Positions 1 through 64,000 of a stretch of 64,000 nt of DNA are shown here, piece after piece (the first letter of the stretch is position 1; each line of letters begins with the position of its first letter). The position numbers and the translations under genes were made by a program. The notes beneath the pieces are model-generated. The model was not told the origin of the DNA. It saw only the letters and a list, made by a program, of their open reading frames with translations, and did not search any database. Source of the stretch: Chitinophagaceae bacterium (lineage in GTDB: Bacteria; Bacteroidota; Bacteroidia; Chitinophagales; Chitinophagaceae); the NCBI GenBank assembly GCA_025449935.1, contig JANWIJ010000035.1, positions 1 to 64,000 of the forward strand, read 5' to 3'.

Positions 1-38
1 GGCTGGATGAGACCATTCAAAAATTACTGAACTATTGA

Positions 39-1382
39 TCAGAACTCCACGGTTTCTCCATCTTTAATCACAACCGGGTAGAAATCCAATCCCAGTTTTA
101 ACTGGTAGTTGCCAATTGGCAACGGTAATTTTTTCGGTTTGTTGCCGGATGTGTATGCCGTTTCTTTTGTATCATTATAAAGATGCCAGTCGCCTTCAGA
201 AACAATGTTCAGGAAACCAGCCTTTAACCTGGTTTCGTGTCCTTTTTGTATGGGTACATTATCTACCGGCACATTCGTAAGGGTAAAACGATACTGGCCG
301 GGCGCCATCGTGTATATTTTATCATTACGGGAAACACTGGTGATGAATTTTTTATCTGCCGGCTGATAAATAAGAATATTCCTTTCTATATCCTGCGGAA
401 AATTTATATCCAGCCTGCCAAGCACACCTTTCATGGTTGAGACAGGCGTGATGACCCATTTTTCTGCTTCCTTGCCTGAGCTATTATTATTGTCAGCGTT
501 ATTGTTGTTGTTCAGGTTTCCTCCGGTTACCTCGGGGGGAAGATTATTTACAATTTCTTTCATATCATAGGCATTCTCACACTCTTTATAATATTGAGGA
601 ATAACCTCCTTGGATAGTTTAATAAATTGAGTATAGAAAACATTGAACAAACCTGCGTTTAGTCCGTCTTCCAGCATGTCTTTTCCAAGCTGGTCCAGGT
701 TATTTTGCATGGGTTTCAGGTTAAGACCACCAATTTTCCAGTTAAAAACCACATTATCTTCGAGGGCAAAAAAACATAAACCGGCACTTCCCGCTAATGC
801 CCGGGCAACAGGGGCAATAACTGCAGTTACCGAAACATCTGTCGCTTCACCACCTATTTCAAATTTTTTCCCGAAATGGCAGGAGCTTGCAATATGTTCC
901 GGTTTCAGGCAGGGGCGCATCCGTATTTTCAGGGCACTCAAATTTATTTTGTTCACGCCCAGCTTTATGGTGATCTTACCAAGATTGCCAACTTCAAAAA
1001 CCGGGTTCATAAATTTGACACTGAATTCCCCGGCACTTACTTTAATCCCCAGGCAATTGTTGATCATATATTTGTGTTGCGATAACAGGGAGAAACTATA
1101 TTCTCTCTCTATCATTTTATCGATAATGTCTTTAACGATCTGCAACCCGTTTTCAAGGTCCGAAACATGCTGCTGATTTCCCGCATTGGCCATTTTCTTT
1201 GGAGATTCCGGAAGAACTAATTTTTTATACGGAGGATCTGCTTCATTATCCTCATTCTCAGTATTTGGAGAAAGCTTCCCTTTAACTTTTAAATTCTGGG
1301 TAGCCGGTTGTGCCAATATCCCTGCTATTTGTGTACAGCATACTAATGCTGCCAGTCCAGTATAAAAAAGAATCTTTTTCAT
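39..1382 (-). CDS. secreted protein of unknown function
   Basis: This 447-residue protein is not a family I recognise. Residues 1-25 form a clear Sec signal peptide (MKK, hydrophobic stretch, ending near ILA-Q), so it is exported. An asparagine-rich linker (NLNNNNNADNNNSS) around residue 295 separates a longer N-terminal part from a C-terminal beta-rich part of about 140 residues, which suggests two folded domains. The N-terminal domain contains several cysteines, a pattern that fits a periplasmic or surface location. It stands alone and divergent from the peptidase at 1755. The ATG at 1382 is followed directly by the signal peptide, so the start is secure. The function is unknown. Confidence 0.8.
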   Translation of the reverse strand: MKKILFYTGLAALVCCTQIAGILAQPATQNLKVKGKLSPNTENEDNEADPPYKKLVLPESPKKMANAGNQQHVSDLENGLQIVKDIIDKMIEREYSFSLLSQHKYMINNCLGIKVSAGEFSVKFMNPVFEVGNLGKITIKLGVNKINLSALKIRMRPCLKPEHIASSCHFGKKFEIGGEATDVSVTAVIAPVARALAGSAGLCFFALEDNVVFNWKIGGLNLKPMQNNLDQLGKDMLEDGLNAGLFNVFYTQFIKLSKEVIPQYYKECENAYDMKEIVNNLPPEVTGGNLNNNNNADNNNSSGKEAEKWVITPVSTMKGVLGRLDINFPQDIERNILIYQPADKKFITSVSRNDKIYTMAPGQYRFTLTNVPVDNVPIQKGHETRLKAGFLNIVSEGDWHLYNDTKETAYTSGNKPKKLPLPIGNYQLKLGLDFYPVVIKDGETVEF

Positions 1383-1754
1383 ATTTTTTTGTTTTTGTGG
1401 TATAACGTCAAGGTTCTTTAATAGAAGAATTTACAGCCGGAATTACTTCCCCGGGTTAGACGGCAAAACCCGCGGAATTTTCAGGGCCGCTTTTTTTGGC
1501 AATTCCAGGCAGGAAAAAGGGGCTGGTAAACATCCCGCCTACCAGTACCGGAAGAAGGAGTTTTATCATAACAAAATTTAAGGAGTGGTATAAAAGGTAC
1601 AGCATTTTTATAAGCAAAACGGGTTTTCTTTTGGATATCCGGTTTGTTTTTCTACTCCTGCCTTCTTACCTTGTATATCCTGCTGACCCTTAATCTTCTC
1701 CCCCTGAATACTCCCAGCCCTTCCCGGTATTTATTCATTGTAAAAAAAGAAAGC
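1383..1754. other. divergent intergenic region
   Basis: This 372-bp gap separates two divergently transcribed secreted-protein genes and must hold both promoters. No exact TAnnTTTG element was found on either strand. An open frame at 1496-1693 and the upstream extension of the peptidase frame (from 1644) have no recognisable homology and look like chance. No RNA gene was seen. Confidence 0.5.
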
Positions 1755-3746
1755 ATGAACCCCCGAAATCTCCTTGCCGCCATTTGCTTTTTGCCACTGG
1801 TTGCCTTTGCCCAGAAAAACTGGAGCCCCGAACAGTGTTTGAAAATTAAAAACATCACGGCTGTCCAGGCCTCACCGGATGGGAGCAAAGTGTTGTATAC
1901 CCTTCGGGAAGCCGTCATGACGGATGACCGGAGTGAATATGTTAACCAGGTGTGGCTCTGTAATGCGGATGGCAACAATGCTGTTCAGTTAACCAAAGGC
2001 GATAAAAATTCTGCTAACCCAAAATGGAGCCCCGACGGGAAGTGGATCGCCTTTACATCATCAAGGGACAGCAAAAATAATTTGTACCTATTGCCTGTTG
2101 CAGGTGGAGAGGCCGAAAAACTAACAGATGTAAAAACCAGTGTGGGAAATTATGACTGGAGCCACGATGGCCGGATGATCGCTTTTACCATGATAGACGC
2201 GGCGGAGGATAAGGAAGAAAAAAACAAGAAAGCAAAGAACGACTGGTATTTCATGGATGAAGAAATAAAACAAACCCGCTTGTATGTCCTTTGGGTGAAT
2301 ACAAAAGACACCGCGGGAAAATATGTCCAGAAAAAAATTACTACCGGGAATTATAATATCAATGCTTTTGACTGGAGCCAGGACGGTAAGACTATTGCCT
2401 TTAGTCACGGCCTGTCGCCGGAAGTCAATCACAATATTTACAGTGATATTTCAATTATTGATATTGAAACGGGTCAAACAAAAGCAATCGCCTCCACTAA
2501 TGCCGGTGAAACCAACCCGCTGTTCAGTCCTGATGGGAAGCTCCTGGTCTATTATTGTACGGCTGACCCGGTCGACTGGTCAGGTCCCCGGCACGCAAAA
2601 GTTTATTCATTGTCAGATGGTAAAAACTGGCGGCTGAAAGCAACACCCGACGAGAATGGCGGGATACTTGGCTGGACACCCGACAGTAAAAACGTGCTGT
2701 GGACAGAATCGAATAAAACGCTCAACGCGGTATACCAGTTAAGTGTTGACGGCAAATCGATAGCTGAATGGAACAGGGGTTCAAAAGATTTAATAGGAGC
2801 CGTTTCACTTAATGCCACCGCAACGCATCTGGCTTTCACCCTGCAAAATGCTTCACAGCTCCCGGAAGCATATGTCAGCGGACTGAATAATTATGCACCG
2901 GTAAAAATTACAAACCTGAACGCAGAGTATGCCGGCAAGCCATTACCCAAAACCGAAGTAGTGAAATGGAAGGCCCCGGACGGAAAAGACATAGAAGGAT
3001 TGCTTACTTATCCAATCAATTACCAGGCCGGTCAAAAAGTTCCTCTCATATTAAATGTACACGGGGGACCTGCGGGGGTGTTTCAACAAAATTGTGTAGC
3101 CGGGAACCAGGGTGCATACCCGGTTGCGGCCTTTGCTGAGCTGGGATATGCAGTGCTTCGGCCTAACCCGAGAGGATCATCCGGTTATGGTACTGATTTT
3201 CGTATGGCCAACCGGGCTGATTGGGGAGGCAAGGATTTCCTGGACCTGATGGCGGGGGTAGATCATGTAATAAAAATGGGCGTAGCCGATGAAAAAAATA
3301 TGGGCGTGATGGGATGGAGCTATGGCGGGTTTATGAGCAGCTGGATCGTGGGTCATACTGATCGTTTTAAAGTGGCATCCATCGGTGCACCCGTAGTGGA
3401 CCTGGCACACCAGAACCTGACAGATGATATAGAAGGATTTCTCCCCTCCTATTTCAAAACAGATCCCTGGAACGACTGGAGTAAATATGATGCGCATTCC
3501 CCGCTCAGGTTTGTCCAACATGTAAAAACACCGGTGATGCTGCAGCATGGGGAAGCGGATCAGCGGGTACCCTTCAGCAACGCGGTTATGTTTTATAATG
3601 CGCTACGGAGAAGAAATGTTCCTGTTCGCCTGCTGGCGCTGCCCCGGCAACCGCATGGTCCGCAGGAGCCAAGGATGGTCCTGAAAACCATGCAAACAAA
3701 CATTGAATGGTTTGAAAAATATATTGGAGACAAAAAAGGATTTTAA
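1755..3746 (+). CDS. S9 family prolyl oligopeptidase-type serine peptidase
   Basis: A secreted serine peptidase of 663 residues, likely an aminopeptidase or oligopeptidase of the dipeptidyl-peptidase IV/acylaminoacyl-peptidase group. Residues 1-20 are a signal peptide ending at AFA-Q. A beta-propeller of PD40-type repeats (SPDGKWIAFTSS and similar) fills roughly residues 30-400, and the alpha/beta-hydrolase domain follows. The catalytic triad is visible: Ser522 in GWSYGG, Asp602 in GEADQRVP and His634 in PHGPQEP. The frame opens earlier (1644), but the ATG at 1755 is preferred because it places the signal peptide at the N-terminus. Peptide scavenging in the periplasm is the inferred role. Confidence 0.93.
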   Translation: MNPRNLLAAICFLPLVAFAQKNWSPEQCLKIKNITAVQASPDGSKVLYTLREAVMTDDRSEYVNQVWLCNADGNNAVQLTKGDKNSANPKWSPDGKWIAFTSSRDSKNNLYLLPVAGGEAEKLTDVKTSVGNYDWSHDGRMIAFTMIDAAEDKEEKNKKAKNDWYFMDEEIKQTRLYVLWVNTKDTAGKYVQKKITTGNYNINAFDWSQDGKTIAFSHGLSPEVNHNIYSDISIIDIETGQTKAIASTNAGETNPLFSPDGKLLVYYCTADPVDWSGPRHAKVYSLSDGKNWRLKATPDENGGILGWTPDSKNVLWTESNKTLNAVYQLSVDGKSIAEWNRGSKDLIGAVSLNATATHLAFTLQNASQLPEAYVSGLNNYAPVKITNLNAEYAGKPLPKTEVVKWKAPDGKDIEGLLTYPINYQAGQKVPLILNVHGGPAGVFQQNCVAGNQGAYPVAAFAELGYAVLRPNPRGSSGYGTDFRMANRADWGGKDFLDLMAGVDHVIKMGVADEKNMGVMGWSYGGFMSSWIVGHTDRFKVASIGAPVVDLAHQNLTDDIEGFLPSYFKTDPWNDWSKYDAHSPLRFVQHVKTPVMLQHGEADQRVPFSNAVMFYNALRRRNVPVRLLALPRQPHGPQEPRMVLKTMQTNIEWFEKYIGDKKGF

Positions 3747-3782
3747 AATGCCCTGGTAGTCTCTATAACGTAAAATGATATA

Positions 3783-4079
3783 ATGTATATTATCCGGGAG
3801 ATTTTTTACCTGCAGTTTGGCCGCTACCGCGAAGCAAAAACATTGGTTGATGAGGGAATACAAAAGAAAATATTGCTCCAGCCGGCAGGCGCAAGAATCC
3901 TGACTGATTTTACCGGCGAAGGCTACCGGCTGATCATGGAATTGCCTTACGCCACCCTGGCAGATTACGAGGCGGATCTGAAAAAAGAGCTGGGCAATAA
4001 TGGATGGAAAGAATGGTATGAAAAATTCAAAGCACTGATGAGGTATTCGGAACGGGAGATATTAAAGCAGGTGCTGTAA
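3783..4079 (+). CDS. small conserved protein, possible dimeric alpha/beta barrel (NIPSNAP/Dabb-like)
   Basis: A 98-residue protein without signal peptide or membrane segment. It begins MYIIREIFYLQFGRYREAK and continues with a beta-strand/helix alternation (RILTDFTGEGYRLIMEL) typical of small ferredoxin-like alpha/beta barrels that dimerise. Similar short proteins are widespread in Bacteroidota without known function. It follows the peptidase by 36 bp on the same strand and precedes a DUF418 gene, so it may share their transcript. The fold assignment is a guess from the pattern of strands and helices. Confidence 0.75.
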   Translation: MYIIREIFYLQFGRYREAKTLVDEGIQKKILLQPAGARILTDFTGEGYRLIMELPYATLADYEADLKKELGNNGWKEWYEKFKALMRYSEREILKQVL

Positions 4080-4115
4080 AGAAAATATTCAGGCCTCAAA
4101 TCTGATAAACCCGCA

Positions 4116-5465
4116 ATGAACCAACCAACCACTGCTTCATTGGCTGCACCCGTCAGCCAGCAGGAAAGAATTATTATTCTTGACAGCCTCCGGGGTATTG
4201 CAATACTCGGCATATTATTGATGAATATTCCCGGCTTTGCTTTGCCCGACCCGGTGATCTATGATCCTTCTGTACTGTATGAATCGGGAATTAATTACAG
4301 GACCTGGTATTTTATTGAGTGGTTTATGGAAGGCAGCCAGCGGGCCTTATTCTCTATGTTGTTTGGTGCGGGAATCGTTTTATTTGTCAGCCGCCAGGAA
4401 AAACGGGTGGAAGGTACATTGCCTGCGGATTATTTTTTCCGCCGCCAGCTATGGCTGCTGGTTTTTGGGTTGTTCAATGCATTTATTCTTTTATGGTTCT
4501 GGGATGTTTTATTTCATTATGCTTGCCTGGGTATGATCATGTTCACCTTTCGGAGGTTATCTCCCAAAGCGCTGATCATTGGGGCAGTTGTTTGCCTTTT
4601 CTTGCAGACAGCCCGGGAAAATGTTGATGCTTACCGCGACCGGAGAGAAATTCAACGGGGCGAGCTGGTGGCAAAGATGGATACGACAACCACCAAACTG
4701 ACGGATCAGCAGCAGGAGGCGCTTGGTGGGATGAAGGAGTTTAAGAAAAAAGCCAGCCCGGAAGAAAAATTAAAAAAGAAAGAAAAAAATCTCAAGATTG
4801 TCCGGGGGAATTATGGGGGGTTTTATGAATACCAGAGTGAAAGAAGCTTTAAATCCGAAGTTAACTACCTGTATTATGGCGGTTGGGATGTTTTGCTGTT
4901 TATGTTCCTGGGCATGGCCTTTTTTAAGAACGGGGTTTTGACCGGCAAGGCACCGGCCAAACTCTATTGGGCCATGTTTATTGCCGGGCTGGGGCTGGGC
5001 CTGGCCATTTCTTATTTCCGGCTTCAGCCATTGATAGATTATAAGTTCAATTATTTTGATTACACGAAGAATGTTTCTTTTGAATATTATGGAGTATCAA
5101 GGGCATTCCGGGCTCTCGGTATTTTCGGGTTAATTATGTTGCTGTACAAATCAGGTTGGTTTAAATGGTTGTTTGCCCTGATGCGGCCGGTAGGCCAGAT
5201 GGCTTTCACCAATTACCTGATGCAGTCGCTGGTAGTCGGTTTATTTTTCTATGGTGTCGGGTTTGGAATGTTCGGGAAACTGCAGCGATATGAAATTTAT
5301 TATGTAGTAGCCGCCACGTGGCTCCTGCAAATTGCCTGGAGCCATCTCTGGTTAAAATATTTTCGCTTCGGGCCGCTGGAATGGTTGTGGCGTAGCCTGA
5401 CCTACTGGAAAAGTCAACCTTTCCGGATCAAGAGTTCAAATACAGGTAAACCCGGAACATCCTAA
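4116..5465 (+). CDS. DUF418 domain integral membrane protein
   Basis: A 449-residue polytopic inner-membrane protein. The N-terminal signature DSLRGIAILGILLMNIPGF (about residues 20-38) and the C-terminal RPVGQMAFTNYLMQS...EWLWRSLTYWKSQPF block are hallmarks of the DUF418/YeiB group, whose N-terminal part resembles acyltransferase-3-like proteins. A charged, lysine-rich soluble insert lies near residues 190-240, between membrane segments. The biochemical role is unknown; transfer of acyl groups or transport of a small solute are possibilities drawn from related families. The next gene, a serine hydrolase, starts 29 bp downstream. The second DUF418 gene of the window (13960-15219) lacks the lysine-rich insert. 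Confidence 0.9.
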   Translation: MNQPTTASLAAPVSQQERIIILDSLRGIAILGILLMNIPGFALPDPVIYDPSVLYESGINYRTWYFIEWFMEGSQRALFSMLFGAGIVLFVSRQEKRVEGTLPADYFFRRQLWLLVFGLFNAFILLWFWDVLFHYACLGMIMFTFRRLSPKALIIGAVVCLFLQTARENVDAYRDRREIQRGELVAKMDTTTTKLTDQQQEALGGMKEFKKKASPEEKLKKKEKNLKIVRGNYGGFYEYQSERSFKSEVNYLYYGGWDVLLFMFLGMAFFKNGVLTGKAPAKLYWAMFIAGLGLGLAISYFRLQPLIDYKFNYFDYTKNVSFEYYGVSRAFRALGIFGLIMLLYKSGWFKWLFALMRPVGQMAFTNYLMQSLVVGLFFYGVGFGMFGKLQRYEIYYVVAATWLLQIAWSHLWLKYFRFGPLEWLWRSLTYWKSQPFRIKSSNTGKPGTS

Positions 5466-5494
5466 CTTTCAAAATAATCAATCAACCTGCTGGT

Positions 5495-7075
5495 ATGAAA
5501 CTGTATATCTTTTTGATGGCCTGCACCCTGACTCTTTATTCCTGTAAAGAAAGCAGGAAGGAACGGGCGTCTCTGTCTGTCGCATACGATTCGACTTACC
5601 ACCCCGCCCGGTTTACGGATCCGGACAGGATGCAAAAAATAACCCGGTTATTCCCCGTGATTGACAGCATTTATAAACAACACGCAGCAAAAAATCATTT
5701 TCCCGGGATTGCTTTCGGGATTGTCGTGGACGGCAAGCTTGTTTATACCGGCAGCCACGGGTACACCGATATTGAAAAGAAAACCCCGGTTACCTCATCT
5801 TCTCTTTTTCGCATCGCTTCGATGAGCAAGAGTTTTACGGCTATGGCTATTTTAAAACTGCGGGATGAAGGAAAACTGGATCTTGATGACCCGGCATATT
5901 TATATATTCCCGAATTAAAAAAAATTAAATACCCCACGGCTGACGCTCCACTTATTACAGTACGCCACCTACTCACACATTGGGCCGGGTTCCCGGAAGA
6001 TAATCCCTGGGGTGACCGCCAGCTGGCGGATACCGATAAAGAGTTGATGGAATTCATCGGCCGGCAAATTTCTTTTTCCAACCCGCCGGGGATCGCGTTT
6101 GAATACAGCAACCTGGGTTTTGCTTTACTTGGAAGAATTGTTACCAGCGTTTCCGGCAAACGTTACCAGGATTATATCAGGGAAAATATCTGGCAACCGC
6201 TGGGTATGAAAACTTCTGAATGGGAATATGCGAATGTGGCGCCAGGTAAACTGGCACATGGCTACCGCTGGTTGAACGACACCTGGAATGAAGAAGTTTT
6301 GCTCCATGATACTCCCGATGGCTCGTGGGGTGCAATGGGAAGCATGATCACATCGATTGAGGAGTTCGGGAATTATATGGCCCTGCATCTTGCCGCATGG
6401 CCGCCTTCCAACGATGAAGATAAGGGCCCGGTGAAACGGAGTTCGATCAGGGAGATGCATCATCCCTGGAATTTTAACGGGTTGAATCCTAACTACCGGT
6501 ATCCCGACGGTAGGAATTGCGGGGCAGCCTCGGCATATAATTATGGATTGGGTTGGTTCAGGGACTGCGACGGCAAAACTTATATTGGTCATAGCGGGGG
6601 ATTACCCGGTTTTGGGAGCCAATGGCGGATCATGCCCGATTATGGAATTGGCGTGGTGGCATTTGCCAACCGCACTTATGCCCCGATGGGTTTTGTAAAT
6701 ACACTAGTACTGGATACAATCGTGAAGTCAGCCGGCCTGCAACCACGCCAACTGCCTTCTTCGAAAATACTGGAACAAAGAAAAAGTGAACTGGTAAAAA
6801 TATTGCCCGACTGGAACAATGCGGAACAGAGCGGAATTTTTGCGGAGAATTTTTTCCCGGACTATCCCATGGATACCCTAAAGAAGTATGCCAGGGAACT
6901 TTATGCCAAAGCAGGAAGAATAATTTCGATAAAGGAGGTTAAGGCCGAGAACCAATTGCGGGGCTCTTTTATTATTGAAGGAGAGAAGACCAGTATTGAA
7001 ATTTACTTTACCCTTTCGCCTGAAAATCCGCCGCTGATACAGGAGTACCATATCCGGGAGCAGCCAAAACAATAG
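5495..7075 (+). CDS. serine hydrolase, beta-lactamase/PBP4* family (lipoprotein)
   Basis: A 526-residue class-C beta-lactamase-like hydrolase. The N-terminus ends in a lipobox (LTLYSC, Cys17), so it is probably a membrane-anchored lipoprotein. Catalytic motifs are intact: Ser109-Met-Ser-Lys112 (nucleophile SxxK), Tyr204-Ser-Asn and His366-Ser-Gly. The catalytic domain covers about residues 50-410, and an extra domain of about 110 residues follows, as in many Bacteroidota members. Substrates of such proteins range from D-amino-acid peptides to esters, so no specific one can be named. It probably forms an operon with the DUF418 gene just upstream. Confidence 0.92.
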   Translation: MKLYIFLMACTLTLYSCKESRKERASLSVAYDSTYHPARFTDPDRMQKITRLFPVIDSIYKQHAAKNHFPGIAFGIVVDGKLVYTGSHGYTDIEKKTPVTSSSLFRIASMSKSFTAMAILKLRDEGKLDLDDPAYLYIPELKKIKYPTADAPLITVRHLLTHWAGFPEDNPWGDRQLADTDKELMEFIGRQISFSNPPGIAFEYSNLGFALLGRIVTSVSGKRYQDYIRENIWQPLGMKTSEWEYANVAPGKLAHGYRWLNDTWNEEVLLHDTPDGSWGAMGSMITSIEEFGNYMALHLAAWPPSNDEDKGPVKRSSIREMHHPWNFNGLNPNYRYPDGRNCGAASAYNYGLGWFRDCDGKTYIGHSGGLPGFGSQWRIMPDYGIGVVAFANRTYAPMGFVNTLVLDTIVKSAGLQPRQLPSSKILEQRKSELVKILPDWNNAEQSGIFAENFFPDYPMDTLKKYARELYAKAGRIISIKEVKAENQLRGSFIIEGEKTSIEIYFTLSPENPPLIQEYHIREQPKQ

Positions 7076-7184
7076 TGATTTTACCCGTTGCGCGGAATAA
7101 TACTACCTGAATATCGCGGTTAGCAGTTCTGAAATTAACTGTAACTTAGTAGAGTTCTTTTTTTATTACCTAAAATACTGCCAT

Positions 7185-7628
7185 ATGAACCTCCTTCAAC
7201 GCCTTGAATACTGGGGTGACAGGCATCATCCCCGGTGGATGGATATTGTTCGGATTGCTTTGGGTATTTTCCTTTGTTACAAGGGAGTCGACTTTCTTAA
7301 TAACATGAGTGACCTGGTTGGTCTCATGTCCGGGCAAACTTCCTTTGGATCATTCATGTATGTTTTAGCCGGCCATTATGCGGTGTTTGCACACATACTG
7401 GGTGGTATCCTGCTGATCCTGGGCGTACTTACCCGCTTTGCCTGCATCATGCAGATACCCGTATTACTGGGAGCGGTTTTCTTTATCAGCACCAACAAGG
7501 AAATGCTGAGACCTTATTCAGAACTGCTTCTTACTATCGTGGTCTTATTGTTACTCATCTATTTTTTAATTGCCGGCAATGGTCCGTGGTCGGTAAAAAT
7601 GACCGAAGAAAACCGGAATAACCGCTGA
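7185..7628 (+). CDS. DoxX family membrane protein
   Basis: A 147-residue inner-membrane protein with four hydrophobic segments and the N-terminal pattern WMDIVRIALGIFLCYKGVDF seen in DoxX-like proteins of Bacteroidota. DoxX relatives include a subunit of thiosulfate:quinone oxidoreductase and proteins linked to redox stress, but many are uncharacterised. It is followed after 41 bp by an AraC-type regulator on the same strand, which suggests that the two are co-transcribed. Confidence 0.88.
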   Translation: MNLLQRLEYWGDRHHPRWMDIVRIALGIFLCYKGVDFLNNMSDLVGLMSGQTSFGSFMYVLAGHYAVFAHILGGILLILGVLTRFACIMQIPVLLGAVFFISTNKEMLRPYSELLLTIVVLLLLIYFLIAGNGPWSVKMTEENRNNR

Positions 7629-7669
7629 TGGCTATTTTTCCCAACCGGGAGTAAAAGACAATTAACCAA

Positions 7670-8575
7670 GTGGCTGATAAAGACATACTGATCATTGAGA
7701 ACCTGGCGGATTTTGAAAAGAAGATTAACCGGGACAAGCGATCCTATGATATTAATATGATGGTGATGCCGGGGACGCTGGAGGACAAACACAAGGATGT
7801 GGACCCGGAAAAAGGAATCCAGGCGTTACGCCGTCAATTTAACCTGGTTTATATTCTGCTTAGCGGTGTTCATGATGTTCATCTTGGTGCCGATTACCGG
7901 TGGCTCAGGCCCAATGACCTGGTGATCGTACCTGAAAATTTTCTGTATGCTTCTTCCCATGTCCGCGAATGTGTCGGGTATTGCATGCATTTTAAAACAG
8001 AGTTCATCCTGCCTCTATTGAAAGGACCGCTGGCGGAAGAGTTTCCTTTTTTTGATTTAGAGGCAGAACATGTTGTGAATGTTACCGGGGAGGAAAGCCA
8101 GCTGATACAGCAGTCGTTTAAAGATATTATCGCAGAATACGAACGATTCTCGCCGGAAAAGGATTACCTGCTCCGCAATTATATTCATATTCTTTTATTA
8201 CGTATCCGTGAAATATACAGGCCCCATGCCAAAAGACTTGGAGAGAATGCCACCCGTTCTATGAAGATCGCCAACCAGTTCAAACACCTTGTCGAAAAAA
8301 ATTTTATCAGCATGCGGGAAGTGCAGCAATATGCCGCACAACTGCATATTACCCCTAAACATTTGTCTGAAGCAGTTAAAACAGCCACGGGGAAAACACC
8401 GCGGCAAATTATCAGCGATATGCTGCTCCTGGAATCCAGGGTATTGCTTGGGTCAACCGAAAAGACGGTCACGGAAATCGCCCATGAGCTTCATTTTGAA
8501 GACCAGTCGCATTTTCACCGGTTTATTAAACAGCATACCGGCTATACACCCATCCAGCTCCGAAAAAAACTCTGA
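7670..8575 (+). CDS. AraC family transcriptional regulator
   Basis: A 301-residue regulator. The N-terminal half (about 20-170) has the beta-rich composition of an AraC-type cupin ligand domain. The C-terminal 100 residues carry two helix-turn-helix motifs (AAQLHITPKHLSEAVKTATG, then IAHELHFEDQSHFHRFIKQH) and the usual GYTPIQLRKKL ending. Translation appears to begin at a GTG at 7670; the next in-frame ATG would remove part of the sensor domain. A perfect inverted repeat directly behind the stop codon and the cupin gene downstream are plausible targets. The ligand is unknown. Confidence 0.92.
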   Translation: MADKDILIIENLADFEKKINRDKRSYDINMMVMPGTLEDKHKDVDPEKGIQALRRQFNLVYILLSGVHDVHLGADYRWLRPNDLVIVPENFLYASSHVRECVGYCMHFKTEFILPLLKGPLAEEFPFFDLEAEHVVNVTGEESQLIQQSFKDIIAEYERFSPEKDYLLRNYIHILLLRIREIYRPHAKRLGENATRSMKIANQFKHLVEKNFISMREVQQYAAQLHITPKHLSEAVKTATGKTPRQIISDMLLLESRVLLGSTEKTVTEIAHELHFEDQSHFHRFIKQHTGYTPIQLRKKL

Positions 8576-8578
8576 TCG

Positions 8579-8603
8579 GTACATATTCTCCCGGAATATG
8601 TAC
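8579..8603. promoter_or_regulatory. perfect 10-bp inverted repeat, candidate operator
   Basis: GTACATATTC and its exact complement GAATATGTAC are separated by 5 nt, 4 nt after the stop of the AraC-type gene and about 125 nt ahead of the cupin gene. There is no T-run, so it is not a typical terminator. A second palindrome (GTTGTTAACAAC, 8637-8648) follows. A regulator binding site is an inference. Confidence 0.4.
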
Positions 8604-8728
8604 AAGAAAACCGGCTGTCACTGCCGGCATCTTTGTGTTGTTAACAACAGCTGATCGTTCTTCATTCCCGGCGCCGGTTATGTTGACAGCGACCAGCCTG
8701 ATTTCCACATTATCAAAAACTAATCAAA

Positions 8729-9172
8729 ATGAAAACGATCTTTCTTTTAGCGACCTGGATGGGCGCTGCTTTATTATTGTCTCACCGCCCGTTGCCCGGC
8801 ATAGCAGAATGGGCTGAGAAAGCAGAATTAAGAAGTTTTAATAAACCCGATGAAGTGAGGGAATTTCCAAAAGGCAAAGTGGAGCTGGTAAAGATTGGCA
8901 ACGCGAATATTGGGCGGGCTACTTTCCAACCCGGCTGGAAATGGTCTTCTTCTGTTCAGCCATTGGCCAAAACAAAAAGTTGCGAAGCACCGCATTTCCA
9001 GTACCATCTATCCGGCACCCTGGTGGTAAAAATGGACGATGGCACCCTGCTGGAATGTAAGGCAGGCGATGTGTCGCTGCTTCCATTGGGACATGATGCC
9101 TGGGTAACAGGAAATGAACCCGTAGTAGTTGTCGATTTCCAGGGCATGCTGGATTATGCAAAAATGAAATAA
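8729..9172 (+). CDS. exported cupin-domain protein
   Basis: A 147-residue protein with a hydrophobic N-terminus (residues 1-24) that looks like a signal peptide, followed by a single cupin barrel. The second half shows cupin motifs: HFQYHLSGTLVVKMDDGT, then CKAGDVSLLPLGHDAWV. His-containing positions could bind a metal. No substrate can be deduced. It lies behind the AraC-type regulator and converges with the ABC exporter gene, whose stop is only 9 bp away. Confidence 0.85.
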   Translation: MKTIFLLATWMGAALLLSHRPLPGIAEWAEKAELRSFNKPDEVREFPKGKVELVKIGNANIGRATFQPGWKWSSSVQPLAKTKSCEAPHFQYHLSGTLVVKMDDGTLLECKAGDVSLLPLGHDAWVTGNEPVVVVDFQGMLDYAKMK

Positions 9173-9181
9173 CTGGCCTGG

Positions 9182-10957
9182 TCATTCTTCCTCATCGTCG
9201 GTTTGTACTAAAGCTGTTTTGCGTTCGCCGATCTGCTGGCGCCACATGGCATAGTACAAACCTTTCTTATTGACAAGCTCATCATGGGTTCCCTGCTCGG
9301 TGATCTTTCCTTTTTCCAGCACAAAAATAGTATCAGCATGCATAATCGTGGAGAGCCGGTGTGCAATGAGGATTGTTATCTGTTGTTTCAGCGCGGAAAT
9401 CTCCTTGATGGTCCTGGTGATCTGTTCTTCCGTTAAAGAGTCTAATGCCGAGGTGGCTTCGTCAAAGATCAGTAACCGGGGTTTGCGCAATAAAGCCCTG
9501 GCTATGGATAGCCTTTGTTTTTCGCCACCGGAAACTTTTTTTCCGCCTTCTCCCAAAATAGTGTCCAGTCCCTTACCGGTAGCATAAACAATATTCATGG
9601 CAGAAGCCTGTTCCAGCGCTGCATTGATTTCCGCGTCCGTCGCATCGGGTTTTACAAACTTCATATTATCCCGTATGGTTCCTGAGAACAGCTGGGTGTC
9701 CTGTGTTACAAATCCAAGCTGTCTTCTCATCCGGTTGTAGCGGATGTCCCGGGAAGAAATATTATCATACAGGATATCACCCCTGACAGGTGTATAAAGC
9801 CCCACCAATAGTTTCACCAGCGTGGATTTCCCTGAACCGGATGGACCTACAAAAGCAATGGTATCACCAATCCCGGCTTCAAACGAAATATTTTCAATGG
9901 CATTCGTTGTGGCATTCCGGTGCCGGAAGGTAACATCGCTGAAACGAAGATGGGCTATCTCTCCCACATCGATGGGTTCTTCCGGGCGGTATTCCGGTTC
10001 TTTTTTCATCAGTTGATTAAAAAGAGATAAAGAAGTTTCCGCTTCACGGTATGAAAGGATGATACTGCCCAGGTCCTGCAAGGGCCCGATAATACCGGTG
10101 GAAATAAATTGCATGGAGATCAGTTCTCCCGTAGATAAAACATTTCTGAAAATCAGCCACAGCAGGATAAAGAGGATTGACTGTTTTAAAAACGTAAGGA
10201 CGGTGCCCTGCAGAAAAGTCAGGGTTCTCACTTTTTTTACTTTTTTCATTTCCAGGTCATAGATCTCCTGTGTGTGTTGCCGCAACCGGCGGATCTCGGA
10301 ATATGTAAGCCCCAGGCTTTTCACCAGTTCAATATTTCGCAGGGATTCGGTAATGGTGCCGCTCATCTGCCTGTTCTGGCGGATCAGGGAGCGTTGCAAT
10401 GATTTGATGGAACGGCTTAGTATGCTGGTCAGCCCGCCTAATAATACTACGCCGATTAAAAAAATGGGAATAAGCGCCCAGTGTTTGGTAACAGCATACC
10501 AAAGCAGGAACCCGATTCCTACCATGGAAGAAAACAGGATATTAATGAAGGCAGTAATAAAACGTTCGGTGTCATTTCTTACTTTTTGAAGAATAGAAAG
10601 TATTTCACCGCTGCTCTGATCCTCAAACTCCTGGTAGGGTAAGCGAAGGGTTTGCCGCAGGCCATCATTAAAAACCTGCATACCGAATTTCTGAACGATC
10701 AACCGCATCACATAATCCCGGAAGACCATGATCAAACGCGCTGTCAATGCAATACCAACAGCCAGCATCAAAAGCGAGAACACCCCTTTGACTAATTCAT
10801 CTTCTGTTTTATTACCGGGGTTCAGCGCAAAGTTATCAATTATTTTTCCAAAGATGATGGGGTCATACAGCGAAAGGACCTGGGCCAGTCCCGCGAGCAA
10901 CAGGGCCAGTGTGGTCCAGTACCGGTAGGGTTTAAGATATTTCCACAATACTCTCAT
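9182..10957 (-). CDS. ABC exporter, fused membrane and ATPase domains
   Basis: A 591-residue half-transporter of the MsbA/multidrug type. Residues 1-310 form the six-helix type-1 ABC membrane domain; the nucleotide-binding domain follows. Walker A (GPSGSGKSTL), Q-loop (VTQDTQLF), signature (VSGGEKQRLS), Walker B (RLLIFDEATSALD) and the H-loop (AHRLST) are all present, so it should be an active ATPase acting as a homodimer or heterodimer. The substrate may be lipid or drug and cannot be read from the sequence. The C-terminal tail is acidic (DDEEE). The serine hydrolase gene upstream ends 1 bp before its start, which points to one transcript. Confidence 0.94.
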   Translation of the reverse strand: MRVLWKYLKPYRYWTTLALLLAGLAQVLSLYDPIIFGKIIDNFALNPGNKTEDELVKGVFSLLMLAVGIALTARLIMVFRDYVMRLIVQKFGMQVFNDGLRQTLRLPYQEFEDQSSGEILSILQKVRNDTERFITAFINILFSSMVGIGFLLWYAVTKHWALIPIFLIGVVLLGGLTSILSRSIKSLQRSLIRQNRQMSGTITESLRNIELVKSLGLTYSEIRRLRQHTQEIYDLEMKKVKKVRTLTFLQGTVLTFLKQSILFILLWLIFRNVLSTGELISMQFISTGIIGPLQDLGSIILSYREAETSLSLFNQLMKKEPEYRPEEPIDVGEIAHLRFSDVTFRHRNATTNAIENISFEAGIGDTIAFVGPSGSGKSTLVKLLVGLYTPVRGDILYDNISSRDIRYNRMRRQLGFVTQDTQLFSGTIRDNMKFVKPDATDAEINAALEQASAMNIVYATGKGLDTILGEGGKKVSGGEKQRLSIARALLRKPRLLIFDEATSALDSLTEEQITRTIKEISALKQQITILIAHRLSTIMHADTIFVLEKGKITEQGTHDELVNKKGLYYAMWRQQIGERKTALVQTDDEEE

Positions 10958-10958
10958 G

Positions 10959-12242
10959 TTAATCCGCGATGGCCTGGTAAGTCAGGGCCCTGAACTTTTC
11001 CACCACATCGCCATGCGTGGTGTTTTGAAGTTGCCGGTAAAAAAGCAGGACTATTTTTTCTTTCGGATCCACCCAATAGGAAGTGGCAAAGGCACCGCCC
11101 CAGCTGAAGGTACCTGCTCGCGCGGGTGTACGGGCACTTCCCCTGTCGCTTATTATTTGAAATCCCAGCCCGAATTTATCATCGCCACGCAATTGTAAAT
11201 CGCCGATCTGGTTCATGGTCATCATCCGCACTGCATTCCTGCTTAAAATACGCTTCCCATTGTATTGCCCGTTATTCAGCAGCATTTGCAGGAAGATCGC
11301 ATAATCATAAATAGTCGCCGACAAACCGGCGCCACCCGAATAGTAAGTACTCCTGACCAGCGGGTAGTTACTGGTAACAACCGCATCGTTCAGCATATTC
11401 TTATCGGCCTTTATCAATTTGCCGGTAGAGTCTTCTTTATATAAATTTACCAGCCTCGTGGATTTTTCGGCCGGTACGAGGAAATAAGTATCCTTCATTC
11501 CCAGTGGTTCAAAGATCCGGGTGCGGAAAAAATCATCCAGTGTCATCCCGGAAATGACTTCTACGAGGCAACCGAGTAGATCACTATTCAAACCATAGGT
11601 CCATTTTTCACCGGGTTGATGCATCAATGGGAGTTTCCCCAGTCGGTTCATCGCATCTAGTAATTTATCCTGTTGCACGCCAACGCCGGCCGTAAGATTA
11701 TGTTTGGCATAAATAGCATTCGCTTCCTTACTGCCTATCTGTGCATATCCAATACCGGAGGTGTGAGTCAGTAATTCACGTATCGTAACTTCCTTTTTTG
11801 CAGGCACGGTGGTATACGAAGTGTCTGCAGAGTTGAATTTATCAAGCACCTGTTGTTTTTTAAAGGCCGGGATGTATTTTGAAACCGGATCGTCCAGCAA
11901 TAGTTTCCCCTCTTCAAATAAGACCATGATTGCCACACTGGTGATGGCTTTTGTTTGCGATGCAATACGGAATATCCCTTCCTTTTGCATGGCTGCTTTT
12001 GTATCCAGGTCATCATACCCCACTGCTTTGTACCAGGCGATTTTCCCGTTACGGATAATCATCGCCGCCCCACCCTGCATCCATCCTTTCTGCACCCACT
12101 CATTCATTTCGCGGTCTACCCGTTTCAATCGTTCCGTGGAAAAGCCGGCCGCCTCAGGAGTAACAGCCGGAATTATTTTTTGTGCAAGGACTACCGGGAG
12201 TTGCAGTGCCACAAACGCAAGAAGGAATAAAAATTTTTGCAT
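10959..12242 (-). CDS. secreted serine hydrolase, beta-lactamase/PBP4* family
   Basis: A 427-residue hydrolase with a signal peptide (residues 1-20, ending VLA-Q). The nucleophile motif is Ser95-Gln-Thr-Lys98 within FRIASQTKAITS. The second motif is Tyr216-Gly-Leu-Asn followed by SDLLG, a form common in the EstB/lactamase-like esterase branch. The third motif near the C-terminus reads SWGGAFAT, where classical enzymes have H/K-T/S-G; this again points to an esterase or peptidase rather than a true beta-lactamase. It is translated just ahead of the ABC exporter. Confidence 0.92.
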   Translation of the reverse strand: MQKFLFLLAFVALQLPVVLAQKIIPAVTPEAAGFSTERLKRVDREMNEWVQKGWMQGGAAMIIRNGKIAWYKAVGYDDLDTKAAMQKEGIFRIASQTKAITSVAIMVLFEEGKLLLDDPVSKYIPAFKKQQVLDKFNSADTSYTTVPAKKEVTIRELLTHTSGIGYAQIGSKEANAIYAKHNLTAGVGVQQDKLLDAMNRLGKLPLMHQPGEKWTYGLNSDLLGCLVEVISGMTLDDFFRTRIFEPLGMKDTYFLVPAEKSTRLVNLYKEDSTGKLIKADKNMLNDAVVTSNYPLVRSTYYSGGAGLSATIYDYAIFLQMLLNNGQYNGKRILSRNAVRMMTMNQIGDLQLRGDDKFGLGFQIISDRGSARTPARAGTFSWGGAFATSYWVDPKEKIVLLFYRQLQNTTHGDVVEKFRALTYQAIAD

Positions 12243-12326
12243 AAAAAGGATTTGTATTTAACAAAAACGATCCAGGAAAGTAATACAACAGGTAAAGTGA
12301 CCTGTGCATTCCCGGAAGTATATCAT

Positions 12327-13910
12327 TTAATTGCCACCCTGGGAATGACCGGGGCCAAACAATGCCCGGCCGGCCCTGGTGCCGAGGTGCTTTTCATTTT
12401 CTACGGTAAGCACTCCATTTACTATGACAAAATGAAAACCTTTGGAATAAGCATGTGGTTTTTCGAAAGTCGACAGATCTTTCACTTCCATTTCATCAAA
12501 GATCACAATATCTGCCGCCATGCCTTCTTTGATCAGCCCGCGGTCCTTCAGTTGGAATTTCTGCGCAGGCAGGGAGGTCATCCTGCGGATAGCTTCTTCT
12601 AACGTAAGGACTTTTTCTTCCCGGACATATTTTGCTAATACGCGGGCATTTGTTCCGTAACCCCGCGGGTGTGGCATACCCGCATTCAATACCCGGATGG
12701 TGGCATCGCTGGCAAACATATTAAAGGGATATTGCATAATGCGTTTTACATCCTCTTCTCCCATGCCATGAAAGACGGCGCTGGCTCCCCCGTTCATCAT
12801 GATATCAATAACGGTAAGTGCTTCTTCCTTTGCCTTATGTTTTCTTCCTTTCATCCGGTTGATCTGTTCAATGCTCTTGCCATTGTACGTGGTATCCGGG
12901 GCGTAATAAGCCACCACGGCATAACTGAAATGTTTTAATTTTCTTTTCTTCAGCCGGGCCAGCATCGAGTTGACCACATATTTTTTTATTTCAGGTCTTT
13001 GCAGTCTTGCTTTAATAGAATCCTGGCCGTCCGCCAGTATTTCATCCGGGACCAGGGTGCTGATGGAAGTGCTGCTGGCGGTATAAGGGTATTGGTCAAT
13101 CGTTACATCAATCCCTGCTTTCCGTGCAGCCTCAATCATGGGGACGGTTTCTTTGCTTCGCCCCCAGTTATGCTGGCCACTTAATTTAAAATGGGAAATC
13201 TGCACTGACAGGTTTGCTTCCCGCCCTATCGTTAATGCTTCTTCGATCGCCTGGGTCACACTGTCCCCTTCATCACGCATATGACTTGCATACACGCCAT
13301 TGTAACGGGCGGCAATCTTTGCCAGGGAAACTATTTCTGGTGTTTTGGTAAAAGTGCCGGGTATGTAAATGAGGCCGGTTGATAAGCCAACGGCTCCATC
13401 TTTCATCGCCCTGTCAACGATCTCTTCCATCCGGCTCATTTCTTCCGGGGTAGCATCCCGGTTAGCTCTTCCCATAACAGCTTTCCGGACATCATTGTGT
13501 CCAACAAGGGTCGCTACGTTGATGGATAATTTTAATGAATCAATCCAGCTGAGGTATTTCTTAATGTCGGTGCCGGAAGAACCGCAGTTGCCGGTGATAC
13601 AGGTGGTCACGCCATCCAGGATAAAACTGGTGGCATTGGGATCTTTTGCTTCATCTCCTTCCAGGTGTGTGTGCACATCGATAAAACCCGGGGCTATGAT
13701 CAGCCCATTTGCATCAATTGTTTTTTTGGCGGAAGGGTGAACATCTCTCCCCACCCGGAGGATCTTTCCCTCCTTAACCGCTACATTTCCATAAAACCAA
13801 TTGTTGCCCGTACCATCAATGATCTTGCCGTTGACGATCAGGATATCACAATCCTGGCTGTAGCCTGAAAAAGGAATGGAAAACAAGAACAGGAAGAAAA
13901 TCCATTTCAT
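12327..13910 (-). CDS. N-acyl-D-amino-acid deacylase family amidohydrolase
   Basis: A 527-residue secreted metal-dependent amidohydrolase with a signal peptide (to about residue 18, GYS-Q). The metal motif His80-Thr-His82 (FIDVHTHLEGD), the conserved GNCGSSG segment, HMRDEGDSV, ISHFKLSG and the late FASDATIRVLN and GMAADIVIFD segments fit the D-aminoacylase group (COG3653). It would hydrolyse N-acyl-D-amino acids or related amides in the periplasm, perhaps feeding on cell-wall-derived compounds. The two flanking genes on the same strand, a serine hydrolase and DUF418, hint at a shared role in modified peptide use, but this is inference. Confidence 0.92.
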   Translation of the reverse strand: MKWIFFLFLFSIPFSGYSQDCDILIVNGKIIDGTGNNWFYGNVAVKEGKILRVGRDVHPSAKKTIDANGLIIAPGFIDVHTHLEGDEAKDPNATSFILDGVTTCITGNCGSSGTDIKKYLSWIDSLKLSINVATLVGHNDVRKAVMGRANRDATPEEMSRMEEIVDRAMKDGAVGLSTGLIYIPGTFTKTPEIVSLAKIAARYNGVYASHMRDEGDSVTQAIEEALTIGREANLSVQISHFKLSGQHNWGRSKETVPMIEAARKAGIDVTIDQYPYTASSTSISTLVPDEILADGQDSIKARLQRPEIKKYVVNSMLARLKKRKLKHFSYAVVAYYAPDTTYNGKSIEQINRMKGRKHKAKEEALTVIDIMMNGGASAVFHGMGEEDVKRIMQYPFNMFASDATIRVLNAGMPHPRGYGTNARVLAKYVREEKVLTLEEAIRRMTSLPAQKFQLKDRGLIKEGMAADIVIFDEMEVKDLSTFEKPHAYSKGFHFVIVNGVLTVENEKHLGTRAGRALFGPGHSQGGN

Positions 13911-13959
13911 CGCATCAAGTTACAAAAAGGAGGCTGAAATGTTTTGTTATTTCAACCAT

Positions 13960-15219
13960 TTATGATTTGCCGGAAGGATTATGTTTCCTGAATGGTTGCC
14001 ATTTTTTATACGTGGCACTCCGCCATAGCCATTCCACCGGGCCGAAATGGAAATACCTGAGCCAGATGGTGCTCCCGATCACCTGCAGGATAAAAACGGC
14101 TAACCCAAAAAGCGTATAATAAACCGGTCCCACTTTGCTCATATACCCCAATCCTGCACCCAGGAAAACATAATTTCCAATAAAGGATTGAAGAATGTAA
14201 TTGCTGAAAGCCATTTTGCCAACCGGTGCCAGCACCGATAGTATTTTTTTACCGGCCGCAGTTTGAAAACTCAACATAAACAGCGCCACGTATACCATGG
14301 CCAGCGGGGCCACGCCCAATGCATAAGCAATGGTTTGGTAAAGTCCCTTTGTTTTTAAACCAAAATAATCCTGGTTATACCAGCTCATATAATGCGCCAG
14401 GTAATAATTGGCCGGTAACCCGATAAGCAGGCCTAACCCGATAACCCAGTACAACAGCTTCTTGTGGCGGGTAATATTTTTATAAAAGTCAGAACGCCCA
14501 ACTACATAGCCTATCAGGAACATGCCAAGTACTTTTGGTACGCGGCTTACAAAAAACAGGTAACCATAACGGAAAAAGAAGCCGGAGATATTTGCTTTCA
14601 GGTTATCCCACCAGTTGCCGTTATGCAACAAGGCAAAGAACTCCTGCTCTGATTTTGTTCCATTCAGGCGGTTATCAACTTTTTGCCCGGTTTCAAACAA
14701 AAAGTTGGATGGAGCGCTGGCCCAGGACCATTGCATTTTGATGGTATATAAAAGAACAGGCAGGAGAAGAAGGATAACCCCGGTTACCAGCAGGGTTTTA
14801 TTGGAGAATTTACGGAGGGGGAGCAACAGGAAAGCAAGCAGGGCATAAAAGAAAACGATATCACCGGGCCATATCAGTAAATGAACAGCACCAAGTAATA
14901 ACATAAAAAGCAGTCTCCGGCGGATAACCGGCATTGCGTTGATACCGCTGGCCATGCCCCTTTTAATTTGCAGGGCAATACCCCATCCAAACAGTAAGCT
15001 GAAAATGGAATAGAATTTTCCTTCGATGAACATATGGTGCAGGAAGCCCATTTTGTGATCCAGGTCCGGCAATAAATAAGGACCCGTAGCATGTGCCTGT
15101 TCGCTGTACCAGCTGAACCCATTGAGATTGGCAATAAAAATACCGAGGATGGCAAAACCCCGGAGCACATCCATAAAAGTTTCCCTTTCCGCTGCCTGAA
15201 CAGGAGCCAGTGTTTGCAT
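13960..15219 (-). CDS. DUF418 domain integral membrane protein
   Basis: A 419-residue polytopic membrane protein, the second DUF418 member here. Residues 15-35 read FMDVLRGFAILGIFIANLNG, and the C-terminal half carries APVGKMAFSNYILQSFIGN and VEWLWRSATYKKWQPF. About ten hydrophobic segments are visible. It lies 49 bp upstream of the D-aminoacylase-type gene on the same strand and may be co-transcribed with it. As for other family members the activity is unknown. Confidence 0.9.
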   Translation of the reverse strand: MQTLAPVQAAERETFMDVLRGFAILGIFIANLNGFSWYSEQAHATGPYLLPDLDHKMGFLHHMFIEGKFYSIFSLLFGWGIALQIKRGMASGINAMPVIRRRLLFMLLLGAVHLLIWPGDIVFFYALLAFLLLPLRKFSNKTLLVTGVILLLLPVLLYTIKMQWSWASAPSNFLFETGQKVDNRLNGTKSEQEFFALLHNGNWWDNLKANISGFFFRYGYLFFVSRVPKVLGMFLIGYVVGRSDFYKNITRHKKLLYWVIGLGLLIGLPANYYLAHYMSWYNQDYFGLKTKGLYQTIAYALGVAPLAMVYVALFMLSFQTAAGKKILSVLAPVGKMAFSNYILQSFIGNYVFLGAGLGYMSKVGPVYYTLFGLAVFILQVIGSTIWLRYFHFGPVEWLWRSATYKKWQPFRKHNPSGKS

Positions 15220-15351
15220 ATTGTTTTATTTGGTTTTGGCTGTTTACAAAGGGAGGACAAAAACGCAGGTAAGAAATCTAAATGTAGATATTCTATGCCG
15301 GTTTTACAAGTAGTATAAGCGGCGGTTAAAAGAAAAAGAGTTTTCCGGTTT

Positions 15352-16497
15352 TTATTTTTTTAACGACCCTATGCAGAAGTTATTCCTGTAAGCGAAAAAA
15401 ACCAGGAAGGAATGTTCCAGGTAACCATTTTTAAGATCAATATAAGGAGTGACCCGGGCATCCAGGAAAAAATGAGGGAACAACTCTTTCTCAAACAAAA
15501 GGTTTAAAAATAACAGGCTCCTGTCTGGTTCCCGGTAATTTTCGCGGCCGCTGATCGAGGAGATGCTCTGGTACAACGGTGCTCCGAGGGGTGCTATATA
15601 CGTTGATCCTTTCCAGTAAGTAGCCAGGAAGGAAATACCCGTTTTTGATTTTAAAAATAAATTGGCCAGCAGGCCGCTGCCACTTTCGAAGGGGTATAAA
15701 TTACTGGTATGAAAATGCCGGTAACCTGTATAATAGCCATCCATCCGGAATTGTTCCAGGAATTTTCCCGGTGCGGGATTGTTCCATTCGGCGGATAATC
15801 CAGCGGCACCGTTCAACACCGTGGTCACCACGGATTGGTTTGTATCCAGCTGGCCTCCTTTATGCGGCAGGATAGCCTGAACTGGAATTTTTACCTGCCA
15901 GGGTTGACCTGGTTTGGTAATTGAATAGCTGAGTGACATACCCCCTGTAAGTTCTTCCGGGTAGTCTGCATTAAAAGCCTGGCGCACTTCCCAGTCAAGC
16001 CAGATATCCGCCATCACCCGGCTGGAATTAAATTTAACCTGGAATCCTTCCTCAACCGGGCGGTCAATGATCCGGTCATAACTCATTATGGGTTCAACCA
16101 GCTGGTGTGAAAGATTACTTTCGAGGGCCCCGAATATGACCCGGAATTTTTTTTGTTGCAGCTGCAGGGAAAACAAAGCTTTTGCCTGTTGCGGGCCTCT
16201 TTGTCCAAATTCTTTTTGCAGCAAAGCCCCGGCTTCCAGTTTTATCCAGGTAGCAGGCTGGATCACCAGTCTTGGATAGTGCCAGGTGCCGAAATTTGTA
16301 TAACCGGTTTGTATCTTGTTTTTAAAGTATTCGTAATCCCTGAAATAAGATAAGCTGCTGTAGGAAATGGAAAAACTGTTGCTGTCTTTTGCCTCCACCG
16401 GGTTGGTAAATTTCATGGCGCCTGAAATATGCTGGCTGCTGCCAACCAGTGATGTGGCGATATAAAGAAGAGAAAACAGAATCCGTTGACCTTTCAT
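15352..16497 (-). CDS. exported protein, possible outer-membrane protein, unknown function
   Basis: A 381-residue protein with a signal peptide (MKGQRILFSLLYIATSLVGSSQ). The rest alternates hydrophobic and polar residues in short strands separated by turns, rich in aromatic residues (FSISYSSLSYFRDYEYF, LLFLNLLFEKELFPHFFL), which resembles an outer-membrane beta-barrel or a beta-rich periplasmic protein. I do not recognise a named family. It has its own unit, with 132 bp to the DUF418 gene downstream and 248 bp upstream. Confidence 0.75.
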   Translation of the reverse strand: MKGQRILFSLLYIATSLVGSSQHISGAMKFTNPVEAKDSNSFSISYSSLSYFRDYEYFKNKIQTGYTNFGTWHYPRLVIQPATWIKLEAGALLQKEFGQRGPQQAKALFSLQLQQKKFRVIFGALESNLSHQLVEPIMSYDRIIDRPVEEGFQVKFNSSRVMADIWLDWEVRQAFNADYPEELTGGMSLSYSITKPGQPWQVKIPVQAILPHKGGQLDTNQSVVTTVLNGAAGLSAEWNNPAPGKFLEQFRMDGYYTGYRHFHTSNLYPFESGSGLLANLFLKSKTGISFLATYWKGSTYIAPLGAPLYQSISSISGRENYREPDRSLLFLNLLFEKELFPHFFLDARVTPYIDLKNGYLEHSFLVFFAYRNNFCIGSLKK

Positions 16498-16745
16498 ATG
16501 CAGTATGCTGGCTTTTTTCAGGCAGTCAGTAACAATTGCTGCAAAGATGTGGTAAAACAGGTAGCCGGAAAATTTTATTCTTTAGTCAGCCTGTTGTCAG
16601 TTACGCATATCAGAAATTTATTATTGTAGAAAAAATTTCCCATCACGGTTTATTAATAAAATTCAACCGGGCTATAGCTTTTATGGCATGATATTTTGAG
16701 GATAGGTGGTGATAACCGCATATATAAATCTTAAAAATATTAATT

Positions 16746-16937
16746 ATGCAAAGAAGTAAAATTGGTTTGTTGCTGGCAGCTGCTGCTGCATATGGTGCTT
16801 ACAAATATTCGCGTATGACACCGGAGCAAAAAAATGGTCTTAAAACAAAGGGAAAAGACTTTTTGAATAAGAACATGGGTGGACTCAACAATTTATTTAA
16901 CAAAGCAAAGGCAACTACAAACGGAAGCGGTTATTAA
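16746..16937 (+). CDS. small one-helix protein
   Basis: A 63-residue protein. Residues 5-20 (KIGLLLAAAAAYGAYKY) form a short hydrophobic helix, followed by a lysine- and asparagine-rich tail. The layout resembles short YtxH-like stress proteins, but the match is not strong. A solid terminator hairpin lies 33 bp behind the stop, and the upstream gap is AT-rich, which supports a stand-alone expressed gene. Confidence 0.7.
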   Translation: MQRSKIGLLLAAAAAYGAYKYSRMTPEQKNGLKTKGKDFLNKNMGGLNNLFNKAKATTNGSGY

Positions 16938-16969
16938 TTAATAATCCCTCCCTGTTATTGGTTGTACGG

Positions 16970-17000
16970 AAAAGAGTTGCTTCGGCAGCTCTTTTTCTTT
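16970..17000 (+). terminator. intrinsic terminator
   Basis: AAAAGAGTTGC, a TTCG tetraloop and GCAGCTCTTTT form an 11-bp stem (one G-T pair) followed by a T-rich run. It lies just behind the 63-residue protein gene. Confidence 0.85.
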
Positions 17001-17008
17001 TGTGGTTA

Positions 17009-17316
17009 TACGCCGTTGTTGGTGTTTAATTAAAGGACCATAATTGGAATCAATCTATACACCAACAACCGGTATGGCTCAATCCCGGCGATGGGTCAGA
17101 AATGCACGGTTATATGCACCGCCTCATCAGCATAGAGCGGTCTTCTTTCATTTTCAGCGATAGGCTTCAGGCTGTCCATAATAACCCCCGTAGCAATTTG
17201 GGAAAAACAACAATATGGTCGTTTTTTTCCTGACATTTGTGACAGTCTGAAATGGATTGTTGGTGATGAGAATCTTAAAAACCGGACACTATTATCAGAA
17301 CACCAACAACGGCGTA
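17009..17316. repeat. 308-bp segment bounded by exact 18-bp inverted repeats
   Basis: TACGCCGTTGTTGGTGTT at 17009-17026 is the exact reverse complement of 17299-17316. The interior holds no convincing gene; it contains another partial copy of the arm (ACACCAACAACCGG near 17060). The layout suggests a non-autonomous mobile element or a recombination site next to the AT-rich lipoprotein gene that begins 9 bp later. The arms do not match the GTTRRRY core of integron attC sites. Apart from this element, the gap from 16938 to 17324 contains only the terminator. Confidence 0.6.
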
Positions 17317-17324
17317 AATGAATT

Positions 17325-17789
17325 ATGAAAGCAGTAATAACCCTTTTTTTCTTTTCTTGTATTGGTTGTAATTTAGATATTAATACCTCAGACCCTCAGG
17401 CATCCAGGAGTATTGAAAAATCTAAAGGGAGGAAAGTCTTTTTGAAAGAATATAGTGCTAATGGAATTCATGATTCTTGTATTGTATTTGAAGCTTGGGT
17501 CGAATATGCCTGGAGAAATGAAGTAAAGGGCTCCACAAAAACTATTAAAACATTCCCGGAGACTCAGCTAATGTTAATATTTGATTGGAAAAAATTCCCA
17601 CTTGACTTGAATAAATTTTCAATTGATTGGGAAATATCTGATTCACTGTATGGAAAATTTGGAAGCGGCAATGGAGGCTTTATACTAGATCTTAAAGAAA
17701 ACGAACTACCTGACAAGTTTACAATTAGTTTAAATAAAAGAGGTAGTAGTTACGAGAATATTTGTATTATTTACCTGTATGCTAAGTAG
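17325..17789 (+). CDS. orphan lipoprotein, unknown function
   Basis: A 154-residue protein with a lipoprotein signal (ITLFFFSCIGC; likely modified Cys near residue 15). The mature part is beta-rich and I do not recognise it. Its DNA is visibly AT-richer than that of its neighbours, and the gene begins 9 bp after the inverted repeat that ends at 17316. Both facts suggest recent acquisition. No partner genes are adjacent on the same strand. Confidence 0.72.
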   Translation: MKAVITLFFFSCIGCNLDINTSDPQASRSIEKSKGRKVFLKEYSANGIHDSCIVFEAWVEYAWRNEVKGSTKTIKTFPETQLMLIFDWKKFPLDLNKFSIDWEISDSLYGKFGSGNGGFILDLKENELPDKFTISLNKRGSSYENICIIYLYAK

Positions 17790-17918
17790 TGGAAAAAAGG
17801 TCTCTGACTCCCTTCCTTGCCATCAAAAACACATGCCAGCGTACAGCCAAATACTATTAGCATAGATGGGGCCGTTACTTCATGGCGCCATCCCATGGCT
17901 TCGCCCTGTAAAGTTCAT

Positions 17919-18464
17919 TTATTCGTCCTTCGAACCCTTTTCTCCCACGAACCAATGTTCTTTATTTTTAAAGAGGACATTGAACGTGGTTAGTGAACCA
18001 TAGCAACGGGTAATATACTGTTGCAGGTTGACTTTGTCTTCATCATTGAGTTTTTTCTGGCTGTTGATGTTTTGCTCCAGCACCCTTAGCCTGTCGCGGA
18101 GCATCACAATTTTGTGAAAAAAATCATCAATCGGGATCTCCTTTGGCTTTAAACTCTTATCGGCCGGTTGCAGGAGCATCATTCCATTTATCCATTTATC
18201 ACCCAGCGGAACATTTTCGGTGAGACCACCCCAGAGCCGCAGGATTTTTAATAAAGACCTTTCAGTGTCACTGGTAGTTTCAATTTCTGCCGTGACATTT
18301 TCCGGGATGATTTCCTCCAGCTTGTCGTCTGTTTTTTCAATTTCTTTTATACCGTGATTGATAAAGGATATAAGGTAACTAGCATACCGGATGCCCGCTA
18401 TTACACCCGGGCCATAATGGGTGTGTTGTAAACGTGTGCCGATCCCAAGAGTTGTTTGTTCCAT
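17919..18464 (-). CDS. conserved protein with N-terminal Tudor-like (GxxVxHxxYGxGV) segment
   Basis: A 181-residue soluble protein. Residues 7-25 (GIGTRLQHTHYGPGVIAGI) match the pattern of the small beta-barrel at the C-terminus of UvrD/PcrA-type helicases, which contacts proteins or RNA polymerase. The rest is helical and includes FFHKIVMLRDRLRVLEQNIN, likely a coiled coil. No enzyme motif is visible. It is the last gene of the long minus-strand run that includes the paralogue array. Function unknown; the Tudor-like call rests on motif similarity alone. Confidence 0.8.
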   Translation of the reverse strand: MEQTTLGIGTRLQHTHYGPGVIAGIRYASYLISFINHGIKEIEKTDDKLEEIIPENVTAEIETTSDTERSLLKILRLWGGLTENVPLGDKWINGMMLLQPADKSLKPKEIPIDDFFHKIVMLRDRLRVLEQNINSQKKLNDEDKVNLQQYITRCYGSLTTFNVLFKNKEHWFVGEKGSKDE

Positions 18465-18512
18465 AAGCTATGTTTAATGAAAGTGATATCGGGGTGAGCG
18501 GGTAAAAAAATT

Positions 18513-18629
18513 TCAGTTCTTAAACTGCCGGTACAGGTAAGCACATAAAAAACCAACGGCCAGGTAAATAAAAAATTTTATGAGCCTGATTTTCCAGGGA
18601 CTGGCTGGCTTTGTTTCCGGTGTTTCCAT
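18513..18629 (-). CDS. 38-residue single-helix membrane miniprotein
   Basis: A short open frame reads METPETKPASPWKIRLIKF and then FIYLAVGFLCAYLYRQFKN. The second part is a good transmembrane helix flanked by positive residues. It starts 33 bp after the stop of the first array paralogue and ends 48 bp before the next gene, on the same strand, so it fills what would otherwise be a gap in the operon. The composition (polar N-terminus, one helix, basic end) is protein-like rather than random. It is too short for routine gene finders; homologues in related genomes would be needed to confirm it. Confidence 0.55.
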   Translation of the reverse strand: METPETKPASPWKIRLIKFFIYLAVGFLCAYLYRQFKN

Positions 18630-18662
18630 TTGGGCTAAAGTATTGAAATTTTTTATCACGGG

Positions 18663-19409
18663 TTATTCCAGGTGGTATTTTTCGTTTAAAAGTGCCAAAA
18701 GATTTTCTGCCTGTACTAACAATAATCTTATATCTCTCCGGATGGCTTTATTGAGGGCTTTCATGGAGAATAGCTTGTAATTGAATACATAAAGATCTTT
18801 TTTATCAAAGGGCAATAAAGCCGGGTTTTCACCCGTCAGCCTGCTGGGATTATTATCGGCATCCAGCATACCGTCAAAAATCAGCGCATTAAAAATGCGG
18901 GGGGCTGCTGTCCGGTAATCCTGGATCAGGGTTTCTTCCACTTCTCCCTGCCGCAGGGCACTCCGGATAATTACATCATATTTTGCTATGCTATCCGCAA
19001 TGGCACGGTTCCGGATAAGCCGGAAGGCCCCGGAATTCTTCAGCTGTTGCATGGTGCCATCATTGGGAATAAACCGGATGGTGAGGGTGCGTGCCGCTGT
19101 TACGGCATGAAAATATAATTCCCTGGAATATTCAGCAGGAGTGGCACTATTCAGCAAAAACATGATGGAGTCCTGGCTTGTTTCGCGGATGTTTCTTGCC
19201 TGTATGATCCGTTTAAAACTTGCTGTATCAGCCTTGATATCGTAAAATAATGACCGGATGAATTGTTTTTCGCGGTCTTTTTCTATTTTATGTTCCAACT
19301 GGTACTCGGCCAGGAACCCACAGAATACCGCGAGGAACAACATCAGGAATTCCCAGAAATAATGTGTCCATTTTTTGCGGGCTGTATGACTATGTGCATG
19401 TACTTCCAT
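18663..19409 (-). CDS. MEVH-family membrane protein, copy 1
   Basis: A 248-residue member. The membrane helix spans about residues 18-35, preceded by HAHSHTARKKW. The core motif DGTMQQLKNSGAFRLIRN lies at 117-134. The C-terminal part ends LLALLNEKYHLE. Its closest relative by eye is copy 9 (30016-30756): both have DGTMQQLKN, a DDNN stretch and a repeated leucine/alanine helix near the end, although they lie 11 kb apart. It is separated from copy 2 by 60 bp containing a short tRNA-like fragment, which is a larger gap than usual in the array. Confidence 0.88.
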   Translation of the reverse strand: MEVHAHSHTARKKWTHYFWEFLMLFLAVFCGFLAEYQLEHKIEKDREKQFIRSLFYDIKADTASFKRIIQARNIRETSQDSIMFLLNSATPAEYSRELYFHAVTAARTLTIRFIPNDGTMQQLKNSGAFRLIRNRAIADSIAKYDVIIRSALRQGEVEETLIQDYRTAAPRIFNALIFDGMLDADNNPSRLTGENPALLPFDKKDLYVFNYKLFSMKALNKAIRRDIRLLLVQAENLLALLNEKYHLE

Positions 19410-19469
19410 GAATTGGTTTATGGTTTGTAGTTGATGGTTTATAGTTCTGGGTTCGACTCCCGGCTTTTC

Positions 19470-20210
19470 TCAGTTCACCTGATACTGTTTTTGCAGGAAC
19501 TGCATGGTTTCAGTGGCCGAAAGCATTAATGATCTCAACCGGGTAATAATAACGATTGAAGTTGTTTTATACTGGTGAAGATAATAGGTCAGGTCCAGCA
19601 GCAGCTCCCGGTCCGTGGTCCGTAAACCCGGGTTACCGGGTGGCCTGTTGATCTCCATCCCGCGGATCATGGTTTCCAGAACATTTCCATCATATAACCT
19701 GGCCAGCAAAGGATACATCACCGATAATTCCTCGAACTCCCTTCCCTGGAGATAAACAATATAATCATTTGCCTGGTCATAGATCATAATAGCATTGGAT
19801 GCTTTTTGATTCCTGATCAGCCGGAGGCCGCCGGCGTTTTTTAATTGTTTGATGGTGCGGTCGTTAGCCTGGTACAGCGTTGACCGGGTTACCCGTCGTC
19901 CAAAATAATAGGCGGATGCACCATCCTGGTTGGGATCCGGGCCATTTAACAACCTGATCAGGGAGTCTATGATCAGTATTTTCGAATTCCGCAGTTGTAT
20001 ATTGGCCGTGATTTTTGCCGTGTCCTGCTTCAGGTCTTCCACGTAGGATTTGATAAATACCTTTTCACGTTTATGTTCAACATAATGTTCCCGCAGGTTC
20101 TCAACGAGGAACCCCGCACTGATCGCCAGGAACAGCATCAGGAACTCGAATAAATAATGCCTGAATGCCTTGGCGGCTTTTGGAGCAGCATGCGAATGAT
20201 GTACTTCCAT
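19470..20210 (-). CDS. MEVH-family membrane protein, copy 2 (divergent N-terminus)
   Basis: A 246-residue member and the only one with a changed leader: after MEVHHSHA it reads AAPKAAKAFRHYLFEF instead of RKKWTHYFWEF, and its helix has AISAGFLVE without the usual cysteine. The body is clearly related to copy 5 (26960-27694): both have LNxPDP, a YYF/YFF-R-TR segment, TIKQLxNxGGLRLIxNQ and PxGNPxLRT. It follows the APC permease gene by 16 bp and is therefore probably translated from the same message. Confidence 0.88.
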   Translation of the reverse strand: MEVHHSHAAPKAAKAFRHYLFEFLMLFLAISAGFLVENLREHYVEHKREKVFIKSYVEDLKQDTAKITANIQLRNSKILIIDSLIRLLNGPDPNQDGASAYYFGRRVTRSTLYQANDRTIKQLKNAGGLRLIRNQKASNAIMIYDQANDYIVYLQGREFEELSVMYPLLARLYDGNVLETMIRGMEINRPPGNPGLRTTDRELLLDLTYYLHQYKTTSIVIITRLRSLMLSATETMQFLQKQYQVN

Positions 20211-20226
20211 GGCCTGGGTATAAAAA

Positions 20227-21519
20227 TTATTGATTATTTCTTTCCCCTGTGCCTTTCAACCATTTGAATACAACAAAAAATATAATGCCGGGCAGCATAC
20301 AAACCGTAATGTCCAGTAATTCACTAAGCCGGGACGAGGTCAGCAGCCAGATAGAAAACAGGATGGCCGTTACTGCCAGGAAATTTCCAAACTGTACTTT
20401 AAAATAATCTTTTTTATCCGGATTTTTCCGGCGCAGCCTGATCATGGAGATACTTACCATCAGGTAGACCATCACCCTGATGATCGCCCCTATCGTCAGA
20501 GCGGCAAAAAAAGACCATACAAGGGACACAACCGTGGTGATGGCAATAAAAAGCAACAGCGACCAGGTCGGGGTAAGCCTTTTGGGATGAATGAAGGAAA
20601 ATACCTGCGGGAATTGTCCCTCACTGCTAAAAGCAAAGGGCAGGCGAGATCCACCTAAGACAATTGCATTCAGCGTACCGGTGATGGAAATGACTGCCCC
20701 GCCGGCGATAAGAATACCGCCCCATTTCCCCATAAAAAGATGTGCCGCGTCTGCCAGCGGCTTTTCAGATTGCGCCAACCCCGGAAGCGTGCCGATGGAG
20801 ACCAGTTGAATCAGGCAATAAAACAGTGTTATAAAAATAAAACCCGTAATGAGTGCGAAGGGCAGGTTTTTTCGCGGGTTATTTATTTCTCCCGTATTGA
20901 TCAGCACCGATTCGAACCCGCCAAAAGCAAATACCAGTAATAGTACCGAGGTAGAAAAAGAAGCAAACTGGAAAGGCTGGCTTGTATTCAGCGAACCGGG
21001 TTGGATATTGAACAAGCCAACGATAATAAAAGCAGTTAGCGGAAGTAATTTGGCAATCGTCAGGATATTATTTACGCGGGTAGAGTTTTTAACTCCTATA
21101 TGGTTGATGACCGTGAAAAAAGCAGTCAGCCCGAGAATACAGGCCATTCTTATTTCCGGGCGAGTGAATGCCGGGGAAAAAAAGGAAAGATAGATCACGA
21201 GCAGGTTGATCAGTGTGGCATAATTAAAGATCCGGCTGAGCAATAACAGCCAGCCGGTAAGAAAGGCCGGGAAAGGTCCGAGCGCATTGTAAGCATAGGT
21301 ATAGGGTCCGCCGGTTTTGTCAAACCTTGAACTTACTTCCGCAAAGCAGAGTATGAAGACCATCACAACGATGGCACAGGCCGCGAATGCCAGCAGGCTG
21401 TAAACCCCGGAGAGCGCAAACACTTTGGAAGGCAAACCGAAAATACCGGCGCCGATAATACTGTTGATGATCAGCAGGACCAGGCTCCATTTGCCGATAC
21501 TGCGTTTGAGCTGGGTCAT
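20227..21519 (-). CDS. APC superfamily amino acid permease
   Basis: A 430-residue transporter with about twelve hydrophobic segments. The first, LLIINSIIGAGIFGLPSK (about residues 15-32), contains the GAGIFG substrate-site loop typical of APC amino acid/polyamine transporters; FAFGGFESVLINTGE near the middle is the matching helix-6 region. Its start overlaps the stop of the DmpA-type peptidase gene by one base (TAATG), a sign of translational coupling. The pair could release amino acids outside the cytoplasm and take them up. The exact substrate is not known. Confidence 0.92.
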   Translation of the reverse strand: MTQLKRSIGKWSLVLLIINSIIGAGIFGLPSKVFALSGVYSLLAFAACAIVVMVFILCFAEVSSRFDKTGGPYTYAYNALGPFPAFLTGWLLLLSRIFNYATLINLLVIYLSFFSPAFTRPEIRMACILGLTAFFTVINHIGVKNSTRVNNILTIAKLLPLTAFIIVGLFNIQPGSLNTSQPFQFASFSTSVLLLVFAFGGFESVLINTGEINNPRKNLPFALITGFIFITLFYCLIQLVSIGTLPGLAQSEKPLADAAHLFMGKWGGILIAGGAVISITGTLNAIVLGGSRLPFAFSSEGQFPQVFSFIHPKRLTPTWSLLLFIAITTVVSLVWSFFAALTIGAIIRVMVYLMVSISMIRLRRKNPDKKDYFKVQFGNFLAVTAILFSIWLLTSSRLSELLDITVCMLPGIIFFVVFKWLKGTGERNNQ

Positions 21520-22682
21520 TATTTTTTTATCCGGTTGTATTTTTTCAACACATCCACCAGTAATTTATGTGGCAATGCATGTGCTTTGTTCCCATTAATT
21601 CCTTCCATGGTTTCCGCAGCTACCATAGCATTGATGATCGCTTCTTCGGTGGCCTGTACGGTCGCTTCAAAAAGCGGGTTGATCAGGTCATTGGGTAATT
21701 CATCCAGCTTTGTAAAATTTTGCCGCTGGAAAGCCCCGGGATTAGCCGTTGAAAAAGCAATAAAGATATCGCCGGAACTGTTTTCACCCTTTCCCCCAAC
21801 CCTGCCAATGCCGATCGGTACCCTGGCGGCAATTCTTTTCAGCTGGTGCGGTAATAATGGAGCATCCGTTGCTACCACCACAATGATGGAGCCATCGCCG
21901 TCCTGCCGGTAAGAGGGGGCGGCTTTAAATTCATAATTCAACGTGTCTCTTAATTCCCTGCCAACAGGAACTCCTTCCACGGTGAAATTTCGTTTGCCAC
22001 CGAAGTTTGATTGGACAAATACGCCCAGGGTATAGCTGGAGTCTTTTATTTTGAAAACCCGGGAAGAAGTGCCGGTACCGCCTTTGAAACCGAGGCACAT
22101 CATACCCGTACCACCGCCCACATTACCTTCTTTGATATAACCGGTGCGGGCGCTGTCGAGGGCTTCATAGGCATGGCTTTCTTTTACATGAAAGCCATAG
22201 ATATCATTTAAAAAACCATCATAGGTTTCAGCTACCACAGGATAGGTGTACCAGAAATCTTCCTTGTACCAACCTTTTTTTACATACCATTTTAATACAG
22301 CATCCCGGACCACGCCAACACTATTGGTGTTGGTGATCATCACGGGACCTTCCACGAATCCCGACTCGGTAATCCAGGTGGTGCCGGTCATTTCGCCGTT
22401 ACCGTTCAGCGAATACCAGTTGGCATAAACGGGATTATTGGTTCTTCCACGTGGCAGGATAGCAGTGACACCGGTGCGTACGGGTCCTTTTCCCCGGATA
22501 TTTTTTCCCTGGCCCGAGATGATGGTGCTGTAACCCACTTCCACACCCTTTACATCGGTGATGGCATTGAATGTGCCCGTGGTTCCCTCAAAAGGAACGC
22601 CTAACTCCCTTGCCCGGGGTTTTTGCGCAGCCGCGGTAAATACAAGAAACACCCATATCAGCATTGAGAGAATAAGTTTCAT
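21519..22682 (-). CDS. P1 family (DmpA-type) peptidase, exported
   Basis: A 387-residue N-terminal-nucleophile hydrolase with a signal peptide (to about residue 19, TAAA-Q). The DmpA/L-aminopeptidase D-esterase features are present: ITDVKGVEVGYST near the N-terminus, the GNVGGGTGMMCLGFKGGTG region and then TSSR, where self-cleavage before a serine produces the active nucleophile. Members remove N-terminal D- or L-amino acids or beta-amino acids from peptides. Periplasmic location is inferred from the signal peptide. Coupling to the permease gene fits a peptide or amino-acid uptake pair. Confidence 0.92.
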   Translation of the reverse strand: MKLILSMLIWVFLVFTAAAQKPRARELGVPFEGTTGTFNAITDVKGVEVGYSTIISGQGKNIRGKGPVRTGVTAILPRGRTNNPVYANWYSLNGNGEMTGTTWITESGFVEGPVMITNTNSVGVVRDAVLKWYVKKGWYKEDFWYTYPVVAETYDGFLNDIYGFHVKESHAYEALDSARTGYIKEGNVGGGTGMMCLGFKGGTGTSSRVFKIKDSSYTLGVFVQSNFGGKRNFTVEGVPVGRELRDTLNYEFKAAPSYRQDGDGSIIVVVATDAPLLPHQLKRIAARVPIGIGRVGGKGENSSGDIFIAFSTANPGAFQRQNFTKLDELPNDLINPLFEATVQATEEAIINAMVAAETMEGINGNKAHALPHKLLVDVLKKYNRIKK

Positions 22683-22761
22683 AATTATTTTTTTTTAAAA
22701 TGAATCACTGCTAATTGTTCAATCGTTAATTCCAGGCCTGCTCATTAAGCTTTATTTCCGT

Positions 22762-23952
22762 TTACAAATAACTCAGCCACCATTTTTCTTTATGGCTGGT
22801 TTTATAGGCATCGTACCATTTACATACCGGGTAAAGAGCCGCGACTATCAGTATCCAGAGCAGGTATACGATCCATAAACTCTCTCCCTCCCCGGGTTTT
22901 AAAAAATTGGGTGTCATCACTTCGTTGTTCAATCCTGAACTAAAGGAATGCCCCCTTGCGAAGAAGAAGATCATACTCACGAGGTGGATCAGGAAGAAAT
23001 GAAGGATATAATAAAAGAAAGGCACCCTGCCATAGACTGAAATGATCTGCCCGAACCTTCCGCCTGTTTTACGGAAGAAGGCCATGAAGATAATGGCGGG
23101 ACCGATCGTCATACACATATAAAGCAGGGAGGGCGGGTATTTATTCGTCTCCAAAAATGAATAAAGCGAGTTAAGCGGTTTGTCCGTGCCATTTATAACA
23201 TCGGGGTCTCCATACATATCCAATATTCTTACCGCGACAAAGAACAGAACGATTCCCATACCAAGCCATAACAGGATCTTTTTTTGTTCAGGTCCCCGGT
23301 TATTGGATAATAATTTACCAAAGCAATATCCCATCATCATCAGTCCGGCCCAGGGAAGAAAGGGGTAGAGTACCAGCAGGTGGAAACCGCCTCCCAGGTT
23401 GAAGAGATTCGGCCGGTGAAGAAGATGATAGCCCATGCTTAAACTGTTGGGATGATCTCTTTCATAAAAATCCAGGCTGTTGTGGCCAAGCACGATCAGT
23501 AAACCAAGGAACAATACGAGGGGGAAGGGGAGCCAGATCACGAGACCAAGAATGACCATACTGATACCGATGGACCAGATGGTCTGTAAACCGATCTCGT
23601 TGAAATGCACATCAAAACTAAACGCAAAATTAATGACTGTGATTTCAATAAGAATCAGCCAGAAACCTCTTTTGATCAGGAAAAGACTTAATTCTTTTTT
23701 AGTTTTCTTCAGGCTTTGCAGGTAGGCCGAAGCCCCGGACAGGAACACAAAGACTGGCGCACAGAAATGCGTGATCCAGCGGGTGAAGTAAAGCGCCGGG
23801 TAAGTGGTGGCCGGGTTAAGCGGATCTTCCGTGAACGCGGCATGGTGAAAAAAATCGCGGGTATGATCAAGTGCCATGATGATCATGACCAGCCCGCGGA
23901 GCAGATCAATGGATTCAATTCTTTTTTGACTGAGGTTTAATGCCGGTTCCAT
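22762..23952 (-). CDS. DUF1624 membrane protein (acyltransferase-like), first of a tandem pair
   Basis: A 396-residue polytopic membrane protein. The N-terminal RIESIDLLRGLVMIIMALDH and the following HFCAPVFVFLSGASAYL are the DUF1624 signature; the family is related to eukaryotic heparan-alpha-glucosaminide N-acetyltransferase, whose catalytic His corresponds to the conserved ALDH. It could transfer an acyl group across the inner membrane to an envelope glycan. Its C-terminus (CKWYDAYKTSHKEKWWLSYL) is nearly the same as that of the next gene, showing a recent duplication. Confidence 0.9.
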   Translation of the reverse strand: MEPALNLSQKRIESIDLLRGLVMIIMALDHTRDFFHHAAFTEDPLNPATTYPALYFTRWITHFCAPVFVFLSGASAYLQSLKKTKKELSLFLIKRGFWLILIEITVINFAFSFDVHFNEIGLQTIWSIGISMVILGLVIWLPFPLVLFLGLLIVLGHNSLDFYERDHPNSLSMGYHLLHRPNLFNLGGGFHLLVLYPFLPWAGLMMMGYCFGKLLSNNRGPEQKKILLWLGMGIVLFFVAVRILDMYGDPDVINGTDKPLNSLYSFLETNKYPPSLLYMCMTIGPAIIFMAFFRKTGGRFGQIISVYGRVPFFYYILHFFLIHLVSMIFFFARGHSFSSGLNNEVMTPNFLKPGEGESLWIVYLLWILIVAALYPVCKWYDAYKTSHKEKWWLSYL

Positions 23953-23984
23953 GATTAATATTGTTGTTTAGTCTTCGTGGCCAG

Positions 23985-25187
23985 CTACAAGTAACTCAGC
24001 CACCATTTTTCTTTATGCCTGGTTTTATAGTTATCGTACCATTTACATAAGGGATAGAGAGCGATTACCACGAAGATCCAGACTGCATAGACCACCCAGA
24101 GGTTATATCCTTCGCCGGGAGCCAAAAAATAGAAAGGAAAAAAGCTGCTCGTATTTGGCGCGTCCTGCAGCGAATGCCCCCGGGCCAGGAAAGCGATGGC
24201 CGAAAGCAGGTGCACCAGGTATATATGCAGCACATAGTAAAAGAAAGCAACCCGGCCATAGGTACGCATAACAGCTGTAAAGCGGTTCCTGGTATTTTCT
24301 AAAACCACCAGCAATAACAGGGCAGGGCCGATGGTTATACATATATATAATAGCGAAGGCGGGTATTTATTTACATTGATAAAAGACAGAAAGCTGTAGA
24401 AACCATTTTTTTGCCCGCTCCAGTCAACGGGATCACCATAGAGGTTTGAAAACCGGAGAACAATAAAAAACAGGATCAACCCGAGTCCTGAACGCAGGAG
24501 CCATTTCTTCCGCTGGGTGGCCGTAACGGCAGGAGAAAACCAGCGCCCCGCACAATAACCCAGCAGCATCAGGCCTGTCCATGCCAGGAATGGATAGGCA
24601 ATCAGGATTACATGACCCGGAGCATAGGGATGTACCGAGAACCTCGCACTGTGGAGGAGGTCCACCAGGAACCCCGGTTTAAAACCTGGCCTCGATTCAG
24701 GTATATCCAAAAGATTATGACCGGCCACGATCAACAGGCCCAGGACTAAGATTACATTAAAGGGCAGATATATCAGCAATCCCAAAATGACCATACTGAT
24801 CCCGATGGCCCAGATCACCTGCAGGAATAAAAAATTATAATTGGGGTTAAAGGACCAGGCAAAGGAAACCAGCAGCAGCTCAACGATGATCAGCCACAAG
24901 CCCCGTTTGATCAAAAAAGCACTGAGTTCTTTTTTTGTCTTGCGCAGGCTTTGCAGGTAAACGGAGGCACCGGAAAGAAATACAAAAATGGGGGCACAGA
25001 AATGGGTGATCCACCGGGTGAAATAGAGGGCCGGGGTGGTCGTGGCCAGGTTGAGGGGATTATCGAGGTTAGCCGCAATATGGAAATAATCACGGACATG
25101 ATCCAGGGCCATGATCACCATCACTATTCCCCGGAGAATATCTATGGAATCAATTCTTTTTTGCTGAAGAGAAGTTGAGGATTGCAT
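23985..25187 (-). CDS. DUF1624 membrane protein (acyltransferase-like), second of a tandem pair
   Basis: A 400-residue paralogue of the downstream gene with the same landmarks: RIDSIDILRGIVMVIMALDH, HFCAPIFVFLSGASVYLQSLRK, and the ending CKWYDNYKTRHKEKWWLSYL. About ten transmembrane helices are visible. The two genes are 32 bp apart, and the next gene upstream is array copy 3, 29 bp away, so the pair is embedded in the array transcript. Differences are concentrated in the loops around residues 160-270, which may reflect different acceptors. Confidence 0.9.
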   Translation of the reverse strand: MQSSTSLQQKRIDSIDILRGIVMVIMALDHVRDYFHIAANLDNPLNLATTTPALYFTRWITHFCAPIFVFLSGASVYLQSLRKTKKELSAFLIKRGLWLIIVELLLVSFAWSFNPNYNFLFLQVIWAIGISMVILGLLIYLPFNVILVLGLLIVAGHNLLDIPESRPGFKPGFLVDLLHSARFSVHPYAPGHVILIAYPFLAWTGLMLLGYCAGRWFSPAVTATQRKKWLLRSGLGLILFFIVLRFSNLYGDPVDWSGQKNGFYSFLSFINVNKYPPSLLYICITIGPALLLLVVLENTRNRFTAVMRTYGRVAFFYYVLHIYLVHLLSAIAFLARGHSLQDAPNTSSFFPFYFLAPGEGYNLWVVYAVWIFVVIALYPLCKWYDNYKTRHKEKWWLSYL

Positions 25188-25216
25188 GAAGCTGGTATTT
25201 TTAGCTGGAATTAGTT

Positions 25217-25957
25217 TTATTCCAGGTGATATTTTTCTTTTAAATAAACCACCAGGTCTTCCGCACTTTTTTCCAGGTTTTTCAATATCAGCAATTTTGA
25301 TCGTCTTGACCCGTTCATTTGCAAGGTATGAAACCCCATCTCTTTCAGCAGGGCGTCATCATAGGTTCTGAGCACAGGATTGTCCGTACTTCTCAGGATT
25401 TCTCCTTTATCAGTTTCCTGCCGTCTTAAAATCGCAGGGTCAAGAATTTTTGCCGCAATGTTTTTAAAATTATCAAATTCCTGGTTGTAGTTATCTTCCA
25501 GTAGCCGTAAGAGGGAGAATTGGTTATAATAATCCATTATTTTGTTAGAGGCCTCCGGGTACCGGATAAGACGAAATCCGCCGGAAAATTTCAGCTGGTC
25601 AAAGGTCCGGCTGTTGTTGGCGAAAGGAATATACCTCGGCCCAATCCTTGCCACATAATATAACTGATCGCCCTGTTGTTTTGCCAGGTCAGGGTTATTC
25701 AGCAAATTCATCAGTGTATCAAGACTTGCTATACCAAACCGTTCCGACTCCACCATGGTGGCCAGGATCTTTTTATCATCCCCCAGGTCAGCCACCAGTG
25801 ATTTTATGAACTGCTTTTCCCGGTCCTTTTCAATTTTGTGTTCTAACTGGTATTCGGCCAGGAAACCGCAGAACACGGCGAGGAACAACATGATGAACTC
25901 CCAAAAATAATGGGTCCATTTTTTTCGCGAAGAATGACTATGATGATGAACTTCCAT
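25217..25957 (-). CDS. MEVH-family membrane protein, copy 3
   Basis: A 246-residue member if translation begins at the family-conserved ATG at 25957; the frame stays open to 25984 with nine extra residues that no other copy has. Its leader HHHSHSSRKKW and EYQLEHKIEKDREKQF match copies 1, 5 and 10. The core is RTFDQLKFSGGFRLIRYPEAS, and a tyrosine-rich helix (IMDYYNQFSLLRLLEDNYNQ) follows. It ends LVVYLKEKYHLE. It is the first copy downstream of a 173-bp spacer that holds no recognisable gene. Confidence 0.88.
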   Translation of the reverse strand: MEVHHHSHSSRKKWTHYFWEFIMLFLAVFCGFLAEYQLEHKIEKDREKQFIKSLVADLGDDKKILATMVESERFGIASLDTLMNLLNNPDLAKQQGDQLYYVARIGPRYIPFANNSRTFDQLKFSGGFRLIRYPEASNKIMDYYNQFSLLRLLEDNYNQEFDNFKNIAAKILDPAILRRQETDKGEILRSTDNPVLRTYDDALLKEMGFHTLQMNGSRRSKLLILKNLEKSAEDLVVYLKEKYHLE

Positions 25958-26130
25958 ATTGGTGACTTGTAGTTTTGGTGACACGGAAGTTTTCAGGAGG
26001 GATTATTGCAAAAGATAATTATTTTTTTCCGGCTGGACTTGAATGATTCAACAGGTAATGTTACAGGTCTGTTTACATGGGAAGCGATCAACCACGCCTA
26101 TGCCGGCATCCCCTTTCTATACCCGTTGTT

Positions 26131-26898
26131 TCATTCGAGGTGAAAGTTAGCGGTAAGCTCGTCTATTATTTTCGTGGCTAATTGCAAAGCATCATTTGCG
26201 TTTTTAAGTTGCTGCCGGAGGTTCCTGGAACGGCACATTTCCGCATATTCATTAAAGACTATCTTATCCGAAGATAATAACGGCGGGTTGGTCTGAATAA
26301 ATGAGTCAATCACGGATTGGTTGAATTGCCCATACACTGCTTCGCGGACTATAGTGTTGGCCGCATTGTTGAACCTGAAATCAAATAGCCTGGCCCGCAG
26401 TTTACGCACTTCCAGTTGTACCGGCAGATCGACCAGCGTAAGGGTCTGTATGCTTCGCATCAGCTGGTCGTAATTGCTTATTTGCTGTTCCAGGCCCGGC
26501 GATAAAAAATAGCGTAAGGAACCCGAGCTTTTCATTTGCTGAAAGGTGGCATCATTGGATTGAAATCCCCTGAGATATCCGCCAAACAATCCATACCAGT
26601 AGAGTTTGCCCGTTGGAATTTTTGTTAAATCGCCGGAGGTGAGCAATAACAGGAAAGTATCCAGGTAATTGGCGGCAAAAGTACCCCGGTAAACAATTTG
26701 TTTTAATTCCGCTGTATCTACCTGCAGGTTTGCCCTCATGGTAGCCGCATAAACCTTTGCCCGCTGGTGCTCTATATAATGCTCCCGTTTATTTTCAACA
26801 AAAAAACCAAGCGTTACCGCAAGAAACAACATTAAAAACTCCCAGAAATAGTGCGTCCATTTTTTGCGGGCAGTATGACTATGACGATGAACTTCCAT
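26131..26898 (-). CDS. MEVH-family membrane protein, copy 4 (LRYF subtype)
   Basis: About 255 residues from the conserved ATG at 26898. An ATG three codons earlier (26907) overlaps the stop of a micro-ORF as ATGA and might be used instead. The helix reads AVTLGFFVE, lacking the usual FCGF cysteine. The core is TFQQMKSSGSLRYFLSPGLEQQ, which belongs to a subtype with LRYF in place of LRLIR (also copies 7, 14 and 18). It ends LTANFHLE. Confidence 0.86.
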   Translation of the reverse strand: MEVHRHSHTARKKWTHYFWEFLMLFLAVTLGFFVENKREHYIEHQRAKVYAATMRANLQVDTAELKQIVYRGTFAANYLDTFLLLLTSGDLTKIPTGKLYWYGLFGGYLRGFQSNDATFQQMKSSGSLRYFLSPGLEQQISNYDQLMRSIQTLTLVDLPVQLEVRKLRARLFDFRFNNAANTIVREAVYGQFNQSVIDSFIQTNPPLLSSDKIVFNEYAEMCRSRNLRQQLKNANDALQLATKIIDELTANFHLE

Positions 26899-26903
26899 AT
26901 TAC

Positions 26904-26954
26904 TCATATTTCTTTTTTAATCCTTGCCGTATGTGAATGTGCATGTACTTCCAT
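26904..26954 (-). pseudogene. micro-remnant of an MEVH-family gene
   Basis: A 16-codon frame reads MEVHAHSHTARIKKEI and then stops. The first 11 residues equal the start of a normal copy, and IKKE resembles the C-terminal motif (for example LIKKEYRLK in copy 10), as if the whole middle of a gene had been deleted between the two. It starts 5 bp after the stop of copy 5 and its stop overlaps the first possible start of copy 4. Confidence 0.6.
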
Positions 26955-26959
26955 AAAAA

Positions 26960-27694
26960 CTATTTAATATTATATTCTTTCTTTAAAAAAAGCATAATTC
27001 CAACCGCCCTTTCTTTTAGCCGCTTCAGGCGAACAGCACTCATCTTGTCACTGCCTTTTAGCTGATGAACAGCATAAATAAAATCGAGAATAAATTCTCT
27101 CGTTCTGGTCCGAAGTGCCGGGTTGCCTGCAGGAGGAGATATTGTTTCTCCGTCAACCATCGTTTCAAGAATATTCGGATCCAAAAGTTTACCCGTCAGG
27201 GTCTGGATCTCATCTATTTCATCTTCCTGCCTTGTTTGTGTCAGCAATATTCTGTTAGTGGCCTGATTGTATGCCATGATGCTGTCGGATACCTGTTGAT
27301 TTTTTATGAGCCGGAGACCGCCTGAGTTTATCAATTGCTTTATCGTTCCGTCAGCAGGAGTGAAAATCGGAATCCGGGTTAACTGACGCACAAAAAAATA
27401 AATTCTTCCTCCGTATCGATCGGGATCAGGAGAATTAAGATACCAGATGAGTGAATCATACTCTTTTATTTTTTGTTCCTTGCTGGTCAGATAGCGGTCA
27501 ATAAATAAAGTATCAGATTTAAGATCTTCAATAAATGACCGCATGAATTTTTTCTCCCGGTCTTTTTCAATCTTATGTTCCAGCTGGTACTCTGCCAGGA
27601 ACCCGCAGAACACAGCGAGGAACAGCATTAAAAACTCCCAGAAATAATGAGTCCATTTTTTTCGGGCGGTGTGGGCATGGTGGTGTACTTCCAT
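26960..27694 (-). CDS. MEVH-family membrane protein, copy 5
   Basis: A 244-residue member. Leader HHHAHTARKKW, helix with FCGF, then EYQLEHKIEKDREKKF. The body pairs with copy 2: LNSPDPDRYGGRIYFFVRQLT, TIKQLINSGGLRLIKNQ and PPAGNPALRTRTRE. It ends FLKKEYNIK, a variant of the usual EYHLK. Only 4 bp separate its start from the stop of copy 6. Because the best match lies outside the inserted transporter block, the array probably existed before that block was placed. Confidence 0.88.
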   Translation of the reverse strand: MEVHHHAHTARKKWTHYFWEFLMLFLAVFCGFLAEYQLEHKIEKDREKKFMRSFIEDLKSDTLFIDRYLTSKEQKIKEYDSLIWYLNSPDPDRYGGRIYFFVRQLTRIPIFTPADGTIKQLINSGGLRLIKNQQVSDSIMAYNQATNRILLTQTRQEDEIDEIQTLTGKLLDPNILETMVDGETISPPAGNPALRTRTREFILDFIYAVHQLKGSDKMSAVRLKRLKERAVGIMLFLKKEYNIK

Positions 27695-27698
27695 AAAT

Positions 27699-28475
27699 TT
27701 ATTCTTTAATCAACCTGTATTCTTTTTTAATCATTTCAATAAGCCCTTTTGCACGGTTTTTAAGGGCACCAGCATTACGGCTATAAAACTTAAGGGTAGT
27801 GGAATAGTAATGATAGTTCATCGATACGGTGTTTATATCTTTTACATCAGTAGAAAGCAAGGATGGCTTTGCCAAAGGTTTGCTGATAGTTGTTCGCTGG
27901 CCACCTGTAGCAGTAGCGGCGATAATTTTTATATCAATCATCATTTGCTGAAAAACATAACTGTCAAACAACCGGGTATTTCCTTTGTGAACTTCATCCA
28001 TTTTCAAACGCTGCAGGTCTATTTGATTAGCCAGCCACTGAAAAGATGCGTAATAGGTGCCTATACTATCCAGTAATTCTTTGTTTTTTATATACCGGAG
28101 CAAGCCTGCTGTCTTAAGCTGCTCAAAAGACTTTGAGTTGGTATAATAATACCCAAGATTGGCAGTAACAGTTCGGGCGGCAAAATAGATCCCGGTGGTA
28201 TTTGTAATATCCGAGTGTAACATTTCAACCAACGAATCGGCCATTTGTGCACCATAACTATTGCGATCTGTTACGGAGTCAAAAAGAGTGATATCTGATT
28301 GCAGATCGGATAACATCGAGTTCAACTGTGACTTCACTTCCTTTTTGTGAAGAATAACTTCCCGGGTGTTCTCCGCATAAAACCCCAATGAGACGGCTAA
28401 AAATAACATTAAAAACTCCCAAAAATAGTGTGTCCATTTTTTTCGGGCAGTGTGCGTATGAGCATGTACTTCCAT
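27699..28475 (-). CDS. MEVH-family membrane protein, copy 6
   Basis: A 258-residue member with leader HAHTHTARKKW and a helix ending AVSLGFYAENTRE, so the cysteine is absent and the charged segment after the helix (VILHKKEVKSQL) differs from the EHxIEHxREK pattern. The core is SFEQLKTAGLLRYIKNKELLDS. A threonine/alanine-rich stretch (IAATATGGQRTTISK) near residue 190 is unique to it. It ends IKKEYRLIKE. By eye it is one of the most divergent members. Confidence 0.87.
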   Translation of the reverse strand: MEVHAHTHTARKKWTHYFWEFLMLFLAVSLGFYAENTREVILHKKEVKSQLNSMLSDLQSDITLFDSVTDRNSYGAQMADSLVEMLHSDITNTTGIYFAARTVTANLGYYYTNSKSFEQLKTAGLLRYIKNKELLDSIGTYYASFQWLANQIDLQRLKMDEVHKGNTRLFDSYVFQQMMIDIKIIAATATGGQRTTISKPLAKPSLLSTDVKDINTVSMNYHYYSTTLKFYSRNAGALKNRAKGLIEMIKKEYRLIKE

Positions 28476-28482
28476 AGCTTGT

Positions 28483-29268
28483 TTATTTCAGGTTATATTC
28501 TTTACGGAGTTCTTCCAGTAGTTTTTGATTGGCCGTCATATAATCTTTCATTGCCAGGGTCCGGGTTGATACAAGCATCTGTTTGTAAAACCTGATCATA
28601 TTTATTACTTCGCCCCTGTCAAACGAATCGAGGTTTAATATGTCTGCTTTAATAAACGTATTCCCTGCCCGGTACCGCGCAATCAGGTCCATGTTATACC
28701 CGTTTTCATCCATTTTCCTGAGTTCATTCATCCAGCCAAAGTCGTAATGTTTCAGGTCAAATTGTTTGATAGGGCTGGCAAAGAACTGGTATTCCTGGTC
28801 GTTCCTGTCACGAACATTGTTGATATAGGCGCTGATCTCGCCAAATAATTTCTGTAGATAGGCACTCTTAAAATACCGGAGTGAGCCGGAGCCTTTGAGC
28901 TGGTTCAGGACCCCGTCTTTCGGCTCAAACGTGTAACTGGTAATCAGGTACATGACAACCGTATAAGCGGGGTAAAAATCTTTTGGCAGGTTTGTCAACG
29001 AGCTGTCCCTGATATAACTCACCAGGTAATCACAATCTTTTTCTTTTCCCAGTCTCCCGGATATTTTTTTGGCAAATACGATCGAGTCGGCATACAATTC
29101 ATCGTATAGTGCCCGGGCATATTCTTTCTCCCGCTGGTGTTCTATGGTATGCTCCAGTTTGTACTCGGCCAGGAACCCGCAGAACACGGCGAGAAACAGC
29201 ATGATGAACTCCCAGAAATAGTGCGTCCATTTTTTCCGTGCCGAATGGCTGTGTGCATGTACTTCCAT
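28483..29268 (-). CDS. MEVH-family membrane protein, copy 7 (LRYF subtype)
   Basis: A 261-residue member. Leader HAHSHSARKKW, then EYKLEHTIEHQREKEYARAL. The core is GVLNQLKGSGSLRYFKSAYLQK. The helix after it (INNVRDRNDQEYQFF) and a KQFDLKHYDFGW segment are not shared with other copies. It ends LLEELRKEYNLK. Seven bases separate it from copy 6 and six from copy 8, consistent with one polycistronic message. Confidence 0.88.
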   Translation of the reverse strand: MEVHAHSHSARKKWTHYFWEFIMLFLAVFCGFLAEYKLEHTIEHQREKEYARALYDELYADSIVFAKKISGRLGKEKDCDYLVSYIRDSSLTNLPKDFYPAYTVVMYLITSYTFEPKDGVLNQLKGSGSLRYFKSAYLQKLFGEISAYINNVRDRNDQEYQFFASPIKQFDLKHYDFGWMNELRKMDENGYNMDLIARYRAGNTFIKADILNLDSFDRGEVINMIRFYKQMLVSTRTLAMKDYMTANQKLLEELRKEYNLK

Positions 29269-29274
29269 GTCGAT

Positions 29275-30009
29275 CTATTTTAAATGATACTCCTTTTTAA
29301 GAAAATTCATGAGACCCAAGGCGCTTTGCCTGGTAAAAGCATAAGCCTTTATGTCCGAACCGCATCTTACCCTCAGCGATATGCACTGGTTGATTAACTC
29401 ATTTAAATACTGACTGTTTAGCCTGATAGCTTGCGCGAGGGGCTTTTTCCCAAAAAAAGTTGAATCATAAAGCGTCCGGAGCAGGTCATGACCACTGACT
29501 GTTTTTTTCATCGCTTCTGTAAAATCATGCGTGGCCTCGTTGGTAATTGCCCGTCGAACTTCTAATCTCCTCATCAGCCGGTCATAATTTTCCATGGAAT
29601 CAACCGCGTTTCTTTTCCGGATCAGCCGCATGCCGCCGGAGCTTTTTAATTGGGTGATCGTTCCGTTATTCGGGAAAAACATGATCTGTATTTCCGCTTT
29701 TTTTAAGTACAGGTATGCCTCCAGCGGCATCGACGCCTGGTCTTGTGCCGGGAGGGCTGAAAGTGCCGAGTCAATATGCTGAATCCTTGACAGGGCTGAG
29801 TATTCGACTGTATCCAGCCAGGCGATGTCAAGTTTTAAATCATTTACCAGAGAAGTAACAAATTGTTTTTCTCTTTTATGTTCGATCATATGCTCCCGCT
29901 GGTTCTCCGCTAAAAACCCGCAGAACACGGCGAGAAACAGCATGATGAACTCCCAGAAATAATGCGTCCATTTTTTCCGGGCCGTATGGCTGTGTGCATG
30001 TACTTCCAT
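29275..30009 (-). CDS. MEVH-family membrane protein, copy 8
   Basis: A 244-residue member. Leader HAHSHTARKKW, helix with FCGF, then ENQREHMIEHKREKQF. The core is GTITQLKSSGGMRLIRKRNAVDS, followed by an arginine-rich helix (MRRLEVRRAIT). A region near residue 200 has two cysteines (INQCISLRVRCGSD), which is unusual in the array. It ends LMNFLKKEYHLK. Confidence 0.88.
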   Translation of the reverse strand: MEVHAHSHTARKKWTHYFWEFIMLFLAVFCGFLAENQREHMIEHKREKQFVTSLVNDLKLDIAWLDTVEYSALSRIQHIDSALSALPAQDQASMPLEAYLYLKKAEIQIMFFPNNGTITQLKSSGGMRLIRKRNAVDSMENYDRLMRRLEVRRAITNEATHDFTEAMKKTVSGHDLLRTLYDSTFFGKKPLAQAIRLNSQYLNELINQCISLRVRCGSDIKAYAFTRQSALGLMNFLKKEYHLK

Positions 30010-30015
30010 AAAAAA

Positions 30016-30756
30016 TTATTTCAGGTGATATTCTGTTCTCAACAAAATCTGTAACCGGGATGCCCTGGCGAGTAATAATTTTGCTTCACGCCGCATGGTT
30101 TTATTAAATGCAATCAGCATGTGCAGCCGGTAATTGAGCCGAAACTGCGCATCGGCGGTCAACCGTAACACCGGATCATAATCAGGAAGCAGCACGTTAT
30201 TGTCATCATCCCGCATGGCGATAAGCACCCTTCCATCGAATACGCCTTCTGCCACCGTGCGATAGGTATCGATGATCTCCTCTTCATCTTCGTTGCCCCA
30301 AACATAAGCCCTGCTGGATACATCATAGGCAATTATACTGTCACTGACAGCTGCTTTGCGGATAAGCCGCAGGTTACCGGCATTCTTTAACTGTTGCATC
30401 GTGCCATCAACCGGGGTAAACCGGAAAGCAGCACCACGGGTGGCATAGGAATTATAGTAATACAAATATTTCCCGGAAGCGGCCGCATCCGGCCCGTTAA
30501 GCAGGAGCACAAGTGAATCCAGCATAACCGCCCGGTGATTTCGCTGGTTAATGATGCTGGTAAGTCGCTGAACATCTGCATCCAGGTCGCTGGCCAGTGA
30601 CTGGATAAATTTTTTCTCCCGCTGATGCTCGACCATATGTTCAAACTTATATTCAGCTAAAAAGCCACAAAATACAGCGAGGAACAGCATGAAAAACTCC
30701 CAGAAATAGTGAGACCATTTTTTCCCCGATGAATGACTATGATGATGAACTTCCAT
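30016..30756 (-). CDS. MEVH-family membrane protein, copy 9
   Basis: A 246-residue member with leader HHHSHSSGKKWSHYFWEFF, where Gly replaces Arg and Ser replaces Thr. The core is GTMQQLKNAGNLRLIRKAAVSDS. An acidic stretch (VWGNEDEEEIIDTY) follows. The end (LLLARASRLQILLRTEYHLK) aligns with copy 1. It starts 5 bp after the stop of truncated copy A (30762-30890), so that remnant acts as an upstream frame. Confidence 0.88.
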   Translation of the reverse strand: MEVHHHSHSSGKKWSHYFWEFFMLFLAVFCGFLAEYKFEHMVEHQREKKFIQSLASDLDADVQRLTSIINQRNHRAVMLDSLVLLLNGPDAAASGKYLYYYNSYATRGAAFRFTPVDGTMQQLKNAGNLRLIRKAAVSDSIIAYDVSSRAYVWGNEDEEEIIDTYRTVAEGVFDGRVLIAMRDDDNNVLLPDYDPVLRLTADAQFRLNYRLHMLIAFNKTMRREAKLLLARASRLQILLRTEYHLK

Positions 30757-30761
30757 GTTGC

Positions 30762-30890
30762 TTAGGTTATTTTATTAAGCCTTACCCAGATGCCGGCGCC
30801 TTCAGGCCGGCATTCCGACCGGCTTCGCCGCGTCGGAAAATAGTGAGTCCATTTGTTCCGTGTAGTATGTGCATGGTGGTGTACTTCCAT
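30762..30890 (-). pseudogene. truncated MEVH-family copy A, fused to repeat element
   Basis: The frame starts MEVHHHAHTTRNKWTHYF as in a normal copy and then passes straight into a GC-rich hairpin repeat, coding 24 unrelated residues before a stop. The break comes within the codon for the Phe of HYF. Copy 10 ends 5 bp upstream and copy 9 starts 5 bp downstream. It retains the leader but no membrane helix, so it cannot be a functional family member. Confidence 0.75.
30782..30838. repeat. two-hairpin GC-rich repeat element, copy 1
   Basis: Starts TTACCCAGATGCCGGC. Hairpin one pairs ATGCCGGC (30790-30797) with GCCGGCAT (30806-30813); hairpin two pairs TTCCGAC (30813-30819) with GTCGGAA (30832-30838), with an inner CGGC/GCCG stem. 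A near-identical copy is at 35677-35733 and a partial one at 37365-37396, each joined to a truncated array gene. It resembles REP-type elements. Confidence 0.7.
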
Positions 30891-30895
30891 TCTGT

Positions 30896-31630
30896 TTATT
30901 TAAGGCGATATTCTTTTTTAATTAATTCAATAAGTTTTTGGGCTGCCAGGTTCCGTTCGTTCCCGATCTTTTCCGCCAGGAAAAATGCACCGTACAGGTA
31001 TTGTGCGCTCGTCGCCAGCTCGTTTAGCGCCACCCGGTCTTCTGTCAGCAAATCGGATACAACCGCAGGCTGCTCCTTTTTCTCTTTTATTATTTTCAGC
31101 AATAACCCGGCATCAAATACTCTTCCCATTTCTTTTCCAAAATTGGAACCCCAGGTAATGGCCGCGTCGTTGTATTTTTTTAAATCTATTACTGAGAAAT
31201 AATAATGGGAAACACTGCTGGCTACCTGTTTGCTCCTGATAAGCCGCAAGGCCCCCGAACTTTTCATTTCTTCGTAGGTACGGTCCGTGGTGAACAGCGC
31301 TTTATACCTCGGCAGGATCATCCTGGCCGTAAAAGCCAGCCTGGCAATATGCTGTTTTCGTTCCGGGCTTTTTATAAGTACTACCAGTGTATCAAGGGAG
31401 CTGAACAGTACTTTGTTATTTCTTGTATACTCGCTATAAATAGCTGTGTCGGCTTTTAAATCTTCCAGCAGGTTTTGCGCATAAACTCTTTCTTTATCTC
31501 TTTCAATTTTATGTTCCAACTGGTACTCCGCTAAAAACCCGCAGAAAACCGCGAGGAATAGCATGAGGAATTCCCAAAAATAGTGGGTCCATTTTTTGCG
31601 CGATGAATGACTATGATGGTGTACTTCCAT
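30896..31630 (-). CDS. MEVH-family membrane protein, copy 10
   Basis: A 244-residue member. Leader HHHSHSSRKKW, then EYQLEHKIERDKERVYAQNL. The core is RTYEEMKSSGALRLIRSKQVASS, with Glu-Met where most copies have Gln-Leu. A segment KKYNDAAITWGSNFGKE follows. It ends LIELIKKEYRLK. Its ATG directly follows the TAA of copy 11 with no base between, the tightest junction in the array. Confidence 0.88.
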   Translation of the reverse strand: MEVHHHSHSSRKKWTHYFWEFLMLFLAVFCGFLAEYQLEHKIERDKERVYAQNLLEDLKADTAIYSEYTRNNKVLFSSLDTLVVLIKSPERKQHIARLAFTARMILPRYKALFTTDRTYEEMKSSGALRLIRSKQVASSVSHYYFSVIDLKKYNDAAITWGSNFGKEMGRVFDAGLLLKIIKEKKEQPAVVSDLLTEDRVALNELATSAQYLYGAFFLAEKIGNERNLAAQKLIELIKKEYRLK

Positions 31631-32395
31631 TTATTTTAAGTGATATTTTTCTTTAAGCAACCCGAGCAACTCTGTAGCATTTTCTCTCAATGGCAGCAGG
31701 TGTTGGCGGTTTTGCATTTTGTAAATGCCGGTTTCAAACTTAAGCCAGCCGGTAAATTCCTTCATCAATCCCGGATCATCATTTATCAGGGGAAGGGTTA
31801 ACGTGAAAACGGAATCCCTTACCAAATCAAAGCCCGTCTCAAAATCCTCCTTGGACGATAATTCCTGGGTTATGTAACCATCAAATATCTTAAAATAGAG
31901 CTCTTCAATTCTTGAAAATTCAGATTTGGTCAGCTGGTATTCATTTTCAAGACTGCTCAGGCTTTTGCTGTAGTTGCTTATTTTCTGGGATATATCATTC
32001 CCCATGATCCGCAGGTTACCGGACCCCTTCAGTTGTTCGATGGTGGTATTACTGGATTCGAAAAAGTCAATCATGGTGGTGAAGGAGCCATAATAGTAAA
32101 GCATGCTGTTCGTAATATTTCGTTTTTCCTTTTCAGTGCTGTAGAGGCAAAAAGTATCCAGTTTGGCAATAACCCTTTTAGTTCCTTCCAGCATGTCATT
32201 CAAACTGGCCGTATCCTTTTTCAGTTCTTCATGGAGATTGGCCGCGTAAACTTTTGCCCGCTGGTGCTCGACAATATGTTCCCGTTTGTTTTCGGCCAGG
32301 AAACCACAAAAAACTGCCAGGAACAACATTAAAAATTCCCAGAAATAGTGGGTCCATTTTTTTCGCGGGGTATGGGTATGGCTATGTACTTCCAT
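31631..32395 (-). CDS. MEVH-family membrane protein, copy 11
   Basis: A 254-residue member with leader HSHTHTPRKKW and ENKREHIVEHQRAKVYAANL. The core TTIEQLKGSGNLRIMGNDISQK replaces the usual RLIRN by RIMGN. The next helix (SLSSLENEYQLTKSEFSRIEEL) is predicted to be a coiled coil by its heptad spacing. It ends LGLLKEKYHLK. Six bases separate it from copy 12. Confidence 0.88.
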   Translation of the reverse strand: MEVHSHTHTPRKKWTHYFWEFLMLFLAVFCGFLAENKREHIVEHQRAKVYAANLHEELKKDTASLNDMLEGTKRVIAKLDTFCLYSTEKEKRNITNSMLYYYGSFTTMIDFFESSNTTIEQLKGSGNLRIMGNDISQKISNYSKSLSSLENEYQLTKSEFSRIEELYFKIFDGYITQELSSKEDFETGFDLVRDSVFTLTLPLINDDPGLMKEFTGWLKFETGIYKMQNRQHLLPLRENATELLGLLKEKYHLK

Positions 32396-32401
32396 TTGAA
32401 T

Positions 32402-33184
32402 TTACTTTAAATGGTAATTTTCCTGGATTACCTGTATCAGTTCACCGATTAATTTTTGCAAATTGCTGTATCCCCAGTTCATGTTATTTTCATAATCTCT
32501 CCTGAGTGCTATTAATGCATTTTTAAATTCAAAAAACAATCCTGTTTGATTTTCTGCTGTTAGTGGCACTTTGTTTTTCTCCACCAGTGTGTCAATCCAC
32601 TTATTGGCAGCATACGGAGCAGGGCTAAGGTCATATTTTTTATATATTTCTGTAATCACTTTTTCCGAAAATACCCGGCTTCGTAAGGCTACTGCATTTT
32701 CATAAAATTTATTGTGCTGCAGGGCAATGTTCCTGACAGCATCGTTATTGAACTGGTCGTAAGCAATTATTTTATAAGCAACTGTTTTGTTCCTGATGAG
32801 CCGGAAACCCCCGGAATTTTTCAATTGAGTGATTGTCCTGTCATTATATGAAAAACTCCAGTAATTAAGCGCTTCATTCATATGCCGGTAGGCTTTACGG
32901 AGGTCCACTTCGGGCATTGGAAGAGTAATAGCATCTGTAACAGAGTCTATGCTGTTATTTACAGCCGCCCAGTATTTAATAGTGGTATTGAGCAGTATTG
33001 TATCTGCTTTAAGATCTTCCAGCAAGGTAACCATATACTGTTTTTCCCGTTTGTGCTCTACCTGGTGTTCCCGGAAATTTTCTGCCAGGAACCCGCAGAA
33101 CACGGCGAGGAATAACATGAGAAATTCCCAAAAATAATGGGTCCATTTTTTCCGCGCCGTATGACTATGATGGTGTACTTCCAT
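32402..33184 (-). CDS. MEVH-family membrane protein, copy 12
   Basis: A 260-residue member. Leader HHHSHTARKKW, helix with FCGF, then ENFREHQVEHKREKQY, a form shared with copy 14. The core is RTITQLKNSGGFRLIRNKTVAYK. The body is rich in Asn and aromatic residues (DQFNNDAVRNIALQHNKFYE). It ends IQVIQENYHLK. Five bases separate it from copy 13. Confidence 0.88.
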   Translation of the reverse strand: MEVHHHSHTARKKWTHYFWEFLMLFLAVFCGFLAENFREHQVEHKREKQYMVTLLEDLKADTILLNTTIKYWAAVNNSIDSVTDAITLPMPEVDLRKAYRHMNEALNYWSFSYNDRTITQLKNSGGFRLIRNKTVAYKIIAYDQFNNDAVRNIALQHNKFYENAVALRSRVFSEKVITEIYKKYDLSPAPYAANKWIDTLVEKNKVPLTAENQTGLFFEFKNALIALRRDYENNMNWGYSNLQKLIGELIQVIQENYHLK

Positions 33185-33189
33185 TGGAT

Positions 33190-33933
33190 CTAATTCTTAA
33201 AATGATATTTCGTGGAAAAATAATTTATCAGGGAGATGGCTCTTTTATTCAGGTGTTGAAAGTTTTCATACTGGCCTATTACCAGCTGTTCATAGCGTGT
33301 TATCGCTATGAACATCCTGTCGATTTTGCCCTGGTCGGAAGTCCTGATCAGCCGGGAACCGGGGGCAAATGTCATTTCCCGCGGCTGTAAAACACTTTTA
33401 TACAGCACATCATAGTCCAAAACATCAGCATAAACAGAGCGAAGTATAGACTGTGCCTCCTGTACGCCCGTTCTTTCTCCCTGTAAAAATTCCCTTATTT
33501 CAGCATCGTAGGCTGTAATACTGTCGGCGTCCTGTTTGGCGATCAATCGTAAGGCTCCTGAACTTTTGAGTTGTTGCAATGTCCTGTCGGCGGAAATGAA
33601 ATCAGGGAAACCGATGGATGAAACAAGGATGTTGCTGAAACATTGGTTGTACTCCCCGTGATCCCGGATCAGTAAAAAGCAGGCATGGTTATCTTTCAGC
33701 ATTCTCATTTTCCAGTCATACTCCTGCACCAGCCAGTTATAAGTGGCGGTGTCGGTTTTCAGGTCGGCCAGGAAGCTTCTCAGGTATTCTTTACCCCGCC
33801 GGTGCTCTACTTTGTGTTCCCGGATATTCTCCGCGTAAAAACCTGCAATGACAGCGAGAAAGAGCATCAGGAACTCCCAGAAATAGTGGGTCCATTTTTT
33901 TCTCGGGGTATGCGTGTGTGCGTGTACTTCCAT
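33190..33933 (-). CDS. MEVH-family membrane protein, copy 13
   Basis: A 247-residue member. Leader HAHTHTPRKKW. The helix reads AVIAGFYAENIRE, without cysteine, and the next segment is EHKVEHRRGKEYLRSF. The core RTLQQLKSSGALRLIAKQDADS has lost the arginine of LRLIR. The ending STKYHFKN carries an extra Asn and a Phe in place of Leu. Upstream lies a 150-bp spacer with a possible C-terminal remnant of another copy. Confidence 0.88.
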   Translation of the reverse strand: MEVHAHTHTPRKKWTHYFWEFLMLFLAVIAGFYAENIREHKVEHRRGKEYLRSFLADLKTDTATYNWLVQEYDWKMRMLKDNHACFLLIRDHGEYNQCFSNILVSSIGFPDFISADRTLQQLKSSGALRLIAKQDADSITAYDAEIREFLQGERTGVQEAQSILRSVYADVLDYDVLYKSVLQPREMTFAPGSRLIRTSDQGKIDRMFIAITRYEQLVIGQYENFQHLNKRAISLINYFSTKYHFKN

Positions 33934-34083
33934 AAAAATTATTTCAACCGGTATTGCAGTTAGGATTGACCAGGTGTAGATATCGGACAGCCTGCACAGG
34001 GGTTATTTCCCGGATTATATGCTTCTCAGGGGCTGGAAATCCTAAGTTTTAAGATAAGCCGTTTAGATCAAAAATGGGTTGTT
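33934..34083 (-). pseudogene. spacer with possible C-terminal remnant of an MEVH-family copy
   Basis: This is the second-largest gap between adjacent full copies. On the minus strand, just before the start of copy 13, codons read LQYRLK and a TAA (33939-33962), resembling the common KEYRLK/KEYHLK ending at the position where a preceding gene would normally stop. Nothing else in the gap resembles the family. A six-residue match is weak evidence. Confidence 0.3.
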
Positions 34084-34854
34084 TTATTTCAGGTGATATT
34101 CTTTTTCCAGGTCACCGATCAGCTCAACGGCTTGTTCAACAGCCCGCCGCCACCGGCTTTCAATGCCGAAACGTAGATTTCGTTGCTGCACTACCGTCAT
34201 GTTCAGCATCTGCCTGATTTCCTCCCGTTTATTTTCCAGCGACCCGGTTTTAACCGCAAAAATAGTTGCCAGGGTTTCGTTGGACACGGTGTCCAGCGAC
34301 CACAAGAAATACTTCGATAATTCATGGTGGTATCCCGGCTCAATGATTTTATTGATGGCGTTTAACAAGGTGTTGCCCCTTGTCTGGTGATTGTTGAACT
34401 CAGCTTCTATTTCATTTACCAGCACATCATATTTCATAAGTTTTTCCAGCAGGTGGTAATTCTTAAAATACCGGAGACTCCCCGAATTTTTGATTTGTTC
34501 AAAAGTGGCCCGGTTCCAGAAAATAGGAACCGTCCAGTACATAAACCGGGTATAGAAAGAAAATTTGGCCGCATTGACACCTTCTAATTGTGTTTTGCTA
34601 AGGGATAGCAGGCTATCTGTCAGGGCAATATAAATACCGGCCGATTTTTGCTGAACCTGGATGGCAGCCGTATCATGTTGCAAATCCTGGACCAGCGATT
34701 TTGAAAATTCTCTTGCCCGCAGGTGTTCTATTTTATGTTCCCGGAAATTCTCCGCGAGGAACCCGCAGAACACCGCCAGGAACAGCATGATAAACTCCCA
34801 GAAATAATGGCTCCATTTTTTTCGGGCGGTATGTGAGTGCTGGTGTACTTCCAT
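34084..34854 (-). CDS. MEVH-family membrane protein, copy 14 (LRYF subtype)
   Basis: A 256-residue member. Leader HQHSHTARKKWSHYFWEF, then ENFREHKIEHLRAREF. The core is ATFEQIKNSGSLRYFKNYHLLEK, preceded by a tryptophan-containing segment (MYWTVPIFWNR) also seen in part in copies 17 and 18. The C-terminal half is arginine-rich (IESRWRRAVEQAVELIGD). It ends LEKEYHLK. Seven bases separate it from copy 15. Confidence 0.88.
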   Translation of the reverse strand: MEVHQHSHTARKKWSHYFWEFIMLFLAVFCGFLAENFREHKIEHLRAREFSKSLVQDLQHDTAAIQVQQKSAGIYIALTDSLLSLSKTQLEGVNAAKFSFYTRFMYWTVPIFWNRATFEQIKNSGSLRYFKNYHLLEKLMKYDVLVNEIEAEFNNHQTRGNTLLNAINKIIEPGYHHELSKYFLWSLDTVSNETLATIFAVKTGSLENKREEIRQMLNMTVVQQRNLRFGIESRWRRAVEQAVELIGDLEKEYHLK

Positions 34855-34861
34855 AAATATA

Positions 34862-35650
34862 TCAGGGTTGTATTTCTTTTATGTGGTATTCTTTCTTCAA
34901 TAAGGCGATCAATTGCCGGTTGAACAGGACGGCTTTCTCAAGCTTAGAAAGGTAGTTAGTCTGAAGCGAATGGGAACTGCGCACGCCATTTCGAAAAACG
35001 ACAATTCTACCGGGATTGTTATCTATTAGTCCCAGTGAATCATTTGCTGCGACCTGCATCAGGCTGTCCGTGTTATCAACTACAGAGGCTTCAATAACTT
35101 TCAGGATTTTAGCGGTACCTGACAGGTCAAAAAGATAATTCGCTTGCTGGTTTTCAAAGTTGATGAGAAACTGCCAGCAATCGTCTGATTGCTTCAATGC
35201 CTCGACCTTGGCCTTTTCATACTGATTTATCGTTTTTACAACTTCTTCTTTCCGGATAAGACGCAAGGCTCCGGCATTCTTCAATTGTGTGCTCGTGTTT
35301 TCATTGAAAGCTGTGGTAGTGCCACTTTGCCCATATTTAAGATAAATGATATAAACAAAATCAAGATTCCTTTTTACGGTAAGTGGTTGTCGAAGAGCGA
35401 GTATCAGCGTATCGAGCCCTTTTAAGTTATAGTTCAGATATTTTATGTTATTCTGCAGGGATGCTGAATCGCTTTGCAGGTCTGAGAAAAGGGATTTCAT
35501 GTATTTTTTTTCCCGCTGATGCTCTATCATATGTTCTCTCTTATTCTCTGCCAGAAAACCGCAGAACACAGCAAGAAACAACATTAAAAATTCCCAGAAA
35601 TAATGCGTCCATTTTTTCCGCGAAGAATGACTATGATGATGAACTTCCAT
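34862..35650 (-). CDS. MEVH-family membrane protein, copy 15
   Basis: A 262-residue member, the longest. Leader HHHSHSSRKKW and ENKREHMIEHQREKKYMKSL. The core is TSTQLKNAGALRLIRKEEVVKT. A cysteine/tryptophan pair (DDCWQFLINFENQQ) follows. The tail is extended beyond the usual end: KKEYHIKEIQP. It starts 26 bp after the stop of truncated copy B, and both lie at one of the hairpin repeats. Confidence 0.88.
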   Translation of the reverse strand: MEVHHHSHSSRKKWTHYFWEFLMLFLAVFCGFLAENKREHMIEHQREKKYMKSLFSDLQSDSASLQNNIKYLNYNLKGLDTLILALRQPLTVKRNLDFVYIIYLKYGQSGTTTAFNENTSTQLKNAGALRLIRKEEVVKTINQYEKAKVEALKQSDDCWQFLINFENQQANYLFDLSGTAKILKVIEASVVDNTDSLMQVAANDSLGLIDNNPGRIVVFRNGVRSSHSLQTNYLSKLEKAVLFNRQLIALLKKEYHIKEIQP

Positions 35651-35676
35651 GTTTGATTATTTTTCCTGGTTATTCC

Positions 35677-35733
35677 TTACCCAGATGCCGGCGCCTTTGG
35701 GCCGGCATTCCGACCGGCTCCGCCGCGTCGGAA
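35677..35733. repeat. two-hairpin GC-rich repeat element, copy 2
   Basis: Near-identical to 30782-30838: TTACCCAGATGCCGGCGCC, GCCGGCAT, then TTCCGAC paired with GTCGGAA. The loop of hairpin one differs (TTTGG for TTCAG), as does one base in hairpin two, consistent with separate insertions or old duplication. The junction with the family DNA is at the same place as in copy A. Confidence 0.7.
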
Positions 35734-35744
35734 AATAATGCGTC

Positions 35745-35764
35745 CCTGCCTGCCGGCAGGCAGG
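35745..35764. repeat. 20-bp perfect palindrome inserted in a gene copy
   Basis: CCTGCCTGCCGGCAGGCAGG is its own reverse complement. Removing it restores GCGTCCATTTTTT, the sequence present at this place in the other copies (for example near 36515 with GGGTCC). A similar palindrome with one mismatch lies at 39952-39971. Confidence 0.75.
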
Positions 35765-35811
35765 CATTTTTTTCGGGCGCTATGTGAATGGGCATGTACT
35801 TCCATAAAAAG

Positions 35812-36552
35812 TTATTTCAAATGATACTCCTTTTTCAGAAAACCGGTTAGCCGGTCGCCTTTATCTTTAAACCCTGCCAGGGCATCGACAAATCCTTTTA
35901 TTGTTTCCTTGTATTTATACAGCAGGTTATACAATTCTTCCATGTTACCGGCGTCAGTGCTGATCCAGAAATTTTTTTTCCCGCCCAGGATGCCTTTGGT
36001 GAAGGCCTGGGAGCCGGACTCGTTCATTCTTCGATAGCTTAGCATCTTGTTTGTAATGTTATCCAGTGTTACATAAAAATGGGTAATGGCCCCTTCCTCC
36101 ACTGTTATATCTCTTGCCAGCGCATCATAAACAATGATACTATCAATGGCAGTTTGATTTCTTATTAAGCGCAGTCCGCCGGCGTTCCTGAGCTGTTGCA
36201 TCGTATGATCGGTGTAACTAAAATCAGGAAAGCCATAGATCACCCTGCTATAGTTTTCCGCAGCGGTTGTTGATTCATTCTTTGAAAACCCGCTGAAATT
36301 GACAAGTACAGAATCACAATGGGCCTGGATTATATCATACCGTGAGATCAAAAAGGTTACATGGGCGGTATCTTTCGCAATATCATTGATCAATGAGCGG
36401 ATATATTGCTTTTCCCGTTTGTGCTCTATCATATGCTCGCGCTGGTTCTCTGCAAAAAACCCGCAGAACACAGCAAGGAACAACATGAGGAACTCCCATA
36501 AATAGTGGGTCCATTTTTTCCGGGGGCTGTGGGCATGTGCATGAACTTCCAT
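35812..36552 (-). CDS. MEVH-family membrane protein, copy 16
   Basis: A 246-residue member. Leader HAHAHSPRKKWTHYLWEF (Leu for Phe), helix AVFCGFFAE, then ENQREHMIEHKREKQY as in copy 8. The core is HTMQQLRNAGGLRLIRNQTAIDS. A segment GFPDFSYTD before the core also occurs in copy 13 (GFPDFISAD), which suggests relatedness. It ends LTGFLKKEYHLK and stops 6 bp before truncated copy B. Confidence 0.88.
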   Translation of the reverse strand: MEVHAHAHSPRKKWTHYLWEFLMLFLAVFCGFFAENQREHMIEHKREKQYIRSLINDIAKDTAHVTFLISRYDIIQAHCDSVLVNFSGFSKNESTTAAENYSRVIYGFPDFSYTDHTMQQLRNAGGLRLIRNQTAIDSIIVYDALARDITVEEGAITHFYVTLDNITNKMLSYRRMNESGSQAFTKGILGGKKNFWISTDAGNMEELYNLLYKYKETIKGFVDALAGFKDKGDRLTGFLKKEYHLK

Positions 36553-36555
36553 GAA

Positions 36556-37338
36556 TTAGTCTTTTAAGCGATAATTAGTTTTGATCAGTTGTAAAAGCGA
36601 ATCGGAGGAAGACTTTTGACTGGCGACAATGTTTGTTAAATTACTCAACGTGGTTTGATAATATAGTACATCATCATGATACCTTGAAAAAAGAGCAGCA
36701 TCCATTTTTTCTATATAGGTTCCTTCGGGGACTAATTTTTCAAATTCAGTGTAGGGTAGAAACACTGTTGTAAAATCATTTTCAATTGCTTTAAAGGCGG
36801 TCCGGGCCAGGCTCATATTGAAAAGCTCCTTGTTGGTAGCTTCAAATGTGTGGAAATAGTGAAGTAACAGGTCGTAATTATATTTGCAGGCATCCAGCCC
36901 CTGGTCGTATTGAAGTATGCCGCTTGCCACTGTGGATTTTTTTATCAGCCGGAACCCACCGTTGTATTTTAGTTGTGAAAGGGTGAGTTCTGAAAATTGT
37001 ATGGGCATATACCAATAGGTGTACTTCAGGGAATAAGTAAATAGTTTACGGGGATAATTACTGTCTGATTGGGGATTTGACAACAAATCCAGCAGGGAAT
37101 CAAGTCCGCGGATCAGAACACGGTTACCAGCTACCATGGTGTTTATATTGGCTGTATCTTTTTTCAGATCTTCCACCATCAGTTGCATATATTCTTTTTC
37201 CCGGTGCCGCTCAATGGTTTGCTCCAATTTATATTCTGCCAAAAACCCGCAGAAAACAGCGAGGAACAACATGAGGAACTCCCAGAAATAATGCGTCCAT
37301 TTTTTTCGCGAAGAATGACTATGATGATGAACTTCCAT
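36556..37338 (-). CDS. MEVH-family membrane protein, copy 17
   Basis: A 260-residue member. Leader HHHSHSSRKKW and EYKLEQTIERHREKEYMQLM. The core LTLSQLKYNGGFRLIKKSTVAS has Tyr-Asn in place of the usual Asn-Ser. A tyrosine/histidine-rich helix (KYNYDLLLHYFHTFE) follows. It ends IKTNYRLKD. Its start lies 6 bp after the stop of truncated copy C, and it is 3 bp from copy 16. Confidence 0.88.
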   Translation of the reverse strand: MEVHHHSHSSRKKWTHYFWEFLMLFLAVFCGFLAEYKLEQTIERHREKEYMQLMVEDLKKDTANINTMVAGNRVLIRGLDSLLDLLSNPQSDSNYPRKLFTYSLKYTYWYMPIQFSELTLSQLKYNGGFRLIKKSTVASGILQYDQGLDACKYNYDLLLHYFHTFEATNKELFNMSLARTAFKAIENDFTTVFLPYTEFEKLVPEGTYIEKMDAALFSRYHDDVLYYQTTLSNLTNIVASQKSSSDSLLQLIKTNYRLKD

Positions 37339-37344
37339 GTTAGA

Positions 37345-37434
37345 TTATTTTTCTTGGTTATACCTTACCCTGCAGCCGGCGCATTCAGGTTGGCATTTTT
37401 TCCGGGCCGAATGGCTGTCTGTATGTACTTCCAT
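37345..37434 (-). pseudogene. truncated MEVH-family copy C, fused to partial repeat
   Basis: The frame starts MEVHTDSHSARKK and then diverges at the tryptophan codon into a degenerate form of hairpin one of the repeat, stopping after 29 residues. Its 3' tail (GGGTAAGGTATAACC and the following A-run) is very similar to that behind copy B, and both precede an MEVHHHSHSSRKKW gene. It begins 7 bp after copy 18. Confidence 0.7.
37365..37396. repeat. partial hairpin repeat element, copy 3
   Basis: TTACCCTGCAGCCGGCGC followed by ATTCAGGTTGGCAT matches the first hairpin of the elements at 30782 and 35677 with several mismatches; the second hairpin is missing. It is joined to truncated copy C. Confidence 0.5.
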
Positions 37435-37441
37435 AAATATT

Positions 37442-38221
37442 TTATTTCAGGTGATAATTACCGGTCAACAAACGCATAATTTCTTCAGCATCGGAGATGA
37501 CCTTCGGGTAGTAAATTTCTGTAAAGGGAGATAATTTTGATTTATGCCGGACAATCTCATTAAAATATTCTTCCATTAGTTTTTCCGATCCCTGCTGCAG
37601 CGGTAATTGCAGGGCAAATAATGAATCAATTTGCCGGTTAGCGGGTGGCATATTATTTTCTACCGGGACTTTCAAATTTGCAAAAAATATAAAATAGCGG
37701 CTAAGAATAATACGGTTAAGGGTTTCCATGAGCTTATCCCTGTGTGAAGCATGAATCTGGTTGCTTAAAAAAAGGGCATTTTCAAAAGCATAATACTGAC
37801 TGATCTTTTGCACCAGGTTTTTATCAGCGAAATACCTGAGGTTTCCGGATTGTATTATTTGATCCATGGTAGACCTATTCCAGTCTATGCGGTAAATGTC
37901 TGTTGTAAACTTGCTGTAGTAATAGAATTTACCAGGAACGCCTTTATTGGAGTTGATGGACGTGGCCATTGATAATACACTGTCAATAGCGGAAATAGTA
38001 AATTTTGTTTCAACCAGTCCTTGTTTTAATTCGGCTGTATCATTCCGAATGTCGTTTAACAGGCTTCTGGCATATTCTTTAGCCCGATGTTTTTCGACAA
38101 TATGCTCCCGTTTGTTTTCTGCCAAAAATCCGCAGAATACAGCGAGGAACAACATTAAAAATTCCCAGAAATAGTGTGTCCATTTTTTCCGGTCCGTATG
38201 GCTGTGGGCATGTACTTCCAT
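37442..38221 (-). CDS. MEVH-family membrane protein, copy 18 (LRYF subtype, promoter-proximal)
   Basis: A 259-residue member and the first gene of the array in transcription order. Leader HAHSHTDRKKW with Asp in place of Ala; ENKREHIVEKHRAKEYARSL follows the helix. The core is STMDQIIQSGNLRYFADKNLVQK. The middle is aromatic-rich (SRYFIFFANL). It ends LLTGNYHLK. About 160 bp separate it from the upstream CarboxypepD_reg-like gene; any array promoter should be there, although no TAnnTTTG element is seen. Confidence 0.88.
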   Translation of the reverse strand: MEVHAHSHTDRKKWTHYFWEFLMLFLAVFCGFLAENKREHIVEKHRAKEYARSLLNDIRNDTAELKQGLVETKFTISAIDSVLSMATSINSNKGVPGKFYYYSKFTTDIYRIDWNRSTMDQIIQSGNLRYFADKNLVQKISQYYAFENALFLSNQIHASHRDKLMETLNRIILSRYFIFFANLKVPVENNMPPANRQIDSLFALQLPLQQGSEKLMEEYFNEIVRHKSKLSPFTEIYYPKVISDAEEIMRLLTGNYHLK

Positions 38222-38381
38222 AAAGGTTAATTTGATCCTTTTATGCTGAACTGGAAGTCTTCACAGCCGGATGATGACAATCGGATACCGGCCACGGAAT
38301 TGGGTGGGTATATCCGTAAAACATTTAAGGTATGATTTTTACCGAAGCTTATCGCCCCGCGGGGAAAAAATATCAGGCCGC

Positions 38382-39137
38382 TTAATTCTCCTCCTCTTTT
38401 AACTCGCCGTTGGGTGCCAGTCCTTTTTTAAAACGGGAGAAGGAGGATTTAATATATAACTGGAACTCATAGTCGCCGGAGAATTTTGTAAAAGGATAGG
38501 AGGGACGGTACAGCAACATAAAACTGTCCAGCGCGGCGCCGTCCAGTAAAGTCAGCCGGCGCACGAGGGCTTTATTGAAACGGTGGTCCACGAATTTATC
38601 TTCTTCTTCCATCAACAACCGCTGCTGGAAAGAGAGCATGCTCCGGTTTCGTTTAAAACGGAACATATTGATGATCTCATCGAGGTCAAAGCCGGCACCG
38701 GCACCATATTGCGGGGTGACGGTTTTTAGTTTTGGCTTCTGGTAGTTAAAAATTTTCGCATAGTCTTTCCGGTTTTGGATGGAGTCGTAGCGGTAGTTCC
38801 TGGGTCTTATTTTTACTTCCTTTAAGACCGGCACATTCACATGCAGCGAAATATCAAACTCCATGGGATTGCTGATCTTAAGAACCGGGAATTTAACGGT
38901 AGGCTTGCCGAGATAGCTGAACCAGATCGAATCCTTTTCGCTTACTTCAATTTCATAAAAACCTTCTGCATCCGTGGTGGTTCCCGTTCCGGAAGTGGAC
39001 AGCACACTCACTGACTGCAGCGGGTAGTTCCGCGAACTATCATATACCAGTCCCCTTACCTTATAGGTTTGTGCAGATACGGCTGACACCGTTAACAGCA
39101 GGCCAACCAAACATACTATATAAATAATGAGTCTCAC
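38382..39137 (-). CDS. CarboxypepD_reg-like domain exported protein
   Basis: A protein of about 251 residues when started at the GTG at 39137, which puts a signal peptide (RLIIYIVCLVGLLLTVSAVSA-Q) at the N-terminus; the frame is open to 39203. The mature part begins with KVRGLVYDSSRNYPLQSVSV, the beta-sandwich found at the N-terminus of TonB-dependent receptors and as a stand-alone domain in Bacteroidota. The rest is charged and helical. It could be a periplasmic or surface adaptor; no ligand is evident. Confidence 0.82.
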   Translation of the reverse strand: MRLIIYIVCLVGLLLTVSAVSAQTYKVRGLVYDSSRNYPLQSVSVLSTSGTGTTTDAEGFYEIEVSEKDSIWFSYLGKPTVKFPVLKISNPMEFDISLHVNVPVLKEVKIRPRNYRYDSIQNRKDYAKIFNYQKPKLKTVTPQYGAGAGFDLDEIINMFRFKRNRSMLSFQQRLLMEEEDKFVDHRFNKALVRRLTLLDGAALDSFMLLYRPSYPFTKFSGDYEFQLYIKSSFSRFKKGLAPNGELKEEEN

Positions 39138-39303
39138 CCGGTGCGGCAAGTAACAAAAGAAAATGCAAAAGGGATGGTAAAAGACGCAATAGTCAGCAGT
39201 CAATGGTCAACCGGGAGTGTTATTTCATCAATTGTTGCCCGGTTCTGGCATATGCAAGCCGGAAAATGCAGGCGAATCCCCCAGAACCGTTAAGCTGAAT
39301 TGC

Positions 39304-39906
39304 CTATTCACCATTAACCATTGACTTTCCTGTTATTAACCTTTCAATCACTTTGGGATAATATTCATGTTCAAGCTGCTGGATGCGTTTTGCCAGGGAA
39401 GCAGGTGTATCATTTTCCCTGACAGGGCAGCGAACCTGGAAAATCGTTTTCCCGTGATCATATTGTTCATCCACAAAATGAATACTGATGCCACTCTCTT
39501 TCTCGCCGGCAGCAAGCACCGCTTCATGAACAAAGCTTCCATACATTCCTTTACCACCATGTTTGGGCAAGAGTGCAGGATGGATATTAATGATCCTCCC
39601 GGGAAAGGCCCGGATAAGTGTTGCAGGGATTTTCCAGAGAAACCCCGCCAGCACGATCCAGTCAATTCCGGATTGTATTAATTCAGCTGTATAGGCATTG
39701 CCCCGGAGAAATTTTTCTTTATCAAGAATGATGGAGGGGATATTTTCTGCCCGCCCAATTTTTAAAACCCCGGCTTCCGGCTTATTACTGGCGATGAGGG
39801 AAACCTTTATGGCTGCATGATGACGGAACTGTTCAATAATTTTTGCGGCATTGGAGCCATTGCCTGAAGCGAAGACTGCAATTTTTTTCACCGGGCAAAT
39901 ATACAA
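39304..39906 (-). CDS. purN: phosphoribosylglycinamide formyltransferase
   Basis: A 200-residue cytosolic enzyme of purine synthesis that transfers a formyl group from 10-formyltetrahydrofolate to glycinamide ribonucleotide. The phosphate-binding FASGNGSNA lies near residues 12-20. Catalytic Asn107 and His109 (INIHPALLP) and Asp150 (DEQYDHG) are present. A GTG at 39891 (VKKIAVFASGNG) gives the more usual N-terminus and may be the true start, five codons after the ATG used here. Other purine genes are not nearby. Confidence 0.95.
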   Translation of the reverse strand: MYICPVKKIAVFASGNGSNAAKIIEQFRHHAAIKVSLIASNKPEAGVLKIGRAENIPSIILDKEKFLRGNAYTAELIQSGIDWIVLAGFLWKIPATLIRAFPGRIINIHPALLPKHGGKGMYGSFVHEAVLAAGEKESGISIHFVDEQYDHGKTIFQVRCPVRENDTPASLAKRIQQLEHEYYPKVIERLITGKSMVNGE

Positions 39907-39951
39907 GCCAAAATCACGCTGTTTTGAAAATGAGGAGAAAGGAATAGGGAG

Positions 39952-39971
39952 CCTGCCTTCCGGTAGGCAGG
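39952..39971. repeat. 20-bp near-perfect palindrome
   Basis: CCTGCCTTCCGGTAGGCAGG differs from a perfect palindrome at one base pair and from the insertion at 35745-35764 at two positions. It lies between purN and the DUF6787 gene. Confidence 0.6.
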
Positions 39972-40010
39972 TAGGGAGTAGGAGTAAGTCAAATTAGTAA
40001 GGCTTCCTGA

Positions 40011-40301
40011 TCATGACCTGCTTTTTCCAATCCCCATTTTGCTGCCGATCTTCCGGATATATTTAATAAAGAAGGAAAATTGCCCGAAAACAATGCTCAC
40101 CATCAATACGGCCAGCGGCCAGATAATGGTGATAAGAAGAATATATATAATAGCCCATAGCCAGTCCTGCCGGATCTCCAGTGCGTTCATGATCTTCTTT
40201 CCGACGAAACCTGTGAGGCTTCCGCCGATGGCAAACGTGCAAAGTATCAGGAACAACTGGAGCCCACCCACCTTCCATTTTTTTTGCAAACGATCAAACA
40301 T
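40011..40301 (-). CDS. DUF6787 family small membrane protein
   Basis: A 96-residue protein with two hydrophobic segments (about residues 14-33 and 48-72). The start MFDRLQKKWKV and GGSLTGFVGKKIMNALEI with a following WPLAVLMVSIVFGQFSFF match the DUF6787 family of Bacteroidota as I recall it. No function is known. It is divergent from the respiratory operon, with a 294-bp gap between the two starts. Confidence 0.8.
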   Translation of the reverse strand: MFDRLQKKWKVGGLQLFLILCTFAIGGSLTGFVGKKIMNALEIRQDWLWAIIYILLITIIWPLAVLMVSIVFGQFSFFIKYIRKIGSKMGIGKSRS

Positions 40302-40539
40302 ATTTTGTTCCTTTCATGGTTTTTAAACTGTGCCTTGAATATTGAGCCGCAAAAGTGGGAAAAAATCATTCAATAATCATTACCTTTTTAACATCTGTTG
40401 AAGTTTATAGAAAGGTTGACCGATTTGTGACAAACAATTTTATGAGGTATCAAAAAAGGATTACAAATCGGCTGAAATGCAGGCTGGTAGCGGATCAAAA
40501 AAAAGTTAAACCCGATGTCGTTTTGTTAAGTTCCTGACT

Positions 40540-40547
40540 TATTTTTG
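40540..40547 (+). promoter_or_regulatory. candidate promoter -7 element for the act-cox operon
   Basis: TATTTTTG matches the Bacteroidota -7 consensus TAnnTTTG exactly, 48 bp before the actA start at 40596. A TTTG at 40522-40525 is closer than the usual -33 position, so the upstream element is imperfect. The rest of the 40302-40595 gap shows nothing else. Confidence 0.45.
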
Positions 40548-40595
40548 CGGCTGATTAAAGGTTTTTATCCACATTTTTCAGTATCAATTGTGTCT

Positions 40596-41867
40596 ATGAT
40601 TCCTTGTAAACCAACCGGCCAAAGACTGACGCTTGTATTCCTCTCACTTTTTGTTTTTTCTATACTGCATACATCAGCCCAGGGAGATATTGCTGCGGGC
40701 AAATCAATTTTCAACAGCAAATGTGCCAGTTGTCACCAGGTTTTAAAACCTGGAACAGGACCGGCGTTAGCGGGACTGGAAGGAAGACATAAATGGGCCG
40801 ATCATAACGAGTTGCTGAAATGGATTCAAAACCCGGCGGCTTATATGGCAGCAGATCCTTATACACAGGGTCTTAAAGCCCAGTATGGCTCGATGATGAC
40901 GGGTTTCGCCGATTTTACATTAAAGGATGTTGAAGATGTTGTAGCACATATTAATAATGCATCCGTTCCGGATAAGGGGGTCACCGGTCAAACTCCGGCT
41001 GCGGAAAAAAGCAACAGCAATGCTATCATATTTGGGGTTATATCCCTGATACTTGCCATCATCGCATTGATCCTGATGCAGGTGAACAGCAACCTGAAAA
41101 AGATGAGTGACGACTCGGAAGGGATTATTCGTCCCGATCCGGTTCCTTTTTACCGTAATAAAATGTACATCGCCATGGGCGCGCTGCTGTTCTTTGCGGT
41201 GGCGGGATTTTATTTCAGCAAAGCTGCCATCGGGTTTGGCCGCCAGCAAAATTATCAACCGGTTCAACCGATCTACTATTCTCATAAGGTTCACGCAGGG
41301 ATCAACCAGATCAGTTGCCTGTATTGTCACGGTTCAGCATGGGACAGCAAGCATGCTGCCATACCTGCCGTGAATATTTGCATGAACTGTCATAAGGCAA
41401 TCACTACCTATGAAAAAGGACCCAAGCTCTATGATGAAAGCGGGAAAGAGATAAATGGTACCGCTGAAATAGCCAAGCTTCATGAAGCCGCCGGGTTTGA
41501 TCCCAAAAACCCCAATAAATGGGATGGTTCCCTGGCAAAACCTGTTGAGTGGGTGAAGATCCATAACCTGCCCGATCATGTTTACTTTAATCACTCACAA
41601 CACGTCAGGGCCGGTAAAGTGCAGTGCCAGAGCTGCCACGGGGAGATTACTGCGATGGACGAAGTGAAACAGGTGGCAGAATTGAGTATGGGCTGGTGCA
41701 TCAACTGTCATCGTGAGACCAAGGTAGATTTTAATTACAGCGCAGGCAAAGGCAATAAGTTTTACAGCATTTATGAGAAGTTTCATAATGATATCAAGAA
41801 CAAAAAAATGGATAGTGTGACGGTGAAAGATATCGGTGGCCTGGAATGTCAGAAATGTCACTATTAA
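40596..41867 (+). CDS. actA: alternative complex III multiheme cytochrome ActA with fused monoheme domain
   Basis: A 423-residue multiheme c-type cytochrome. A signal peptide (to about residue 29, TSA-Q) leads to a monoheme cytochrome c domain with CASCH at 43-47. Two membrane segments follow (about 145-165 and 190-210), then a pentaheme part with five CxxCH motifs (CLYCH, CMNCH, CQSCH, CINCH, CQKCH at the very end). In known complexes ActA passes electrons from the quinol site to ActE and the oxidase. The ATG at 40596 is preferred to an upstream TTG at 40545 that lies inside the promoter element. First gene of the operon. Confidence 0.93.
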   Translation: MIPCKPTGQRLTLVFLSLFVFSILHTSAQGDIAAGKSIFNSKCASCHQVLKPGTGPALAGLEGRHKWADHNELLKWIQNPAAYMAADPYTQGLKAQYGSMMTGFADFTLKDVEDVVAHINNASVPDKGVTGQTPAAEKSNSNAIIFGVISLILAIIALILMQVNSNLKKMSDDSEGIIRPDPVPFYRNKMYIAMGALLFFAVAGFYFSKAAIGFGRQQNYQPVQPIYYSHKVHAGINQISCLYCHGSAWDSKHAAIPAVNICMNCHKAITTYEKGPKLYDESGKEINGTAEIAKLHEAAGFDPKNPNKWDGSLAKPVEWVKIHNLPDHVYFNHSQHVRAGKVQCQSCHGEITAMDEVKQVAELSMGWCINCHRETKVDFNYSAGKGNKFYSIYEKFHNDIKNKKMDSVTVKDIGGLECQKCHY

Positions 41868-41966
41868 AAATGAAAATTAGAAAATATGAGAAAGGTGAAA
41901 ATGAATTAGGACAAGGGCTCCGTTTCCACATTTTCATATTTCCACATCTTCACATTAATAAGAATT
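41868..41966. other. low-complexity intergenic repeat
   Basis: The actA-actB gap consists of A- and G-rich units (AAAATATGAGAAAGGTGAAAATG) facing T- and C-rich units (CACATTTTCATATTTCC) that could pair imperfectly. It could form a hairpin in the message; no gene is present. Confidence 0.4.
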
Positions 41967-44900
41967 ATGAGTAACAAGTACTGGCAAAGTTTCGGAGAGA
42001 TGAATGATCCGGAAAATTTTCAAAAGATGGCGCAGGATGAATTCCACGAGGAGCTGCCTTTTGAAGGTTTTGATGATAAAGGATTAATTGATGCCAAAGC
42101 TCCACGCAGGGATTTTTTGAAATACCTGGGCTTCAGCACGGCAGCCGCCACGCTGGCCGCCAGCTGTAAAATCCCGGTTAAGAAAGCAATTCCCTATGCG
42201 AATAAACCGGAGAACCTTGTTCCGGGTGTGGCCAAATACTATGCGACAACTTATGTACAGGACGGTGATGTAATACCGGTGGTGGCTAAAGTAAGAGATG
42301 GCCGCCCGATCAAATTAGAAGGTAATGTTTTAGAAAACAGTTTATATGCCACCGGGGGTACTTCAGCCCGGGCACAGGCATCCGTGCTGGATCTTTATGA
42401 TATGTACCGCCTGAAGTTTCCGCAACACCGTGTAAAAGGCGGAAGCGATGGAAAAGAAATCAAGTTTGAAGAAGTGCCCACCTTTGAGCAGTTCGACAAA
42501 ATGGTGGGTGATGCGATGAGAGCGGCAGCAGGTTCTGTCGTACTGCTTACAGGAACGGTTGTATCGCCTTCAACCAAAGATATCATTGCGAAATTTCCGA
42601 ACATAAAGCACGTCCAGTACGATGCTGTTTCATACAGCGGTATGTTGCTGGCCAATGAAGCTGGCGGATTCGGCAGAAAATTACCCTCCTACGATTTTGG
42701 AGCTGCGAAAATAATCGTCAGCCTGGGTGCTGATTTTCTCGGTACCTGGCTTAGCCCCGTGGAGTTTGCCAAAGGATATTCCAAAGGCCGGAAGATTGAT
42801 GAGAAGAATCCGGCCATGAGCAAACATTACCAGTTCGAAAGTCACCTGAGTATGACAGGTTCGAATGCTGATGAACGATTTACGCACCGCCCTTCAGAAA
42901 CAGGCGCTGTTGCCCTTGATATCCTGAACCTGATTAACGGTACTGAAGGCGAGCCAACCATTGCCGATGCAAAACTCGAAGCCGGTATTAAAAAGGCGGT
43001 TGCGGATCTGAAAGCCCATATGGGTGAGAGCCTGGTGGTCTGTGGCAGCAATGATAAAAATGTCCAGGTAATTGTAAATGCCATCAATAATGCGATTGGT
43101 GCATTTGGTAAAACAATCGACTGGAGCAAACCTGTTAATTACCGACAGGGAATTGACAGCGACATGAATGACCTCGTAGGCCAGATGGAAGCGGGCCAGG
43201 TGGGAACATTAATGATCTGCGGGGCGAATCCTGCTTACAATTATCATAACCCGGCTAAATTCAAAGCCGCCTTAACGAAAGTAAGAGTGACCGTTTCGTT
43301 CAATGAAAAAATGGACGAGACGACTGAATTGTGCGAATACATTCTTCCTACCCATCATTACCTGGAAAGCTGGGGCGATGCCGAACCAAAGCCCGGCATC
43401 ATCAGTTTCCTGCAGCCCACCATTTACCCGTTATTCAAAACCCGCCCCTACCAAACTTCCTTACTGAAATGGAACGGGGATAACCGGGAATACGAAACTT
43501 ATTTTAAAGAATACTGGACCGGTAAGCTTGGTGGCGAAGAGGCATTCAACAAAGCATTGCAGGATGGCGTCAAAGAAGATGCTGCTGTCGCAACCACCGC
43601 AGCCGGTGGTTATGGAGCAGGGGGTGTGGCGGAAGCTTCAACCGCAATTTCTTCCTACAAGAAAGGAACGGGCAGCGAAATACTGCTTTATCAAAAGGTT
43701 TCTATCGGAACAGGTTCGCAGGCCGGTAACCCCTGGTTGCAGGAACTTCCCGACCCCGTTTCCAAAGCGACCTGGGATAATTATGCAATGATCTCCGTGG
43801 CAAAAGCAAAAGAACTCGGGATCAAATTGAATAATGATTATGAATATTACCCGGAGAAACCGATGATTAAACTGAAAGTGGGTAATAAGGAAGTCGAATT
43901 ACCCATACTTGCTATCCCCGGGATGAACCCTGAAACAATTGCCATCGCTGTTGGGTATGGCCGGAATAACGCATTGGGTGTAACGGCCGGAGAGGTTGGT
44001 AAAAATGCCTATGCCTTCAGTTCGTTCAACGGGACAACCGTTGATTATCATGTTGCGGGTGTTACAGCGGAAAACCTGCATACCAAATATAAAATTGCCC
44101 AAACCCAAAAACATAATTCTTACGAAGACCGGAAAGAGGTGGTCAGGGAAACAACACTGGCTGCGTTCAAAGCAGCGCCCAATGTGTTGCCGGAATACAG
44201 TGAGCATTTGAAGGAAGCATTTTATAAAAATTCCAATAATGATTTTCGCCAGGCCACTTTATATCCCCAGCATGAACAGCCGGGTCTTAAATGGGGCATG
44301 AATATCGACATGAATGCCTGTTATGGCTGCGGCGCCTGCGTAGTGGCCTGTCATGCGGAAAATAATGTGTCGGTGGTTGGTAAAAGAGAAGTGCTGCGTT
44401 ACCACGATATGCACTGGCTGCGCATCGACCGTTACTTTATTTCTGATGAAAAAGATCCCGATAACTTAAAAGGAGTAGTCTTTCAACCCATGCTTTGCCA
44501 GCATTGTGACAATGCTCCCTGCGAAAATGTTTGCCCGGTTGCCGCCACGAACCACAGCGCAGAAGGGATTAACCAAATGGCTTATAACCGTTGTATCGGT
44601 ACAAGATATTGCGCCAATAACTGCCCGTTCAAAGTGAGAAGATTTAACTGGGCAGATTATACAGGAGCAGACAGCTTCCCCAATAACCGTGACCAGAGCC
44701 TGGTGGGCAAGCTGGATAATGTGATTGAACAAATGAATGATGACCTGACGAGGATGGTACTGAATCCGGATGTTACCGTGCGTAGCCGGGGTGTAATGGA
44801 AAAATGTTCTTTCTGTATCCAGAAATTGCAGGCAGCCAAGCTGGATGCAAAGAAAGAGAACAGGGTGCTGAAGGATGGAGATGCGAAGACCGCCTGCCAG

Positions 44901-45173
44901 ATGGCCTGTTCTGCAGATGCCATTGTATTCGGAAACGTGCACGACAAAGAAAGCCGGATCAATAAAGTGCGGGCGGAAAACAAACAGCGGACCTTCCATG
45001 TGCTGGAGCAACTGCATGTGCTGCCAAACATTACTTACCTGGCCAAAGTAAGAAATACAGAGGAGGCAGATCACAAATGGCAGGCCCACGATGCCGGTGA
45101 GCATAAAGAAGCAGGACATAAGGCGGACAGCACATTGCCGTCAGTGCCGAAAACCGAAGGAGCGCAACATTAA
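41967..45173 (+). CDS. actB: alternative complex III iron-sulfur/molybdopterin-like subunit ActB
   Basis: A 1068-residue subunit. A twin-arginine-type signal (Arg47-Arg48-Asp-Phe-Leu-Lys) leads to AASC with Cys67, suggesting export and lipid anchoring. The large middle domain resembles molybdopterin oxidoreductases; in characterised complexes it binds no cofactor. The C-terminal part is a ferredoxin-like domain with four cysteine clusters: CYGCGACVVACH near 784, CQHCDNAPCENVCP near 845, CIGTRYCANNCP near 872, and CSFC/CQMAC around 950-985. These hold the iron-sulfur clusters linking quinol oxidation to ActA. Confidence 0.95.
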   Translation: MSNKYWQSFGEMNDPENFQKMAQDEFHEELPFEGFDDKGLIDAKAPRRDFLKYLGFSTAAATLAASCKIPVKKAIPYANKPENLVPGVAKYYATTYVQDGDVIPVVAKVRDGRPIKLEGNVLENSLYATGGTSARAQASVLDLYDMYRLKFPQHRVKGGSDGKEIKFEEVPTFEQFDKMVGDAMRAAAGSVVLLTGTVVSPSTKDIIAKFPNIKHVQYDAVSYSGMLLANEAGGFGRKLPSYDFGAAKIIVSLGADFLGTWLSPVEFAKGYSKGRKIDEKNPAMSKHYQFESHLSMTGSNADERFTHRPSETGAVALDILNLINGTEGEPTIADAKLEAGIKKAVADLKAHMGESLVVCGSNDKNVQVIVNAINNAIGAFGKTIDWSKPVNYRQGIDSDMNDLVGQMEAGQVGTLMICGANPAYNYHNPAKFKAALTKVRVTVSFNEKMDETTELCEYILPTHHYLESWGDAEPKPGIISFLQPTIYPLFKTRPYQTSLLKWNGDNREYETYFKEYWTGKLGGEEAFNKALQDGVKEDAAVATTAAGGYGAGGVAEASTAISSYKKGTGSEILLYQKVSIGTGSQAGNPWLQELPDPVSKATWDNYAMISVAKAKELGIKLNNDYEYYPEKPMIKLKVGNKEVELPILAIPGMNPETIAIAVGYGRNNALGVTAGEVGKNAYAFSSFNGTTVDYHVAGVTAENLHTKYKIAQTQKHNSYEDRKEVVRETTLAAFKAAPNVLPEYSEHLKEAFYKNSNNDFRQATLYPQHEQPGLKWGMNIDMNACYGCGACVVACHAENNVSVVGKREVLRYHDMHWLRIDRYFISDEKDPDNLKGVVFQPMLCQHCDNAPCENVCPVAATNHSAEGINQMAYNRCIGTRYCANNCPFKVRRFNWADYTGADSFPNNRDQSLVGKLDNVIEQMNDDLTRMVLNPDVTVRSRGVMEKCSFCIQKLQAAKLDAKKENRVLKDGDAKTACQMACSADAIVFGNVHDKESRINKVRAENKQRTFHVLEQLHVLPNITYLAKVRNTEEADHKWQAHDAGEHKEAGHKADSTLPSVPKTEGAQH

Positions 45174-45254
45174 TAAAGGGAATGTTGAATAGTTATATCG
45201 TGAAGAGAGCTTTGTTAGTTGGAATTTAATTATTTGGAATTTTTATAATCATTT

Positions 45255-46709
45255 ATGGCATTACTCAGGTACGAATCACAGGTAAGACCCCCACTGGTAG
45301 AAGGCGATAAAGATTACCACCAGGTAACCGAAGATATTTGCCGGCCGGTGGAAGCCAAACCATCTAAACTGTGGTGGGCGGGTTTTCTTATTTCCGTGGC
45401 ATTGCTTGGTTTTGGTGTTCTCTCTGTCACGATGGAAATAATTTATGGTACCGGGCAGTGGAACCTGAACAAAACCATTGGATGGGGTTGGGATATCACC
45501 AACTTCGTATGGTGGGTAGGTATCGGTCACGCCGGAACACTGATCTCGGCGATCCTGTTATTATTCCGCCAGGGATGGAGAACCGGGGTAAACCGTGCCG
45601 CAGAAGCAATGACCATTTTTGCGGTAATGTGTGCCGGTCAGTTCCCGATCTGGCACATGGGTCGTGTATGGAACGCTTTTTTTGTACTTCCTTATCCAAA
45701 TACAAGAGGCCCGCTGTGGGTGAATTTTAACTCACCACTGCTGTGGGACGTATTTGCGATCTCAACTTATTTTACTGTTTCCTTATTATTCTGGTATTCC
45801 GGTTTGCTGCCTGACCTGGCTACCCTGCGTGACCGGGCAAAGAAAAAATGGAGAAAAATGTTTTATGGAGTGGCAGCATTTGGCTGGACCGGGAGCACCA
45901 AGCACTGGCAGCGGCATGAAGCACTTTCCCTGGTGTTGGCAGGATTGAGTACACCACTGGTTTTGTCTGTGCACACGATCGTATCTTTTGACTTCGCTAC
46001 TTCGGTCGTTCCGGGCTGGCACACCACGATCTTCCCTCCTTATTTTGTTGCGGGGGCCATCTTTTCCGGGTTCGCGATGGTGCAAACCCTGCTGGTGGTA
46101 ACCAGGAAGGTATTGGGCTTACAGGAATATATTACCATCGAACACATCGATGTGATGAATAAGGTAATCGTTCTTACCGGATCCATTGTAGGTATTGCCT
46201 ACCTCACCGAACTGTTCATGGCCTGGTATTCGGCCACGGAATATGAAAATTTTGCATTTTTTGAAAACAGGTTGAACCTTAACAGCCCTTATGGATGGAG
46301 CTACTGGATCATGATGGGTTGTAATGTATTGTCGCCACAAATATTCTGGTTCAGGAAAATGAGACGTAACCTGGTGGTGACATTCTTTATGTCGATCCTC
46401 GTGAATATCGGGATGTGGTTCGAACGGTTTGTGATCATCGTGACTTCGGTGTACCGGGATTACCTGCCCAGTGCCTGGAGTACTTATTACACACCGAGCA
46501 TTTGGGAGGTTGGATTTTACCTGGGAACATTCGGGTTGTTCTTTACCTGTTATTTCCTGTTCTCCAAATTCTTCCCGGTTATCGCGATTGCGGAGATCAA
46601 ACACATATTGAAACGGAGCGGGGAAAACTATAAAGAAAAGATGGATGAGATCGAACACGAAGATGTGAATGAGTTTAGCGAGAAACATGGGCATGACCAT
46701 GGGGCTTAG
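45255..46709 (+). CDS. actC: alternative complex III quinol-binding membrane subunit ActC
   Basis: A 484-residue integral membrane protein of the NrfD/PsrC family with about ten transmembrane helices. It oxidises menaquinol at the membrane surface and passes electrons to the iron-sulfur clusters of ActB. The N-terminal 40 residues are polar, and the tail is His-rich (EKHGHDHGA). It follows actB by 81 bp; the gap includes two TTGGAATTT units of the kind found elsewhere in this operon. Confidence 0.94.
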
Positions 46710-46722
46710 CGAAAAGTAGTTA

Positions 46723-46745
46723 GCTGGTAGCCGTTAGCTACCAGC
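46723..46745. repeat. 9-bp perfect hairpin in actC-actD gap
   Basis: GCTGGTAGC and GCTACCAGC pair around a 5-nt loop. No T-run follows, so it should not end transcription. It may stabilise the upstream message or be an interspersed repeat, since similar GCTAGC-rich units follow at 46791-46822. Confidence 0.55.
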
Positions 46746-46830
46746 CAATGGTTCAGGATAGAAGAAAGTATTTTTTGGAACAATTATTTCAAGCTGGCTG
46801 TAGCGGCTAGCAGCTAAAAGCTGAATAAAA

Positions 46831-47421
46831 ATGGCTGTAAAAAAGTTTGTAACGGGAAATTTTTATGACGAAGCAGTATTGTTTCCTGCCGTAAAAAAAG
46901 TACGCCGTGCCGGGTATAAGATCCACGATGTCTTTACTCCATTCCCGATTCATGGATTGGATAAGGCCATGGGTCTCCGTGATACCAGCCTGCATACTGC
47001 TGGTTTTATTTATGGTATCACCGGTACAGCAACCGCGGTTGGTTTCATTACCTGGGCCTTAACGGTGGACTGGCAGATCAATTTTGGTGGTAAGCCGTTT
47101 TTTGCTTTACCGGCCTGGATTCCTATCACGTTTGAGCTGACCGTACTCTTTGCGGCTGTTGGAATGGTACTGACATTCTGCTACCTGTGCCAGCTGGCTC
47201 CTTTTGTGAGGAAGGATCATTTTAACCTGCGTTCAACGGATGACACTTTTGTTATGGCCCTGGAGTGCACGGATAAAACCAATGATGCCGAAGCCATGGG
47301 TTTTTTACAAAGTATTGGTGCTTCAGAAGTACAGGTACAATATAAGGAAACAGGCTGGTGGCTGGGTCGTTATGATAAGGAAACAAAAAGGTTCGGGCTG
47401 AAAGAAGAAGCGGTTCATTAA
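46831..47421 (+). CDS. actD: alternative complex III subunit ActD (DUF3341)
   Basis: A 196-residue protein of the DUF3341 family. The N-terminal half is soluble (KKVRRAGYKIHDVFTPFPIHG), followed by two membrane helices (about 62-80 and 100-125). It is a structural subunit that joins the ActC/ActF membrane part. The position between actC and actE is the usual one. Confidence 0.93.
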   Translation: MAVKKFVTGNFYDEAVLFPAVKKVRRAGYKIHDVFTPFPIHGLDKAMGLRDTSLHTAGFIYGITGTATAVGFITWALTVDWQINFGGKPFFALPAWIPITFELTVLFAAVGMVLTFCYLCQLAPFVRKDHFNLRSTDDTFVMALECTDKTNDAEAMGFLQSIGASEVQVQYKETGWWLGRYDKETKRFGLKEEAVH

Positions 47422-47440
47422 TAATATATAATTATTGAGG

Positions 47441-48076
47441 ATGAAAAAAATCGGGATTATAACAACAGGGGTAGTGTTGATAGCGGTGCTTGCAGGCTGC
47501 AGTAAGGTGAGGCGTAACCCGGGCAGGGTCTATATGCCCGATATGGCGTACAGCCGTGCGTATGAAACGTATTCCTCTACAGAAAACCTGCAGCAAAAAG
47601 GAATTCATTATTCCGCTAAACCGGTAGCCGGTACCATTGCCCGCGGGGATATGGCGGCTTATGCTTTGATGAACGATTCAGCCGGCTATGCTAATTCCCA
47701 AAGTATTATCAATCCATTGCCGGCACTCGATGCTAAACAATACCTCGAGGCGGCCAGGCTATATTTAATTAATTGTGGTATCTGTCATGGAGAAAAACTG
47801 GATGGGAATGGTCCTTTGTGGAATGACGGGAGCGGTCCTTACCCGGCGGCACCCAAGAATTTTATGGCGGCTGATATGAAAGCCATGGCCCCAGGTACCA
47901 TGTTTCATTCCGTTACTTATGGCAAAAACCTGATGGGAAGCTACGCGTCCCAGCTAAGCACAGAACAACGCTGGATGGTGATTCATTATATAAAGGAAAA
48001 GCAGGCGGTAACAACCGGCGGAAAAGACACAACCGCTGCTGTGGCTGACACGACGCTTAAAGCAAAACTGAACTGA
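47441..48076 (+). CDS. actE: alternative complex III monoheme cytochrome ActE
   Basis: A 211-residue lipoprotein cytochrome. The N-terminus has a lipobox (VLAGC, Cys about 20), and the heme motif is Cys112-Gly-Ile-Cys-His116 with a probable Met ligand downstream. It carries electrons out of the complex toward the oxidase. The ATG at 47441 is preferred to a TTG two codons earlier. It lies 19 bp behind actD. Confidence 0.93.
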   Translation: MKKIGIITTGVVLIAVLAGCSKVRRNPGRVYMPDMAYSRAYETYSSTENLQQKGIHYSAKPVAGTIARGDMAAYALMNDSAGYANSQSIINPLPALDAKQYLEAARLYLINCGICHGEKLDGNGPLWNDGSGPYPAAPKNFMAADMKAMAPGTMFHSVTYGKNLMGSYASQLSTEQRWMVIHYIKEKQAVTTGGKDTTAAVADTTLKAKLN

Positions 48077-48103
48077 TATTTTTGAAGCAATAAAAAAACA
48101 GTG

Positions 48104-49330
48104 ATGACATTACGGGAAAAGTTTATAGTACCAAAAAGATATAACGCGATAGCCATTACACTGATGGTAATCGGCGCATTGGCCATTATCGGGTTGTATG
48201 TAACACACGGAGCCAAAGACGATGCGCATAAACAGGCCCGTTTCTGGGGGTCATTGCTCCAGAACAGTGTTTACTTTTTGCTGGTCGTGAACGCCGCCAT
48301 GTTTTTTATTTGCGCCACTACGCTGGCATGGGGAGGATGGCAAATGGCTTTCCGCCGGGTTTCTGAAGCCATTTCAACCTGTGTGCCCGTCATCGGGATC
48401 ATTGCTGCAGTTATTTTGTTGTCGATCTGTTTCGGGAACAATCATGAGTTATATCACTGGACAGATACTGAGCATGTGAAACATGATCCGATCCTTAATT
48501 TTAAGAAAGGCTTTTTAAATAAGAATTTTTTTGCGGGCTGGACGATTTTTACCATTGTGGCCTGGTCAGTGCTCGGCTGGAAGATCAGGAAACTTTCCAG
48601 GAGTATTGATGACAAACCACTGACCATCGAACAGGGAAAAAAATATGTTTGGAATAATACCGTCTGGGCGGCCATATTCATCGTGATTTTCTCCCTGACC
48701 GTGATGTCTTCTATTCCGTGGTTATGGCTGATGAGTATAGATGCGCACTGGTACAGCACCATGTACAGCTGGTATACCTTTGCCAGCACCTTCGTCGGCG
48801 GTCTTGCCCTGATCACGCTGTTTGTTGTATTCCTGAAAAATAACAATTACCTGGAGCTGGTGAATGAAGAGCATCTTCATGACCTGGGCAAGTTCATTTT
48901 TGCGTTTTCTATTTTCTGGACTTATCTGTGGTTTTCCCAGTTCATGCTGATCTGGTATGCCAATATCCCGGAAGAAACCACCTATTTCAAACCAAGGGCG
49001 CAGGGAATATACAGCGGCATTTTCTGGCTGATGTTTATGATAAACTTCCTGGCCCCGCTATTACTATTAATGCGCAGGGGGGCGAAACGGAATTATTCAA
49101 CCATGACATTTATGTGCCTGCTGATGATATTCGGTCACTGGCTGGATTTTTTCCAGATGGTATTCCCCGGCCCGTCACCTGATCATGTACCGGTACTGTT
49201 ATGGGATTTTGGCGTGGCGCTGGGTTTTGTGGGCCTGATCATGTTTGTAACCGGCAGGGCACTGAGCCGGGCACCGCTGATTGCAAAGAATCATCCTTTT
49301 ATAAAGGAAAGTGTGATACATCATACGTAA
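48104..49330 (+). CDS. actF: alternative complex III membrane subunit ActF
   Basis: A 408-residue polytopic membrane protein with about ten helices, distantly related to ActC. In known complexes ActF has no quinol site of its own but may contribute a proton path. HWTDTEHVKHD and HGAKDDAHKQARFWG are polar loops typical of the family. A GTG immediately before the ATG at 48104 is less likely as the start. It is 27 bp from actE. Confidence 0.93.
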   Translation: MTLREKFIVPKRYNAIAITLMVIGALAIIGLYVTHGAKDDAHKQARFWGSLLQNSVYFLLVVNAAMFFICATTLAWGGWQMAFRRVSEAISTCVPVIGIIAAVILLSICFGNNHELYHWTDTEHVKHDPILNFKKGFLNKNFFAGWTIFTIVAWSVLGWKIRKLSRSIDDKPLTIEQGKKYVWNNTVWAAIFIVIFSLTVMSSIPWLWLMSIDAHWYSTMYSWYTFASTFVGGLALITLFVVFLKNNNYLELVNEEHLHDLGKFIFAFSIFWTYLWFSQFMLIWYANIPEETTYFKPRAQGIYSGIFWLMFMINFLAPLLLLMRRGAKRNYSTMTFMCLLMIFGHWLDFFQMVFPGPSPDHVPVLLWDFGVALGFVGLIMFVTGRALSRAPLIAKNHPFIKESVIHHT

Positions 49331-49404
49331 TATAGGAGAAGAGTTGAACCGGAAGTCGTTGGAATTTGAAATTTTTAATGTGAATTCTTAATTGCTGATA
49401 GATT

Positions 49405-50466
49405 ATGCAAACATTTTTCATCATTGCGATCCTGGGTCTTGGATTTCTGATCACCTTCCAGATAGCCAAGGCAAGTGAATATGTCGCCGTTTTACGCGGG
49501 GAAGAAAAAGCGCGTAAACAGACCAATAAAGTCAATGCGTTCATGTTGCTTGCATTTCTGATTCTGGGATTGATCGGCGTATGGTATTGCAATGAAGAGC
49601 TGAAAGGAAAAATACTGGGGAAACCGGCATCTGATCACGGCGTACTGATTGACCGGATGCTGTATATTACTATCATCATTACTTTTATCGTATTTCTTAT
49701 TACCCAGATAGCCCTGTTCTGGTTCTCCTTTAAATACCAGGAATCCGACAAAAGAAAAGCTTACTACTATCCTCACAATAACAAACTGGAAGTTATCTGG
49801 ACGGTGATACCCGCCATTGCCCTGACAGTACTCGTGGGGTTTGGAATTTTTTACTGGTTCAAAATAACGGGTAATGCTCCCAAGGATGCCATGCAGGTAG
49901 AAGTGACCGGCAGCCAGTTTAAATGGGAGTTTCGTTATCCCGGCAAAGATGGCCCGGGGGGACAAGGCATATTTGGAAAACGATATTTCAAAAACACCAA
50001 TGAGGCAAAAGGAAATCCCCTGGGACAGTTATGGGATGATCCGGCCAACCATGATGATATATATATCAGCGGGGATGCGATGCACCTGGTGGTGAATAAA
50101 CCCGTTAAGCTGGTCATTGGCGCCAAAGATGTAATACATGATGTTGGTCTTGCGCATTTCCGGATGAAAATGGATGCTGTCCCGGGTACACCCACCACCA
50201 TGTGGTTCACCCCCACCATAACGACCAAACAAATGATCAAGGATAGTGGTAATCCTGATTTTGTGTACGAGATTTCCTGCGACCAGATGTGTGGTAAGGG
50301 TCACTGGAGCATGAGAGGTACTATTATTGTAGAAACACAGGAAGAGTTTGATGCCTGGATGGCTACCAAGAAGCCTCAGTATTTAGTAGCCAACCCGGAT
50401 AAGGATCCCAATGCGGCAAAGACAGACAGTGTAAAAACAGTGGCCGTTGTTGCGAACGATAAATAA
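49405..50466 (+). CDS. coxB: cytochrome c oxidase subunit II
   Basis: A 353-residue subunit with three hydrophobic segments (near 1-20, 48-65 and 85-110, plus one near 140) and a periplasmic CuA domain. The CuA ligands are intact: His245 (VIHDVG), then Cys292, Cys296, His300 and Met303 (CDQMCGKGHWSM). No cytochrome c domain is fused, so it must receive electrons from the complex III cytochromes directly or through a carrier. It lies 74 bp behind actF, in the usual order. Confidence 0.95.
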   Translation: MQTFFIIAILGLGFLITFQIAKASEYVAVLRGEEKARKQTNKVNAFMLLAFLILGLIGVWYCNEELKGKILGKPASDHGVLIDRMLYITIIITFIVFLITQIALFWFSFKYQESDKRKAYYYPHNNKLEVIWTVIPAIALTVLVGFGIFYWFKITGNAPKDAMQVEVTGSQFKWEFRYPGKDGPGGQGIFGKRYFKNTNEAKGNPLGQLWDDPANHDDIYISGDAMHLVVNKPVKLVIGAKDVIHDVGLAHFRMKMDAVPGTPTTMWFTPTITTKQMIKDSGNPDFVYEISCDQMCGKGHWSMRGTIIVETQEEFDAWMATKKPQYLVANPDKDPNAAKTDSVKTVAVVANDK

Positions 50467-50551
50467 ATGGGAGTGCTGAACCCAGGCACTCATTAAATAA
50501 TTGATTTTTTGAAACCCTCCGGTAGCGGAGATCAGGATAAAAAATAAGATT

Positions 50552-52360
50552 ATGAGCGAAGTAACGAATATGCATTCCGGGGCAATGGCCGGACATGCGG
50601 TGCATCATGAAGACCATCATGGCCATCATAAGGAAACCTTTGTGTCGAAGTACATCTTCAGCATGGATCACAAAACGATCGCAAAGCAGTTCCTGGTCAC
50701 CGGGATCATCTGGGCCATCATCGGCGGTTTATTTTCAGTGCTGTTCCGGTTGCAACTGGGATATCCGGACCAGAGCTTCCCCATTCTCGAAACGATGTTT
50801 GGTCATTGGGCGGCCGGCGGCCAGATCAAACCTGAATTTTATTACGCATTGATCACCATGCACGGAACCGTGCTGGTGTTTTTTGTTCTTACAGCCGGGT
50901 TGAGCGGAACTTTTGCCAATCTCCTCATCCCGCTGCAGATCGGTGCCAGGGATATGGCCTCTCCATTTCTCAACATGCTTTCCTATTGGTTTTTTTTCAT
51001 GGCCAGTGTAGTGATGCTTTCTTCCATATTCATCCAAACTGGTCCGGCCTCGGGCGGTTGGACGATGTATCCGCCATTAAGTGCCTTGCGGCAGGCGGGT
51101 GACGGATCCAAACTGGGTTCGGATCTCTGGCTGGTCGGTATGGCATTATTTATCATTTCCCAGTTGCTGGCTGGTCTGAACTATATTTCAACGATCCTCA
51201 ACATGCGGACCAAGGGAATGAGCATGACCAGGATGCCGCTGACCGTTTGGGCGCTTTTCTTTACCGCAGTACTGGGTGTATTATCATTCCCGGTATTATT
51301 GTCCGGCGCCATCCTGTTATTGTTCGACCGTAATATCGGAACGAGTTTCTTCCTGAGTGATATCGTGATAAACGGTGAGATACTGCCGAATGAAGGAGGA
51401 AGCGCGATCCTGTACCAGCACTTATTCTGGTTCCTGGGTCACCCGGAAGTATATATTATTCTATTACCCGCTATGGGAATGGTGTCGGAAATATTATCCG
51501 TCAACTCGCGAAAGCCAATCTTTGGATACATGGCGATGCTGGGTTCGCTGTTCGCCATTTGTATACTTGCGTTCCTGGTATGGGCGCACCACATGTTCGT
51601 AACGGGGCTGAATCCATTCCTGGGTTCGGTATTCGTACTGCTAACACTGTTGATCGCCGTTCCCTCAGCTATTAAAGTATTTAACTGGCTGACCACGCTA
51701 TGGCGGGGAAATATCAGGTTCACGCCGGCGACACTCTTCGCGATTGGATTTGTGAGCTTATTCATTTCCGGTGGTCTGACAGGTATTTTCGTGGGTAACT
51801 CCACTATTGATATCCATCTGCACGATACCATGTTCGTGGTGGCACACTTCCATATTGTGATGGGGGTAGCTTCTTTCTTTGGCATGTTTGCCGGTGTGTA
51901 TCACTGGTTCCCGAAAATGTTTGGGCGTTACCTGAACAGCACATTGGGCTACATGCATTTCTGGGTAACCATGATCGGTTCTTACCTGATCTTCTGGCCG
52001 ATGCACTACCAGGGCCTGGCGGGTATTCCGCGGCGCTACCTGGACAAGAGCGGATGGACCTCCTTTAATGGATTCCCCGAACTGGATAAAATGATCACGA
52101 TCGTTTCCATCATTGTATTTGCGGTACAGCTGATGTTTGTATTTAATTTCTTTTATTCCATTTTCAAAGGAAGAAAAGTGACTACCAAAAACCCCTGGGG
52201 TGCCAATACGCTGGAATGGACAACACCGATACGTCCCGGTCATGGTAACTGGGAAGGGGAAATTCCCGAAGTTCACCGCTGGGCATACGATTATGGTAAA
52301 GACGGAAGAGAGTTTATTCCGCAGGATGAGCCGATTGGGGAGAATGAAAGTAAACATTAG
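50552..52360 (+). CDS. coxA: cytochrome c oxidase subunit I
   Basis: A 602-residue heme-copper oxidase catalytic subunit with about twelve helices. The low-spin heme ligand lies in TMHGTVLVF (about residue 104), CuB ligands in GHPEVYI (near 296) and AHHMF (near 345), and the heme ligands in HLHDTMFVVAHFHIV (near 423). The His in GHPEVY is cross-linked to Tyr in type-A oxidases. The N-terminus is unusually His-rich (HAVHHEDHHGHHK). It reduces oxygen and pumps protons. Confidence 0.96.
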   Translation: MSEVTNMHSGAMAGHAVHHEDHHGHHKETFVSKYIFSMDHKTIAKQFLVTGIIWAIIGGLFSVLFRLQLGYPDQSFPILETMFGHWAAGGQIKPEFYYALITMHGTVLVFFVLTAGLSGTFANLLIPLQIGARDMASPFLNMLSYWFFFMASVVMLSSIFIQTGPASGGWTMYPPLSALRQAGDGSKLGSDLWLVGMALFIISQLLAGLNYISTILNMRTKGMSMTRMPLTVWALFFTAVLGVLSFPVLLSGAILLLFDRNIGTSFFLSDIVINGEILPNEGGSAILYQHLFWFLGHPEVYIILLPAMGMVSEILSVNSRKPIFGYMAMLGSLFAICILAFLVWAHHMFVTGLNPFLGSVFVLLTLLIAVPSAIKVFNWLTTLWRGNIRFTPATLFAIGFVSLFISGGLTGIFVGNSTIDIHLHDTMFVVAHFHIVMGVASFFGMFAGVYHWFPKMFGRYLNSTLGYMHFWVTMIGSYLIFWPMHYQGLAGIPRRYLDKSGWTSFNGFPELDKMITIVSIIVFAVQLMFVFNFFYSIFKGRKVTTKNPWGANTLEWTTPIRPGHGNWEGEIPEVHRWAYDYGKDGREFIPQDEPIGENESKH

Positions 52361-52412
52361 TGAATAGAAGCCGGTAGCCGGCAGGTGTTCTTATATAACA
52401 AGCGGAAGCGAG

Positions 52413-53297
52413 ATGAAGAAGGTTAAAGATTATTTACAGCTGGTCAAGCTTTCGCTGAGTATCATGGTAGTGTTCAGTAGTGTCATCAGTTTTATGCTGA
52501 CAAAAGGATATGACGCGTACGAGGACAAATTATTCAGGATACTAATGCTCTTTGCAGGTGGGATGCTGGTAACAGGCAGTGCTAACGCAATTAACCAGGT
52601 AGTTGAAAAAGATACCGATGCGATGATGAAGCGAACGGCGAAAAGACCGGTTGCTGCGGGTCGCATGAGTGTCACAGAAGGATGGGCATTCGCCATCATT
52701 ACCGGTGCAGCCGGTGTGCTGGTACTGGGAAACTATTTCAACTGGCTGGCAGCGGGATTGGCAGTGTTTAGTTTGTTCCTGTACGCATTTATTTATACGC
52801 CGTTGAAGAAAGTAAACTCAATCGCCGTATTGGTAGGTGCAGTTCCGGGAGCCTTACCCTGTTTGATCGGCTGGGCAGCCGGTGAAAATAACCTGGGAAT
52901 GGGTGGCTGGATTTTGTTTGCGTTTCAATTCTTCTGGCAGTTCCCGCATTTCTGGGCAATTGCCTGGGTGGCGCACAGGGATTATTCTACGGCGGGTTTC
53001 AAATTGTTGCCCGCAGAAGAAGGGCCGACAAAATTCACAGCGATGCAGACAATTGCTTATTCGCTGATCCTGGTGCCGGTTACCCTGTTGCCTTTTTTCA
53101 CGGGGATGTGCAGTTATGCAGGCACCCGCGGAATGGTCGCGGTTGGATTGGTATTGCTGGCCAATGTATTTATGACCTGGCGCTGTGTGAACCTGTATAA
53201 TAAGATGGATGTATCATCGGCCAGGAAAGTGATGTTTGGCAGCTATATGTATTTACCGGTGGTGATGCTGGCCTGGTTACTGAGTAAAGCTGTTTGA
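52413..53297 (+). CDS. ctaB: protoheme IX farnesyltransferase
   Basis: A 294-residue UbiA-type membrane enzyme that makes heme O from heme B for the oxidase. The aspartate-rich site NAINQVVEKDTDAMMKRT (about 59-77) and a second loop are present, with about nine helices. It lies 52 bp behind coxA and supplies its cofactor; ctaA is not in the window. Confidence 0.94.
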   Translation: MKKVKDYLQLVKLSLSIMVVFSSVISFMLTKGYDAYEDKLFRILMLFAGGMLVTGSANAINQVVEKDTDAMMKRTAKRPVAAGRMSVTEGWAFAIITGAAGVLVLGNYFNWLAAGLAVFSLFLYAFIYTPLKKVNSIAVLVGAVPGALPCLIGWAAGENNLGMGGWILFAFQFFWQFPHFWAIAWVAHRDYSTAGFKLLPAEEGPTKFTAMQTIAYSLILVPVTLLPFFTGMCSYAGTRGMVAVGLVLLANVFMTWRCVNLYNKMDVSSARKVMFGSYMYLPVVMLAWLLSKAV

Positions 53298-53336
53298 AAA
53301 TATTCATAAATTCCAGAATGAAAAATTCCAAATTCC

Positions 53337-53711
53337 ATGTTTGGGCATGCATTAGAGGAGAGATGTTTTCAATTCGCAAAGAGGATCCGGACATTTTCCA
53401 GGAAATTGAAGAAGGATGTGGAAAATATTCAGGATATCAAACAATTAGTAAGAGCCAGTGCATCGGTAGGTGCAAATTATATCGAGGCAAATGAGCATGT
53501 GGGCCCTGCAGATTTAAAATACCGGATCCGCATTAGCAGGAAGGAAGCGAAAGAAGTAATGCATTTTTTGGGATTAGTTGAAGTGTTTGGCAATAATGAA
53601 CTGGAAGCAGAAAAGGGTTTTTTGATAGACGAGGCAGACCAGTTAAGGAAAATTTCTCGGCCATGCTCAATAAACTGGAAAATAGGAAAGAGACTGTTTT
53701 GTGACTTATAA
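53337..53711 (+). pseudogene. four-helix-bundle (S23-type) protein, probably frameshifted near its end
   Basis: The protein reads like the Bacteroidota S23/four-helix-bundle family: LEERCFQFAKRIRTF, then VRASASVGANYIEANE and RIRISRKEAKEVMHFL. The last 19 residues (SRPCSINWKIGKRLFCDL) do not fit. Adding one T to the TTT at 53653-53655 restores FSAMLNKLENRKETVL and a stop at 53702, the expected end. Either a real frameshift or a sequence error is possible. A stop just upstream at 53319 leaves the ATG at 53337 as the only start. It interrupts the cox gene order. Confidence 0.8.
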
Positions 53712-53714
53712 TCT

Positions 53715-53800
53715 GATTTAGGATTAGGAGTTTGGAATTTGGAATTTGTTGTTTGGAATTTAGAATTTGTTATTTGGAATTTAATATTTAGGATTTCGAT
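53715..53800. repeat. tandem TTTGGAATTT-type repeat
   Basis: At least four units of the form (T)TTGGAATTT or TAGAATTTG follow one another before the first subunit III gene. Similar units occur at 45219-45243 and 49358-49370 in the same operon. No gene is encoded. Confidence 0.65.
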
Positions 53801-53816
53801 TTTTAATGAGCCATAT

Positions 53817-54392
53817 ATGAGTGTAAGCATTGTGAGTAATCAACAACGAAAGAAAATACACCCCCACAAGTTTACCATGTGGGTAGCTATCGGAAGCATT
53901 GTGATGATGTTTGCAGGGTTGACCAGTGCTTTTATTGTGAAAAGTAACCAGGTAAACTGGAAAACGGTGGCCCTGCCAAAAGTATTCTGGATATCTACGG
54001 CGGTTATAATCGCGAGCAGTATCACGGTGCAGATGGCATTGAGATCTTTTAAGAACAGGGAAATGAATCAATACCGGTTGCTGATTGGTTTAACACTGGT
54101 TTTGGGTGCAGCCTTTGTTGTATTGCAATGGATGGGCTTTAACGAACTGTGGGCACAGCAGATCACGTTTAAAGGTTCGGGAGCAGGACAATTCCTGTAT
54201 GTAATCTTTGGTCTGCATGCTATGCATGTGATAGGGGGGGTGGTGGCGTTGATCGTCATGTTTATCAAAGCCTATGCCGGGAAGACAAAACTATACAGTT
54301 CAGTTCCAGTCGAAGTGGTGGCGACCTACTGGCATTTTGTGGATGCTTTATGGATTTATTTGCTCGTATTTTTCCTGGTAATCGGGGGCTGA
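53817..54392 (+). CDS. cytochrome c oxidase subunit III family protein, first
   Basis: A 191-residue membrane protein with five helices. HPHKFTMWVAIGSIVMMFAG and FGLHAMHVIGGVVALIVMF followed by YWHFVDALWIYLLVFF are subunit III motifs. The frame extends upstream to 53739 through the tandem repeat, so the ATG at 53817 is chosen. Together with the next gene it makes two subunit III-type proteins in tandem, an arrangement common in Bacteroidota. Confidence 0.93.
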   Translation: MSVSIVSNQQRKKIHPHKFTMWVAIGSIVMMFAGLTSAFIVKSNQVNWKTVALPKVFWISTAVIIASSITVQMALRSFKNREMNQYRLLIGLTLVLGAAFVVLQWMGFNELWAQQITFKGSGAGQFLYVIFGLHAMHVIGGVVALIVMFIKAYAGKTKLYSSVPVEVVATYWHFVDALWIYLLVFFLVIGG

Positions 54393-54437
54393 TAAATAGA
54401 AACGAATAATTGAAATAAGTAAAACCTGACAACTGAC

Positions 54438-55322
54438 ATGTCTACAACAGCAACAACACATCAGACCAAATGGTGGAGCGGCGGCAAAAGCCCGTTTAAC
54501 CTGGAGTATGGTAAATTGATGATGTGGTATTTCCTGATGAGTGACGCTTTTACATTCGGCGCATTCCTTATATCTTATGGTTCTATCCGGTTCAGCCAGA
54601 ACTTCTGGCCCGATCCCAACGTGGTGTTCAACGCGTTTCCCGGCGCCGGGCATGCCAATCTTCCACTGGCTTTTGTAAGTGTAATGACTTTCATACTGAT
54701 CATCAGTTCCGTGACCATGGTATTGGCGGTTCACGCGGGACATAATGGAGATAAGCGGGGAGTAATGAAATGGCTGGCCTGGACGATCGTGGGAGGACTT
54801 GCGTTCCTCGGTTGCCAGGCGTGGGAATGGCATCACCTGATCACGGGCCAGCATGCTGTGCTTGCGGATGGCGCAATTGAAATGATCGGCCAGACCACCC
54901 GCACTAATCCATGGGGAGACCTGGTGCACAATACTTCAGCCATCACGGCAGCATTGAATAACTCATCGCATGAGACACTGGTTCACCTGGCGCATGAATA
55001 TCCCAGGGAAGGAACTGCAGCATCACTTGATGCCCTGGAAAAAATGACCAACGGGCAGCTGGCAGGAATGGTAGACGTGGCACATGCGCATATCCGGGAA
55101 AAAGGGCCAATCGCGTTTGGCGGTTATTTCTATGGCATCACGGGTTTTCATGGCTTCCATGTATTTTCCGGGGTTATCATTAATACGATAATGCTGCTGA
55201 TGACGCAGAAAAATGTTTTCCAGAACAGGGGTCACTACCTGATGATTGAAAAGGCCGGGTTATACTGGCACTTTGTGGACCTGGTATGGGTATTTGTATT
55301 CCTTTGTTTCTATTTGATTTAA
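54438..55322 (+). CDS. coxC: cytochrome c oxidase subunit III
   Basis: A 294-residue subunit III with helices in the first 130 and last 90 residues. Between them sits a soluble insert of about 75 residues (ITGQHAVLADGA... to KGPIAFGGYF). FHGFHVFSGVIINTIML and YWHFVDLVWVFVFLCFYLI are the conserved ends. Subunit III stabilises the catalytic core. It ends 35 bp before the subunit IV-like gene. Confidence 0.93.
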   Translation: MSTTATTHQTKWWSGGKSPFNLEYGKLMMWYFLMSDAFTFGAFLISYGSIRFSQNFWPDPNVVFNAFPGAGHANLPLAFVSVMTFILIISSVTMVLAVHAGHNGDKRGVMKWLAWTIVGGLAFLGCQAWEWHHLITGQHAVLADGAIEMIGQTTRTNPWGDLVHNTSAITAALNNSSHETLVHLAHEYPREGTAASLDALEKMTNGQLAGMVDVAHAHIREKGPIAFGGYFYGITGFHGFHVFSGVIINTIMLLMTQKNVFQNRGHYLMIEKAGLYWHFVDLVWVFVFLCFYLI

Positions 55323-55357
55323 AGACCTGGCGATTAAAAATTTGTAATTTATCACTT

Positions 55358-55813
55358 ATGCAACATCCCGCTTTTGAAGAAGTAACGGTTCACCAGCATC
55401 ATGCTGACGATGCTACATTTAAGAAGAAGGTAAGGAAGACAACGATCCTGCTCTCGGTGATAACAGTGATTGAACTGGCAATAGGCCTGAGTATCTACAC
55501 CCTTCACAAAGGAGAAAACCCCAGTGCCCTCCTGATATTGATGTTTAAGGGAATGGTTTGCATCCTCACGCTCGCGAAAGCTTATTATATTGTTTCTGTA
55601 TTCATGCACCTGGGAGATGAGATCAGGAATATGATCATGACTATCGTGGTTCCCCTGATGTTGTTTGTGTGGTTTATTGCCGCGTTTATCTGGGATGGCA
55701 ATTCATATAAAAACCTCCGGAATAAATACGACCAGCATTTTAAAGAAACAACCATGCCGGCAAAACATCGTCCTGCAGATACCACGGAAGTGAAGAAAAG
55801 CGGAAAAGAATAA
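55358..55813 (+). CDS. cytochrome c oxidase subunit IV-like protein
   Basis: A 151-residue protein with three hydrophobic segments. The N-terminus is acidic and His-rich (VTVHQHHADDATFKKKV), and the C-terminus is basic and polar. This fits the cytochrome C oxidase subunit IV family seen at this position in Bacteroidota operons. The frame opens earlier and overlaps coxC, but the ATG at 55358 gives the family N-terminus. A terminator-like hairpin follows. Confidence 0.88.
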   Translation: MQHPAFEEVTVHQHHADDATFKKKVRKTTILLSVITVIELAIGLSIYTLHKGENPSALLILMFKGMVCILTLAKAYYIVSVFMHLGDEIRNMIMTIVVPLMLFVWFIAAFIWDGNSYKNLRNKYDQHFKETTMPAKHRPADTTEVKKSGKE

Positions 55814-55841
55814 TTGTAGTTGGAATTAAATTTATCAAACC

Positions 55842-55895
55842 AAAACCACCGGACCGGCCACCTGTTGTCAGGGAAACGGTTGGGTGGTTTTTCTT
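55842..55895 (+). terminator. terminator or attenuator inside the operon
   Basis: AAAACCACC (55842-55850) pairs with GGTGGTTTT (55883-55891), with an inner CCTG-TTGT-CAGG hairpin at 55861-55872, followed by TTCTTT. It lies between the subunit IV-like gene and the SCO gene and may lower expression of the assembly genes. Confidence 0.6.
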
Positions 55896-55907
55896 TAGCG
55901 GATAAAC

Positions 55908-56705
55908 GTGAATAAGACAGCACTATACGCGGTGATGCTGGCCATCCTGCTGCCATTAACAGCTTACTTTATTGTAAAATGGAGAAGCGATAAAAATGTG
56001 CTGATGCCACGCCATTACCTCCCCGATTCAATCCAGGTTGTCACCAAAGGCGGTAAAAGAGTGTCCGATACGGTCTGGCACCGGGTGGGCGATTTTTCAT
56101 TGGTAAACCAGGAAGGGAAACAGGTTACGCTGGATAGCCTGAAGGGGAAGATAATAATCGCTGATTTCTTTTTTACGCGTTGCCCGACGATCTGTCCTGT
56201 TATGACGATGAACATGAAAAGATTGGCGGAGTCCATTCATAATGGTAAACGCGTAGGGGATAAAACAAATAAGCTGGTTCATTTCCTTTCTTTCAGTATT
56301 GACCCGGAAAGGGATTCGGTGGAACGGTTGAAGTACTGGGCCAACAGGTTCCAGGTAAACCCCGACCAATGGTGGTTGCTCACGGGCGACAAGAAGACGA
56401 TATACAACCTGGCCATCAACGAAATGAAAATCGGGCTTGAAGATGGTGAGGGGATTGATACCAACTTTATACACAGCGATAAATTCATATTGATCGACAG
56501 TAACCGTCATGTAAGGGGTTATTACAGCGGGCTGGACCCCCTGGCACTTGGCAAGCTTTCCGAAGACCTGGTGATGCTGACCATGGAAAAGGATCCAAAC
56601 AGGAAAAGTTTTTTTGCAGGCAAACTGCTGGTGATCGCCGTGGTTTTCCTGTTAGCCATTTTTGGTGTTGGCTTATTATTATACCTGCTGAGAAAAAAAA
56701 CCTGA
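55908..56705 (+). CDS. SCO1/SenC family copper chaperone
   Basis: A 265-residue thioredoxin-like membrane-anchored protein that delivers copper to CuA of subunit II. An N-terminal helix (about 5-24) anchors it; the copper ligands Cys92 and Cys96 (RCPTICP) and His189 (FIHSDKF) are present. A second helix sits at the C-terminus (VIAVVFLLAIFGVGLLLYLL). It starts with GTG. Confidence 0.94.
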   Translation: MNKTALYAVMLAILLPLTAYFIVKWRSDKNVLMPRHYLPDSIQVVTKGGKRVSDTVWHRVGDFSLVNQEGKQVTLDSLKGKIIIADFFFTRCPTICPVMTMNMKRLAESIHNGKRVGDKTNKLVHFLSFSIDPERDSVERLKYWANRFQVNPDQWWLLTGDKKTIYNLAINEMKIGLEDGEGIDTNFIHSDKFILIDSNRHVRGYYSGLDPLALGKLSEDLVMLTMEKDPNRKSFFAGKLLVIAVVFLLAIFGVGLLLYLLRKKT

Positions 56706-56708
56706 TAT

Positions 56709-57293
56709 ATGTTAGAGGCCGTTTGGAAAAAGAATGATAAGAAAGCAAGAACACTGATCTTCCTGTTTTCTGCCATTGTATTTGCCGCTATCATGGTACT
56801 GGGCCGGGTAAAACTGGATGTAAACCCGGGATTTGATATACACCTGTTTGCCAAAGCCAACGCAGTGATCAATTCCCTGGTGGCGGTATTACTGGTCGCG
56901 GCGCTCGTAGCAGTGAAAATAAAAAAATATAGGCTGCATAGGAACCTGATGCTGGCAGCCATGTTGTTGTCCATTCTTTTCCTGGCCAGTTATATCTGTC
57001 ACCATTTATTTGCGGGGGAAACCAGGTTCGGGGATACAGATCATGATGGTATCATAACGGAAATAGAAAAAACGGCGGTTGGCAGCAGCCGGATAATTTA
57101 TTATATTTTACTGGGCACACATATTCCTTTAGCAGGGATTATTCTTCCTTTTATATTGTTCTCTGCCTACCGGGGATTGACCGGTGAATTTGAGAAGCAC
57201 AAAAAACTGGTCCGGATCACCTGGCCTGTTTGGTTTTATGTGGCCGTCACCGGTGTAGTGGTTTACCGGATGATCAGCCCGTATTATCATTAA
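56709..57293 (+). CDS. DUF420 family membrane protein
   Basis: A 194-residue membrane protein with five helices; HLFAKANAVINSLVAVLLV and SYICHHLFAGETRFGD are DUF420 motifs, with conserved histidines near helix ends that may bind heme or copper. The family is common in oxidase operons, and an assembly role is assumed. Three bases separate it from the SCO gene. It is the last gene of the respiratory operon. Confidence 0.9.
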   Translation: MLEAVWKKNDKKARTLIFLFSAIVFAAIMVLGRVKLDVNPGFDIHLFAKANAVINSLVAVLLVAALVAVKIKKYRLHRNLMLAAMLLSILFLASYICHHLFAGETRFGDTDHDGIITEIEKTAVGSSRIIYYILLGTHIPLAGIILPFILFSAYRGLTGEFEKHKKLVRITWPVWFYVAVTGVVVYRMISPYYH

Positions 57294-57368
57294 CGGTTGT
57301 ATCTTTCTGAAACGGCAGTCAGCGGGTGGCCCCGGCTGCATAAATATCATCACCGAAACAAATAAGGC

Positions 57369-58823
57369 ATGAACTGGGACTGGAGTATTCTTATCTGGAT
57401 TATTTACGTGGGCGTGCTGGTGGCGGTTTGTCTCCGCGTGATCTATGAAACCAGGAGCAGCAGCAAAACCATGGCTTACCTGATGCTCTGCATTTTTGTT
57501 CCTGTGTTTGGAATAATATTTTACCTGCTGTTTGGGGTGAATTACTGGAGAAAGAAATTGTACGACAAGAAAATGACGAAGGATGAAAAGATGCTTGCAG
57601 CTTTGAAAAACGAGATCAGCTTATATACAGAAGCGACTGTTCAGAAAAAGGATGTGCTGGGGGAGGAAAATATGGAACTGGCGGCCATGCTGATCAAAGA
57701 CCTGCACAGCCCGCTAACCCGGAGAAACCGGGTAAAATTATTGGTGAACGGAGAAGAAAAATTTCCGGAGTTGCTGGAAGCGTTGAAACAGGCCAGGCAC
57801 CATATCCACCTGGAGTATTATATATATGAACAGGATGAGATCGGCATGGCGATCATTGAACTGCTGATACAAAAAGCCCGGGAGGGGGTGCAGGTACGTT
57901 TTATTTATGACGATTTTGGCAGCCCCTCTATCAAAAAAAAGATTGAAAGAAGAATGCGGGACGCGGGAATTGAGGTTCACCCGTTTCATAAAGTTCATTT
58001 TTACTTATTGGCTAACAGGATCAATTACCGGAATCACCGGAAAATAATCGTGATTGACGGGCAAACCGCTTTTGTCGGGGGCATTAATGTAAGTGACAAA
58101 TACATTAATAGCAATAAAAAAAACAAACTCTACTGGCGGGACACGCATTTGCGTATTGATGGCCCGGGGGTTTACTACCTGCAATATCTTTTTATCTCCG
58201 ACTGGAATTTTTGCTGCCCCCGCTCGCTCAAGCCCGAACAACTTCATTTTACACCCAATAAAACCATTAAAGAAGACACCTACCTGCAGGTAGCAGCCAG
58301 TGGACCGGATTCCTTACAACCTTCCGTAATGTTTTCGATCCTGCAGGCTATCTACCTGGCCAAAGAAGAAATACTGATCACCACGCCTTATTTTATTCCG
58401 GGCGACAGTATCCTGGAAGCATTGCGGATCGCCGCCTTAAGCGGGCTGTCGGTTAAGTTACTGGTACCGGGTATTTGCGATTCAAAATTTGTGAATGCGG
58501 CTTCCAAATCTCATTACGCTGAGCTTCTCCTGGCCGGTGTAGAGATCTATATGTACCAGAAAGGATTTGTGCATGCCAAGACGCTGGTAACAGATAATTT
58601 ACTCTCCATTATCGGCACTGCCAATATGGACCACCGGAGTTTTGAGCTGAATTTTGAAGTAAATGTCATCCTCTATGACAAACCATTTGCCACAAAAATG
58701 CGCAATGTTTTTTTTGAAGACCTGAAACATGCTGAGAAAATAAATGCCGATCGCTGGTATAAACGCCCAGCTCATGAACAGTTCCCGGAAAGAATAGCCA
58801 GGCTGTTTTCGCCGGTGATGTAG
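57369..58823 (+). CDS. cls: cardiolipin synthase
   Basis: A 484-residue phospholipase D-type enzyme that joins two phosphatidylglycerol molecules. Two N-terminal membrane helices (PLDc_N; about 5-25 and 38-58) precede two catalytic HxKxxxxD motifs, at His223 (NHRKIIVIDG) and His402 (VHAKTLVTDN). Length and layout match bacterial Cls. It follows the respiratory operon by 75 bp and may be read from it or its own promoter. Confidence 0.94.
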   Translation: MNWDWSILIWIIYVGVLVAVCLRVIYETRSSSKTMAYLMLCIFVPVFGIIFYLLFGVNYWRKKLYDKKMTKDEKMLAALKNEISLYTEATVQKKDVLGEENMELAAMLIKDLHSPLTRRNRVKLLVNGEEKFPELLEALKQARHHIHLEYYIYEQDEIGMAIIELLIQKAREGVQVRFIYDDFGSPSIKKKIERRMRDAGIEVHPFHKVHFYLLANRINYRNHRKIIVIDGQTAFVGGINVSDKYINSNKKNKLYWRDTHLRIDGPGVYYLQYLFISDWNFCCPRSLKPEQLHFTPNKTIKEDTYLQVAASGPDSLQPSVMFSILQAIYLAKEEILITTPYFIPGDSILEALRIAALSGLSVKLLVPGICDSKFVNAASKSHYAELLLAGVEIYMYQKGFVHAKTLVTDNLLSIIGTANMDHRSFELNFEVNVILYDKPFATKMRNVFFEDLKHAEKINADRWYKRPAHEQFPERIARLFSPVM

Positions 58824-58839
58824 CGCTACTGTAAAAACA

Positions 58840-58868
58840 AAAGCCTGCTGTTAACAGGCTTTGTCTTT
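58840..58868 (+). terminator. probable bidirectional terminator
   Basis: AAAGCCTG and CAGGCTTT form an 8-bp stem around a 7-nt loop, followed by TGTCTTT on the plus strand and preceded by A-rich DNA that gives a T-run on the minus strand. It lies between convergent cls and CHRD genes. Confidence 0.65.
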
Positions 58869-58891
58869 AATGATGTCCCAAACTCAATCCA

Positions 58892-59365
58892 TTAATTGCC
58901 GGTTGTTGCTATCTGTCCCCTTATTTCACCATTCGGGTTTAAAAGGGTATGCAGGTTGTAATAGAGTTTACCCGAAAGCAAATGCGCTTCTGTTGAATCC
59001 GCCAGTACAAGTGTTCCGCCGGCCGTGCCATTAATTCCATTGGTTGCGATCATCAGCGAATGAACCACATCCGCATTCACTCCCGCGGTAGCGGGTCCAT
59101 GAATATGCGCGCCGGTTACCACATCAGACAGGCCATTCCAGTTGACTGTATAGGTCAGCGTATTATTGCGTGCATCATAATTGCCGCTCAGGGTAGCGGT
59201 ACCGGATCCTGCTACAGCAGGAACTTCCTGGCTGCCCGAAGCATTACCGCTGACAGCGTACTGGTTGTCATTCACGTCATCGTTCTTGTCACAGGCAGTG
59301 AAAATAAATGCGGTTGATAAAGCTGCCGCTGTAAAAAAAGTTTTTAAAGTGTTTTTTGTTTTCAT
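58892..59365 (-). CDS. CHRD domain lipoprotein
   Basis: A 157-residue lipoprotein: the signal MKTKNTLKTFFTAAALS ends at FTAC, and the mature part begins with an acidic DKNDDVNDNQ. The CHRD domain follows, with GSQEVPAVAGSGTATLSG, HIHGPATAG and YYNLHTLLNPNGEIRGQI. CHRD domains occur in many exported bacterial proteins without known activity. An ATG three codons earlier (59374) is possible, but the Lys-rich start is more usual. A strong inverted repeat lies about 80 bp upstream. Confidence 0.9.
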   Translation of the reverse strand: MKTKNTLKTFFTAAALSTAFIFTACDKNDDVNDNQYAVSGNASGSQEVPAVAGSGTATLSGNYDARNNTLTYTVNWNGLSDVVTGAHIHGPATAGVNADVVHSLMIATNGINGTAGGTLVLADSTEAHLLSGKLYYNLHTLLNPNGEIRGQIATTGN

Positions 59366-59445
59366 GAGTATCATTTTGAATGAATAAAATGTTTCCGGTA
59401 AAGAGTTTCCAAAAATGCTACCAACTCATGAATTGTGGAAAACTA

Positions 59446-59471
59446 TTAATGGGGTAATTACACCCCATTAA
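59446..59471. promoter_or_regulatory. perfect 10-bp inverted repeat
   Basis: TTAATGGGGT and ACCCCATTAA are separated by 6 nt (AATTAC). It is 45 bp behind the alkyltransferase-like gene and 80 bp ahead of the CHRD gene; it could be an operator or a terminator stem without a clear T-run. Confidence 0.45.
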
Positions 59472-59516
59472 AGTATTAAGAATATCAGTAATAAAGATTC
59501 CGGTAAAGAAATAAAA

Positions 59517-59906
59517 TTAAAATCCCAGTTCCTGCACGGGATCCCAAAATAATTTTTTGAAATCCTGTACCTGGTCATCTTTTATTTTGATGCCTTCTTT
59601 CTTCAATAATTTTTCCATCATACCGGGAGGAGAGAAATGATGTTTGCCGCTTAACATGCCGATCCGGTTAACCACGCGGTGAGCCGGGACTTTTGGCCGA
59701 ACCCTTCCGGCACCGTTCATGGCCCAGCCAACCAGGCGGGCCGAAGATTTGGTGCCCAGGCTTGCAGCAATAGCTCCATAAGATGTGACGCGTCCTTTGG
59801 GTATTTGCCTGGCCACTTCGAATACGAGTTCAAAAAAATTTTCATCTCTTTTGCCCGATGGCTTTAAAGGTTTTATTTTTTCCGGGGCTCTTTTTTTTGC
59901 AGGCAT
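59517..59906 (-). CDS. alkyltransferase-like protein (MGMT family without active cysteine)
   Basis: A 129-residue protein matching the C-terminal DNA-binding domain of O6-alkylguanine-DNA alkyltransferase: IPKGRVTSYGAIAASLG, then LVGWAMNGA. The active site PCHRV is PAHRV here (Ala75), so it cannot take up alkyl groups. Such proteins bind alkylated bases and hand them to nucleotide excision repair. The N-terminus is Lys/Pro-rich (about 20 residues). Confidence 0.92.
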   Translation of the reverse strand: MPAKKRAPEKIKPLKPSGKRDENFFELVFEVARQIPKGRVTSYGAIAASLGTKSSARLVGWAMNGAGRVRPKVPAHRVVNRIGMLSGKHHFSPPGMMEKLLKKEGIKIKDDQVQDFKKLFWDPVQELGF

Positions 59907-59921
59907 GGCATAAAGGTAAAT

Positions 59922-60110
59922 CTATTTATTGTTTTGTTTTTCCTGCAACAGCAGCGATCTTTTTGGTTCGGGTACATTTTCATATTCGTAGGGGCAGTGC
60001 TTGCAACCATTCCCGCAGCAATAACCTTTTTCCAGGTGATACTGCTCTGTCAGCACAATATATCCCTCATCATTTATATAATAATGAACACCTTCAGTCA
60101 GGTCTTTCAT
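59922..60110 (-). CDS. DUF5522 cysteine-rich small protein
   Basis: A 62-residue protein with a cysteine motif CCGNGCKHCPY (about 31-41), typical of DUF5522 and likely to bind zinc or an iron-sulfur cluster. Its first bases overlap the end of trmB by 17 bp, so the two are translationally linked. Function unknown. Confidence 0.85.
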   Translation of the reverse strand: MKDLTEGVHYYINDEGYIVLTEQYHLEKGYCCGNGCKHCPYEYENVPEPKRSLLLQEKQNNK

Positions 60111-60804
60111 ATTCCCTTATTTTTTCTTTGAGGTCATGATCTATTTCTTTACCGGGGAGTTTTCCCGGCAGCGAGAAACATAAATAATGGACACGGTTAC
60201 TGCCGGCTATGTCCAGTGATTCGTAGTGAGTCTTTATTTTTAACTCCGCGGCAGTCTCCGCTTGCTGGTATACATGGTCAATATCGATGACGATGGTACA
60301 ATTATACATTCCGATAACTGTTTTTGTAAAACGGTAAAGGTCAGGGCTATCCGTTTTCAGGTGTATAAAACCACCCGGTGCCAGGAATTGTTGATAGAGC
60401 CGCAAAAATTTTGGATGGGTAAGTCTTTTTTTTGCTTTGGAAAACCGCAGCTGGGGATCGGGAAATGTAATCCAGATCTGGGATACTTCATCTTTGGCAA
60501 AATAATCAATTACCTGGTCTATCTGGGTTCTCAGGAAGGCAACATTATAGAGATTATCCTGCAAAGCCTTTTTAGCGCCTACCCAGATCCGGTTGCCTTT
60601 GAGGTCAACGCCTATAAAATTTCTGCCGGGATATAATTTTCCCATACCGACAGCGTATTCACCTTTTCCGCAAGCGAGCTCGAGGGTGATCGGGTGATCA
60701 TTTTTGAAAAAATTATTCCAGTTCCCCCGGATGTTTTTTGGGAATTGTAAGACATTGGAAAATGTATCCAGCTCAGCAAAGCGTTGTAATTTTTTCTGAC
60801 CCAT
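60094..60804 (-). CDS. trmB: tRNA (guanine-46-N7)-methyltransferase
   Basis: A 236-residue SAM-dependent enzyme that methylates G46 of tRNA. The SAM-binding ELACGKGEYAVGM and the TrmB signature TFPDPQLRFSKAKKRLTHPKFL are clear. The frame opens seven codons earlier (60825), but MGQKKLQRFAEL is the usual start. It overlaps the DUF5522 gene. Confidence 0.94.
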   Translation of the reverse strand: MGQKKLQRFAELDTFSNVLQFPKNIRGNWNNFFKNDHPITLELACGKGEYAVGMGKLYPGRNFIGVDLKGNRIWVGAKKALQDNLYNVAFLRTQIDQVIDYFAKDEVSQIWITFPDPQLRFSKAKKRLTHPKFLRLYQQFLAPGGFIHLKTDSPDLYRFTKTVIGMYNCTIVIDIDHVYQQAETAAELKIKTHYESLDIAGSNRVHYLCFSLPGKLPGKEIDHDLKEKIREYERPD

Positions 60805-60841
60805 GATTGCCAAAGGTAAGATCACGGGGCTTTCTGATGGG

Positions 60842-61780
60842 TTAGAATTTTACCAGTAGCCCTAATCCTACCAATGATTTTACCTGTAGTGCCGCGGAAG
60901 ATTGGTTTGGCCCGAACAGCCTGACATCGTCATCATAAATAAGATCAACCCCCCAGGTAGCCGATAAGACCTTTGACAATTTTACATTCAGGATATTGGA
61001 CATGAACAGGTCAATATTCTGCGGGTTGTGGCGGTAATTGGAAAAAAGATCAAGCCGGCCCTTGTAGGTTATATTCTTATTGATCTCCTTCAGGTAATTA
61101 AGGGATAGAAATGCACCAAACTCCAGGGCACTTTTTTTGCCAGGCTGCACACCATACAGCCCCCTGTTCGAAAGCGCTGTGTCCCTGACAATTACCCAAC
61201 GGGCAGTAACGGGGGAAAAGAATATAGAAAGGTTTTTAGTGGGTTTATAGTCAAGACCGAGCCCAAGTAATATATAACCAGGCGCCATAAAATTCGAGGC
61301 AAAGCTTTTTACATTGTCCTTGAAGGTATATCCTTTAAAAAACTGGGAACGTAAGTTAAACAGGGCCGACAGGCTTAGTTTGGAAGTTAACCCATACCCA
61401 TATTTTGAGAGCAGGTCGAAGCGGTCATCGTTTTTTCTGCCCCCGAGGCTGCTTGTTTTTACATAGCCTAGGTTGAAGTCAAAAGTATTATCCCAGCTAT
61501 ACTTGTCTTTTTTATAGAATGCATACAGGCTGAGGAGAGAATTTACCGCCAGTGTGAAATCGTCACCCCCCGCTGCCCAGTTGCTCAATGAACCCTGGGA
61601 AACATTCAGGCTGTAGAGACCACCTTTTCGCCACTTATTTAATATTGTATCGCCATCTTCTTTTTTAATCGTTTTGGAGGAGGCCTCCTGCAGATCTTTT
61701 ACTTTTTTATCCTGCGCTGAGATGCTGTTCATGACCAGGAAGGACATGAAAATTGCCAGCATTGGGTTGGTGGGTTTCAA
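60842..61780 (-). CDS. DUF3078 family exported protein
   Basis: A protein of about 312 residues. The signal peptide ends near residue 22 (SIS-AQ). GLYSLNVSQGSLSNWAAGGDD is the DUF3078 signature; the rest alternates aromatic and polar residues as in an outer-membrane barrel, ending in LVGLGLLVKF with a terminal Phe typical of barrel proteins. The frame opens with TTG at 61780; an ATG at 61762 is an alternative start. It is expressed from its own promoter. Confidence 0.88.
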   Translation of the reverse strand: MKPTNPMLAIFMSFLVMNSISAQDKKVKDLQEASSKTIKKEDGDTILNKWRKGGLYSLNVSQGSLSNWAAGGDDFTLAVNSLLSLYAFYKKDKYSWDNTFDFNLGYVKTSSLGGRKNDDRFDLLSKYGYGLTSKLSLSALFNLRSQFFKGYTFKDNVKSFASNFMAPGYILLGLGLDYKPTKNLSIFFSPVTARWVIVRDTALSNRGLYGVQPGKKSALEFGAFLSLNYLKEINKNITYKGRLDLFSNYRHNPQNIDLFMSNILNVKLSKVLSATWGVDLIYDDDVRLFGPNQSSAALQVKSLVGLGLLVKF

Positions 61781-61804
61781 TTAATTCGATTTTGAGGTTC
61801 AGTA

Positions 61805-61812
61805 CAAAGCTA
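61805..61812 (-). promoter_or_regulatory. candidate promoter -7 element for the DUF3078 gene
   Basis: On the minus strand TAGCTTTG matches the Bacteroidota TAnnTTTG consensus exactly, 25 bp ahead of the DUF3078 start. The -33 element is not clear. Confidence 0.4.
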
Positions 61813-61969
61813 ACCAGGTTGCCAATATAATGCCAGTTAAGCAGCGAGGCCCGGAGTTAAATGCAACCCGTAATATTTTCGGGGCAACTCGTTATTCGGC
61901 GTATTAATTCTTAATCAACATACTGGCACTTTCTTTGGAAGATTAGTGATATCAATAAAAATTAATCAC

Positions 61970-62539
61970 ATGAAAGTCAATTCATTGAAAATAAGGGTTA
62001 GTGCCCTTACGCTGGCTCTTGCTCTTCTTTTATTCTTCCCTTCCTGCGGTGAAAGCGATAAATCGGGAAATAATTCTACAACCGTGTCTGAAACAGATAC
62101 AATCAGTAACTCACCAGTAGCAAATACGACAGACACAGCAACCACCAGGAAAAAACAGGGAAAGATCACGATTACCTCCACAGCACCGGCAGCCGATGCG
62201 ACACTGAAACCCGATGCCCGGGGATATTACAATACGACCGAGACTGCCCCAACCTTTGGAGGCGGTTCGCAGGCATTGGAAATGTATTTCAACAATAACA
62301 TTGATTTTCCCCAGGAAGCGATTGACAACAATGTGGAAGGAACCGTGCTTGTCTCCTTTACGATTGATGAAGATGGAACCATCGGCAACGCCAAAGCTAC
62401 CGGCGGCAAACTGGGCTATGGCCTGGATGAAGAAGCCGTTCGCGTGGTGAAAAGTATGCAAACCTGGACGGCCGGAACCATTAAAGGCAAGAAAGTAAAA
62501 GCATGGTATACACTGCCGGTCACGTTCCGGACAGAATAA
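61970..62539 (+). CDS. TonB C-terminal domain lipoprotein
   Basis: A 189-residue lipoprotein: a hydrophobic segment ends in the lipobox FFPSC, followed by a Ser/Thr-rich linker to about residue 70. The last 95 residues form a TonB C-terminal-type domain (FPQEAIDNNVEGTVLVSFTI, then YGLDEEAVRVVKSMQTW). Without the usual membrane anchor of TonB it is probably not an energy-coupling protein but one of the many stand-alone copies in Bacteroidota. The ATG at 61970 places the signal correctly. Confidence 0.88.
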   Translation: MKVNSLKIRVSALTLALALLLFFPSCGESDKSGNNSTTVSETDTISNSPVANTTDTATTRKKQGKITITSTAPAADATLKPDARGYYNTTETAPTFGGGSQALEMYFNNNIDFPQEAIDNNVEGTVLVSFTIDEDGTIGNAKATGGKLGYGLDEEAVRVVKSMQTWTAGTIKGKKVKAWYTLPVTFRTE

Positions 62540-62580
62540 AAAAGCTGTGACCAAATTTTTTCACCCAAAAACGAAATACC

Positions 62581-64000
62581 ATGAAAAGAGATGGCGCATG
62601 CATAAGCCTGTGGCAGGCAGGGATGTCTGATTATAAAGGGCAGCAAAAAAATAATATTGCCAACAAATATTTTGATGTGGTAATTGTGGGTGGAGGCATT
62701 ACCGGAATAACGACTGGGCTTTTATTACAAAAAGCGGGGAAAACGGTTTTGGTTGCCGAAGCCCGCAATATTGGTTTTGGTACAACAGGTGGCACAACGG
62801 CGCACCTGAATTCGTTCATGGAAGTTCATTTTACGCAACTGATCAAAAACTTTGGCGAGGACAATGCGCGGCTGGTGGCCAAAGCCTGCCGGCAATCAAT
62901 GGACCTGATAAAAAAGAATATCGAAGACTACGGGATCGACTGCGGGTATGGGGAAGTGGCGGGCTACATTTATGCCCAGGATGAAAAACAGGTGAAAGAA
63001 CTGGATGATATTTTTGAAGGCTTTAATAAAGTCGGGGCCGGGGTTTCCCCCAGCACCAGTATTCCTGTAAGAATCCCCTTTGTAAGAGCCATCGAAATTC
63101 CGGGACAGGCGCAGTTTCATCCCACCCGGTATATTTATGCGCTGGCGAAAGAATTTGAAAAGGCGGGTGGGGTATTGATGGAGAATTGCAGGGTAACCGC
63201 GGTTGAAGAAAATGAAATCCTTGCAATCAGCAGCAGCCAGGGAACAATAAGATCCAAGAACCTGGTCTATGCAACGCATATACCTCCCGGCGTAAACCTG
63301 CTGCATTTCCGTTGTGCTCCTTACCGCAGTTACGTGATAGCGGCGAAACTGAAAAATGAATCTGATTATCCGCAGGGGCTTGCCTATGACATGCAGGACC
63401 CCTATCATTATTTCCGCACACAGGAAGTGGATGGACAGTTCTATTTAATTGCAGGGGGCGAAGACCATAAAACAGCTCACGAGGAGAATACAGAAGCCTG
63501 TTTTACCCGTCTTGAAGCCTATGTAAAAAAATTTTATGAAATAGAGGAGATTGCTTTCCGTTGGTCATCTCAGTATTTCAACCCGGTGGATGGATTGGCC
63601 TATATTGGTCACTTGCCAGGGCACCCGCAAAATATGTTTGTAGCAACTGGCTACGGAGGCATAGGGATGACCAACAGTCATATTGCCGCAATGACGCTGA
63701 CAGATATCATTGTCCGGGGTAAAAGTGAATTCGAAGATCTCTTTAGTCCGAACCGGCTGAAACCGGTGGCGGGGTTCAATAATTTTGTAAAAGAAGCTGC
63801 TGATGTGGTGGGTAATCTTATCGGGGGTGTTTTCTCCAGGGAGAAATTGCAATCCATCGCTGAGATCGCACCGGGCGAAGCAAGAGTGGTAAAATATGAA
63901 GGGCATGCCATTGCACTTTACAAAGACGAAAACGGTGAATTACATGCAGTAAGTCCGGCCTGTACACATATTAAATGCACCGTTGGCTGGAATGCGGCCG
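62581..64000 (+). CDS. FAD-dependent oxidoreductase with C-terminal Rieske domain (cut by window edge)
   Basis: A frame of 473 codons still open at the right end. The FAD-binding Gly-rich motif (VVIVGGGITGITTG, Gly37-Gly42), then GFGTTGGTTAHLNS, belong to the DadA/glycine-oxidase-like family. Around residue 461 the Rieske motif starts: Cys461-Thr-His463 with Cys466 behind it; the second cluster half lies beyond the window. Such fused proteins occur in many bacteria, and their substrate is not known. It follows the TonB-domain gene by 41 bp. Confidence 0.92.
   Translation, partial: MKRDGACISLWQAGMSDYKGQQKNNIANKYFDVVIVGGGITGITTGLLLQKAGKTVLVAEARNIGFGTTGGTTAHLNSFMEVHFTQLIKNFGEDNARLVAKACRQSMDLIKKNIEDYGIDCGYGEVAGYIYAQDEKQVKELDDIFEGFNKVGAGVSPSTSIPVRIPFVRAIEIPGQAQFHPTRYIYALAKEFEKAGGVLMENCRVTAVEENEILAISSSQGTIRSKNLVYATHIPPGVNLLHFRCAPYRSYVIAAKLKNESDYPQGLAYDMQDPYHYFRTQEVDGQFYLIAGGEDHKTAHEENTEACFTRLEAYVKKFYEIEEIAFRWSSQYFNPVDGLAYIGHLPGHPQNMFVATGYGGIGMTNSHIAAMTLTDIIVRGKSEFEDLFSPNRLKPVAGFNNFVKEAADVVGNLIGGVFSREKLQSIAEIAPGEARVVKYEGHAIALYKDENGELHAVSPACTHIKCTVGWNAA

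What the first reader, a model, noticed from the sequence alone, without database searches (positions are those of the whole stretch)
18663..38221. Eighteen-copy tandem array of a His-leader single-helix membrane protein
Seen: 18 intact same-strand copies plus five decayed ones in 20 kb, with a near-constant N-terminus (MEVHxHxH, RKKWTHYFWEF, AVFCGF helix), a moderately conserved QLKxSGxLRLIRN-like core and a short conserved end, but very divergent middles. Inference: a constant membrane anchor with a variable exposed body is the layout expected of a diversifying surface, sensing or immunity repertoire. I know of no described function for this family.
Basis: partly seen in the sequence, partly recalled or inferred. 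Interest (0 to 1): 0.9.

Follow-up and report, generated by a model that had tools for sequence, protein, structure and literature searches.

The report
Swappable periplasmic anchor-protein gene array
A bacterium of the Bacteroidota carries eighteen neighbouring copies of an undescribed membrane-anchored protein that share one anchor but have very different, individually conserved bodies; related species hold different subsets of the same bodies, some apparently traded between them, which looks like a shared library of parts whose job is still unknown.

Summary
In detail: 18 intact same-strand copies, plus three elsewhere in the genome. I find four N-terminal stubs, not five. Four ordinary genes interrupt the array.

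Window proteins scanned match no Pfam or NCBIfam model above cut-off, but the family is a full-length distant homologue of DUF6090 (hhalign 98.9%), whose genes also form tandem arrays. The model is one membrane helix plus a four-helix bundle (pLDDT 95). The membrane-near half is conserved; the far half differs between copies.

Rapid diversification is not supported. Copies in one genome are old (best body match, median 32%). Most bodies have their closest relative in another species (202 of 211) and are under purifying selection (median omega 0.13). Genomes hold different subsets of 160 body types seen, from none to 33 matches. Two window copies show signs of cross-species transfer. Codons 1-42, the anchor, carry excess synonymous change and conflicting ancestry, so bodies appear to be exchanged by recombination within anchor-coding DNA.

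Function is inferred: interchangeable periplasmic specificity modules on a common membrane partner. The best candidate is an HGSNAT-type acyltransferase encoded directly downstream in 12 genomes. Toxin immunity is the main rival; no recurrent toxin gene was found beside them.

The parts
18663..19409 (-). copy c01, 248 aa
   Evidence: ORF, family match E 7.8e-90
19470..20210 (-). copy c02, 246 aa, variant anchor
   Evidence: E 2.9e-82
25217..25957 (-). copy c03 (listed ORF reaches 25984 from an upstream GTG), 246 aa; directly upstream of the HGSNAT_cat gene 23985-25187
26131..26907 (-). copy c04, 258 aa
26960..27694 (-). copy c05, 244 aa, body type T8; structure modelled; four-fold difference to the L057 copy 0.22 against 0.58 and 0.72 for two flanking genes
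27699..28475 (-). copy c06, 258 aa, body type T1; four-fold difference to the L064 and L066 copies 0.19
28483..29268 (-). copy c07, 261 aa, body type T4; 91% body identity to a copy in another genus at 4-fold difference 0.53 (omega 0.03)
29275..30009 (-). copy c08, 244 aa
30016..30756 (-). copy c09, 246 aa, type T10
30896..31630 (-). copy c10, 244 aa, type T13
31631..32395 (-). copy c11, 254 aa, type T22
32402..33184 (-). copy c12, 260 aa, type T11
33190..33933 (-). copy c13, 247 aa
34084..34854 (-). copy c14, 256 aa, type T3
34862..35650 (-). copy c15, 262 aa
35812..36552 (-). copy c16, 246 aa
36556..37338 (-). copy c17, 260 aa
37442..38221 (-). copy c18, 259 aa
26908..26959 (-). N-terminal stub (start of the constant region only, about 11 codons)
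30757..30895 (-). gap with an N-terminal stub (18 codons, 30837-30890) followed by a short GC-rich palindromic element
35651..35811 (-). gap with an N-terminal stub (13 codons) and palindromic elements
37339..37441 (-). gap with an N-terminal stub (about 13 codons)
23985..25187 (-). HGSNAT_cat membrane acyltransferase-like gene directly downstream of c03; candidate common partner (inferred)
   Evidence: PF07786 E 1.8e-16; recurrent adjacency
22762..23952 (-). second HGSNAT_cat gene
   Evidence: PF07786 E 2.7e-14
21519..22682 (-). S58 peptidase inside the array
   Evidence: PF03576 E 1.7e-116
20227..21519 (-). amino-acid permease inside the array
   Evidence: PF13520 E 4.8e-51
17919..18464 (-). 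conserved flank gene (no Pfam hit; 'CarD-like' is my recalled label), marks one edge of the locus
   Evidence: 79-87% identical homologues among the best 12 listed at related loci
38382..39203 (-). conserved flank gene (CarboxypepD_reg matches below cut-off), other edge of the locus

Best explanation
The array is a repertoire of inner-membrane-anchored, periplasm-facing four-helix proteins. The constant first 42 or so residues (HxHxH tail plus transmembrane helix with an invariant Glu) and the membrane-near half of the bundle dock on a common membrane partner; the membrane-far half carries a type-specific binding face. Each body type is an old, separately conserved module. Species hold different subsets, often at one conserved chromosomal locus, gain modules from other species, lose them to stubs, and change them by homologous recombination inside the constant anchor-coding DNA. 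Supported by computation: the array, old types, cross-species sharing, two likely transfers, a recombination signal in codons 1-42, purifying selection, the fold prediction. Inferred: topology, docking role, ligand binding, and the HGSNAT_cat membrane acyltransferase as partner. I hold the evolutionary part at about 0.85 and the biochemical part at about 0.3.
For: Of 265 full-length members, 202 of 211 in genomes with at least four copies have their best body match in another genome (8 in the same); within-genome best identity median 32%, between-genome median 62%; no within-genome match reaches 60% (0 of 207; two types occur twice in one genome). Replicate in a second genus: 29 of 29. Transfer: c05 differs from its L057 counterpart at 0.22 and c06 from its L064/L066 counterparts at 0.19 of four-fold sites, against 0.58-0.72 for the one or two flanking genes compared in the same genome pairs. 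Recombination: in the closest pair of each of 18 types, codons 1-42 differ more synonymously than the body in 16 (Wilcoxon p 0.0003), while five body segments show no rise (p 0.18-0.90); sister-pair conflict in 38 of 171 triplets for codons 1-42 against 0.00-0.08 for body segments (triplets are not independent); a further genome gives 6 of 7 (types partly the same). Selection: median omega 0.13 over 23 pairs. Conservation falls with estimated height above the membrane (rho -0.41). HGSNAT_cat-like gene directly downstream in 12 genomes, always on that side, and also in G324; strong HGSNAT_cat hits in 15 of 16 genomes with the family and 0 of 7 without (Fisher 3e-5).
Against: No ligand, partner contact or phenotype is shown. 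The HGSNAT threshold (E 1e-11) and the 23 genomes were picked after seeing data, the genomes are related, several of the 12 adjacencies share one syntenic locus, and in six of the 15 genomes with a strong hit no such gene adjoins a family gene. The predicted co-travel of the next gene's anchor with a body was not found (7 types, 0.41 against 0.37 for own anchor). Anchors within one genome are hardly more alike than between genomes (0.456 against 0.469). For T1, several pairs show low synonymous divergence, so a slow rate in that type is not wholly excluded. A faster synonymous rate in the anchor could mimic part of the signal, though the older control pairs and the sister-pair conflict argue against it. 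Two of the 18 types go the other way.
Confidence: 0.4

Rival explanations
1. Immunity repertoire: each body neutralises one toxin or bacteriocin acting at the inner membrane or in the periplasm, as in the T7SS immunity gene strings of Firmicutes; the constant anchor places the protein at the membrane.
For: Very close analogue in behaviour: esaG, tipC and tsaI are tandem strings of non-identical immunity genes; for esaG and tipC recombination runs through conserved blocks; tsaI has one conserved 5' block over its first two membrane helices (PMC9484751, abstract and passages). Near one-of-each-type repertoires, cross-species exchange and stubs fit.
Against: No recurrent toxin-like gene next to family members: of 119 adjacent genes (judged by eye from the start of one representative per cluster) I Pfam-scanned 20 representatives; one was a Fic/DOC protein (L087) and one a patatin-like protein (L088), each seen once. 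No confident PADLOC or PHROGs placement. Strong purifying selection even in the variable half (omega 0.16) is not what an arms race would give. Toxins encoded elsewhere in the genome were not searched for.
Confidence: 0.25
2. Sensory repertoire: the bodies are periplasmic ligand sensors that signal through partner kinases or regulators.
Confidence: 0.15
3. Selectively neutral amplification: recent unequal crossing-over made copies that then decayed.
For: Tandem, same-strand copies and four stubs.
Against: Copies are old (at most 44% body identity within the window's genome), types examined are under purifying selection, and most have closer relatives in other species.
Confidence: 0.04
4. Antigenically varying surface protein.
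For: Constant anchor plus bodies that differ between copies.
Against: Bodies are conserved within a type; inner-membrane anchor with a predicted periplasmic body (inference); all 18 copies are intact reading frames with their own start rather than silent cassettes beside one expressed gene.
Confidence: 0.05

Closest known systems
DUF6090 (Pfam PF19578), function unknown
   Same: Similar length and layout; profile-profile probability 98.9%, E 1.4e-17 over 221 columns; also in tandem arrays (13 matches within 13 kb in G152); window-type genes, recognised by eye or by my profile, sit beside or within about 3 kb of DUF6090 genes in G152, G184 and in the named loci L103, L105, L114
   Different: Different anchor (MIxFFRKIRQ...YAxGE against MEVHxHxHxxRKKWTHYFWEF); none of 10 window proteins scanned alone matches PF19578 and 5 of 127 relatives match it at E 0.1 or better
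T7SS immunity gene strings of Firmicutes (EsaG, TipC, TsaI/DUF443)
   Same: Tandem strings of non-identical paralogues with conserved blocks; recombination through the blocks for EsaG and TipC; TsaI has a conserved membrane start and variable rest (PMC9484751, abstract and passages)
   Different: Another phylum; copies there vary within one species and, for tsaI, lie beside the secreted toxin gene; here types are shared between species and no recurrent toxin gene was found. Folds were not compared
S. aureus tandem lipoprotein (lpl) genes
   Same: Copy-number variation through a conserved block of about 130 nt (as cited in PMC9484751, passage)
   Different: Lipoproteins; recombination block central in the gene
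Chemoreceptor periplasmic four-helix-bundle ligand-binding domains
   Different: No second membrane helix, no signalling domain in the model; Z not above the level of unrelated bundles

Membership tests
DUF6090 (PF19578) | Match to the Pfam model over its cut-off | tested here: not met
   No match in 10 window proteins scanned nor in the whole genome (the control genomes also gave none, but the model rings in 13 of 149 genomes of the class, 10 over the cut-off)
DUF6090 (PF19578) | Homology over the full length | tested here: met
   hhalign 98.9%, 221 columns, E 1.4e-17; 5 of 127 relatives match the model, best 1.9e-9
DUF6090 (PF19578) | Same predicted fold | not tested
   Job for a DUF6090 protein had not finished at the last collection
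T7SS-type immunity gene string | Tandem non-identical paralogues with conserved blocks | tested here: met
T7SS-type immunity gene string | Recombination within conserved blocks | tested here: met
   Signal in codons 1-42; the downstream-anchor prediction failed
T7SS-type immunity gene string | Cognate toxin gene at the locus | tested here: inconclusive
   No recurrent toxin among 119 adjacent genes by eye; of 20 representatives Pfam-scanned, one Fic/DOC and one patatin-like protein, each once
T7SS-type immunity gene string | Neutralises a toxin | not testable with these tools
   needs experiment
Four-helix-bundle chemoreceptor sensor | Fold match above unrelated bundles | tested here: inconclusive
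Four-helix-bundle chemoreceptor sensor | Second membrane helix and cytoplasmic signalling domain | tested here: not met
   Model ends at residue 244 just after the last helix, 199-241
Anti-phage defence (PADLOC) or phage family (PHROGs) | Confident profile match | tested here: not met
   Only single-member matches among 127, best 1.4e-3

The most novel reading that the evidence does not exclude
Bacteroidota share a species-crossing library of interchangeable periplasmic specificity modules, spanning this family and DUF6090, that plug through one constant membrane anchor into a common membrane enzyme; recombination inside the anchor-coding DNA lets a genome swap specificities without changing the socket.
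Probability: 0.3. Interest if true: 0.85.

Novelty: new variant of a known kind. Interest (0 to 1): 0.62.

Why it matters
Recombining paralogue arrays with a constant part and a variable part are known (T7SS immunity genes, S. aureus lpl; PMC9484751, passages). Here the same logic appears in Bacteroidota in a protein superfamily for which my searches of an open-licence full-text library found no paper (DUF6090 and PF19578: 0 papers each), with up to 29 modules in one locus, types that are old and conserved yet seem to move between species. It gives a testable prediction: different modules compete for one partner through the same anchor. If true, it would explain a large class of hypothetical genes in this phylum.

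Tried and rejected
Recent amplification and gene conversion as the cause of the constant start: rejected. Four-fold sites in the constant region (0.52-0.64) are nearly as diverged as in the bodies (0.50-0.77 over the later regions), and anchors are hardly homogenised within genomes (0.456 against 0.469, 1 of 300 label shuffles as low). A weak block signal between 17 window anchors exists (top-10 shared runs 32.9 nt against 28.7 in shuffles, 2 of 300 as high).

Rigid cassette (body plus the next gene's anchor travelling together): tested and not found. The DNA block of c06 does begin at its start codon and end in the next gene's anchor, but that end is expected from anchor conservation alone.

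First body-identity table: its rows had unequal lengths, so I do not use its numbers; replace it.

Phage or plasmid carriage: 1 distant match in a pattern scan of IMG/VR contigs; none in plasmids for the one copy tried, c05. Fold search: no Foldseek hit at E 0.001. Type-specific neighbours: none seen; HGSNAT_cat follows many different types. Promoter and terminator scan: 41 promoter-like sites against 29.7 expected and 14 terminator-like against 14.6, not informative. Literature: DUF6090, PF19578 and three word combinations gave no paper; DUF1624 with Bacteroidetes gave one listing that looked unrelated.

Limits: the 69 loci are the best 80 of 246 candidates for this family, so they favour near relatives; many are MAG contigs; copy counts were capped at nine scored per genome; partial members (model start after 12 or end before 236) were dropped before the type analysis; other genomes are only partly fetched; loci were assigned to genomes by me from record names. 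Closest-pair analyses use one pair per type with body difference under 0.36. One search compares whole frames; the body-only values for the same pairs are 0.16-0.23.
Full report
WHAT IS THERE. The window holds 18 intact minus-strand genes of 244-262 aa at 18663-20210 and 25217-38221, three more copies lie on contig C17 of the same genome, and four N-terminal stubs lie in the gaps. Nine of 15 junctions in the main block are 0-7 nt. Four unrelated genes (amino-acid permease, S58 peptidase, two HGSNAT_cat proteins) sit inside the array at 20227-25187. Residues 11-33 are 0.88 identical between copies; 63-115 and 145-225 only 0.12-0.18. The genome belongs to the same GTDB genus as G385, whose contig 1 has the length (2,260,640) of the record NFUV01000001 of Chitinophagaceae bacterium IBVUCB2, so I place it in Chitinophagaceae by inference.

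WHAT FAMILY. None of 10 window proteins matches a Pfam model above its cut-off and none of 8 matches NCBIfam. Among 127 relatives, DUF6090 matches 5, best 1.9e-9 (25 of 72 weak families shown); NCBIfam gives only scattered weak matches. A profile of those 127 aligns with 27 DUF6090-type proteins over 221 columns at 98.9% probability. DUF6090 genes also form tandem arrays (G152, G184, G180), and window-type genes stand beside or within about 3 kb of them in G152, G184 and in the named loci L103 (Cognataquiflexum), L105 (Aquiflexum) and L114 (Algoriphagus lacus). I read the two as sister families of one superfamily.

DISTRIBUTION. Matches occur in 19 of 58 genomes of the 'relatives' set, the window's own included, with 0-22 matches each, and in 77 of 298 genomes of the order at E 1e-6. 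G324, another genus, has 33 matches, 29 of them full-length in one same-strand locus of about 51 kb. Of 69 loci from named records, 67 hold at least one full-length copy in my scan, 46 at least two, 18 at least five. The locus is often syntenic: PurN and a CarboxypepD_reg-like gene on one side, a conserved 181-aa gene and DUF418 or an amidohydrolase on the other.

THE BODIES ARE OLD AND SHARED. Of 265 non-redundant full-length members, grouping bodies at 58% identity gives 160 types, 46 in two or more genomes and 21 in three or more. In genomes with at least four copies, 202 of 211 members have their best match in another genome and 8 in the same; within-genome best identity has median 32% and none of 207 reaches 60%, though two types occur twice in one genome (57-59% identity); the highest value in the window's genome is 44%. 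In G324, 29 of 29 have their best match elsewhere. Selection within types is purifying: median omega 0.13 for bodies, 0.16 for the membrane-far half and 0.08 for the near half over 23 pairs; c07 and its G324 counterpart are 91% identical at four-fold difference 0.53 (omega 0.03). This is the opposite of a hypervariable surface antigen.

TRANSFER. c05 and its L057 counterpart differ at 0.22 of four-fold sites, while two flanking genes of the same genome pair differ at 0.58 and 0.72. c06 and its L064/L066 counterparts differ at 0.19, against 0.58-0.67 for the two flanking genes compared with L064 and one with L066. c06 and the G324 copy differ at 0.20, four other genes of the locus at 0.66-0.74 (two of these may be paralogues). 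Other shared window types (T3, T10, T13) differ at 0.43-0.63, nearer the flanks. For T1 a slow rate could explain part of the low values; for T8 other pairs reach 0.55-0.69, so a transfer is the simpler reading.

RECOMBINATION IN THE ANCHOR CODONS. In the closest pairs (11 types with body difference under 0.30) synonymous codon differences are 0.32-0.41 over codons 1-42 and 0.13-0.21 over every later bin, although residues 16-42 are the most conserved at protein level (0.98); pairs with old bodies (14) show no such step. Over 18 types the anchor is higher in 16 (p 0.0003); five body segments of the same length show p 0.18-0.90. Conflict of sister pairs is 38 of 171 triplets for the anchor and 0.00-0.08 for body segments; triplets overlap, so this is a comparison, not a test. 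A further genome, G324, gives 6 of 7 (p 0.03; types partly the same). Against a simple cassette: the following gene's anchor does not travel with the body.

PARTNER. An HGSNAT_cat-like gene lies directly downstream of a family gene in 12 genomes (13 listings, L108 and L134 being one locus), never upstream, after many different body types, and in G324 too. Strong HGSNAT_cat hits (E 1e-11 or better) occur in 15 of 16 genomes with the family and 0 of 7 without. The threshold and genomes were chosen after the fact and the genomes are related, so this is a lead, not proof. A cluster of beta-lactamase-fold hydrolases (representative PF00144) is adjacent in 10 genomes, and amidohydrolases, peptidases, penicillin amidase, M19 dipeptidase and permeases recur nearby. 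Of 20 adjacent representatives scanned, a Fic/DOC and a patatin-like protein are the only possibly toxin-like ones, each seen once.

VERDICT. Best reading: interchangeable periplasmic specificity modules on a common membrane partner, kept as a species-crossing library. Nearest behavioural analogue: T7SS immunity strings (PMC9484751; abstract and passages read), which keeps toxin immunity as the main rival. Neither biochemical role is shown here.

Noticed in passing
window 30757-30895, 35651-35811; L070:1430-1600, L110:900-1440: Short GC-rich palindromes are inserted at the same spot of the constant region in decayed copies of different genomes; the element after the stubs at 30757 and 35651 is 95% identical over 63 nt and its core occurs only twice in the window's genome.
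   Followed up: partly
window 1-25187; L176-L178 (G324); L085, L097: The neighbourhood is rich in enzymes for unusual amide bonds: amidohydrolase and S58 peptidase in the window, beta-lactamase-fold hydrolases, penicillin amidase and M19 dipeptidase at related loci, and look-alikes of the latter two, named by eye, in G324.
   Followed up: partly
L170, L171, L173 (G152, G184, G180): DUF6090-type genes form tightly packed tandem arrays with a constant start and divergent rest, in G152 and G184 near window-type genes.
   Followed up: partly
L105:12360-12920, L171:9968-14781: Some DUF6090-type proteins carry an in-frame insert like DLPAGKAGN in the constant start, which may come from a similar palindromic element.
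   Followed up: no
window 17919-18464: A 181-aa gene with no Pfam match is 79-87% identical in the best 12 of its listed homologues beside these arrays.
   Followed up: no
L184 (IMG/VR contig): One distant relative (27% identity) on a viral-collection contig of 6.1 kb.
   Followed up: no
L087:4216-5349: A Fic/DOC-domain gene stands next to a family gene at one locus.
   Followed up: no
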